29,341 nt of DNA from a virus: positions 1 to 29,341 of IMG/VR virus record IMGVR_UViG_3300030090_002184. One strand, given 5' to 3'. The notes under the pieces are model-generated. The model had not been told where the DNA came from. It did not search any database and saw only the letters and a program-made list of their open reading frames with translations. The position numbers and the translations under genes were made by a program. Numbering within the stretch: the first letter of the stretch is position 1; each line of letters starts with the position of its first letter. Of this stretch, positions 1 through 29,341 are shown one piece after another.

Positions 1-57
1 AGTAGTAAGGATGAGCCTATAAAGATAGATATTAATATAGATGGGGTTGAATATTAA
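1..57 (+). CDS. terS: Terminase small subunit, 3' fragment
   Basis: This is the last 18 codons and stop of the small terminase, whose complete copy is at 28660-29019. The fragment exists only because the contig starts inside the gene. Its third base is T where the full copy has C; both codons are serine. The stop lies 17 nt inside the large terminase gene, an overlap that suggests translational coupling. Confidence 0.9.
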   Translation, partial: SSKDEPIKIDINIDGVEY

Positions 58-379
58 GCCATCATTTACACATAAACAAAAGAAAGCATTAAAGTATTTA
101 TTTGATACTAATACTAATGAGATACTATATGGAGGATCAGCAGGAGGAGGTAAATCATTTTTAGGATGTGCATACCTATTGATGATGTGCTTAAAATATC
201 CTGAGACCAGACATCTAATGGGTAGGTCTAAATTAGACTCACTTAAAAAAACTACATTAAATACATTTTTTGAGGTATGTAAATTATGGGGCATAGAGAG
301 TAAGAAACACTATAATTATAATGCTCAGTCAAATGTAATTACCTTTTTTAATAAATCAGAGATTATATTAAAGGATATG
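1..379. repeat. Terminal direct repeat, left copy
   Basis: These bases recur at 28963-29341 with mismatches only at positions 3, 292 and 331. The repeat covers the end of the small terminase gene and the first part of the large terminase gene. It shows that the contig is a closed unit of 28,962 bp. Whether the virion DNA has true terminal repeats or is circularly permuted cannot be told from sequence alone. Confidence 0.95.
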
Positions 380-1360
380 TTTGCGTATCCATCAGATAGA
401 AATTTTGACTCTTTGGGAAGTTATGAGCTAACCTCTGCATTTTTAGATGAAGCTAATCAGATAACAGAGAGAGCTAAGATGGTATTAATGTCTAGACTTA
501 GATATAAGCTAGATGAGAATAAACTCACTCCTACTCTATTACTTACCTGTAATCCTAGTAAAGGATGGCTATACTCTAATTACTATAAGCCAGCAAAGGA
601 GGGCACAATAAAACCTAATAGGGTATTTATACAAAGTCTAGTAGATGATAATGAGTATATATCTAAACATTATAAGACTAATCTAGAGTCATTAGATGAG
701 ATAAGTAAGCAGAGACTATTATATGGTAATTGGGAGTATGATGCTACAAAGGATGGATTAATACATTATGATAATATAATATCATTATTTGAGATTAAAG
801 GGATGGAGGGAGATAGGTATATATCAGCTGATATTAGTAGATATGGAGAGGATAAGACCATCATTTGTCTATGGACTGGCATGCATATAGATAAGATAAT
901 TACTATACACAAATCATCTTTGACTGAGGTAGCTAATACTATAAAAGAGCTACAGAGAGAAAATGATGTATATACTAGAAATATAGTTATTGATGAGGAT
1001 GGTATAGGATCAGGAGTGGTAGATATGATACCAGGATGTAGGGGATTTATCAATGGTAGTAAATGTCTAAATAAAGAAAATTACCAAAACCTTAAAACTC
1101 AATGCTATTACTATATGTCTGATTATATAAATAAGGGCAAAGTAGGTATATCTACAAATGATATAAAAGCAAAAAATAACATAATACAGGAATTAGAGCA
1201 GGTCAGAAGTTACAATATAGATAAGGATGCTAAGCTACAAATAATACCTAAGCCAAAAATAAAGGATATAATAGGTAGGTCGCCTGACTATGCTGATGCA
1301 ATAATGATGAGATTTTATTTTGCTATAGACGCTAACTATGGTAGGTATTATGTGTATTAA
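41..1360 (+). CDS. terL: Phage terminase large subunit
   Basis: This 439-residue protein is the packaging motor: an N-terminal ATPase pumps DNA into the prohead and a C-terminal nuclease cuts the concatemer. A Walker A motif is visible at residues 31-39 (GGSAGGGKS), Walker B at 131-138 with D136 and E137, and a coupling motif LLLTCNP at 166-172. Acidic residues suited to an RNase H-like nuclease are D264 (ISADISRYG), D318/D320 (VIDEDG) and D416/D419 (SPDYADA). Length and motif order are typical of the family. The ATG at 41 overlaps the end of the small terminase gene, a usual arrangement. The following gene starts 43 nt downstream, behind a late-type motif. Confidence 0.97.
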   Translation: MGLNIKPSFTHKQKKALKYLFDTNTNEILYGGSAGGGKSFLGCAYLLMMCLKYPETRHLMGRSKLDSLKKTTLNTFFEVCKLWGIESKKHYNYNAQSNVITFFNKSEIILKDMFAYPSDRNFDSLGSYELTSAFLDEANQITERAKMVLMSRLRYKLDENKLTPTLLLTCNPSKGWLYSNYYKPAKEGTIKPNRVFIQSLVDDNEYISKHYKTNLESLDEISKQRLLYGNWEYDATKDGLIHYDNIISLFEIKGMEGDRYISADISRYGEDKTIICLWTGMHIDKIITIHKSSLTEVANTIKELQRENDVYTRNIVIDEDGIGSGVVDMIPGCRGFINGSKCLNKENYQNLKTQCYYYMSDYINKGKVGISTNDIKAKNNIIQELEQVRSYNIDKDAKLQIIPKPKIKDIIGRSPDYADAIMMRFYFAIDANYGRYYVY

Positions 1361-1388
1361 TACAATTCTAAACTAAATTATTAATTTT

Positions 1389-1403
1389 TCTATTATAATA
1401 TAT
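1389..1403 (+). promoter_or_regulatory. Putative late promoter motif, copy 1
   Basis: The sequence TCTATTATAATATAT ends directly before the ATG at 1404. It is one of five copies of TCTATTATANKATAT found before morphogenesis genes. Its place in the short gap after terL suggests a promoter for the tail operon. The role is inferred. Confidence 0.6.
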
Positions 1404-2057
1404 ATGCAAATAAAACTAAAAAAAGGTAAGGACTCAAAATGGTATAGCATGCCTGATACATGGGATGAGCTATCATTAGACAAATATATGTCTGTAATGA
1501 GTTATTTAACTAATGAAAAAACTACAGACCATACTAGATTAGTAATGATGATACATCATCTTACAGATATACCTGAGCAGGATTTATGGAATATGACTAT
1601 ACCTGATTTAACACAAATAAATGAGGTAATGAAAGGCATGTTACAATCAGAGCCTAATCAGGAATTAAAACATATATTAAATATTAAAGGTAAAAAATAT
1701 GGATTTCATCCTAAATTAAAAAATGTAAGTTTAGGAGAGTTTGTAGATATAGAGATGTGTATTAAGGAGGGCATGTATGAAAATTTACATACATTATTAT
1801 CTATACTATATAGACCAATTATAGAGGAGGATGGAGATAAGTATATAATAGAGGATTATCAGCCCTCACAGGATAGGGCAAACCTATTTAGAGATAATCT
1901 AAAAGTAGAGGACATTAATGGTGCTAGTGTTTTTTTTTACGCTTTAGGAGCGCAACTCTTAGAAACTATGGCAGTATATTTGAAGGCGGAGACAATGAGG
2001 GAGAGGCTAGCGCTATTCAGAAAAAATGGGGATGGTATGAAACTATCTACAGACTAG
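1404..2057 (+). CDS. Tail assembly chaperone-like protein, short (in-frame) form
   Basis: This 217-residue soluble, mostly helical and charged protein opens the tail module. I recognise it from arrangement rather than from a catalytic motif. Its 3' end contains a slippery heptamer (A AAA AAT at 2021-2027), and the -1 frame from there stays open for another 50 codons to a stop at 2177-2179. That is how siphophages make the two forms of their tail assembly chaperone, like lambda gpG and gpGT, which coat the tape measure before tail-tube polymerisation. Here the gene lies about 7 kb upstream of the tape measure rather than beside it. The ATG immediately follows a late-type motif, so its mRNA could be nearly leaderless. 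Confidence 0.6.
   Translation: MQIKLKKGKDSKWYSMPDTWDELSLDKYMSVMSYLTNEKTTDHTRLVMMIHHLTDIPEQDLWNMTIPDLTQINEVMKGMLQSEPNQELKHILNIKGKKYGFHPKLKNVSLGEFVDIEMCIKEGMYENLHTLLSILYRPIIEEDGDKYIIEDYQPSQDRANLFRDNLKVEDINGASVFFYALGAQLLETMAVYLKAETMRERLALFRKNGDGMKLSTD
2021..2027 (+). promoter_or_regulatory. Programmed -1 ribosomal frameshift site
   Basis: Codons of the zero frame here read AGA AAA AAT, giving the canonical X XXY YYZ heptamer A AAA AAT, ten codons upstream of the zero-frame stop. Slipping back one base puts TGG GGA TGG next in frame. A modest 7-bp hairpin, 2042-2048 with 2059-2065 and one G.T pair, lies downstream and could act as a stimulator, though the 14-nt spacing is longer than usual. Confidence 0.7.
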
Positions 2058-2179
2058 CAGATGGTAAGGTAGATAAATTAGATGAGATTACAAAGATACC
2101 AGCCTTAGAGTGTTTTACATATATGGCATATCAATTAGATGTAAATAATGATAAGTCAGTAAATAGAGAAAATAATTAA
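2027..2179 (+). CDS. Tail assembly chaperone, frameshift extension (T-like domain)
   Basis: This 50-codon open stretch is in the -1 frame, has no good start codon at its head and fills the space between the zero-frame stop (2057) and the next gene (ATG at 2181). It begins WGWYETIYRLADG and continues with a DEIT and a FTYMAY stretch, which looks like real protein. Fused after K208 of the upstream ORF it would give a product of about 258 residues. The pattern matches the G-GT strategy of long-tailed phages. It would be missed by ordinary gene callers. Confidence 0.65.
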   Translation, partial: WGWYETIYRLADGKVDKLDEITKIPALECFTYMAYQLDVNNDKSVNRENN

Positions 2180-2180
2180 T

Positions 2181-2675
2181 ATGGGAATAAGATATAAAAC
2201 TTATAGCAATACATTAGATACCTTAGTATGTCTATTAGAGAGTCATGAGCAAATAGAGAAAGTAACTACAGGGGATTTATGGGATATAGACCTGGAGAAA
2301 AATAGTAAATATCCTCTAGCTCATGTAAATATAGGTAATGTAGATATTACAATGTCTCAAAAGACTTTTAATTTTCAGGTATTTATAATGGATATATCAG
2401 ATAATGATAATGAGCAATATGTATTAAATGATACTATGCATATTATGTCTGATCTTATAGCATTATTAAAACATGGAGAAAATACATATACTTATAATGC
2501 ACAACATGGAGAGGAGCCTAGATATTTTGTAGATAATGACTTTACATGTGAGCCATTTACAGAGAGATTTGATAATACGCTTACAGGATGGGTATGTGAT
2601 ATAAGGATAATTATAGAGTCTGTATTAGACTCATGTGATGTGCCTATAGATGATAGTGTAGTATGTATAAAATAA
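2181..2675 (+). CDS. Tail terminator-like protein
   Basis: This 164-residue protein has a mixed alpha/beta character and includes LWDIDLEKNSKYPLAHV near residues 33-49 and CEPFTERFDNTLTGW near residues 122-136. The overall pattern (short N-terminal helix, an 'FPLAHI'-type strand, and a late 'EPF..RF.N.L.GW' element) resembles small proteins of Bacteroidota siphophages that I take to be tail-terminator or tail-completion proteins. It starts just after the frameshift extension stop, so it is probably cotranscribed and coupled with the chaperone. The assignment rests on remembered resemblance and position; no enzyme motif is present. Confidence 0.45.
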   Translation: MGIRYKTYSNTLDTLVCLLESHEQIEKVTTGDLWDIDLEKNSKYPLAHVNIGNVDITMSQKTFNFQVFIMDISDNDNEQYVLNDTMHIMSDLIALLKHGENTYTYNAQHGEEPRYFVDNDFTCEPFTERFDNTLTGWVCDIRIIIESVLDSCDVPIDDSVVCIK

Positions 2676-2720
2676 GGATAGGGAAATTAACAATACAATT
2701 AATACCATTTAGGATACGAT

Positions 2721-3077
2721 ATGACTTATGATGAAATATTAGAAAAATTAGAGGAGATTAGTATTAGTCTAGAGTCTTATAATGACTATCCTCAGTCTGC
2801 TACTAATAATGCTAAAAGAGCTATTAAATATAAAAAAGAAAATGGTAGCTCATGCGGCACTAGAGTAGGATGGACCAGGGCAGGTCAATTAGCAAGGAGA
2901 GAGAAAATTAGTAGAGATACTATAGCAAGGATGGCATCATTTAAGAGACATGAAAAAAATAAAGATGTGCCATATACTGAGGGATGTGGAGGTCTAATGT
3001 GGGATGCCTGGGGAGGTAGCAGTGGTATAAATTGGGCTATAAGTAAATTAAAACAAATAGATAAAAATAAAAAATAA
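2721..3077 (+). CDS. Small phage head-morphogenesis-associated domain protein
   Basis: This 118-residue basic protein carries the sequence pattern RVGWTRAGQLARREKIS, then TIARMASFKRHE, then GGLMWDAWGGSSGINWA. The same order (a 'GVARARDLA' helix, a 'VRRM.SYF.RHE' helix and a glycine/tryptophan-rich 'AW.LWGGD.GR.WA' end) occurs at the C-terminus of other phage head or scaffold proteins or as a free-standing gene. The function is not established to my knowledge. Its location among neck and tail genes fits a structural or assembly role. A 45-nt gap without notable signals precedes it. Confidence 0.6.
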   Translation: MTYDEILEKLEEISISLESYNDYPQSATNNAKRAIKYKKENGSSCGTRVGWTRAGQLARREKISRDTIARMASFKRHEKNKDVPYTEGCGGLMWDAWGGSSGINWAISKLKQIDKNKK

Positions 3078-3082
3078 TAAAT

Positions 3083-3535
3083 ATGCCGACATTAACAACA
3101 ACAATTACAGAGTCAGTTACAATTAATGGTAGTAACCGAGGGAGCACTAATGTAACTACTACAGCAAGTATAGTAGATACATTTGAGAGGACTATATCAT
3201 GCACGCATAGTCAGACTACTACTATAGCAGAATTTGGAGCAACTAATCATGCATCAGCTAGTAATATAGATCATGATAATGTAAAGTATTTAAGAGTTAC
3301 AAATTTAGATGAGACAAATGAGTGCATGCTAGGAGTAGTTACAGGAGCGTCTAATTATCAGGTAAGATTAAGAGCGGGAGCATCTCATGTCTTATTTAAT
3401 GGAGATGATATAGCAATAGGAGAGGAGGATACTACTCCAGCATTTGCAGCTATTACAGGAGACTTAGCATCATTACAAATAAGACCGAGCACATCAAATG
3501 ATATACAGGTAGAGTTATTTATAGCTAGCGTATAA
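3083..3535 (+). CDS. Predicted beta-rich virion protein
   Basis: This 150-residue protein is rich in Thr, Ser, Ala and Asn with alternating hydrophobic residues, as expected of a beta-sandwich virion component. It begins MPTLTTTITESVTINGS and ends in a hydrophobic strand. I see no catalytic motif. Its stop (TAA 3533-3535) overlaps the ATG at 3535, so the downstream neck protein is probably coupled to it. It may be a minor tail or neck protein. I cannot name the family with certainty. Confidence 0.5.
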   Translation: MPTLTTTITESVTINGSNRGSTNVTTTASIVDTFERTISCTHSQTTTIAEFGATNHASASNIDHDNVKYLRVTNLDETNECMLGVVTGASNYQVRLRAGASHVLFNGDDIAIGEEDTTPAFAAITGDLASLQIRPSTSNDIQVELFIASV

Positions 3536-4092
3536 TGGCATTATTTGGTCTAAATTTTGAGTCTGTAGAGAGGTATCTAGAGAGTTATGGTAGATATATT
3601 ATTAGGCAGGCAGAGAGTGAGATAGCGGTAAGGTCTAATACAGGTAGTCTAGCTAAGTCTTTAGATTTTACTATATTTGAGAGAGATGGAGGATATGAGA
3701 TTAGATGGACCGCAGCTAGCTATGGAGAGTATGTAGATAAGGGAGTATCAGGAGCTATAGGTAAGAGATATTATTATGCTGTAGATGGAAAGCGTAAAAG
3801 GTCTCCCTATAGTTTTGTAGATAAAGGACCTCCTATACCTATATTAGTAGATTGGATAAGGTCAAAAGGGATACAGGGTAGAAAGCCTAAGGGAGCAAAA
3901 GATAGTAAAGGAGGGCAGTTTATTAGTAGGAAATCCTTAGCATTTTTAATGTCTAGAAAAATTAAAAATTATGGATTAAAGTCTATTAGTTTTTATAGTA
4001 AGCCTATATCATACTCATTTAAGGTATTTCAACAAAAATTAGCAGAGAGTTTTGCAGAGGATGTAGAGGTAATATTGAGTCAAAAATTATAA
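3535..4092 (+). CDS. Neck or tail-completion protein (HK97 gp10-like candidate)
   Basis: This 185-residue protein has an N-terminal helix, then a strand-rich core with WTAASYGEYVDKGVSG around residues 58-73 and a basic segment SPYSFVDKGPPIP. The 'YG.YVD.G.SG' loop followed by a short proline stretch is a pattern I know from HK97 gp10-type neck or minor tail proteins, which join head and tail. The C-terminal third is rich in lysine and arginine. It sits between two structural genes, with a 3-nt gap to the next gene. The family call is inference from pattern and position. Confidence 0.5.
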   Translation: MALFGLNFESVERYLESYGRYIIRQAESEIAVRSNTGSLAKSLDFTIFERDGGYEIRWTAASYGEYVDKGVSGAIGKRYYYAVDGKRKRSPYSFVDKGPPIPILVDWIRSKGIQGRKPKGAKDSKGGQFISRKSLAFLMSRKIKNYGLKSISFYSKPISYSFKVFQQKLAESFAEDVEVILSQKL

Positions 4093-4095
4093 TTT

Positions 4096-5547
4096 ATGAG
4101 CATAACAATAGAACAGAAACCAGCTAAAAGATTAATACCAGCAAACGCAAGAACTATATTTGTAGTAAAGGATGGATTTGCTGTAGCAAATAAAGTAAAA
4201 GTAAAATACATAGCTGAGGTATATATAGAAAAAAAATCAGCGGATATAACTACATCTATTAGTAATGGCACATTTAGGAGTAAATTAAAAGTTAGCCCTA
4301 ATGATGCAGGAGTAGGTATATTTGATTTTGGACCTATAATAGGTAATTATGTATCTCCTGAATATTTAGGAGGAGATGTGCATAATAGTAATACTACAAA
4401 TGGGAGTGAATATAATGGAGTGCAATACTCAGTTACAACTCCTCATAATATACATCAGGTAGATAAATATAGCACTAATAGGACTAGCTGTAGATACTTA
4501 AAAATTAAATTTAAGGTAGAATTTGCAAATAATATTACATCTCCTGTGCAGGAGGATACAGGTAATGATGTATCTACAGATGAATTTATTATGTATAATG
4601 GATATTTAGACAATACAGATATATTAAAATTAGGCTCAGGAGTAAGCGGTAATATTAGATATGACTTAGACTTTGCAAATTTGATAATGAATGATAGTAG
4701 CGGTAGATTTTTGACTAATGCGCCTATAGATAAACAATATGCAGATGTAAATGATTATATGACTATGGCATTTTTTGATCAGTATGAGGAGGATTATATA
4801 GTAGGAGGAGCAGGCTCTCATCCATCTATTAAAAAAATAGTATTTGTATTTTATTATAATGGTAGTCAAGTCTCTACAATTACTAGAAACAAGTCAGGAG
4901 CAAATGGAGGACATTACGGGCACATGACTGATAGTAATACTAAAATGCAATTTATAGGATGCGGACCTGGAAACATAGTAGGAGCAGGAGCATCATTACC
5001 AGCTAATTGGGATTACTATACTATTATAGCGTATAATGACTTAGACCAGGTAATTAGTAATACATATTATATATATTATCAGGCAGCAGATTGTAAATAT
5101 GGTAGCACTAGATTAACATGGCTAAATAAGTATGGAGCATGGGATTATTATAATTTTCAAAAGAAGTCAGTAAAATCATTTGCAGCTGATAGAGTTACTT
5201 ATACTCAACTAGAGGGCTCATGGAATGAGGAGAGATTTATACCGCACGGGCATTTAGGAGGTAAGAAAGCATATAAAAATAACATTACAGAAAATATTAC
5301 ATTAAATACTGATTTTATTACAGAGGATGAGGCTATATGGCTTGAGGAGTTATTTATTAGCACTGATGTATTTGTAATAAATCCTAGGTCTGCAGATGAT
5401 GCTAACCAGGGATACCTTAGAAAGTATGTAGAGCCTATTACAATATCATCAGGAGAGCATATTAGAAAATCTAGTGTAAATGATAAATTAGTGCAATATA
5501 CTTTTGAGATAACAAAGACATTAAATAGACAAACGCAAAGAGTATAA
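4096..5547 (+). CDS. Predicted distal tail or baseplate protein
   Basis: This 483-residue protein is strand-rich with many Asn, Gly, Thr and Tyr residues. The N-terminal 100 residues hold a strand pattern ending in GIFDFGPIIGNYVSPEYLGG. Similar 'G.FD...I..NYV' segments occur in uncharacterised tail proteins of Bacteroidota phages. The middle part is loop-rich, and a WLEELFIST stretch near residue 414 precedes a terminal beta region that may form a tube or hub contact. The next gene starts 2 nt after the stop. Its size and its place directly before the 924-residue tail protein suggest a tail-tip role. No enzymatic motif is seen. Confidence 0.55.
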   Translation: MSITIEQKPAKRLIPANARTIFVVKDGFAVANKVKVKYIAEVYIEKKSADITTSISNGTFRSKLKVSPNDAGVGIFDFGPIIGNYVSPEYLGGDVHNSNTTNGSEYNGVQYSVTTPHNIHQVDKYSTNRTSCRYLKIKFKVEFANNITSPVQEDTGNDVSTDEFIMYNGYLDNTDILKLGSGVSGNIRYDLDFANLIMNDSSGRFLTNAPIDKQYADVNDYMTMAFFDQYEEDYIVGGAGSHPSIKKIVFVFYYNGSQVSTITRNKSGANGGHYGHMTDSNTKMQFIGCGPGNIVGAGASLPANWDYYTIIAYNDLDQVISNTYYIYYQAADCKYGSTRLTWLNKYGAWDYYNFQKKSVKSFAADRVTYTQLEGSWNEERFIPHGHLGGKKAYKNNITENITLNTDFITEDEAIWLEELFISTDVFVINPRSADDANQGYLRKYVEPITISSGEHIRKSSVNDKLVQYTFEITKTLNRQTQRV

Positions 5548-5549
5548 TT

Positions 5550-8324
5550 ATGAGTGTGCAATTAGTAGTATATCCTCAAATAAATATAAATGGTGTATAT
5601 ACATACAGCGTAACGGCTAATACAAATGAGTATTGCTCTGATACAAACCTAAACGGCCAGACAACAGCTAGTGTAGCTACTGCAGCATCTAATCCTCCTA
5701 TTATAGGGATACAGACTACCACGCCCGCGCCTAATTGGGGTAGGTATCATAGCACAGGAGGCACATACGGCTCATCTACATTACAGCCATCATTTTCAGG
5801 AGGTCTATTAAATCTATTTGGCTCTAATAGTGCAGGTAATCCAGCATCTCAGGGAGTATATCAGAGAATTATAGGGCTTACCTCAGGAGTAGATTATGAC
5901 TTAGTAATAGATGTGCATAGCGTTACATCAGGAGCATCAGGAGATTTATTTATAGGTAATATGTATGGCACTCAGACAAATGTAGGAGGCACAGGATTAG
6001 ACCATTTAGGAGGTAATTTATTTATAGAGTATAGTATTGGACCAGGCACATATACCTATACATTTACAGCTAATGCAGCACAAGCATTATTACTATTAGA
6101 GTATAGGGATGATACAGGAGGCAGGACTTTAGTAGATAGTATAAGTATAAGAGAAACACAAAACGCAGCAAACTCAGTATATGAGGACTTTGCAGATGGG
6201 CAGGTAATATTAGATTTATATGAGGATGAGACTATACCTCTTACATTAAATGTAGATAATTTTAAGAATGCAAGCGAAAAAACTACCAGCTATAGTAAGG
6301 CATTTAAGCTACCATCTACAAAGAAAAATAATAGAGTATTTAGTAATTTATTTGATGTAACTAGAAGCACTGCAGATGATTTATTATCATTTAATCCATA
6401 TAAACATACTAGGATAAGATTAAAAGAAAATGGATATACTATATTTGATGGTAAATTAAGACTTATAGACATTACTGAGACTGATGGGGATATATCATAT
6501 AATGTAAATTTATACTCAGAAACTATAGCATTAAAAACATTATTAGAAAATAAGAAATTAGGTGATATAGATTTTTCAGAGCTAGACCATTTATATAATA
6601 GTAATAACATTACCACATCATGGACTACAGGCATAGAATTATCTACTCCATTATCATCAGGATATATAGGATTTGCAGGCTCTCCAGGAGCTACACATAG
6701 TCAGGTATTAAGGTATCCGCTATGTGATTGGACTGGCTCATTTTCTAAAAAATACTTAATAGGTATAATACCTATGGGATGGGAGATGGAATATTTAGAG
6801 GATGGATTTAGACCATGGATAGAGGTAAGGTATCTGTTAAAAAGAATATTTTTTGAGGCGGGATTTTCTTATGTGAGCACATTTTTAGACTCAGACTGGC
6901 TAGATAATGTATTTATAGATTTTAATACAGGTAAAACTATAGGAGGAAATTTAAGGATAGAGCAGGAGTCTGATCCTGGAGTGTCTGCTAATGATAATTG
7001 GACCTCAGCCTATACAGGATATACGCCTCTAAAATTTACAGAAGCTAACTCAGACGCCTTAAAGTCTATATATTGGACTAATGATACTACATTTACAGCT
7101 ACTACTAATAATCAATCTGTATATATAACATACGATTTAAGACTAAAAAATACAGCATCAGGTAATGAAAATATAAGACTTAGACTTAGGAATGTAACGC
7201 AGGGCACAAATTTAACAATACATTATATTACTATTAGTGGTAATGATACAGAGAATGTAAATAACTCTGTAAATACTACATTACAATCAGGAGATGTAGT
7301 AAGACTAGAATTTGTATCTCAGACTAATAGCTCAGATGTAAAGCAATTTAGTGATGATGGTCATATAGACGCTATTACTTTCTCAGTGAGAAATGATGAA
7401 ATGACGGACTCTATATTATCTAATTGTAATAGAGGTAATATGTCTCAATGGGATTTTGTATCAGGTATATTAAAGGCATTTAATTTAGTGGTAGTAAATA
7501 ATCATGATGAGGCGGGAGAGTTTAAGATAGAAACTTATAAGGATGTATTTAAGCCATATACAGCGTCTAATGATATAGAGATATTAGATTGGACTCATAA
7601 AGTAGATGCACAGGAATTTAAGTTAAAACCTGTAAATAATAAAAGGATTACAAAACTTACATATAAAAAAGATAGTAAAGACCATGTATCAAAATTATAT
7701 ACAGAGGCTACCTCTAATGTAGCTACAGGAGAGTATCTATTTGGAGCTTATGAATATGAGAACACTACTAATGACTTTGCTACAGGAGACTTAAAAATAG
7801 AGATACCATTTGCGCCTCTAATTAATAAGCCATTATGGCAGCCTATGCAATTTGACTGCCCTGCTATATTTAGTAAAAAGGGAGATAATGAATATCAGGC
7901 ATTTGATAATGTAGTAAGGCTAGGATACTTTAATGGCACAAAGACAAGTAATTTAGGAGGATTTGGATTTTATAGCCCTATACAAAATCATGCATCTTAT
8001 CAATTTACTAATCAGAAAACTTATGGATTTATTAGTCATTATGAGCAATCGGGAGACCAAAATTACAATTTTGGATACTGCCAGCATTTAGGTAGTCAGC
8101 CTCCTCCTTTTAATACATTATTTAGTGAGTTTTGGAGTCAATATATATATGAGTTAAATAGCCCTGAGGCTAGACTATTAACATTAAGAATTAATCTATA
8201 TCCTACAGATGTGCATGATTTCAAATTTCAAAATAATATCAGGATTAAAAATAGATTATACAGAGTAAATAAAATAGATTACAAACCAGGAGAGATGAGC
8301 TCAGTAGAATTATTACTATTATAG
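5550..8324 (+). CDS. Large tail-tip protein with N-terminal lectin-like domain
   Basis: This 924-residue protein is probably part of the tail tip. Residues of about 60-205 (from PNWGRYHSTGG to LVDSISIRE) look like a jelly-roll carbohydrate-binding module of the CBM4/9 type: Gly/Thr-rich strands, a 'YTYTFTA' strand and a closing 'DSISI' strand. From about residue 213 the sequence changes to a hub-like part (VILDLYEDETIPLTLNVDNF, SYSKAFKLPSTKKNNRVF, FNPYKHTRIRLKENG) that I recognise from Bacteroidota phage tail proteins. The last 250 residues resemble a tail-hub end with mixed strands. DNA around 5700-5780 looks less AT-rich than its surroundings, so the sugar-binding module may be a separate acquisition. 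It is adjacent to the fibre candidate at 8325. Confidence 0.65.
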   Translation: MSVQLVVYPQININGVYTYSVTANTNEYCSDTNLNGQTTASVATAASNPPIIGIQTTTPAPNWGRYHSTGGTYGSSTLQPSFSGGLLNLFGSNSAGNPASQGVYQRIIGLTSGVDYDLVIDVHSVTSGASGDLFIGNMYGTQTNVGGTGLDHLGGNLFIEYSIGPGTYTYTFTANAAQALLLLEYRDDTGGRTLVDSISIRETQNAANSVYEDFADGQVILDLYEDETIPLTLNVDNFKNASEKTTSYSKAFKLPSTKKNNRVFSNLFDVTRSTADDLLSFNPYKHTRIRLKENGYTIFDGKLRLIDITETDGDISYNVNLYSETIALKTLLENKKLGDIDFSELDHLYNSNNITTSWTTGIELSTPLSSGYIGFAGSPGATHSQVLRYPLCDWTGSFSKKYLIGIIPMGWEMEYLEDGFRPWIEVRYLLKRIFFEAGFSYVSTFLDSDWLDNVFIDFNTGKTIGGNLRIEQESDPGVSANDNWTSAYTGYTPLKFTEANSDALKSIYWTNDTTFTATTNNQSVYITYDLRLKNTASGNENIRLRLRNVTQGTNLTIHYITISGNDTENVNNSVNTTLQSGDVVRLEFVSQTNSSDVKQFSDDGHIDAITFSVRNDEMTDSILSNCNRGNMSQWDFVSGILKAFNLVVVNNHDEAGEFKIETYKDVFKPYTASNDIEILDWTHKVDAQEFKLKPVNNKRITKLTYKKDSKDHVSKLYTEATSNVATGEYLFGAYEYENTTNDFATGDLKIEIPFAPLINKPLWQPMQFDCPAIFSKKGDNEYQAFDNVVRLGYFNGTKTSNLGGFGFYSPIQNHASYQFTNQKTYGFISHYEQSGDQNYNFGYCQHLGSQPPPFNTLFSEFWSQYIYELNSPEARLLTLRINLYPTDVHDFKFQNNIRIKNRLYRVNKIDYKPGEMSSVELLLL

Positions 8325-9224
8325 ATGGATTTTATAAAAGGACATACAATTAAGCCTAATGAGGTAAAAGATGATGGTAGAGTGTTATTTACAGATGGCA
8401 CTAATAATAACTTATACGCTAATGAAAAAACATGTAAAGCTTATGGATATAGATATGTAGATGGTATGTGTGTAGCGTTTCAGCCTCAGCAAAATGTAGA
8501 AAGTATAAAACTAAATACAGCAGTAAAAGGTAAAAATACATTACATCCTGATACTAATGTGCATCATGTGCAGGGATATAATAATGAGACAAAAGGTAAT
8601 AATAATTTAATATTAGTAAATGGTGTAAATCATATAGTAAATAGAGATATACAGAGCACTGCAATATTAACAGGTATAGGAGGAGAAAGTAGAACACATG
8701 GAGAGGCAGTATTAAATGCTCATAATTTAAGTAATACTAATACTATAGCTGATACAGCTACATCAGTAATGAATGCAGGTCAATTAAGCACAATTATATT
8801 AAATTGTGAGACTACAGATAATACTCAGACTACTATGACTGCTCTAGTAAATCAGCCTGATGCTACAGGAGTATATACAGACTATATACCAATACCATTA
8901 AATAGTATAATAGGGATAGAGATGTATATATCTAGACTAGAGGTAGGAGGCACAAGCGGCACAGCGGGTAATTTTTCATACAGGCGTAATCAGCAATGCG
9001 TAAGAGTAGCTAGAGCCTCTACTACTTTTACAGATTTTAATACTAAAAATATAGCAAAGTTAGGAGTAAATGGTAGTTTTACAATAGCAGCAACTGATAT
9101 TACAGATGAGGAGGGTATAGCTCAGAGAGTTTTACAGGTAAAAGTAACTGATAGAAATAATGTTATAAATAAATGGAGTGCAATTTTATATATGCATATC
9201 CTTAGAACAGACTTAAGTTTTTAA
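8325..9224 (+). CDS. Tail fibre or spike candidate with beta-roll repeats
   Basis: This 299-residue protein begins MDFIKGHTIKPNE directly after the preceding stop. Residues of about 60-145 have short repeats with Asn/Gly turns (NTLHPDTNVHHVQGYNN, GNNNLILVNGVNHIV, STAILTGIGGESRTHG), the look of a left-handed beta-roll as in YadA-type heads and some phage spikes. The last 150 residues are a compact strand-rich domain that could trimerise or bind the receptor. Its place after the tail-tip gene and before the tape measure fits an adhesion role. No depolymerase catalytic set is evident. The assignment is structural inference. Confidence 0.5.
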   Translation: MDFIKGHTIKPNEVKDDGRVLFTDGTNNNLYANEKTCKAYGYRYVDGMCVAFQPQQNVESIKLNTAVKGKNTLHPDTNVHHVQGYNNETKGNNNLILVNGVNHIVNRDIQSTAILTGIGGESRTHGEAVLNAHNLSNTNTIADTATSVMNAGQLSTIILNCETTDNTQTTMTALVNQPDATGVYTDYIPIPLNSIIGIEMYISRLEVGGTSGTAGNFSYRRNQQCVRVARASTTFTDFNTKNIAKLGVNGSFTIAATDITDEEGIAQRVLQVKVTDRNNVINKWSAILYMHILRTDLSF

Positions 9225-9236
9225 TAAATAAAAATT

Positions 9237-11345
9237 ATGGCAAAAAGTGTAGTAGAGATAGAAATGAAAGCGCAAAAGGCGCAAAATACCTTAGGAGGGT
9301 TAATAGAGAGTCTAGGCTTTCTAAAAAATGCTATAGAGGATGTAGAATTAGGATCAGAGTCATTTAAGAGGCTAGCAGATGATATACAAAAGACTGAGAG
9401 TAAGATAAAAACTCTTACAAAACAAATGGAGGGATTAGAGCCTCAACAAAAAGCGGAGGCGTTTCTAAAAATGGGAGAGGGTATAGCAGGAGGATTTGTA
9501 GCCGCTCAGGGAGCTATGACTCTATTAGGGATAGAGAGTGAAAATCTAGAAAAAATACAGGCAAAAGTGCAGGGAGCTATAGCTATAGCAATGGGAGTAA
9601 GGATGATGGCTGAGGCGTCTTTACATGTAGTTACTGCAAAGCGTATAGTATTAGAAAAGGTAGCAATAGCTCAGACAAAAATGGGAGCAAAACTACACAA
9701 AATGGCAGCAGCCGCAGCAACTCTATACTCAGGAGCACTAAAATTGATAGGTATATCTGCTAATGTATCCTCTAAGGGTATGAAAACATTAAAGGTAGCT
9801 ATAGCCTCTACAGGTATTGGATTAATTGTAGTAGCTATAGGGACTCTAGTAGCTTATTGGGATGATATAAAAGGACTAGCATCAGGAGTATCATCAGAGA
9901 TGAGAGACCAGCTAGCATCTGCTACCGCAGCAAAGGAAGCCGCTATAGCAAATTTAGAAGCAACTGAGGGGAGCACAAATCAATTAAAATTAGCAGGTAA
10001 ATCTCAGAGAGAAATATTAGAGCTAAAAATGAAAGACATAGACGCCGCTATAGCAGCCTCAGAGGTAGAGATGGAGAGACAAAAATCTACAGCAAAAGCT
10101 CAAATAGCAGCAGCTAAAAGGAATGAAAAAATTGCTATGGGTATTATAGCAATGCTATCATCTCCTATTACTCTATTATTAGGTATGATAGACTCAGTTA
10201 CTTATGGACTATCTCAATTAGGAGTAATGGAAGCTACTACACTAACTGAGGATTATTTAAGAGGAGCAGCAAACTTAATAGGATTTGATGCATCAGAAAC
10301 TGAGGCAGAGATGGATGCAGAATTAGAGTCAATGGAGAAAGGTCTAAACGCTCTAAAAGAGAAGCGCGCAGGATTTGAATTAGAAATAATCGCAATAGAT
10401 AATGCCGCTAGTGATAAAAGGTCTGCAGCAGCTCAAAAAGCAAGAGAGGAGGAGCAGCAAAGATTAGAGAAATTTTTACAAGAGATGCAGGCTACTATGG
10501 AGGAGGCTCATTTAACTGCAGAGCAAAAAGAAATATTAGCAGTGCAGCGTAAATATGATGCCTTAATAGCAGAGGCTGAGCATTTTGGGATGAAGTCTGA
10601 GCAATTAGTAAAAGATAGAGAGGACGCTATAGCAAAAATAGAGGAGAGATACGCGCAAGAGAAGCAAGACAAAATCCAGGAGATTTTAGATTTTCAAACA
10701 GGAGTAAGAGAGATGGAGTTAATAGATGCAGAGAGAGAATTTGATAAAAAAATAGAGCAAGCTATAGAGCTAGGTATGGCTACAGAGGAATTAGAGAGAC
10801 TTAAGCTACTAAAATTAAAAGAAATAAGAGACGCTCATGAAGCTGAGGACATAGCCAAAACAAATGAAACTAGAGACGCTAAAATAGAGGCACAAACCGC
10901 CTTTGTAGATGCTGTAGGAGGAGCAATGGGAGAGATAAGTGGATTATTTGCTGAGGGTAGTAGAGCAAGTAAAGCGGCAGCACTAGCAGAAATAGCAATA
11001 AATACAGGATTAGGATTTATACAGGGATTAGATATTGCACAAAAATCTGCAAAGGCTACAGGACCAGGAGCAGCCTTAGCGTTTCCTATATTTTACGCTA
11101 CACAAATAGCAGCAGTAATAGGAGCTGTAAAAAAGGCAAAGTCAGCATTAGGAGCAGGAGGTGGCGCATCTCCTCCTCCACAACCAAAAAGCGTAAGCGC
11201 GCCATCTAGATCAGGAAACTTTACACTACAGGGAGGAGGAGGACCGCAGGGAACTCAGCCAGCATTAAAGGCATTTGTAGTAACTGATGAGATGACTGAT
11301 AGTCAGGACCAATTAGCTGATATTAGGAGGAGGAGCACATTATAA
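9237..11345 (+). CDS. Tail tape measure protein
   Basis: This 702-residue protein has long charged helices interrupted by hydrophobic stretches (near residues 85-130, 160-205, 295-320 and 560-620), and glutamate/lysine-rich coiled coil at about 380-550. The C-terminus is Gly/Pro-rich (GAGGGASPPPQPKS). Length, alanine richness, coiled coils and membrane-like segments are classic for tape measures, which set tail length and may help DNA delivery. By the usual scaling (about 1.5 A per residue) the tail would be near 100 nm. No sheath protein is seen, which supports a siphovirus-like particle. It ends 30 nt before the next gene's ATG, across a late-type motif. Confidence 0.9.
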   Translation: MAKSVVEIEMKAQKAQNTLGGLIESLGFLKNAIEDVELGSESFKRLADDIQKTESKIKTLTKQMEGLEPQQKAEAFLKMGEGIAGGFVAAQGAMTLLGIESENLEKIQAKVQGAIAIAMGVRMMAEASLHVVTAKRIVLEKVAIAQTKMGAKLHKMAAAAATLYSGALKLIGISANVSSKGMKTLKVAIASTGIGLIVVAIGTLVAYWDDIKGLASGVSSEMRDQLASATAAKEAAIANLEATEGSTNQLKLAGKSQREILELKMKDIDAAIAASEVEMERQKSTAKAQIAAAKRNEKIAMGIIAMLSSPITLLLGMIDSVTYGLSQLGVMEATTLTEDYLRGAANLIGFDASETEAEMDAELESMEKGLNALKEKRAGFELEIIAIDNAASDKRSAAAQKAREEEQQRLEKFLQEMQATMEEAHLTAEQKEILAVQRKYDALIAEAEHFGMKSEQLVKDREDAIAKIEERYAQEKQDKIQEILDFQTGVREMELIDAEREFDKKIEQAIELGMATEELERLKLLKLKEIRDAHEAEDIAKTNETRDAKIEAQTAFVDAVGGAMGEISGLFAEGSRASKAAALAEIAINTGLGFIQGLDIAQKSAKATGPGAALAFPIFYATQIAAVIGAVKKAKSALGAGGGASPPPQPKSVSAPSRSGNFTLQGGGGPQGTQPALKAFVVTDEMTDSQDQLADIRRRSTL

Positions 11346-11362
11346 AATAAATAATAAATAAA

Positions 11363-11377
11363 TCTATTATAAGATAT
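11363..11377 (+). promoter_or_regulatory. Putative late promoter motif, copy 2
   Basis: The sequence TCTATTATAAGATAT runs into the ATG of the protease gene at 11376; its last two bases are the AT of the start codon. It is the only copy with G at the K position. It follows the tape measure stop by 17 nt and could start a head-operon transcript. Confidence 0.6.
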
Positions 11378-12014
11378 GAAACCAAAAAAGAAAAAAAAGA
11401 AATATTTTGATATTGTAGAGCTAGTAATATCAGATGAAAATGAGGAGTTAGCGATTGATGCAATCAGTTTAGTCTCTGAGCCAGCCATTCAGGAGTCTGC
11501 AGTGTTTTTTAATAAACAAAAAAATAATTTAACATTGGCAAAAGAGACAAAAGAGGAGAGAGTATTAATATCCCCAGCCCTCATCCCTAATAAGCAAATT
11601 TATAGATACAATGCAGATGAGGATAAGGATTTTTATGTCTATTTTTCGGAAGCGACCATACGCCGCGCTAGTGAGATGTTCTTAAAATATCAAAACCAGC
11701 ATAAGGCTACCTATGAGCATGAGAGAGATATTGATGATGTATATGTAATGGAGTCATGGATTATAGAGGATACTAAAAAAGACAAATCTAATCTTTATGG
11801 ATTTTCTCTACCTAGAGGCACATGGATGGTAACTATGCGTATTAATAATGATTTTGCCTGGTCTGAGTTAAAATCAGGGAAACTTACAGGGCTAAGTATT
11901 GAAGGATTTTTTGTAAATGCTATGTCTAAATTATCTGAGCAAAAATACACTGATGAGCAAGTATTAGAAACTCTAGCAGAAATACTAAAAATACAGCCAA
12001 AATCAAATAAGTAA
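11376..12014 (+). CDS. Prohead protease, XkdF-like (peptidase S78_2 type)
   Basis: This 212-residue protein is a likely capsid maturation protease of the XkdF family. After a lysine-run N-terminus it shows ELAIDAISLVSEPAIQE (residues 24-40), then VLISPALIPNKQIYR (63-77), and the conserved core with H115 (TYEHE) and S174 (GLSIEGFF). Those are the candidate catalytic His and Ser of the herpes-assemblin-like fold. It would cut scaffold and possibly capsid termini inside the prohead. It lies directly upstream of the scaffold and the major capsid genes, the usual order. Starts further upstream are excluded by the short gap to the tape measure stop. Confidence 0.85.
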   Translation: MKPKKKKKKYFDIVELVISDENEELAIDAISLVSEPAIQESAVFFNKQKNNLTLAKETKEERVLISPALIPNKQIYRYNADEDKDFYVYFSEATIRRASEMFLKYQNQHKATYEHERDIDDVYVMESWIIEDTKKDKSNLYGFSLPRGTWMVTMRINNDFAWSELKSGKLTGLSIEGFFVNAMSKLSEQKYTDEQVLETLAEILKIQPKSNK

Positions 12015-12022
12015 AAAAATAA

Positions 12023-12037
12023 TCTATTATACTATAT
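12023..12037 (+). promoter_or_regulatory. Putative late promoter motif, copy 3
   Basis: The sequence TCTATTATACTATAT lies 8 nt after the protease stop. Unlike the other four copies it is set back from the gene: its first base is 32 nt before the scaffold ATG at 12055. The variable distance argues for a promoter rather than a ribosome-binding element. Confidence 0.6.
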
Positions 12038-12054
12038 AAAAATAATTAAAGACC

Positions 12055-12795
12055 ATGGATATTAAAAAACAAATTTTACACGCTCTAGGACTATCTGCAG
12101 AGGTAGTGAATTTAGAGTATCAAAACAAATTAGAGGATGGCACAATTATAGTATCTACAGCTGATAAATTAGAGGCGGGAGTAGATATTAGCGTCCTTAC
12201 AGAGGATGGTAGCACTATGCCTCTAGCAATTGGAGAGTATATTACAGCTGATGGAGAGACAATTTCAGTTACTGAGGAGGGTATTGTAGCAGAGGTATCT
12301 GCAGCAGAAACTACTGAGGAGGAAACTGAGGAAGTAGAAGCGAAAAAAGAGGATGATAAAAAGAAGTATGAGGAAGCGCCAGCAGAGGAAGTAGTAGAGG
12401 AGGTAATTGATGAAGTAGGAGGAGCTGTAGCTGAGGTAGCAGCAGCAATTGATGATGCTACAGGAGAGGAAGTTACTCCTGAGGTAGCAGAGCAAGCAGC
12501 AGAGATAGCAGTAGCAATTATAGAGGAGAAAGTAGAGGAGGTAGCAATGGCAAAACACATTAGAGTCATTTTAGAAGCTACTAAAAAGGAATTAACTAGC
12601 TTAAAATCTCAATTAAAAAAGACTGAGGATAAGGTAAAAGAATTATCTGAGTCTCCAGCTACAAATGGTATAGAATTAAATAAATTTAGCAATAACAGAT
12701 CAGGAGGAGTGCAGGAATTATCTCCAGCTGAGTATCATAAATTAGATGCAAAGGGTAGATATTGGTATAATTTATCTTTAAGAAAAAATAAGTAA
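12055..12795 (+). CDS. Capsid scaffolding protein candidate
   Basis: This 246-residue protein is very acidic in the middle (residues 75-180 are dominated by Glu, Val and Ala) with a predicted coiled coil at about 165-200 (EATKKELTSLKSQLKKTEDK) and a short basic end. The first 70 residues contain small beta-like repeats (KLEDGTIIVSTADKLEAG). Size, acidity, coiled coil and its position between protease and major capsid protein fit an internal scaffold that guides prohead assembly and is later cleaved. The C-terminal YWYNLSLRKNK could be the capsid-binding tail. I infer function from context and composition. Confidence 0.7.
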   Translation: MDIKKQILHALGLSAEVVNLEYQNKLEDGTIIVSTADKLEAGVDISVLTEDGSTMPLAIGEYITADGETISVTEEGIVAEVSAAETTEEETEEVEAKKEDDKKKYEEAPAEEVVEEVIDEVGGAVAEVAAAIDDATGEEVTPEVAEQAAEIAVAIIEEKVEEVAMAKHIRVILEATKKELTSLKSQLKKTEDKVKELSESPATNGIELNKFSNNRSGGVQELSPAEYHKLDAKGRYWYNLSLRKNK

Positions 12796-12825
12796 TAATA
12801 ATAATAATATAAAAAAACAGAAATT

Positions 12826-13752
12826 ATGGGATTTGGAACAATTAACAGCAATTACTCAGGAGAGCATGCGGGGCAGTATATAGCAAGTGCCTTAAATGCA
12901 ACAAAATCATTAGAGTATTTGACTCTATTAGAAAATGTAAAATATAAGCGTAATATTACAAAGGTTAGCTCTAGCGGACTTATTGTAGATGCATCATGTA
13001 ATTTTGATGAGGCAGGAACTCTTACTTTGGAGGAACGAGTTTTACAACCTGAGGCGCTACAAATTAACCTAGATTTGTGTGCAGTTAGCCTTTTGGCTGA
13101 TTGGCAGGCGGCTAAGATGAAAGCAGGGCAGCACAATAATGGATTAGCAGATGATTTTGCAGCATTTGTAGTATCTTACTTATCTGATGTAATATCAGAC
13201 CATGTAGAGACTAAAATTTGGCAAGGTAACATCTCAGGATCAGGAGAATTTACAGGATTTATGGGGCTTGATGGAAACGGGCATTTTGAGAATGATACAG
13301 CAATTGTAGAGGCAGACAACTCAGGAGGTGCAGGAACTGCATTTACATCTACTAATATAGATGAGAATTTAGGAATTATCTCAGCAGCTATACCAGCAGC
13401 GGTATGGGGCAAAGAGGATTTATTTATCTACATGAGCACAGCTACATATAGATTATACATCCAAAATATGGCAGATGCAGGATATGCTAACTTATACTCT
13501 ATGACTGATACTTTTGTGCCTATGTATAATGGTATTAAATTAGCAGTATGCCCTGGTATGAGAGACAACAAAATGTGTGCAGGTCAAAAGTCAAATTTAT
13601 TCTTTGGAACTGATTTAGTATCAGACCATGGACCAGCCTTAAAATTGCTAGATATGTCTGAAATTGATGGAAGCTCAAATATTAGAGTAGTAGCTAAGTT
13701 TAGTGGTGGAACTCAGCACGCTCAGGGTGGAGATATTGTTAGATTAGACTAA
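12826..13752 (+). CDS. Major capsid protein
   Basis: This 308-residue protein follows the scaffold gene and has the traits of an HK97-fold capsid subunit: a helical N-arm, a long helix (LADWQAAKMKAGQHN near residues 90-104), a glycine-rich loop (SGSGEFTGFMGLDGNG near 136-151), and a strand-rich C-terminal half ending IRVVAKFSGGTQHAQGGDIVRLD. The leader is A/T-rich with a run of AAT triplets, typical of strong Bacteroidota translation starts. Length is at the lower end for the family. It belongs to the unit that ends at the terminator at 14409-14435. Confidence 0.88.
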   Translation: MGFGTINSNYSGEHAGQYIASALNATKSLEYLTLLENVKYKRNITKVSSSGLIVDASCNFDEAGTLTLEERVLQPEALQINLDLCAVSLLADWQAAKMKAGQHNNGLADDFAAFVVSYLSDVISDHVETKIWQGNISGSGEFTGFMGLDGNGHFENDTAIVEADNSGGAGTAFTSTNIDENLGIISAAIPAAVWGKEDLFIYMSTATYRLYIQNMADAGYANLYSMTDTFVPMYNGIKLAVCPGMRDNKMCAGQKSNLFFGTDLVSDHGPALKLLDMSEIDGSSNIRVVAKFSGGTQHAQGGDIVRLD

Positions 13753-13794
13753 TAATATAAAAAAATCAATTATTAATTAAAAAAAATCAAAGAC

Positions 13795-14358
13795 ATGGCA
13801 TGTGAATTAACAAAAGGGCGTAACATAGGATGTAGAGACTCAGTAGGAGGTGTAAAAGCAGTATATTTTGCACAACATAGTGAGCTCACAGGATATGTAG
13901 CAGCCTCAGGAGAGCTGACTGACTTTGACTTAGGTAGTGGAGATGATATTTATAAGTATTTAGTAAAGCGTGGCACGGCAGGAGTTACAGAGACCATAAA
14001 CGCCAACAGCGAGAATGGAACTATTTTCTATACTCAATCAGTAAATATCAAATTACACAAATTGACTAAGGAGGACCAGAATCAGATAAAATTATTAGGT
14101 CAGCAAAGATTAATTATCTTTGTAGAGCTTAATGAGCTAAATAGCGCAGGTAAAAATATAGTTTTAGCATGCGGATTAGACAATGGATGTGAATTATCAG
14201 CGGGAACTAATGTCTCAGGTGTAGCATTAGGAGATATGAATGGATACGATTGGACTTTTGAATCTCAGGAGCCTAATCCTATGCAAGTAGTAGCAGATTA
14301 TACTACATCGCCATTAGATAACTCAGCATTTACATATCAGGGATTAGTATTATCATAA
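13795..14358 (+). CDS. Major tail tube protein candidate
   Basis: This 187-residue protein starts MACELTKGRNIGCRDSVGG and has alternating strands with one helical turn, and a tail-tube-like stretch YDWTFESQEPNPMQVVADYT near residues 151-170. It is encoded directly after the capsid gene and directly before the strong terminator, so it should be among the most abundant mRNAs, as expected for the tail tube. The start GR-N-I-GC-R-D-S-x-GG is a pattern I associate with structural proteins of Bacteroidota phages. A head-decoration role is the main alternative. Confidence 0.5.
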   Translation: MACELTKGRNIGCRDSVGGVKAVYFAQHSELTGYVAASGELTDFDLGSGDDIYKYLVKRGTAGVTETINANSENGTIFYTQSVNIKLHKLTKEDQNQIKLLGQQRLIIFVELNELNSAGKNIVLACGLDNGCELSAGTNVSGVALGDMNGYDWTFESQEPNPMQVVADYTTSPLDNSAFTYQGLVLS

Positions 14359-14408
14359 ATACTATTTTTATATATATGTGTTTAGTAGTTTAGTTTTAAG
14401 TTAAAATT

Positions 14409-14435
14409 AGGAGGGTATTTAGCCCTCCTTTTTTT
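14409..14435 (+). terminator. Rho-independent terminator after the capsid unit
   Basis: AGGAGGG (14409-14415) pairs perfectly with CCCTCCT (14423-14429) around a 7-nt loop and is followed by T30-T35, a run of seven T counting the last paired base. It is by far the clearest GC-rich hairpin in the window. It separates the capsid/tail-tube unit from the next genes. Confidence 0.9.
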
Positions 14436-14457
14436 ATAATATTAAAAAATATCAATT

Positions 14458-14634
14458 ATGTATAAATTAAAAAAAGAATATCAGGGAGTAGATTTACATA
14501 CAAAAGGAGGTATAATTAGGCTTGATCTAGTAAAGTCTGATGAGGTAGAATTAAAGGGATTAGAAAAATATTTTACAAAATCTACTAAGCCTAAAAAGCC
14601 TAAAAAGACTGATATTATAGGAGGTAAGCTCTAG
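14458..14634 (+). CDS. Small basic phage protein (58 aa), unknown
   Basis: This 58-residue ORF starts at an ATG preceded by an A/T-rich leader and ends 34 nt before the next late-type motif. It begins MYKLKKEYQGVDLHTKGG, has a short acidic centre and then a lysine-rich tail (KSTKPKKPKKTD). Small proteins of this size are often found next to capsid genes and may be connector pieces, but I cannot assign a function. It sits between a strong terminator and a promoter-like motif, so it would be expressed only by readthrough or from a signal I do not see. Confidence 0.55.
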   Translation: MYKLKKEYQGVDLHTKGGIIRLDLVKSDEVELKGLEKYFTKSTKPKKPKKTDIIGGKL

Positions 14635-14668
14635 ATATTAACAAAATCCAAAATAAATAGGTAATATT

Positions 14669-14683
14669 TCTATTATACTATAT
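14669..14683 (+). promoter_or_regulatory. Putative late promoter motif, copy 4
   Basis: The sequence TCTATTATACTATAT runs into the ATG at 14682. It is identical to copy 3. It stands downstream of the terminator at 14409-14435, exactly where transcription would have to start again, which is the best contextual support for a promoter role. Confidence 0.65.
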
Positions 14684-15158
14684 GATAAATGGAATTTACG
14701 GGCAGACTATACAGGCTAAAATAAGTGTAGAGGAGTCTAGAATTAATACAGCAGTAGCTCAGGCTAATATAAAATACCTAGCTAAATTTACACATGATAC
14801 AACTAAGGATGTAAAATACTGCTATCCTCATTTATCAGCAAAAACAGATAGGAGTATTACATTTGCAATAGCTCATAGTAGCACTGAAAATCTTTTTAAT
14901 GGTATATTAAATTTTAAGCCTTATGGATTTTGGACTTATGAAATATATGAGGTATCATGGATAGGCACTATGACTCTTACATCATCTACAGCGCCAGAAA
15001 CTGAGACCGAGGTATTAGCAGTAAATAATAATAATGGAGTAGTGCAGGGATTAGTGCATAGAGGTAAAATGAAAATTCAGGAAACAATAGGAAGTGAGCA
15101 GGTAATATATACAGAAACATCAGAAACAGCAACAACAAATTATTTATATACAGATTAA
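14682..15158 (+). CDS. Predicted minor structural protein
   Basis: This 158-residue protein begins MINGIYGQTIQAKISVEESR and is strand-rich and tryptophan/tyrosine-containing in the middle (YGFWTYEIYEVSWIG near residues 85-99). I see no catalytic motif. It opens the unit that leads to the portal, and its ATG overlaps a late-type motif. It could be a head-fibre, decoration or neck protein. I do not recognise the family with certainty. Confidence 0.5.
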   Translation: MINGIYGQTIQAKISVEESRINTAVAQANIKYLAKFTHDTTKDVKYCYPHLSAKTDRSITFAIAHSSTENLFNGILNFKPYGFWTYEIYEVSWIGTMTLTSSTAPETETEVLAVNNNNGVVQGLVHRGKMKIQETIGSEQVIYTETSETATTNYLYTD

Positions 15159-15172
15159 AAAATTAAAAAATT

Positions 15173-15451
15173 ATGGGAGATACAATACAAGAGTTATTAG
15201 CAGAGCAATTAGGTAAGGGAGGAGTAGAGATAGTAGTATCAGGCACAGGTGCAGTAACAGGTAAGGACTGCTATGCGGTGCATTTTCCTATACAGAGTGT
15301 AGTTACTAATTTAGATACTGGCACTGCTGTAAGCGGAACTGATACAAATTTACATCAGACTTATCCAGCGGGCACTACACTATATCTATCTTTTACAGCT
15401 ATTACAATTAGCTCAGGATTAGCATTAATATACAAAAATGATACTCTATAA
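15173..15451 (+). CDS. Small predicted virion protein, unknown
   Basis: This 92-residue protein begins MGDTIQELLAEQLGKGGVEI and has strand-forming segments separated by glycine and threonine turns. It ends with a stop that overlaps the ATG of the LamG-like gene at 15451 (TAATG). That coupling suggests that the two proteins act together, for example as base and head of a capsid decoration, but this is inference. It has no recognisable motif. Confidence 0.45.
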   Translation: MGDTIQELLAEQLGKGGVEIVVSGTGAVTGKDCYAVHFPIQSVVTNLDTGTAVSGTDTNLHQTYPAGTTLYLSFTAITISSGLALIYKNDTL

Positions 15452-16161
15452 TGAGATTAAGCAGTAATAATATTTGGAATCCTACAAAGGATAGCCCTAT
15501 ATTTCATTTAGTCTATAATACAGGATTATTATTAGGAGAGACAGGCTTAGTATCTAAATGGAATGATAATTTATCAGGCTCTACTAAATTTTGGGGGCAA
15601 ACTACAGACTCATATAAGCCTCAATTTGTAGCAGATGGAGCTAAAACAGCATCATTACAATTTGATGGCACAGATAATTGGATTACAGGGGATCAGCTTA
15701 CTATATCTGATGAGTTTTGTGTAGGTATGAAATTTGTAATAAATACTACTGCTACTAATGATGTAATATGGGGAGATACTACAAATGGTAATACTGACTC
15801 ATGGCTTAGGATAAATGATACTAATACTATAGGTATAAAAACCTCAGGGAGTCAAAAGACAATAGATATTGATGAGGCTAGTAGATTTAATACTGCTACA
15901 TTACATCATATAGTAATATGTAGAAATAGCTCAGACTTAGTAGAGGTATGGGTAGATGGAGCAAAGCAGACTAATACAGCAACCTCAGCAGGAGATTTAG
16001 AGATAGATAGTATAGGAGCTAGAGGAGGTAGTAGCGCGCCTACTAATTTCTTTAATGGTAATATATTTGAGTTTGTAGCTTACAATAAGCAGTCTGATGA
16101 ATTAGCTAAAAACCTATCAGAGCATCTAATGAGTATAGAAGTAGAGGGAGGATTAGGATAA
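15451..16161 (+). CDS. LamG/concanavalin-like decoration or adhesin protein
   Basis: This 236-residue protein contains a laminin-G-like beta-sandwich: SLQFDGTDNWITGDQL at about residues 68-83, a strand series with 'FCVGMKFVINT', then HHIVICRNSSDLVEVWVDGAKQ near 151-172 and a closing NGNIFEFVAYNKQ. 'LQFDGTDNW' plus 'V.VDG..Q' and 'G.I.E...Y' is the signature of LamG_3-type concanavalin folds. Such domains bind glycans and often decorate phage heads or tails. It is translationally coupled to the preceding 92-residue gene. Its exact ligand and location on the virion are unknown. Confidence 0.75.
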   Translation: MRLSSNNIWNPTKDSPIFHLVYNTGLLLGETGLVSKWNDNLSGSTKFWGQTTDSYKPQFVADGAKTASLQFDGTDNWITGDQLTISDEFCVGMKFVINTTATNDVIWGDTTNGNTDSWLRINDTNTIGIKTSGSQKTIDIDEASRFNTATLHHIVICRNSSDLVEVWVDGAKQTNTATSAGDLEIDSIGARGGSSAPTNFFNGNIFEFVAYNKQSDELAKNLSEHLMSIEVEGGLG

Positions 16162-16173
16162 AATTAAAATAAT

Positions 16174-18171
16174 ATGGCTACTAAAAAACCAAAAAAACAA
16201 ATATTAAATATAGACTTTAAGGCTCAGACCGCGCCTACTATAAAAGAGAAAATGTCTAGCGATTGGATAGAGTATAGTGGCGAGGGATGGATAAATACTT
16301 ATCCTAATTTTTTAATTGATCTATATTATTCAAGCTCTAGCAATGCCGCTATTATTAATGCTACATCAGAGATGATAGCAGGAGAGGATATAATTATAGA
16401 GGATACAGATAATGTAGAGGCAGAGTCTAAATTAGCACAATTTATGAAAAATGCTAATGGTAATGAGTCATTACATGAAGTTATAAGAAAATGCGCATTT
16501 GATTTTAAGCTACAGGGAGGGTATTGTCTAAATATTATATATAGCCAGGATAGACAATCCATCTCAGAGATACATCATGTAAGCATGGAGAGGGTAAGAG
16601 TAGGGAAGCCTAATGAGATGGGTAAGATAGATACTTATTGGGTATCTGCTGATTGGACTAATACTAGAGAAAATGAGCCAGTGCCTGTGCCAGCATTTAA
16701 TCCTAATAATAGGACTAGCCCTAGTCAAATATTATATACAGGTAGTTATAGCCCTGGTATGGATGCGTATTATTTACCTGATTACTTAGCGGGCAATAAT
16801 TGGTGTCTTATAGAGTCTGAAATTGCAGAGTATCATTTAGCAAATGTGCAGAATAATTTTTCAGGAACTTATTTTGTGAGTATGGCAAATGGGATACCTA
16901 CAGAGAGGGAGAGAGTAGAGATAGAGAGAGCATTATCCTCTAAATTTCAGGGCAGTAATAATGCAGGTAAGGTAATATTAACATTTTCAGATGATAATAC
17001 TAGGACTCCTCAAATAACTCCTATACAGATGAGTAATGCAGATAAGCAATATTTAGCTCTACAGGATTTAATACAAAAAAACATACTTACAGCTCATAGA
17101 ATTACATCCCCATTATTAGTAGGTATAAGAGATACAGGAGGAGGATTAGGTAATAATGCTCAGGAGATGACTGAGGCATTTGATTTATACCTAAATAGTG
17201 TAATTATTGGATACCAAAAACAGATATTAAAGACATTATCTAAAATACTTAGAGTAAATGATATTGATTTGCCTTTGTGTTTTGTGCAGGCTAAGCCAGT
17301 AACTAATAAATTTACTATTGAGGACATGAGGAGCGTCATGACTACCAATGAGATAAGACAAGAGCTCGGCTTACCTGAATTAGAGGAGTCTGAGGATACC
17401 TCTAATGAGGAATTAAAGAAAGTAGGAGAGATAGATAATCAGCCATTATTTGAAACTATAGAGGAGGCAGAGGCAGAAGCTGAGAGGATAGGATGTAAGG
17501 GATACCATGAGCATAAGCAGGATGGTAAAACATATTACATGCCATGTGAAAATCATGACTCAGCAACTACACTATCTAAAATAAATAAAGATTTACAGGA
17601 GCTAATAAGTCTAGGAGAGGAGTTAAATGAGGATGAGTGGGAGTTATACTCAGAGACTGAGGTAGTAGATGAGGATGATACTTTTAATTTTGAGAATGAG
17701 CTACATAATTTAACTAGAATTGAATTAGCAAGCTCAGGGAGAGCGTTTCCTAGTGCTAGATCAGGTCAAGACCAGACATCTAAACAGACCGACTATAAAG
17801 ATGATTTATACAGAGTAAGATATGTATATACAGGACCAGGAGGAGAGAGAGACTTTTGTAAGGCTATGAAAATGGCAAATAAATCATATCGTAAAGAGGA
17901 TATAATAAGGATGGGAACTCAGGCGGTAAATCCAGGATTTGGACCAGGGGGCTCTGATACTTACTCTATATGGAAATGGAAAGGAGGAGTTAATTGTTAT
18001 CATGCATGGTATAGGAGAGTATATGTAACTAAAAAAGGAGATAAGCCTAGTAATTTAGATGATATAATATCTAGCACTGAGGCAAAGAGTAGAGGTGTAT
18101 CATTACCTAGGAATGCGCAGGAGGTATCAGTAGCGCCTATAAACATGCCTAATAAGGGTAGAAAAAATTAA
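16174..18171 (+). CDS. Portal protein with C-terminal zinc-like and MuF-like extension
   Basis: This 665-residue protein has a portal-type core over about residues 25-400 (INATSEMIAGEDIII, FKLQGGYCLNIIY, a stem region, and TSPLLVGIRDTGGGLG near 311-325). It forms the dodecameric ring through which DNA enters. The last 230 residues are unusual. A compact Cys/His cluster comes first (C441, H445, H447, C458, H461). A separate domain then follows at about 547-618 (RVRYVYTG, DFCKAMKMANKSYRKEDI, NPGFGPGG, GGVNCYHAWYRRVY) with C562, C608 and H610. The latter resembles the C-terminal module of MuF-like minor head proteins. This seems to be a portal/minor head fusion, seen in other Bacteroidota phages by my recollection. 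Confidence 0.85.
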   Translation: MATKKPKKQILNIDFKAQTAPTIKEKMSSDWIEYSGEGWINTYPNFLIDLYYSSSSNAAIINATSEMIAGEDIIIEDTDNVEAESKLAQFMKNANGNESLHEVIRKCAFDFKLQGGYCLNIIYSQDRQSISEIHHVSMERVRVGKPNEMGKIDTYWVSADWTNTRENEPVPVPAFNPNNRTSPSQILYTGSYSPGMDAYYLPDYLAGNNWCLIESEIAEYHLANVQNNFSGTYFVSMANGIPTERERVEIERALSSKFQGSNNAGKVILTFSDDNTRTPQITPIQMSNADKQYLALQDLIQKNILTAHRITSPLLVGIRDTGGGLGNNAQEMTEAFDLYLNSVIIGYQKQILKTLSKILRVNDIDLPLCFVQAKPVTNKFTIEDMRSVMTTNEIRQELGLPELEESEDTSNEELKKVGEIDNQPLFETIEEAEAEAERIGCKGYHEHKQDGKTYYMPCENHDSATTLSKINKDLQELISLGEELNEDEWELYSETEVVDEDDTFNFENELHNLTRIELASSGRAFPSARSGQDQTSKQTDYKDDLYRVRYVYTGPGGERDFCKAMKMANKSYRKEDIIRMGTQAVNPGFGPGGSDTYSIWKWKGGVNCYHAWYRRVYVTKKGDKPSNLDDIISSTEAKSRGVSLPRNAQEVSVAPINMPNKGRKN

Positions 18172-18177
18172 TATAGT

Positions 18178-18747
18178 ATGGCAAATTATGTGTTATTTTT
18201 ATCAGAAGAAAAGCTAAAAAATTCTACAGCGATTGGAGGAGCAGTGGATATGGACTTTATTTTACCATATCTAAAAACCAGCCAGCGTATTTATATTGAG
18301 CCTAAGCTAGGCACAGACTTATTTGAGGCTCTACAGACTAAAATTACCGCAGGCTCTCTTACAGGAGCTTATAAGACGCTTACAGAGGACTATATTATGG
18401 ATACTTTGGTGCATTTTGCTTTCTATCAATGTTTGCCATTTTTGAGAGTGAGAATATCTAATAATGGTATAGGTGTAAAAACATCAGAAAATTTACAAGC
18501 ATTAACAAATGAGGAGTATAAAGATTTAAGACAAGAGATTATTAACACGGCTGAGTTTTATTTGGAGAGAATGATAAGATATCTAAAGCATAATACTGCT
18601 AGCTTTCCTGAATATAGCACATCATCAGGAGCTGATCTTAGCCCTACAAAATCGGCATATTACTCTGGTCTAAATTTAGAGATACAAACTGAGAAAAAAA
18701 GAGGATTGACTATAGATGATTTTTTAACTCCTGATTTAACTGATTAA
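18178..18747 (+). CDS. Head-tail connector (DUF6712-like adaptor)
   Basis: This 189-residue largely helical protein begins MANYVLFLSEEKLKNSTAIG, with the pattern MDFILPYLKTSQRIYIEPKLG at about residues 24-44. That pattern (an 'I..AQ...I.P.LGT.L' helix followed by an 'ALV...AFY...PFL' helix) is the mark of a family of head completion adaptors in Bacteroidota phages (DUF6712, recalled). The position directly after the portal supports a ring that links portal and tail. Its stop overlaps the ATG of the next small ORF (TAATG). Confidence 0.75.
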   Translation: MANYVLFLSEEKLKNSTAIGGAVDMDFILPYLKTSQRIYIEPKLGTDLFEALQTKITAGSLTGAYKTLTEDYIMDTLVHFAFYQCLPFLRVRISNNGIGVKTSENLQALTNEEYKDLRQEIINTAEFYLERMIRYLKHNTASFPEYSTSSGADLSPTKSAYYSGLNLEIQTEKKRGLTIDDFLTPDLTD

Positions 18748-18866
18748 TGAATAGACAAAAGACATACAAACCTAAAGCTAAAAATGAATTAGCCTTAAAA
18801 AAATATATAAAAAATGCCAATACAAAGAGTAAAGCAGGAGATAGGAGAGGTATTAGTAATAAATAG
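18747..18866 (+). CDS. Tiny basic ORF (39 aa), possible
   Basis: This 39-codon ORF starts at an ATG overlapping the connector stop and encodes a lysine/arginine-rich peptide (MNRQKTYKPKAKNELALKKY at the start). Its last 53 nt overlap, in another frame, the start of the 59-residue membrane protein at 18814. The overlap and coupling make it plausible but it might only be a translated leader that carries ribosomes to the next start. I do not recognise it. Confidence 0.4.
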   Translation: MNRQKTYKPKAKNELALKKYIKNANTKSKAGDRRGISNK

Positions 18867-18993
18867 CAGTATAATTACAGCTACTACCTTAGCGGATATA
18901 GAAATGATATTAAAAATTGTTTTACTTTTAGCTACTATAGGATATACTATATATAGATGGCATACACATTACCAAAAAAATAAAAAGAAATGA
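18814..18993 (+). CDS. Small membrane protein, holin-like candidate
   Basis: This 59-residue protein has a short N-terminal soluble part (MPIQRVKQEIGEVLVINSS), one hydrophobic segment at about residues 32-47 (MILKIVLLLATIGYTIYRW) and a basic tail (HTHYQKNKKK). The single membrane span with a positive C-terminus and its place just upstream of the endolysin suggest a holin or holin regulator. It starts inside the preceding 39-residue ORF in another frame, and its stop overlaps the next ATG (ATGA). The holin call rests on position and topology only. Confidence 0.6.
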   Translation: MPIQRVKQEIGEVLVINSSIITATTLADIEMILKIVLLLATIGYTIYRWHTHYQKNKKK

Positions 18994-19079
18994 TAAAATT
19001 TATTTGTAACTTAATATACTACATAACAGGTAAAACTATTTGCCTAGGATACTGCAAATCTGAATGTAAAAAAAAATGA
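18990..19079 (+). CDS. Cysteine-rich 29-residue lysis-cassette peptide
   Basis: This 29-codon ORF is joined by ATGA overlaps to both neighbours: its ATG overlaps the stop of the membrane protein and its stop overlaps the ATG of the endolysin. It has a hydrophobic first half (MIKFICNLIYYIT) and a second half with three cysteines and lysine (ICLGYCKSECKKK). Perfect coupling on both sides is good evidence that it is translated. I do not recognise a described family; a small lysis accessory is my guess. Confidence 0.5.
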   Translation: MIKFICNLIYYITGKTICLGYCKSECKKK

Positions 19080-19462
19080 AATTTAAGTATTTTACTTACT
19101 CAGAATTTAATCAGCCTGGATTACCGAACTCAGGAGAGGAGTTTATGTCTGATGAGTTTATAGACATGCTTGATGAGGCTAGAGAGATATACGGCAAGGG
19201 TATAAAGGTAAATTCAGGATATAGGTCTGAGGCATACCAGCAGGAATTAGCAGAGAGATATAAGACAGGAGTAGCAAAAAACAGCCCGCATACAGAGGGT
19301 ATTGCAGCTGATTTACATATAGGTAGTAGCAGAGATAGATGGATGCTTATAAATAGCTTATTATTAGCAGGATTTACCAGGATAGGTATAGCCTCTAATT
19401 TTGTGCATGTAGATATATCAGAAACGCGCCAGCAGAATGTAATTTGGCACTACAAAAGATAA
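19076..19462 (+). CDS. Endolysin: M15 family D-Ala-D-Ala peptidase
   Basis: This 128-residue protein is a single-domain zinc peptidase (Peptidase_M15_3 type) that cuts peptide cross-links of the cell wall, releasing progeny. Visible are SGYRS (residues 47-51), the metal motif H72-x6-D79 in SPHTEGIAADLHI, and H111 with D113 in FVHVDI. There is no signal peptide and no binding domain, so it depends on a holin to reach the periplasm. The flanking small membrane proteins at 18814 and 19494 fit that need. The start at 19076 overlaps the stop of the 29-residue ORF. Confidence 0.9.
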   Translation: MKFKYFTYSEFNQPGLPNSGEEFMSDEFIDMLDEAREIYGKGIKVNSGYRSEAYQQELAERYKTGVAKNSPHTEGIAADLHIGSSRDRWMLINSLLLAGFTRIGIASNFVHVDISETRQQNVIWHYKR

Positions 19463-19493
19463 TCAATTAATTATTAATCAAAACTAAATAAAA

Positions 19494-19658
19494 ATGGATA
19501 ATGTAACATGGCAAGAGATTGTCTTAGCATTAGTAGCAGTATTTGAGGTAGTAGTAAGGATTACTCCTACAGACAAAGATAATACTATTTTAGGTAAAAT
19601 TTTATGGCTATTAAATAAGATAATACCTAATAATACTAAAAATGGTGGCACTCATTAA
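19494..19658 (+). CDS. Second small membrane protein of the lysis cassette
   Basis: This 54-residue ORF begins MDNVTWQEIVLALVAVFEVV with a hydrophobic helix at about residues 8-23 and a second, weaker one near 33-45 (LGKILWLLNKIIP). Similar short proteins adjoin endolysins in Bacteroidota phages and prophages. It could be a holin, an antiholin or a spanin-like partner. The stop overlaps the ATG of the phosphoesterase (TAATG), so the two are coupled. The leader (AATCAATTAATTATTAATC) resembles those of other genes here. Confidence 0.55.
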   Translation: MDNVTWQEIVLALVAVFEVVVRITPTDKDNTILGKILWLLNKIIPNNTKNGGTH

Positions 19659-20377
19659 TGAGGGATAACCGCTACAGACTTAATCAAAAAGAAATAGAAA
19701 TGCTTATGCAGATGCGCCAATCTGATACTAGGAATGTATTAGTAATTGGAGATTTGCATGAGCCTTTTTGTTTAGACTCTTATTTAGATTTTTGTATAAA
19801 TCAATACAATAAATACGCATGTAATCAGGTAATTTTCATTGGAGATATTATAGATAATCATTACTCATCATACCATGAGACTAATCCTGATGGACTATCA
19901 GGAGGAGATGAGCTAGACCTAGCTATAAAAAGGATAGCTAGATGGTATAAAGCGTTTCCTAAAGCTCATGTAATAATAGGTAATCATGATAGGATGGTAA
20001 TGCGTAAAGCTCAGACATCTAATATACCTAAAAAATGGATTAAGTCATATAAAGAGGTATTAGAGGTGCCTGGATGGACTTTTACTGAGAGATATGTGCA
20101 GGATAATGTGCAGTATATACATGGAGAGGGAGGCACAGCAAGGACTAAATGCAGAGCAGACATGCAAAACACTATACAGGGGCATCTACATACTCAATGC
20201 TATACAGAGCATTATGTAGGTCAAAATTATAGAGTATTTGGATTACAGACAGGATGCGGTATAGATCATGAGAGCTATGCTATGGCTTACGCTAAATACG
20301 GCAAAAAGCCAGCTATAGGAGTAGGATTATGCCTAGAAAATGGTAAGACTGCATTTAATGTATTAATGCCTCTATAA
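19658..20377 (+). CDS. Calcineurin-like metallophosphoesterase
   Basis: This 239-residue protein has the full set of motifs for a two-metal phosphoesterase: GDLH (31-34), GDIID (62-66), GNHD (108-111), a histidine in YIHGEG (153-158) and GHLH (175-178). Substrates of the family include cyclic nucleotides, nucleic acids and phosphoproteins, so I cannot name one here. It is encoded at the end of the late region, coupled to the lysis cassette, and is followed directly by the repeat-rich regulatory gap. Interference with nucleotide-signal defences is a conceivable role but only a speculation. Confidence 0.85.
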   Translation: MRDNRYRLNQKEIEMLMQMRQSDTRNVLVIGDLHEPFCLDSYLDFCINQYNKYACNQVIFIGDIIDNHYSSYHETNPDGLSGGDELDLAIKRIARWYKAFPKAHVIIGNHDRMVMRKAQTSNIPKKWIKSYKEVLEVPGWTFTERYVQDNVQYIHGEGGTARTKCRADMQNTIQGHLHTQCYTEHYVGQNYRVFGLQTGCGIDHESYAMAYAKYGKKPAIGVGLCLENGKTAFNVLMPL

Positions 20378-20385
20378 ATACCTAT

Positions 20386-20421
20386 AAGACTTAAAATAAG
20401 ACCTTTTAAGAGACTTTTATA
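20386..20421. repeat. 12-bp direct repeats, set A
   Basis: Three units start at 20386, 20398 and 20410, exactly 12 bp apart: AAGACTTAAAAT, AAGACCTTTTAA and GAGACTTTTATA. They lie just behind the phosphoesterase stop and far from the promoter. They could be protein-binding sites or part of a replication origin; no clear terminator hairpin explains them. Confidence 0.55.
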
Positions 20422-20481
20422 ATAAATCTATATAATTAGTCTATTACTACATAAAACATCTTAAATCTAATATTATATATT

Positions 20482-20542
20482 GTTAATAACTTTTGTTAAT
20501 AACTTTGATAATAATTATGTTAATAATTGTGTTAATCAAAAA
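20482..20542. repeat. 12-13-bp iteron or operator array, set B
   Basis: Five successive units begin at 20482, 20495, 20507, 20519 and 20531. They are GTTAATAAC, GTTAATAAC, GATAATAAT, GTTAATAAT and GTTAATCAA, each plus 3-4 AT-rich bases. The array covers the -33 region of the promoter and ends 7 bp before its -7 element. It may be an operator array or iterons of the replication origin. Confidence 0.6.
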
Positions 20543-20557
20543 TATATTGTAAATTTG
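20527..20557 (+). promoter_or_regulatory. Early promoter of Bacteroidota type
   Basis: TTG at 20527-20529 is followed after 20 bp by TAAATTTG (20550-20557), matching the Bacteroidota consensus TTG-N17-23-TAnnTTTG. Transcription would begin near 20562-20566, giving a leader of about 20 nt before the ATG at 20585. It should drive the whole early operon with host RNA polymerase. Confidence 0.75.
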
Positions 20558-20584
20558 TATCATTATTAATCAATAACTTAAACT

Positions 20585-21010
20585 ATGAAAAAAGAATGTA
20601 AATCATTAGGTATGTCTGATGATAGATTTAATGAATTAATGCAAGAGATTGCAGAAACAGAGCGTATAGACAATAGTAATACAGATATGATAGATATTAC
20701 TGAGACTAAAAAAGAAATACAAAAAGCTATAGGTAAATTTGATGTAGATATTGTATATGATAAGTTAAACTCTACAGCTACTATATTTGAAAATACAGCA
20801 GAAAAATTAAGAGAGCACGAAATTGAGGAGCGTAATTATTATAATGGCACTGAGGGAGATAGTAGAAATCTTTACAAATCATCAGAGCGTTATTTTGCAG
20901 GAGCAGCGGAGGGATATGAGTCAGCAGCAAAAGATTTAAGAGAAGCTATTACATCTATTATAAGAGACCAAAAGCAGGTAAATAGAATAATTAAAATGAT
21001 GCAGTCATGA
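20585..21010 (+). CDS. First early gene, unknown helical protein
   Basis: This 141-residue protein starts MKKECKSLGMSDDRFNEL and is charged and almost entirely helical, with probable coiled coils near residues 40-80 and 105-140. It contains no motif I can name. As first gene behind the strong early promoter it may be among the earliest and most abundant phage products, a position often used for host take-over or anti-defence proteins. Its leader (ATTAATCAATAACTTAAACT) is nearly repeated before the gene at 24074. The stop overlaps the next ATG (ATGA). Confidence 0.6.
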   Translation: MKKECKSLGMSDDRFNELMQEIAETERIDNSNTDMIDITETKKEIQKAIGKFDVDIVYDKLNSTATIFENTAEKLREHEIEERNYYNGTEGDSRNLYKSSERYFAGAAEGYESAAKDLREAITSIIRDQKQVNRIIKMMQS

Positions 21011-21360
21011 ATGAGAGAGATTGGATAGACGCTACACATAATAGTTATGGGGATGATCCTACTGATTGGGATGGACCTGAGCCAGATAATTGCAGACTAT
21101 GCGATATGGAGCCTAAGTATGAGGATATGGATGTATGTGAGGGATGCTATGATGAATTGGAGGAGGGTAGGGAGTATAGTTATTGTTGCACGGCTATATT
21201 AACTGAGGTAGGTATTTGTATATCATGTCTAGACCACGCATCTAGCGCTACAGAGGAGGCATTAGAGGATACTAATATTTGTATAAACACTTACAGATAT
21301 ATACCTAATAATAATAATAATACTCAAAAGCCTTTTGAGGAGATGAGTATGCTAGACTAA
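21007..21360 (+). CDS. Acidic double zinc-ribbon protein
   Basis: This 117-residue acidic protein has four cysteine pairs or neighbours: C29-x2-C32 and C44-x2-C47 form one likely zinc ribbon (CRLCDMEPKYEDMDVCEGC), and C60, C61 with C71-x2-C74 form another (YCCTAILTEVGICISC). The second resembles small phage zinc proteins with a 'CCGA...D..IC..C' pattern. The rest is low-complexity acid and a short Asn run from AAT triplets. Probably it binds a protein or nucleic acid partner. It is coupled to both the preceding gene and the early operon. Confidence 0.55.
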   Translation: MNERDWIDATHNSYGDDPTDWDGPEPDNCRLCDMEPKYEDMDVCEGCYDELEEGREYSYCCTAILTEVGICISCLDHASSATEEALEDTNICINTYRYIPNNNNNTQKPFEEMSMLD

Positions 21361-21411
21361 TATAGGTTAATGATACAGCCTTAAATGTATCTAAATATTA
21401 AAATTAATAAA

Positions 21412-21882
21412 ATGATAAAAACAGCAAAAATCAGTAAAGTAAGTAATAAAAAAGAGTGGCAAGGACCTAAGGGACTTATTATCTATCATGATTTGGTAAT
21501 GGATAATGGAGATAAAATTAATATAGGTAAGAAAAAAGACCAGCTAGAGGGGTGGGATATTACCTATGAAATAGTAGGAGATGTAGGGCAGCAGGAATAT
21601 GTAAAAGCTAAGGCAGCACAGCCTGAGGGAGGATTTACTAAGTCATTTGGAGGAGCGCCTAAAAACAATAAACAGATTACAGAGCTAGCATGTCTAAAAG
21701 TAGCAGCTACTATATCAGCAGCATATATAGGGCAGGGGCATAAAGTAAATACAGATGATATAATTAGGCTTAAAAATGAGCTAGTAAATGATATTTTAAG
21801 AGATGAGAAGCCTGTAGAGAAACCTATAGAGCCTAATACTCCTGTATCAGCATTTGAGGACTCTAATGATATGCCATTTTAA
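21412..21882 (+). CDS. SSB-like single-stranded DNA-binding protein candidate
   Basis: This protein has 156 residues from the ATG at 21412 (MIKTAKISKVSNKKEWQGPK). An in-frame ATG at 21385 would add nine residues; I prefer 21412 because it stands directly behind an A-rich leader and begins with the strand expected of an OB fold. The first 70 residues alternate strands as in an OB fold (YHDLVMDNGDKINIG). The end is acidic and finishes DSNDMPF, like the C-terminal tip by which SSB proteins recruit partners. It lies next to replication genes. The SSB call is an inference from the tip and context. Confidence 0.6.
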   Translation: MIKTAKISKVSNKKEWQGPKGLIIYHDLVMDNGDKINIGKKKDQLEGWDITYEIVGDVGQQEYVKAKAAQPEGGFTKSFGGAPKNNKQITELACLKVAATISAAYIGQGHKVNTDDIIRLKNELVNDILRDEKPVEKPIEPNTPVSAFEDSNDMPF

Positions 21883-21884
21883 TT

Positions 21885-22436
21885 ATGAGGAAATACATTA
21901 GACATGATAAAAATAGAGTTACTGATGTAGATGAGGTAGAGAAAATGGTAATCATAGCTGAGAAGCTATGTAACCTACCTCCTCAGTCATTGTCTAGGAA
22001 AGTAAGAACGCAAAATATTTTATTACCTAGGATGGTAGTAAGTAATATAGCTAGATATGAGAGAGGCATACATTATGAAACTATAGCAGAAGTATTAGAC
22101 CATGATAGATGCAGTGTATATCATTATGAAAAAACGCACGAGCAAAACTATCAATATTGGTCTGAGTATAGAAATTTATTTAATGAGATTGTAATTGCAA
22201 TATCAGACCATAAAAAGACTAAAAATGTAGATATTAAAGACAATACAGAGTTAAAAAATTTCATATTAAAAAATGGTAGTATTGTAGAAAATAAAGCAGG
22301 CAAGGTATTTATTACTATTAAGCTTAATGATTTGCATACAGATATACAGACAAATTATAGAGATTTTAGTAATACATTAAATAGAGTGCAATATTGTCTA
22401 AATGAGTATGATGCTAAAATAGATATAAGACTATGA
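21885..22436 (+). CDS. DnaA domain IV-like DNA-binding protein
   Basis: This 183-residue protein has, at about residues 18-92, a helix-turn-helix pattern like the C-terminal domain of DnaA: a first helix ending in LCNLPPQSL, then RKVRTQNILLPRMVVSNIARY, and HYETIAEVLDHDRCSVYHYEK. The DRCSVYH part occupies the place of the DnaA signature 'DHTTVLHA'. There is no AAA+ ATPase domain, so it is a DNA-binding module alone. Its neighbours are an SSB-like protein and a replisome-organiser-like protein. A role as origin-binding initiator or regulator is probable, with the repeats at 20386-20542 as possible targets. Confidence 0.65.
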   Translation: MRKYIRHDKNRVTDVDEVEKMVIIAEKLCNLPPQSLSRKVRTQNILLPRMVVSNIARYERGIHYETIAEVLDHDRCSVYHYEKTHEQNYQYWSEYRNLFNEIVIAISDHKKTKNVDIKDNTELKNFILKNGSIVENKAGKVFITIKLNDLHTDIQTNYRDFSNTLNRVQYCLNEYDAKIDIRL

Positions 22437-23092
22437 GAAATATACTCAGTAGCACAGCGTTTTTAGTAGTAAATAAGTTTTTAGCTAGTAAGATAGGGAT
22501 AGACGCCTCTATCTTATTGGCTGACCTTATATCAAAAGAGGGATACTTTATAGATAATGATAGATTAGTAGATGGATACTTTTTTAATACATCAGATAAT
22601 ATAATAAAAGATACTACATTATCTAAATACAAGCAAAGAGAAGCTGTAAAAATACTCCAGGATCAGAAATTTATAAAGACAAAACTATCAGGGATGCCAT
22701 CTAAATTACATTTTAAGATAGACCATGATAAGATATTAAAATTTTTGACTACAAGCAGTAAAAAAACTAAACAGCAAGCAGTTAAAAAAGCAAAGCCTAA
22801 TAATAATAATACAATAAAATCAAATAATAATATATCTATAAGAGATGCAAAATTTAAGAGTAAAATTTTAAGTTATAAAAATGATTTTAGTATAGAAATA
22901 TTAGAGGATTTTTATATGTATTGGAGTGAGGTAGGCGGCACAAAAATGAGATTTGAGAAGCAAAAGACTTTTGATATATACAGGAGGCTATTAAGATGGC
23001 AAAAAAACTCAAAAAAATGGGATAAAAAATCATCAATTAATAATCATATTGATAGTCATAATGAGGCTAGAGATATATTAAATAAATTATAA
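22433..23092 (+). CDS. Replisome organiser-like winged-helix protein
   Basis: This 219-residue protein has an N-terminal part of about 100 residues that looks like a winged helix (IDASILLADLISKEGYF, then LSKYKQREAVKILQDQKFIK), a low-complexity Asn/Lys linker (about 113-133) and a C-terminal helical domain with FYMYWSEVGGTKMRFEKQKT and IYRRLLRWQKNSKKW. That layout, DNA-binding winged helix plus helicase-loader-type tail, is common for phage replisome organisers of the DnaD/O type. ATGA overlap joins it to the DnaA-like gene. No ATPase is present, so it may recruit the host helicase. Confidence 0.65.
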   Translation: MRNILSSTAFLVVNKFLASKIGIDASILLADLISKEGYFIDNDRLVDGYFFNTSDNIIKDTTLSKYKQREAVKILQDQKFIKTKLSGMPSKLHFKIDHDKILKFLTTSSKKTKQQAVKKAKPNNNNTIKSNNNISIRDAKFKSKILSYKNDFSIEILEDFYMYWSEVGGTKMRFEKQKTFDIYRRLLRWQKNSKKWDKKSSINNHIDSHNEARDILNKL

Positions 23093-23187
23093 TGGATAAT
23101 AAAGAGGAGCAAAAAGAAGTAAAGTTAATGTTAATAGCTATCATCATTTGGATAGTATTAGGAATTTTAATAGTAACGCTATTATGA
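23092..23187 (+). CDS. Tiny single-span membrane protein (31 aa)
   Basis: This 31-residue ORF has a charged N-terminus (MDNKEEQKEVK) and a hydrophobic helix to its end (LMLIAIIIWIVLGILIVTLL). The ATG overlaps the stop of the replisome gene (TAATG) and the stop overlaps the next ATG (ATGA). Coupling on both sides and a clean membrane segment make it credible. Its function is unknown; membrane attachment of replication or superinfection exclusion are possible. Confidence 0.6.
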   Translation: MDNKEEQKEVKLMLIAIIIWIVLGILIVTLL

Positions 23188-23570
23188 AAATAAAAGACAT
23201 AGAATATAAGGACCTATGCCTCAAATGTTTAGACTTAATTAGTCTTACATTAGTAGAATTAGGGCAGCAAAAGGATACAGATTTTAAGGTAGTATTAAGT
23301 AAGAGTCTAGCTACAGACTTATTAGAGAGTTTTGGTAATATGGATTGGGAGTCAATTATAATGTCTTTTAGATATGGAGTAAGGGATACAGATGATGTAA
23401 AATTTGTTTTGAATGTGCAGACTTATTACTCCTGGATTAAAAAACATAGAGACCTAATATGGAGAGAGGAGAGTAAAGAACCTGAGAGGAGAGATAAAAG
23501 ACTAATATATAGGTCTAAAAACGGCACAGGATTAAAATTAATAGGTAATCAGATTAAGTATATAAAATGA
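23184..23570 (+). CDS. Unknown early protein (128 aa)
   Basis: This 128-residue protein runs from the ATG at 23184; a TTG at 23148 in the same frame would add twelve residues that overlap the membrane ORF, which I reject. It begins MKIKDIEYKDLCLKCLDLIS and is helical, with YYSWIKKHRDLIWRE near residues 83-97 and a basic end. I do not recognise a family. It sits between replication and methyltransferase genes and overlaps both neighbours by 4 nt, so a DNA-metabolism role is the natural guess. Confidence 0.55.
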   Translation: MKIKDIEYKDLCLKCLDLISLTLVELGQQKDTDFKVVLSKSLATDLLESFGNMDWESIIMSFRYGVRDTDDVKFVLNVQTYYSWIKKHRDLIWREESKEPERRDKRLIYRSKNGTGLKLIGNQIKYIK

Positions 23571-24052
23571 ATCAAAAAAAAATTACTCAATATGTAAAAG
23601 TAGCAACAAGCATGGACTCAGATGATTGGGGCACTCCATTAGATTTATTTAATAAATTAAATAAAAAATATAATTTTACATTAGACGCCGCAGCTAATGA
23701 TAAAAATTATAAATGCAAAAAGTATTACACAAAAGAAAATAGCGGACTTACAAAAGATTGGACTAATGAGAGAGTATTTTGTAATCCTCCTTATAGTGAT
23801 TTGGGATTATGGATTAAAAAATGTTATGTAGAAAGTAAAAACGCTAAATTAATAGTAATGTTAATACCATGCAGAACTGATACAAAAAATTTTCATAAAT
23901 ATATATGGAATATTGCAGAAATAATATATATAAAAGGGAGATTAAAATTTACTAATGATAATGGTAAATCAAAAGGTAGCGCGCCGTTTCCAAGTATGAT
24001 AGTTATATATACTAAATACATAAAAATTACAAATCAAATAAAATTATTTTAA
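23567..24052 (+). CDS. Phage N6-adenine DNA methyltransferase (Dam-like)
   Basis: This 161-residue protein resembles the phage Dam-like family (PF05869, recalled): DSDDWGTPLDLFNKLNKKY at the N-terminus, LDAAAND near residues 39-45 and the catalytic NPPY at 73-76 (VFCNPPYSDLG). It transfers a methyl group from S-adenosylmethionine to adenine in a short DNA motif I cannot predict. There is no restriction partner, so protection of phage DNA against host restriction is likely. It is the first of two methyltransferases; the second begins at 24403. Confidence 0.88.
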   Translation: MNQKKITQYVKVATSMDSDDWGTPLDLFNKLNKKYNFTLDAAANDKNYKCKKYYTKENSGLTKDWTNERVFCNPPYSDLGLWIKKCYVESKNAKLIVMLIPCRTDTKNFHKYIWNIAEIIYIKGRLKFTNDNGKSKGSAPFPSMIVIYTKYIKITNQIKLF

Positions 24053-24073
24053 TATTAATTAATAACTAAAACT

Positions 24074-24403
24074 ATGAAAAAATCAAAAAATTATTTCAAC
24101 ACTACAAATCAAGATCAGGATTTTGTAAAACAGAAAAAAACTAAAAACAAAAACCAAGAGCAAAAAGTATATAAATTATTTCAGGGAGGAGGGAGATTTA
24201 CAGCCTCAGAAATATACAATCTTTGGTCTATAAATTATGCTAAAAATATACCTCTTACAAGTATAAGGAGAGCTATGAGTAATCTACAGCATGATAGACA
24301 TATCATTAAAACAAATGAGACTAAAATAGGTATCTATGGAGCGCCTGAGCATTACTATACACTATACAGACCTGTATTTGCTAACTCTACCTTATATGTA
24401 TAA
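24074..24403 (+). CDS. Small winged-helix-like DNA-binding protein
   Basis: This 109-residue protein has a lysine-rich N-terminus and from about residue 30 a winged-helix pattern: VYKLFQGGGRFTASEIY, then PLTSIRRAMSNLQHDRHIIK, and a wing with YGAPEHYYTLY. It likely binds DNA, perhaps as a regulator. The leader ATTAATTAATAACTAAAACT is nearly identical to that of the first early gene. The stop overlaps the ATG of the second methyltransferase (TAATG), so they are coupled. Confidence 0.6.
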   Translation: MKKSKNYFNTTNQDQDFVKQKKTKNKNQEQKVYKLFQGGGRFTASEIYNLWSINYAKNIPLTSIRRAMSNLQHDRHIIKTNETKIGIYGAPEHYYTLYRPVFANSTLYV

Positions 24404-25134
24404 TGGAGGTAAATAAGATATATAATGAGAGTAATTTAGATACTATGTCTAGGATGGAGGATGATTTTATAGATATGATAATTACTAGCCCTCCATATAA
24501 CATAGGTAATAGTAGAGGTAATACTAATAATCCTGATGTAAATTATGATACCTATACTGATGATTTGGATACAGAGGAGTATTTTAATCAGACTAAGATA
24601 TGGATAGATGAGTGCTTAAGAGTCAGTAAAAGATATGTATTTTGGAATGTAGGAGAGTATGCAGGATGTAAAGGGATTGCAGGATATATAATGTCTCAAT
24701 ACAAAAAACATCTAAAAGATACTTTTATATGGATTAAAAATAATCCTAATCCTACAGGTAGAGGAGTGGTCTGTAATGGATATGAATATATATTTTGTCT
24801 ATGTCCTTATCAAGCTGACTCTATAGGTAAAAAATTTGGATATAATAATTTTGGGGATAACATGATAAAAAATTATATAATAAAACCTGTAAATAATAAT
24901 AAAGATAATGGAGGACATGGATACGCCTTTGGAGAGTGGATGCCTAAATACTTTATTAACTACTTTAGTAAGCCTAGAGACCTTATTTATGATTGTTTTA
25001 TGGGTAGCGGCACTACAGCAGTAGCAGCTCATAAATTAGATAGAAATTGGATAGGCTCAGAGATTAGTAAGAAATATGTAGATATTGCTAATAACAGATT
25101 AAGACCTATATTAAATCAGACTAAATTATTTTAA
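24403..25134 (+). CDS. Beta-class DNA methyltransferase (N4-cytosine or N6-adenine)
   Basis: This 243-residue enzyme has the motif order of beta-class amino-methyltransferases: catalytic TSPPYNIG (28-35) first and the S-adenosylmethionine motif DCFMGSGTTAVAAH (197-210) near the end, followed by RNWIGSEISKKYVDIA. TSPPY is most usual for N4-cytosine enzymes but is also found with adenine. No restriction endonuclease is nearby, so it is an orphan methylase. It overlaps the preceding winged-helix gene and the NinG-like gene. Confidence 0.9.
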   Translation: MEVNKIYNESNLDTMSRMEDDFIDMIITSPPYNIGNSRGNTNNPDVNYDTYTDDLDTEEYFNQTKIWIDECLRVSKRYVFWNVGEYAGCKGIAGYIMSQYKKHLKDTFIWIKNNPNPTGRGVVCNGYEYIFCLCPYQADSIGKKFGYNNFGDNMIKNYIIKPVNNNKDNGGHGYAFGEWMPKYFINYFSKPRDLIYDCFMGSGTTAVAAHKLDRNWIGSEISKKYVDIANNRLRPILNQTKLF

Positions 25135-25544
25135 TGGCTAAAAAAAAGACAATATCTCAATTAAAAAAAGAATTAGATAAAATCTTTAGCCTATACATCA
25201 GACTCAGAGATGCTACTCCTGAGGGATTAGTAAAGTGTTTTACATGCGATAAAATTAGCCATTACAAAATAGGTATGCATGCAGGTCATTTTATGTCTAG
25301 GTCTAGACTAGCAACTAGATGGAATGATAGAGGTAATGTTATGCCGCAGTGTTATAGGTGTAATATTCATTTGAGCGGTAATCAGTATATCTATAGTCTC
25401 AGATTAGATGAGAAGTATGGGGAGGGCACAGCAAAAGAATTAGAGGAGCTATCTAGACAAACTATAAAAATGATGAGGATAGATTATGAGGAGATGATAG
25501 AGAAGTATAAGAAAAAAGTTAATAAGCTAACAAAAAGCGGTTAA
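25134..25544 (+). CDS. ninG: NinG/Rap-like recombination nuclease
   Basis: This 136-residue protein has the metal-binding and nuclease core of lambda NinG (Rap): C35-x2-C38 (CFTCDK), H49 and H52 (HAGHFMSRS), a TRWNDRGNVMPQC stretch and C73-x2-C76 (CYRCN), followed by LSGN. Lambda Rap cuts recombination and branched intermediates. Here it may resolve replication or recombination joints before packaging. It is a little shorter than lambda NinG and lacks any fused domain. A 53-nt gap follows. Confidence 0.85.
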   Translation: MAKKKTISQLKKELDKIFSLYIRLRDATPEGLVKCFTCDKISHYKIGMHAGHFMSRSRLATRWNDRGNVMPQCYRCNIHLSGNQYIYSLRLDEKYGEGTAKELEELSRQTIKMMRIDYEEMIEKYKKKVNKLTKSG

Positions 25545-25597
25545 TAAATAATTACAATCTCACATTAAATGATACTAATTATTTATAATATTTGTGC

Positions 25598-25957
25598 ATG
25601 ACTACAAAGCCAATATACGCATCTATGGAGCATGAGGTATTAATAGAGGCATATTTAGACGCTATTTGTAGAAATATAAGAGAGGTAGTAGAGATAGATA
25701 AGTATAAGGATTTTATAGATGTATCTAATTTTATTATTGATTATCATAATGAATATAGTAAAAATAAAGATACAGGTAATTGGCATGATTTTTTAATGAT
25801 AATACCTCTACAAATGTCCGCTATGATAACAGGATTATTAATAGGAGTAGAGAATAAAGACAATACAATATCATTAAGGATACATAGAGAATTATTAGGG
25901 CAGTTTAGTCTAAAAGTAATGGAGGATTTACAAAAGATAAAGCCTGTTAATGAATGA
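25598..25957 (+). CDS. Unknown early/middle protein (119 aa)
   Basis: This 119-residue protein runs from the ATG at 25598; a TTG six bases earlier is in frame but is part of a TTTG string and is unlikely as a start. It begins MTTKPIYASMEHEVLIEAYL and is helical and acidic, with a hydrophobic helix near residues 65-83 (FLMIIPLQMSAMITGLLIGV). I do not recognise it. It lies immediately before the sigma-like gene and overlaps its start by 8 nt, so the two are coupled and may work together, for example as regulator and sigma factor. That is inference. Confidence 0.55.
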   Translation: MTTKPIYASMEHEVLIEAYLDAICRNIREVVEIDKYKDFIDVSNFIIDYHNEYSKNKDTGNWHDFLMIIPLQMSAMITGLLIGVENKDNTISLRIHRELLGQFSLKVMEDLQKIKPVNE

Positions 25958-26528
25958 GATATATAATATATTAGCTACACTGAGAGACGCCTACATAGGT
26001 ATAGCTCTACAATTTACCAATAAAAAGTATGAAGCTGAGGACGCTGTGCAGGAATTATATATATATTTACTAAATATGAATAAAGAGACATTACAAAAAA
26101 TATATAAATCTGATGGTAAAATTGGATTAATAAGATATGGAGCTGTAGCTCTTAGGAGGTCATTTACAAGCCCTAGGAGTAAATTTTATTATGTATATAA
26201 AAAATATAATAAAAATATAGATGATAGTGGAAACATAGTGAGAGAGGATGTAAAGTCTGATGATGTATCAGCTCATAATAAAAAGAGAGTTAATAATATG
26301 GTATATGAAACTAGCCAGACAGAGACATGGGAGTATTTTGAGAAAATAGATAAGGAGCTAGATAAAATGTATTGGTATGATAGGGATGTATATAAACTAT
26401 ATTACAATGTAGAAAAAAAAGAGACATTAGATAGTCTAGCTAAAAAAACTAAAATAAGCCGTAATAGTTTATTTACTACTCTAGACAATGTAAGGAAACA
26501 TCTTAAAAAAGTATTATCAGATGAGTAA
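25950..26528 (+). CDS. Sigma-70-like transcription factor
   Basis: This 192-residue protein has two parts typical of small sigma factors. Residues of about 10-45 (IALQFTNKKYEAEDAVQELY) resemble region 2, with the acidic 'AEDAVQE' that contacts core RNA polymerase. Residues of about 137-188 (LDSLAKKTKISRNSLFTTLD) form a helix-turn-helix like region 4, which reads promoters. The sequence between is short and charged. It is encoded in the early/middle operon, before the structural genes, as expected for a phage factor that redirects RNA polymerase to late promoters. The five TCTATTATANKATAT sites are its best target candidates. Confidence 0.7.
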   Translation: MNEIYNILATLRDAYIGIALQFTNKKYEAEDAVQELYIYLLNMNKETLQKIYKSDGKIGLIRYGAVALRRSFTSPRSKFYYVYKKYNKNIDDSGNIVREDVKSDDVSAHNKKRVNNMVYETSQTETWEYFEKIDKELDKMYWYDRDVYKLYYNVEKKETLDSLAKKTKISRNSLFTTLDNVRKHLKKVLSDE

Positions 26529-26925
26529 TTTTTTTGTAACTAAAGATTTACATACAGCTAGATTAGAAATCTGCAGATCATGTGAGCATTATCTACCATT
26601 ATTAGGTAATTGTAAAATTTGTGGATGTTTTATGAGAATTAAATCCGCTATTAGTAATATGAGCTGTGCAGATACTCCAAAAAAATGGGAAGCAGTAAAG
26701 TCAAATATAACTAATGAAAATTTACCTCAGGATTTAATAGATAGGGTATTAGAATTAGAGGACCAGATAAGAGCTAAAAGATTACAAAATCATGAAACTA
26801 AAAGGAAAGTAGTAGAGATATATAATACTATTTATGGAGCAAAATATAAGGCTACTACAAATTGTAGCACATGCTTAAAGACTATACATGATGGATTAAT
26901 GAAAATAATAGACAAATATGCCTAA
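26521..26925 (+). CDS. Phage zinc-finger protein with C-terminal CxxC helix
   Basis: This 134-residue protein begins MSNFFVTKDLHTARLEICRS and carries a zinc-binding unit with C18, C21, C31, C34, C36 and C49. The pattern 'ICR.CE......C..CGCFM..K....N..C....W' is widespread in phages of many groups. A second unit, CSTC near residue 114, precedes a helix LKTIHDGLMKIIDKYA. The function is not established. Its start overlaps the end of the sigma-like gene by 8 nt. Confidence 0.65.
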   Translation: MSNFFVTKDLHTARLEICRSCEHYLPLLGNCKICGCFMRIKSAISNMSCADTPKKWEAVKSNITNENLPQDLIDRVLELEDQIRAKRLQNHETKRKVVEIYNTIYGAKYKATTNCSTCLKTIHDGLMKIIDKYA

Positions 26926-27040
26926 GAAAATTACAATACATACTAAGAAAAATCGTAAGAAACGCAAAGGCATACATAGTAAAAACGCAAGCAGAGGACA
27001 AAATGGATACAAAAAAAAATATAGAGGTCAGGGCAGATAA
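26918..27040 (+). CDS. Tiny very basic protein (40 aa)
   Basis: This 40-residue ORF is rich in Lys and Arg (MPKKITIHTKKNRKKRKGIH at the start, ending KKKYRGQGR). The sequence style, with 'IHTKKNRKKRKGIHSK', matches small basic proteins I have seen in Bacteroidota phages. It may bind DNA or RNA. Its start overlaps the zinc-finger gene by 8 nt. Its last 38 nt overlap, in another frame, the possible N-terminus of the next gene. Confidence 0.6.
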   Translation: MPKKITIHTKKNRKKRKGIHSKNASRGQNGYKKKYRGQGR

Positions 27041-27371
27041 GCATGAGTCATATTGGGAAACTGATAGAAACCTAGACAATACAAAACAAATGAATAATAT
27101 AAATCCTAAAATGTTATTAAGTAAGGAGGAGCTAGGGATATTAGAGATACCTGATTACTACAAAGGAGATAATAATTATACAGCTAGAGAGGTATGCGAT
27201 AATTTTAATCTATCGTATCATATAGCTACTGCTACTACATATCTTATAAGAGCAGGCAAAAAAACAGAGGAGGGTATTACAATATTTGATAAAAAAATAG
27301 AGGACTTAAAAAAAGCTATACATCATATACAATTTGAGATACAAAAGACTATTAATAATAAAAATAAATAA
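27003..27371 (+). CDS. DUF3310-like phage protein
   Basis: This protein has 122 residues from the ATG at 27003; an in-frame ATG at 27090 would give a 93-residue form that does not overlap the basic ORF. The C-terminal two thirds resemble DUF3310: YTAREVCDNFNLSYHIATAT, then YLIRAGKKTEEG and IEDLKKAIHHIQFEI. In that family a 'KY..RAGKK......DL.KA..YL' signature is diagnostic. The biochemical role is not known to me; the family is widespread in phages in nucleotide or DNA metabolism regions. It is followed by several tiny coupled ORFs. Confidence 0.7.
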   Translation: MDTKKNIEVRADKHESYWETDRNLDNTKQMNNINPKMLLSKEELGILEIPDYYKGDNNYTAREVCDNFNLSYHIATATTYLIRAGKKTEEGITIFDKKIEDLKKAIHHIQFEIQKTINNKNK

Positions 27372-27372
27372 T

Positions 27373-27585
27373 ATGAGACTACAGACATGGACTTACTTTA
27401 GGAGCTTAAGACTAATACCATCTATATCTATTGATTGGAGGAGGATTACTAGTAATTTTAAGCTTACGGGTATATGGATTACATTTGAATTTTTATATTG
27501 GACTATTGAGCTATATTTATGGGAGATGGCAGATGAGGAGATGATAAAATATATAGACAAGCAGATGAATAATGAAAAAAAATAA
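27373..27585 (+). CDS. Small unknown protein with a hydrophobic patch (70 aa)
   Basis: This 70-residue ORF is taken from the ATG at 27373, just after the previous stop; upstream non-ATG starts would overlap the DUF3310-like gene. It begins MRLQTWTYFRSLRLIPSIS and has an aromatic hydrophobic segment (GIWITFEFLYWTIELYLWEM) near residues 31-50. It may be membrane-associated. The last 14 nt overlap the next gene. I do not recognise the family with certainty. Confidence 0.5.
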   Translation: MRLQTWTYFRSLRLIPSISIDWRRITSNFKLTGIWITFEFLYWTIELYLWEMADEEMIKYIDKQMNNEKK

Positions 27586-27772
27586 TTGGAAAGGAGCGGG
27601 TAGAAAAAAGACCAGGGTAGAGAAAAAATCTATAATTGTAGATGGTAAAATAGTAATGCCTGAAATAATTAGAGATGATATAGGATGGGAGTTACAAATG
27701 GGATGGCAGTATAAAGATGAAATACAAGAGAGAAGTTATTTAACACAAAAAAAGACGCCATGGAATGTATAA
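27572..27772 (+). CDS. Small basic protein (66 aa), unknown
   Basis: This 66-residue protein begins MKKNNWKGAGRKKTRVEKKS, a strongly basic stretch of the 'GAGRK' type that often precedes nucleic-acid-binding parts in small phage proteins. The second half is mixed and ends TQKKTPWNV. It overlaps both neighbours by about 13 nt, which is common in this cluster of small early genes. Function is unknown. Confidence 0.5.
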   Translation: MKKNNWKGAGRKKTRVEKKSIIVDGKIVMPEIIRDDIGWELQMGWQYKDEIQERSYLTQKKTPWNV

Positions 27773-27927
27773 TATTAATGGGAGTAGGTATTGTAATAGG
27801 TATATATATAGCTACACAAATAGAGAGAGGGATAAGTATGCGTATAAATAATAATAAACTATTAAAAAACCTTAAAGACTATGAAATACAAGAATATAAA
27901 AAAGATACTAAAAAATCAAATAAATAA
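27760..27927 (+). CDS. Small membrane protein (55 aa)
   Basis: This 55-residue ORF begins with a hydrophobic helix (MECIILMGVGIVIGIYIATQ) followed by a charged tail of 35 residues rich in Lys, Asn and Asp. The layout is that of a single-span protein with a cytoplasmic tail. It overlaps the preceding gene by 13 nt and the following one by 47 nt in another frame. It is not recognised. Confidence 0.5.
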   Translation: MECIILMGVGIVIGIYIATQIERGISMRINNNKLLKNLKDYEIQEYKKDTKKSNK

Positions 27928-28054
27928 GAAAATTAGAGCTCTTTGGACTTTTGATGAAAATAGTAAAACATTTACACATCTATATCATATACCTACAAAT
28001 GATTTAAGAATATACACGCCTGAGCAATTATTAGAATATCTAGAAAAAATATAA
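27881..28054 (+). CDS. Small unknown protein (57 aa)
   Basis: This 57-residue ORF begins MKYKNIKKILKNQINKKIRA, then LWTFDENSKTFTHLYHIPTN, and ends with a helix (PEQLLEYLEKI). It overlaps the previous ORF in another frame by 47 nt, and its last base is the first base of the next ATG. The second half looks like genuine folded protein, the first half is lysine-rich. Function is unknown. Confidence 0.5.
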   Translation: MKYKNIKKILKNQINKKIRALWTFDENSKTFTHLYHIPTNDLRIYTPEQLLEYLEKI

Positions 28055-28179
28055 TGACTGAATTTATTAGACATATATTTGGATTTTGTGGAGAGCCGCA
28101 TCCTAATATATTTACTATAATTTTAGGCACTCCTACAATAGGATATATATTATACAAAATAAGAAAATATAAAAAATGA
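28054..28179 (+). CDS. Small membrane protein (41 aa)
   Basis: This 41-residue ORF starts MTEFIRHIFGFCGEPHPNIF and has a hydrophobic segment FTIILGTPTIGYILYKI with a basic end (RKYKK). The GFCGEPHPN element before a short span is a pattern I recall from small proteins of other phages. Start and stop overlap both neighbours (TAATG and ATGA), supporting translation. Role unknown, perhaps at the cell membrane. Confidence 0.6.
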   Translation: MTEFIRHIFGFCGEPHPNIFTIILGTPTIGYILYKIRKYKK

Positions 28180-28415
28180 AATTTGTATGTAATATATGCG
28201 GTAATACTACTGATCTGTATAAGGTAAAATTTACATCAGTAAATAATAAGTTAGTTTGTAAAGACGCTTACTGCTGTGAGGAGTATATGGAGCAAGTAAT
28301 TACAGATGAGTATAAAGGGATGCCAGATATACATAGAGATACAGATGATACGCAGCATAGTAATCCTATGAAAGTATGGGATAAATATAAATCCGATTAT
28401 GCAGAGAAGCCATAA
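28176..28415 (+). CDS. Small zinc-ribbon protein (79 aa)
   Basis: This 79-residue protein begins MKFVCNICGNTTDLYKVKFT with C5-x2-C8, followed by C28, C33 and C34 (LVCKDAYCCEEYMEQV). It looks like a zinc ribbon with an acidic, disordered tail (DIHRDTDDTQHSNP). Comparable 'CGN..DL.K....' ribbons are frequent in phage early regions. It may modulate transcription or other DNA processes. Its end overlaps the next gene by 17 nt. Confidence 0.55.
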   Translation: MKFVCNICGNTTDLYKVKFTSVNNKLVCKDAYCCEEYMEQVITDEYKGMPDIHRDTDDTQHSNPMKVWDKYKSDYAEKP

Positions 28416-28641
28416 ACAAAATAATTATTATTGGAAGTGTATAGTTAAAATCCTTAGCAGTGAGCTAGGCTATTATCCTCATGAGATACATGATTTACTA
28501 AAAAGGGAGTTTATGATAGAGGATACTAAGACAATGGATAGGAGAGAATTTAATGACTATATAGAGCAGATAAGGATATGGAGCCAGACCGAATTAGGTA
28601 TATTATTACCTACTCCTGAGGACTTAAAAAATAAAATGTAA
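28399..28641 (+). CDS. Last early gene, NinB-like C-terminal-type helical protein
   Basis: This 80-residue protein begins MQRSHKQNNYYWKCIVKILS, then LGYYPHEIHDLLKREFM, and REFNDYIEQIRIWSQTELGI ending LLPTPEDLKNKM. The order 'YY...V......G....E.H..LK..F', 'EF..Y...I..W....L...LP.P' is found in phage proteins related to the C-terminal part of NinB-type recombination proteins, but the N-terminal part is absent, so I call only similarity. It lies next to the late promoter motif before the small terminase. Confidence 0.55.
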   Translation: MQRSHKQNNYYWKCIVKILSSELGYYPHEIHDLLKREFMIEDTKTMDRREFNDYIEQIRIWSQTELGILLPTPEDLKNKM

Positions 28642-28646
28642 AAAAT

Positions 28647-28661
28647 TCTATTATATTATAT
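28647..28661 (+). promoter_or_regulatory. Putative late promoter motif, copy 5
   Basis: The sequence TCTATTATATTATAT runs into the ATG of the small terminase at 28660. It stands 5 nt after the last early gene, at the junction from early to late genes. Confidence 0.65.
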
Positions 28662-29019
28662 GAGTATAGACAAAAGTAGGCACATAAAAAAAGAGAGCAT
28701 GTTAGCGGCTCTAGAGAATAGCCTGGGAGTAGTTAGTGCAGCGTGTAAGGCAGCAGACATACCTAGAGCTACATATTATAAATGGCTTAAAGAGGATAAG
28801 GACTTTAAGGACCAGGTAGAGGATATTAATAATTTAGCATTAGATTTTGTAGAGACATCATTACATAGACAGATAGCAGATGGTAATACCTCAGCTACTA
28901 TATTTTATCTAAAATGTAGAGGTAAGCAGAGAGGGTATATAGAGAGGTCTGAGCTTGATATAAGCAGTAAGGATGAGCCTATAAAGATAGATATTAATAT
29001 AGATGGGGTTGAATATTAA
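28660..29019 (+). CDS. terS: Terminase small subunit
   Basis: This 119-residue protein has an N-terminal helix-turn-helix (residues about 10-45: MLAALENSLGVVSAACKAAD, then IPRATYYKWLKED) that binds the packaging site on the phage genome, and a helical oligomerisation part (LALDFVETSLHRQIADGN, then ATIFYLKCRGKQRGY). The acidic end is in the usual place for contact with the large subunit. It is followed without gap by the large terminase, whose ATG lies 17 nt inside this gene. Overlap with terL and HTH type are typical for phBC6A51-like small terminases. Confidence 0.9.
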   Translation: MSIDKSRHIKKESMLAALENSLGVVSAACKAADIPRATYYKWLKEDKDFKDQVEDINNLALDFVETSLHRQIADGNTSATIFYLKCRGKQRGYIERSELDISSKDEPIKIDINIDGVEY

Positions 29020-29341
29020 GCCATCATTTACACATAAACAAAAGAAAGCATTAAAGTATTTATTTGATACTAATACTAATGAGATACTATATGGAGGATC
29101 AGCAGGAGGAGGTAAATCATTTTTAGGATGTGCATACCTATTGATGATGTGCTTAAAATATCCTGAGACCAGACATCTAATGGGTAGGTCTAAATTAGAC
29201 TCACTTAAAAAAACTACATTAAATACATTTTTTGAGGTATGTAAATTATGGGGTATAGAGAGTAAGAAACACTATAATTATAATGCTCAGTCTAATGTAA
29301 TTACCTTTTTTAATAAATCAGAGATTATATTAAAGGATATG
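28963..29341. repeat. Terminal direct repeat, right copy
   Basis: This copy matches bases 1-379 except at 28965 (C for T), 29254 (T for C) and 29293 (T for A). All three differences fall on third codon positions and leave the proteins unchanged. Confidence 0.95.
29003..29341 (+). CDS. terL: Terminase large subunit, 5' fragment
   Basis: These are the first 113 codons of the large terminase, cut by the end of the contig. Walker A is included. The complete gene is at 41-1360. Two synonymous differences from the full copy (Gly codon, Ser codon) are present, so the two ends come from slightly different templates. Confidence 0.95.
   Translation, partial: MGLNIKPSFTHKQKKALKYLFDTNTNEILYGGSAGGGKSFLGCAYLLMMCLKYPETRHLMGRSKLDSLKKTTLNTFFEVCKLWGIESKKHYNYNAQSNVITFFNKSEIILKDM

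Follow-up and report, generated by a model that had tools for sequence, protein, structure and literature searches.

A small marine phage seems, judging by its sequence, to carry its own sigma factor together with five matching promoters for the genes that build its particle. The DNA analysed (the window) comprises 29,341 nt, positions 1–29,341 of the viral record IMGVR_UViG_3300030090_002184. It is very likely that five copies of the motif TCTATTATANKATAT mark late promoters read by the host core RNA polymerase with a phage-encoded ECF-type sigma factor (ORF 25950–26528); the pairing, the timing and the exact +1 positions are what we infer. The sites, their fixed spacing, the sigma fold and the co-occurrence of sigma gene and motif are established by comparison. 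The features are collected in Table 1.

Table 1. Candidate promoters and associated features, in window coordinates.
Feature	Position	Strand	Details
Candidate late promoter 1	1370..1403	+	AAACTAA 1370-1376, motif 1389-1403, predicted +1 ~1402; 24.8 bits, rank 2
Candidate late promoter 2	11344..11377	+	AAAATAA 11344-11350, motif 11363-11377, predicted +1 ~11376; 21.3 bits, rank 3
Candidate late promoter 3	12004..12037	+	CAAATAA 12004-12010, motif 12023-12037, predicted +1 ~12036; 20.8 bits, rank 4
Candidate late promoter 4	14650..14683	+	AAAATAA 14650-14656, motif 14669-14683, predicted +1 ~14682; 19.6 bits, rank 5
Candidate late promoter 5	28628..28661	+	AAAATAA 28628-28634, motif 28647-28661, predicted +1 ~28660; 27.8 bits, rank 1
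Tail-chaperone-like ORF	1404..2057	+	ATG immediately follows promoter 1; sub-cutoff Pfam match Phage_TAC_7 (E 0.0025), PHROGs match to tail protein (2.9e-5)
XkdF-type phage serine protease	11376..12014	+	Pfam 1.2e-15; start codon begins inside motif 2
Scaffold-position ORF	12055..12795	+	Precedes major capsid gene
ORF 14682	14682..15158	+	Unmatched in PHROGs; named "minor structural gene" by the first-pass annotation; start codon begins inside motif 4
Terminase small subunit	28660..29019	+	PHROGs 1.5e-8; start codon begins inside motif 5
Probable ECF-type sigma factor, 192 aa	25950..26528	+	Proposed reader of the five promoters; region 2 ~3-85, region 4 ~124-190
Host-type promoter-like site TTG-N20-TAAATTTG	20527..20557	+	35 nt before first early-type ORF (20585)
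Terminator-like hairpin, then T run	14409..14429	+	240 bases before motif 4

The first-pass annotation had placed copies of TCTATTATANKATAT at 1389, 11363, 12023, 14669 and 28647, and a pattern scan of the window recovered all five exactly, on the plus strand and with 13 of 15 positions invariant, as it had stated; no further full copy was found on either strand or with the reversed pattern. The genes downstream agree with its naming (tail-chaperone-like, protease, scaffold-position ORF, ORF 14682, small terminase), and the host-type element TAnnTTTG is indeed absent at all five sites, from 80 bases before to 20 bases after each site start. Its placing of the 14669 copy directly after a terminator did not hold: a 58-aa ORF (14458–14634) intervenes between the hairpin and the copy. 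Eight hairpin-T-run sites were found in the scanned stretch versus 6.9 expected, the one at 14409–14429 having the longest stem among them. Dinucleotide shuffles yielded a mean of 0.003 exact copies each, against the five observed, and no 13-of-15 family in any of 300 shuffles exceeded four members (reached in two shuffles), compared with five in the window. All five copies lie in noncoding DNA, which makes up 6.2% of the window by the ORF calls of this analysis, and three of them extend two bases into an ATG. With three mismatches allowed there was no excess (71 matches versus 74.1 in shuffles); the signal thus resides only in the full motif or, better, in its two-part form. A megablast of window positions 10000–16000 against phages gave no match; in the loci of 80 relatives, exact copies occurred 23 times forward and never in reverse, before the same genes.

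TCTATTATANKATAT is the downstream (−10) half of a putative two-part promoter, in which a −35-like element, [AC]AA[AC]TAA, stands at a fixed upstream distance, giving the full form [AC]AA[AC]TAA-N12-TCTATTATAnnATA. A matrix of this form was built from 30 sites in nine relatives, with the window and its two nearest relatives excluded. When both strands of the window were scanned with it, the five sites ranked first to fifth (19.6–27.8 bits), and the next match scored 9.8 bits. A leave-one-out scan of 12 genomes returned 49 matches of at least 11 bits, all 49 on the coding (plus) strand, none on the minus strand, and 47 in DNA called noncoding. Forty-seven of the 49 stand before a gene for tail chaperone, protease, scaffold or terminase or before ORF 14682, in one case 513 bases upstream, and the other two precede unassigned ORFs 1.4–1.5 kb after the sigma gene (G013, G018); in the sigma-bearing genomes among the 12, no match fell in the 10 kb upstream of that gene. 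At the tail-chaperone site, AAAC[TG]A[AT] was found at exactly −21 to −15 in 50 of 50 phages with motif types A and A', while the ATG stands at 11 in 34 of the same phages and anywhere from 12 to 21 in the other 16. Since the upstream element keeps its distance and the ATG does not, the unit is the two-part element and not the start codon. Twenty-three rows of the two-part search had no ATG, intragenic matches included, and 12 of these, several of them near-copies, were counted as scaffold sites by position; motif classes B to E were defined by string rules written after inspection of the sites. In a de novo search of each of 31 genomes, the motif or a variant was among the two families listed in 12, as read by eye, and in the other 19 those two places were taken by other, mostly A-rich, families. 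The first-pass annotation had noted neither the upstream element nor the sigma gene.

ORF 25950–26528 likely encodes a two-domain ECF-type sigma factor and is the likely promoter reader. Of 35 relatives' records, picked by size from the 80, 28 carry the gene; none of the seven that lack a match exceeds 21,086 bases, and it is present in every one of the 25 searched records of at least 23,989 bases. At least 583 coding stretches in IMG/VR belong to the family. Among 18 aligned orthologues, 16 matched NCBIfam sigma70-ECF at E ≤ 0.01 (best 2.8e-10), four matched Sigma70_r4_2 (best 7.6e-5), and up to four matched each PHROGs sigma family. The window protein scored 28.3 bits with TIGR02937 (curated cutoff 42.9), and its region 2 matched Sigma70_r2 at E 0.0092, below the Pfam cutoff. 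Its model (mean pLDDT 72.9, pTM 0.44) has the region 2 fold of ECF (group 4) factors, aligning full-length to ECF sigmas (for example 1or7_B, Z 10.2, rmsd 10.1, 142 residues), and their region 4 helix-turn-helix, residues 122–192 aligning to region 4 of sigmaE (2h27_A, Z 9.7, rmsd 2.6, 69 residues), VIA Z values near 10 being within the range that the tool rates middling for helical proteins. As in that group, regions 1.1 and 3 are lacking: the 192 residues form two helical domains with a low-confidence linker (85–124). In Foldseek, the best solved match was 6dv9_F, an ECF sigma L structure, and all 50 matches listed were sigma factors or transcription complexes by title; the best E was 2.3e-3, with a low whole-chain TM (0.31) and an rmsd of 22.5. 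Searches of PDB sequences by phmmer with the window protein and by profile found no sigma factor; the identity of the protein rests on NCBIfam, PHROGs and folds. Tblastn against the phage collection gave nothing at E 0.01 for the window sigma and no match for a second-clade member; a third sigma gave one weak match, to rpoD of a Microcystis phage (E 4e-3).

We compared how sigma and motif vary among the phages. The tail-chaperone core of a phage matched the upstream region of its own scaffold gene at 11.12 of 14 positions, compared with 9.64 under permutation (0 of 9999 as high), and thus each phage, on average, repeats its own version of the motif before unlinked genes. The own-scaffold match was below 11 of 14 in nine of 24 genomes, of which three were cut by the 50-base window (G005, G012, G018) and six were truly weak (G008, G015, G016, G020, G026, G028). 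The distance tests did not single out the sigma factor as the partner of the motif. For the tail-chaperone motif, correlations in matched genomes were 0.486 for the tail-chaperone gene versus 0.465 for sigma and 0.485 for ORF 3535 versus 0.459 for sigma; this test covered 24 genomes out of the 29 in which a tail-chaperone start was present (G002, G032, G034, G007 and G019 were left out as near-copies, fragments or lacking sigma), and sigma ORF starts were truncated in G015, G016, G020, G023 and G028. For the scaffold-site motif (15 of 24 genomes), six of nine other genes were above sigma, and sigma was not significant given the portal gene. Sigma residues 76–77 seem to vary with the upstream end of the −10 half: RS occurs with CTATT, KN with CCTTT, and TS or NS with TATATTT. 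On the tree, all 64 rows agreed between these residues and the motif class, with four changes each (L244 was classed by eye after the rule gave "?", and the fragment G007 was excluded), but only two independent pairs lie on well-supported branches, so the test is without power. An assignment of residues 76–77 to the ECF loop L3 was dropped, since by the register of E. coli sigmaE they would lie after the 2.4 helix, and no contact is therefore claimed.

The same tests bear on whether the sites are late promoters that depend chiefly on a different DNA-binding protein of the phage, for example the product of ORF 21885–22436, acting as an activator with the host sigma. Distances of this ORF follow the motif better than those of sigma (r 0.635 over 18 genomes, versus 0.479 for sigma in the same genomes, and 0.724 over 13), sigma given ORF 21885 was not significant in either test, and the protein weakly resembles the DnaA DNA-binding domain (Pfam Bac_DnaA_C, E 0.0019, 18.6 bits versus a cutoff of 31.5). 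Against this, the ORF was detected in 22 of 31 genomes, compared with 28 for sigma (E 1e-3; some of the rest are fragments), the host-type TAnnTTTG is absent at the sites, and ECF sigmas read two-part sites of rigid spacing (PMC6411747); we regard such an activator as unlikely.

It is quite improbable that a host alternative sigma reads the sites, with the phage sigma serving other promoters or interfering with host transcription. Flavobacteria do possess several ECF sigmas, F. psychrophilum having seven (PMC9723704). However, the sequence of the −10 half changes from one phage clade to another yet agrees among unlinked sites within a phage, a pattern that differing hosts could mimic, and the phage sigma is present in every searched record of at least 23,989 bases.

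Predicted transcript starts fall on the ATG, or at most two bases from it, at four of the five sites: the first base would be the A of the ATG, plus or minus one, at the protease, ORF 14682 and terminase sites, and the predicted leader is 0–2 nt at the tail chaperone and ~19 nt at the scaffold gene (ATG 12055). Leaderless messages make up only 5.5% of the mRNAs examined in F. psychrophilum (PMC9723704). Most motif copies end at or in the ATG, as a translational signal at the start codon might, but we give that reading very little credence: in the leave-one-out genomes TATTATA at the scaffold gene begins 24–47 bases before the ATG, and it is the spacing to the upstream element that is fixed. 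Furthermore, A at −3, −6, −12 and −13 favours initiation in Flavobacterium (PMC6847099), and in site genes A is less frequent at −6 (9/59 versus 325/610), −12 (14/59 versus 401/610) and −13 (11/59 versus 330/610) and slightly rarer at −3 (30/59 versus 392/610, p 0.048), the 59 site genes having been picked by pattern and nine of them lying outside the five ortholog positions. Chance repeats in an AT-rich genome (27–39% GC per kb of the window), for which shuffles contain just as many loose matches, are excluded by the counts of the full motif in the window and by its one-sided recurrence before the same genes in relatives.

The shared late promoter with a non-housekeeping factor that the first-pass annotation had proposed is thus supported by comparative evidence, namely the −35-like element and the phage-encoded ECF-type sigma. 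In the switch that we propose, the host-type promoter at 20527–20557 would start an early operon that includes the sigma gene, and the sigma would then open the five promoters of the terminase, tail-chaperone, protease, scaffold and ORF 14682 genes. Several relatives have sites resembling TTG-N20-TAAATTTG, placed 12–42 nt upstream of the following gene. The loose host-type pattern occurred in 31 genomes at 19 noncoding and 49 coding positions on the plus strand and at 11 noncoding and 125 coding positions on the minus strand. The consensus was taken from Flavobacterium (PMC6847099).

Many related phages seem to have the same pairing of sigma and promoter, with sequences that drift, and a cultured phage seems to have a different form of it. 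Whether a widespread group of marine flavophage-like viruses uses late promoters that are sigma-specific and fused to start codons, with much of the regulon leaderless, and whether sigma and −10 drift as a matched pair, residues 76–77 with the upstream end of the −10, we judge to be evenly balanced. Phage-encoded sigmas of the phage 7-11 kind are known, few sigma–promoter pairs have been read, and more were predicted by the authors of PMC8948821. The present set offers several promoter versions matched to sigma versions, plus a cultured relative, P12024S, on a Nonlabens host, and makes promoter recognition, the early–late switch and leaderless translation in Bacteroidetes directly testable. 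A literature search for a description of the window's sigma–promoter system found none, which does not establish the system as unpublished.

Among known systems, the T4 late sigma gp55 is a small sigma-family protein that recognises, as far as is known, TATAAATA only, is not known to use a −35 element or to have region 4, and is coupled to the sliding clamp. The window system is similar in its proposed use of a small phage sigma-family protein for late promoters but is not of this type, having region 4 and an upstream element (50 of 50 tail-chaperone sites). The gp36 sigma of phiEco32 serves middle and late promoters at several genome places (PMC8948821); its promoters are single-element (tAATGTAtA) and it lacks region 4, in contrast to the two elements and region 4 of the window system. 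The ECF sigma H of Mycobacterium tuberculosis, whose promoter complex is solved, recognises GGAACA-N17-GTT (PMC6411747), and its spacing is equalled by TAAACT-N17-ATT at the window's tail-chaperone site and AAAACA-N17-GTT at P12024S sites. Sigma H is, however, cellular, and the ECF-like AAC is found only in the tail-chaperone site of the window, the other four sites having AAA. Salmonella phage 7-11 encodes a late sigma, SaPh711_gp47, with bipartite late promoters GTAAtg-(16)-aCTA; primer extension located the transcription starts, and activity was observed in vitro (PMC8948821), whereas the window promoters are predictions from sequence. The two share a phage-encoded sigma with region 4, a common two-part motif before late genes and, perhaps, host-type early promoters, from which the sigma is presumably first made. 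The window differs in its promoter sequences, in its phage group (a 29-kb genome, kin of Nonlabens phages), in having its sigma gene within an early-type operon, upstream of the first late promoter, and in promoters that run into the ATG. In the cultured Nonlabens phage P12024S, the ECF-type sigma gene gp33 lies shortly before the terminase gene, and AAAC-N17-CGTTA[AC]T occurs six times forward and never in reverse, each time followed by an ATG. Its −10 is different, and gp33 is related to the family of the window sigma by hhalign over 47 region 2 columns only (E 2e-5, probability 77%), but the layout is the same: AAAC precedes the −10 by 21 bases, or by 20 at a single site, and the ATG abuts.

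The five copies of TCTATTATANKATAT that the first-pass annotation had described in the window were all confirmed on the coding strand, and its statement that there is no further full copy held also for the opposite strand, which contained none. In 300 dinucleotide shuffles, exact copies of TCTATTATANKATAT averaged 0.003 per shuffle, and the biggest family of 15-mers sharing its 13 fixed positions had four members in two shuffles and never five. An unbiased motif scan of the upstream regions of the window ranked the motif first (five sites, none in background). Near-copies of TCTATTATANKATAT are meaningless, since the pattern with three mismatches allowed was as common as by chance (71 matches in the window versus 74.1 expected).

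Features of the window, with ATG offsets counted from the start of TATTATA
Feature	Position	Strand	Details
End repeat	1-379 and 28963-29341		379 bases, 376 identical, 3 differences
Motif copy, tail chaperone	1389	coding	ATG offset 13
Motif copy, protease	11363	coding	ATG offset 11
Motif copy, scaffold	12023	coding	
Motif copy, ORF 14682	14669	coding	ATG offset 11
Motif copy, small terminase	28647	coding	ATG offset 11
Best non-promoter matrix match	4847-4852	+	inside ORF 4096-5547
Host-type promoter-like match	20480-20507		TTG-N17-TAACTTTG, 85 bases before ORF 20585
Early-type genes, by content	20585 to about 28641		
Candidate DNA-binding protein	21885-22436		
Putative sigma factor	25950-26528	+	192 aa

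When the sites of relatives were aligned on TATTATA, a second common element, [AC]AA[AC]TAA, was found 15 to 21 bases upstream. Among 30 sites from nine relatives, A was present at −20, −19, and −16 in all cases, and T at −17 in 26. The element is also present at the five window sites (a seven-column block with five columns invariant, equalled in 0 of 20,000 random draws). A two-part matrix was built from the 30 sites, leaving out the window and the related genomes G002 and G003; its anchor columns were fixed by construction, and its upstream half was free. When both strands were scanned, the window sites ranked 1 to 5 (27.8, 24.8, 21.3, 20.8, and 19.6 bits; next, 9.8), as did five sites of G003 (25.6 to 12.2 bits; next, 5.9). 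Neither half of the matrix alone gave such a ranking in the window or G003. The 9.8-bit match lies in a stretch with TATTAT, and is likely a coincidence. A leave-one-out scan of 12 genomes yielded 49 matches of at least 11 bits, all on the coding strand and none on the opposite one. Forty-seven were noncoding as called; one of the remaining two overlapped the previous ORF as called, and the other was 513 bases upstream of the terminase gene. Two of the 49 were upstream of unassigned ORFs, 1.4-1.5 kb past the sigma gene, and, in genomes with this gene, none fell in the 10 kb of early-type genes before it.

At the tail-chaperone sites of 50 phages with motif types A and A′, AAAC[TG]A[AT] was at an identical offset in 50/50. 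Counted from where TATTATA (or its counterpart) starts, the ATG was at offset 11 in 34 phages, at 13 in 11, and at 12, 16, 17, 19, and 21 in one phage each; at the scaffold gene it was 24 to 47 bases away. The promoter unit is independent of the start codon. The sigma H register would place the first transcribed base at 12; at the scaffold sites counted, which have no abutting ATG, T and A were kept at 10 and 11, respectively, in 12/12 (several of them near-copies), which would fit base 11 as the initiating A. A at −3, −6, −12, and −13 is described as favouring initiation in Flavobacterium (PMC6847099). In site genes, A was depleted relative to other genes at −6 (9/59 versus 325/610), −12 (14/59 versus 401/610), and −13 (11/59 versus 330/610), and was only slightly rarer at −3 (30/59 versus 392/610, p 0.048), the motif itself filling those bases. 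Leaderless late mRNAs are predicted here, an arrangement that would be uncommon though not without precedent, because 5.5% of examined F. psychrophilum mRNAs are given as leaderless (PMC9723704) and a remark in PMC5312081 has phage transcripts as often leaderless.

By predicted fold and by family, the product of ORF 25950-26528 is a sigma factor. The NCBIfam sigma70-ECF model matched it over nearly its full length (1.2e-6, below the curated cutoff) and, among 18 aligned orthologues, matched 16 at E ≤ 0.01 (best, 2.8e-10). The predicted structure (pLDDT 72.9, pTM 0.44) comprises two helical domains and a low-confidence linker. The top solved structure among the Foldseek matches listed was ECF sigma L (6dv9_F; E 2.3e-3, probability 1.00, TM 0.31), and the best 50 matches listed were all sigma factors or transcription complexes by title. 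A second structural comparison aligned 142 residues with sigmaE (1or7_B; Z 10.2, rmsd 10.1) and 69 residues with the isolated region 4 of sigmaE (2h27_A; Z 9.7, rmsd 2.6), with Z values that are middling for helical proteins. Of 80 records, 35 selected by size were searched, and the gene was present in 28, including 25/25 of at least 24.0 kb; the seven records without it were 13.5 to 21.1 kb long. At least 583 IMG/VR stretches encode its relatives.

The window tail-chaperone site, TAAACT-N17-ATT, has the same spacing as the solved promoter of ECF sigma H, GGAACA-N17-GTT (PMC6411747); the other four window sites carry AAA where this one has AAC. The tail-chaperone core scored 11.12/14 against the scaffold upstream region of the same phage versus 9.64 against those of other phages (24 genomes, 0/9999 permutations). 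The same effect was seen for ORF 14682 (12.58 versus 10.63, 12 genomes, 0/1999) and the protease gene (9.21 versus 8.62, 24 genomes, 0/1999). Among 12 further genes it was weak for the phosphatase gene (29/1999), and nothing clear was seen for the remaining 11; one of these, the terminase small subunit, where the site is present in only some phages, gave 176/1999. Since the motif version of a phage on average recurs in front of its unlinked genes, these comparisons point to a reader that acts in trans and varies from phage to phage.

Among 75 contigs fetched by the sigma gene alone, including two MAG contigs, 37 carried the tail-chaperone gene, preceded by a type A or A′ site in 36 and by a TATATATAC-like site in contig L244. 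Sigma residues 76-77 were RS in 43/43 type A, KN in 6/6 type A′, and TS or NS in 15/15 other cases; the tree has four changes and two supported independent pairs, which makes this match suggestive only. The L244 sigma falls within the type A branch, yet carries NS at 76-77 together with a TATATATAC-like −10, which makes it a natural test case for sigma-promoter matching. Contigs L170 and L171, filed as Pseudooceanicola and Euryarchaeota MAGs, carry the sigma gene and the tail-chaperone promoter, and look like phage contigs binned by mistake.

A rival candidate for the reader is the product of ORF 21885, which weakly matches the DnaA DNA-binding domain (Pfam E 0.0019). Motif distance correlated with sigma distance (24 genomes, r 0.465). 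Conditioning on any one of 20 of the 21 other genes left the correlation significant (p 0.02 or less); conditioning on ORF 21885 did not, and this ORF tracked the motif better than sigma did (r 0.635 versus 0.479, 18 genomes). The tail-chaperone gene (r 0.486) and ORF 3535 (r 0.485) were slightly above sigma; the capsid gene showed no correlation with motif distance (0.039). With the scaffold-site motif (15 genomes; the site was weak in six further genomes), six of nine other genes exceeded sigma, whose correlation failed given portal or given ORF 21885. The distance tests thus favour a phage-borne reader without naming it, and the sigma factor is proposed as that reader because of its fold, the spacing, and its presence.

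All 44 ORFs called in the window, a virus record spanning 29.3 kb, are on one strand, and, by gene content, the early-type genes are followed round the circle by terminase, tail, protease, scaffold, capsid, and portal genes. The two window ends derive from slightly different copies, and the population may therefore be non-clonal there. Using the host promoter consensus presented in PMC6847099, we found TTG-N20-TAAATTTG 35 bases upstream of the first early-type ORF (20585) and, in several relatives, similar sites 12 to 42 bases upstream of the gene that follows; this loose pattern is also frequent within genes and on the opposite strand. A host-type promoter for the early genes is likely. The second such match before ORF 20585 lies amid repeated TTAATAA.

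The nearest phages in the annotated collection were Nonlabens phages P12024S and P12024L (capsid 23%, portal 35%). P12024S gp33 (20595-21074), encoded shortly before the terminase gene, is deposited as a hypothetical protein, and its annotation mentions sigma-70 region 2. ECF-type families matched it below cutoffs (best, 5.7e-8), and profile comparison with the window sigma family aligned 47 columns of region 2 (E 2e-5). The top upstream motif of P12024S was TTTTCCGTTAATAT (five sites, one in background). CGTTA[AC]T occurs at 11 forward sites, seven of which precede genes; in these seven, AAAC lies 21 bases upstream six times and 20 bases upstream once, the ATG is at 12 six times and at 11 once, and most read AAAACA-N17-GTT. 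The other four forward sites had neither AAAC nor ATG so placed, and AAAC, the element checked on the reverse strand, was at 20 or 21 in none of ten sites. AAAC-N17-CGTTA[AC]T was found six times forward and never in reverse, against 0.023 expected per random first-order sequence (largest, 1 in 300 sequences).

The sequence and structure-prediction data argue for a phage-encoded ECF-type sigma factor with dedicated two-part late promoters, many of which merge with the start codon. The initial proposal of a shared late promoter with a non-housekeeping reader is supported by the two-part sites and the ECF-type sigma gene, whose product would bind them. The same kind of system is already known in phage 7-11, as described in PMC8948821; what is new here, as far as the literature searched shows, is the pairing, the form of the promoters, the group of phages, and the geometry at the start codon.

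What the first reader, a model, noticed from the sequence alone, without database searches (positions are those of the whole stretch)
2019..2179. Hidden -1 frameshift product in a tail-chaperone-like gene
A AAA AAT at 2021-2027 is in the right phase, ten codons before the zero-frame stop. The -1 frame is then open for 50 codons and encodes a protein-like sequence that ends just before the next gene. This is the lambda G/GT arrangement, and the extension is invisible to normal gene calling.
Basis: partly seen in the sequence, partly recalled or inferred. Interest (0 to 1): 0.7.

Follow-up and report, generated by a model that had tools for sequence, protein, structure and literature searches.

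The report
Poly-T frameshift in phage tail chaperone
A phage of Bacteroidota-type bacteria hides the second half of a probable tail-building helper protein in another reading frame, and its relatives all switch frame at a run of at least nine T's, which suggests that the RNA polymerase slips there rather than the ribosome as in the textbook cases.

Summary
A AAA AAT (2021-2027) and the open -1 frame to 2179 exist. That heptamer is a K-K-W codon coincidence, present in 13 of 144 relatives, and the window has 18 such in-phase sites. In 212 of 212 relatives with the junction (159 distinct extensions), the extension lies in -1 relative to the upstream gene. Every relative carries an uninterrupted run of 9-12 T at the junction (window 1930-1938), never 8 or fewer. 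This includes cultured Nonlabens phages P12024L/S and prophages in genomes of 49-59% G+C. Run position shifts between registers but length stays at or above nine. No RNA structure or Shine-Dalgarno-like stimulator is detectable. P2 E/E' relatives, a translational frameshift family, mostly keep exactly six T's. Best reading: transcriptional slippage at T9 makes a minority of long chaperone (178+80 aa) beside the 217-aa short form. Ribosomal -1 frameshifting at T TTT TTT (1931-1937) remains the main rival. Tail-chaperone identity is likely but weakly supported (HK97 gp13 fold match Z 4.9, Phage_TAC_7 E 0.0025). No expression data exist.

The parts
1404..2057 (+). Zero-frame gene: 217-aa short form of a tail-assembly-chaperone-like protein; shared N-terminal part is residues 1-178 (1404-1937)
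   Evidence: ORF; phrog_32199 in 20/20 relatives, phrog_166 tail protein E 3e-5, Phage_TAC_7 E 0.0025 below cut-off; model pLDDT 80 matches HK97 gp13 2ob9 at Z 4.9
1930..1938 (+). T9 run: the conserved slip site; run of 9-12 T in all 212 relatives that reach it and in all distant prophages with a frameshifted copy
   Evidence: only T run above 7 on the + strand of the window
1931..1937 (+). In-phase T TTT TTT heptamer inside the run (site for the rival, ribosomal explanation)
1925..1927 (+). -1 frame stop TAG just upstream of the run: the shift must be downstream of it
   Evidence: -1 frame open from 1928
1928..2179 (+). -1 frame ORF: after the slip it adds 80 aa (LRFRSATLRNYGSIFEGG...KKWGWYETIYRLADG...NRENN), giving a 258-aa long form
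   Evidence: conserved FFLxFR...Y...F...KWGWY in relatives
2021..2027 (+).
   Evidence: present in 13/144 relatives; 18 in-phase copies in the window
41..1360 (+). Large terminase gene, conserved upstream neighbour
   Evidence: Terminase_6N E 7.5e-9, phrog_2 E 1e-36
9237..11345 (+). Tape measure protein gene, the presumed chaperone client
   Evidence: phrog_24676 tail length tape measure E 5e-10

Best explanation
The gene at 1404-2057 encodes the short form of a tail assembly chaperone. While transcribing the run of nine T's at 1930-1938, the host RNA polymerase sometimes adds one U (or loses two). In those mRNAs translation passes into the -1 frame and makes a 258-aa long form: 178 shared residues plus an 80-residue C-terminal domain. 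By analogy with gpG and gpGT of lambda, the short form would coat the tape measure protein and the long form would recruit tail tube subunits. Shown here by sequence: the conserved frame relation, the conserved T run of at least nine, and the conserved extension. Inferred: that the slip is transcriptional, that the product exists, and the chaperone role. My estimates: frame change at the T run 0.95; transcriptional rather than ribosomal 0.72; tail chaperone 0.85.
For: Extension in -1 in 212/212 loci. Run of at least nine T (142 T9, 16 T10, 1 T12 among 159 distinct extensions), none shorter; 71 lineages at 70% identity and 21 at 50% all comply. Run register varies (NTT TTT TTT TNN; GGT TTT TTT TTG; AGT TTT TTT TTT CAA) while length does not fall below nine. 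Cultured Nonlabens phages P12024L/S have it. Distant prophages, five of them at 49-59% G+C where TTT is about 15-24% of Phe codons, still have exactly T9, the longest T run in each of five 19.5-kb prophage stretches. Control: 11 of 13 P2-type E/E' genes have T TTT TTG with exactly six T's and two lack such a run. No folding signal downstream, mean z -0.12 +/- 0.11 in 87 sequences; SD-like motif upstream in only 14/159. Bacterial transcriptional slippage is described on runs of 9 A or T, and mxiE of Shigella uses a U run in the same way (PMC5009743, PMC1088944). The extension's stop forms ATGA, as in an overlap with a start codon, in 102 of the 159. Fold match to HK97 chaperone.
Against: No RNA or protein data. 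T9 always contains an in-phase T TTT TTT, so ribosomal slipping is not excluded, and T at the seventh place could be favoured by either mechanism. Parts of the flanking T's may be kept by protein constraints in the two overlapping frames. Two A9 runs lie at the starts of other genes in this window (23574, 27011), and T9 runs are not clearly avoided elsewhere, so slipping of Bacteroidota RNA polymerase at nine is unproven. Known slippage sites give 15-55% product (PMC4256274), more than the ~3% of lambda GT. Chaperone assignment is below Pfam's cut-off and the gene is not next to the tape measure gene.
Confidence: 0.6

Rival explanations
1. Programmed -1 ribosomal frameshifting at T TTT TTT (1931-1937), with tRNA-Phe slipping in both P and A sites, as in lambda G/GT and P2 E/E'. 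Same two proteins, made at translation.
For: In-phase T TTT TTT in the relatives. Translational frameshifting is the established mechanism of tail chaperones (PMC5009743; P2 E/E').
Against: It needs only six or seven T's; none of 171 sequences has fewer than nine although a T to C change at the seventh T is mostly silent in both frames. P2-type genes keep exactly six. No downstream structure or upstream SD signal; pseudoknots were not tested.
Confidence: 0.25
2. One reading: -1 frameshift at A AAA AAT (2021-2027).
For: Heptamer in phase, -1 frame open.
Against: Absent in 131/144 relatives; zero frame already closed there in 14; -1 protein conserved upstream of it.
Confidence: 0.02
3. Indel artefact, decayed gene or phase-variable locus: a lost base in a homopolymer split one gene.
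For: Long homopolymers are indel-prone (general knowledge).
Against: The same -1 relation in all 212 loci from many metagenomes, isolates and prophages, never in frame at the T run.
Confidence: 0.01
4. Reinitiation: the C-terminal domain is made as a separate small protein.
For: GenBank annotates it so in P12024L (gp41, 55 aa).
Against: No ATG in the -1 frame between run and motif in 131/144 relatives; the only ATG, GTG or TTG of the extension frame in the window is at 2123, far inside the domain. Residues right after the T run are conserved.
Confidence: 0.02

Closest known systems
Lambda gpG/gpGT tail assembly chaperone
   Same: Short and -1 extended forms of one tail gene; hidden extension ends at the next gene.
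   Different: Lambda uses ribosomal slipping at a mixed heptamer (G GGA AAG, from general knowledge) just upstream of the tape measure gene; here a T run of at least nine in a gene that follows the terminase.
P2 E/E' (Peduoviridae; Phage_TAC_7)
   Same: T-only slip site, -1 extension; weak Phage_TAC_7 match of the N-terminal part.
   Different: P2-type sites mostly keep T TTT TTG with exactly six T's or use other heptamers; protein otherwise not alike by sequence.
Shigella mxiE and other transcriptional slippage genes (spa13, spa33, mxiA; Thermus dnaX A9; Citrobacter tssM A11)
   Same: Long run of A or T, no ribosomal stimulators needed, two products from one gene.
   Different: Bacterial secretion or replication genes, not phage tail chaperones; slippage there was measured, here it is inferred.
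Nonlabens (Persicivirga) phage P12024L gp40/gp41, PHROG 32199
   Same: Cultured relative with the same T9 and -1 relation.
   Different: Annotated as two separate hypothetical proteins; the link is not made in the record.

Membership tests
Tail assembly chaperone with G/GT-type recoding | One gene gives a short and a -1 extended form, conserved in relatives | tested here: met
   212/212 loci by sequence; products not observed
Tail assembly chaperone with G/GT-type recoding | Chaperone fold or sequence family | tested here: inconclusive
   Phage_TAC_7 E 0.0025 below cut-off; HK97 gp13 2ob9 top match Z 4.9 over 75 residues, next unrelated 2.9
Tail assembly chaperone with G/GT-type recoding | Located directly upstream of the tape measure gene | tested here: not met
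   Follows terL; tape measure gene 7 kb downstream in the same module, also in prophages. Usual rather than strictly defining; I call the gene chaperone-like for this reason
Tail assembly chaperone with G/GT-type recoding | Binds tape measure and tail tube proteins, absent from virion | not testable with these tools
   needs experiment
Programmed transcriptional slippage | Uninterrupted A or T run of about nine or more at the frame change | tested here: met
Programmed transcriptional slippage | mRNA population with varying run length | not testable with these tools
   no RNA data
Programmed -1 ribosomal frameshifting | In-phase X XXY YYZ heptamer | tested here: met
   T TTT TTT at 1931-1937
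Programmed -1 ribosomal frameshifting | Stimulatory downstream structure or upstream SD-like element | tested here: inconclusive
   no nested-structure signal, SD-like in 14/159; pseudoknots not tested and stimulators are not always present

The most novel reading that the evidence does not exclude
A whole, widespread group of Bacteroidota phages and prophages controls its tail chaperone ratio by RNA polymerase slippage at a deeply conserved T run of at least nine, replacing the ribosomal frameshift that is the rule in other tailed phages.
Probability: 0.62. Interest if true: 0.72.

Novelty: new variant of a known kind. Interest (0 to 1): 0.62.

Why it matters
Frameshifted tail chaperones are the standard example of ribosomal frameshifting in phages. 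A deeply conserved case that appears to use transcriptional slippage would show that the same ratio control can be moved from ribosome to RNA polymerase, as known for dnaX. It gives a simple rule for annotation (a T run of at least nine at a VFF-type motif in the gene after terL) that would join two 'unknown' protein families in hundreds of Bacteroidota phage genomes, and it is directly testable by RT sequencing in cultured P12024L.

Tried and rejected
Heptamer at 2021 as site: rejected by relatives. Sequencing error or pseudogene: rejected by 212 loci. Phase variation by run length: no in-frame fused copy at the T run. Reinitiation: few start codons. Downstream RNA structure: no signal. Foldseek against PDB gave no significant match; sequence search against PDB gave only chance matches; the model of the extension alone was poor, pLDDT 57, and was not searched. 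A genome-contig scan with the N-terminal profile found nothing; with the extension it found five bins. Flavobacterium phage 11b and Polaribacter phage P12002L showed no T-run frame change by a simple scan, and phage 6H gp10, a remote fold relative, ends at T TTT TTC with an immediate -1 stop, so it does not follow the rule. Some Bacteroidota homologues (L221, L223, L226) carry the C-terminal domain fused in frame without any shift. Literature searches of the held open-access library found no report of transcriptional slippage in a tail chaperone; most subscription papers are not in it.

Full report
Observation. The window is a 29.3-kb phage contig whose ends overlap by 379 bases with three substitutions. 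The gene at 1404-2057 follows the large terminase. A AAA AAT at 2021-2027 is in phase and the -1 frame is open from 1928 to 2179. The heptamer alone is not remarkable: 39 ORFs of this A+T-rich window hold 66 in-phase XXXYYYZ heptamers, 18 of them A AAA AAT.

Relatives. A scan of IMG/VR with the fused protein gave 41 loci, and two profile scans hit the limit of 600 candidate stretches each. In every one of the 212 loci that reach the junction (159 distinct extension peptides; a few contigs were fetched twice, and the window itself is one), the C-terminal domain lies in the -1 frame relative to the upstream gene. From the junction to the KWGWY motif the -1 frame is open in 144 of 144 and the +1 frame in none. 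The extension's stop forms ATGA in 102 of 159 distinct cases, which fits overlap with the next start codon.

The slip site. All 159 distinct sequences have an uninterrupted run of nine (142), ten (16) or twelve (1) T's. The codon contexts differ: mostly NTT TTT TTT TNN, but also GGT TTT TTT TTG and AGT TTT TTT TTT CAA, in which a missing T on one side is made up on the other. Whole-genome searches among Bacteroidota found remote frameshifted copies (E about 1e-7 to 1e-20), again with T9. In five of these, of 49-59% G+C, only about 15-24% of local Phe codons are TTT, yet the run is intact. Taking 21 lineages below 50% identity, the chance that the third codon of the site is always TTT under local Phe codon use is about 10^-4.7. 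This counts against free synonymous choice but not by itself against ribosomal slipping, since U UUU UUU may be the better ribosomal site too.

Control. In 13 P2-type E/E' genes, an accepted translational frameshift family, eleven have T TTT TTG with exactly six T's and two have other heptamers. So a ribosomal T-only site is kept at six, whereas here the minimum is nine. Nine is the run length at which slippage of bacterial RNA polymerase is described (PMC5009743; PMC1088944). There is no excess of RNA structure downstream or upstream in 87 sequences and few SD-like elements.

What the gene is. All 20 relatives tested match phrog_32199 (unknown function); four match phrog_166, a tail protein, and Phage_TAC_7 is matched below its cut-off. 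A model with mean pLDDT 80 has as its best VIA-align match the HK97 tail assembly chaperone 2ob9 (Z 4.9, 75 residues), followed by 3fgx (Z 4.2) and then chains at 2.9 and below. Such Z values are modest. The gene sits in the head-tail module terL, this gene, tail genes, tape measure, capsid, portal, also in prophages. In some Bacteroidota genomes a remote homologue carries the C-terminal domain in frame without a shift, which suggests that the two parts belong to one protein. I therefore call it tail-chaperone-like and treat the chaperone role as inferred.

Host range. The cultured members infect Nonlabens/Persicivirga; genome-bin members are labelled Flavobacterium, Winogradskyella and Flavobacteriaceae. 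The window's own host is not known.

Conclusion. The hidden extension is real with high confidence. Transcriptional slippage explains the conserved run length best, but ribosomal frameshifting at the heptamer inside the run cannot be excluded without RNA data.

Noticed in passing
1-379 and 28963-29341: The contig ends overlap by 379 bases with three substitutions and no indel: a circular or terminally redundant genome assembled from a slightly mixed population.
   Followed up: partly
27748-27754 in ORF 27572-27772: In-phase A AAA AAG with the -1 frame open 50 codons beyond the stop; that frame has its own ATG (MECIILMGVGIVIG..., small membrane-protein-like), so it is more likely an ordinary overlapping gene.
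   Followed up: partly
L221, L223, L226: Bacteroidota genomes with the same C-terminal domain fused in frame to a chaperone-like N-terminus, without frameshift: the short form may be absent or made otherwise there.
   Followed up: partly
L256 (Flavobacterium phage 6H gp10, 10352-10927, minus strand): Remote fold relative ends at T TTT TTC with a stop at once in -1, followed by an unannotated open frame of about 100 codons before gp09; its expression route is unexplained.
   Followed up: partly
23574-23582 and 27011-27019: A9 runs within the first codons of two genes; if host RNA polymerase slips at nine A's these genes should show mixed mRNAs too, a useful internal test.
   Followed up: no
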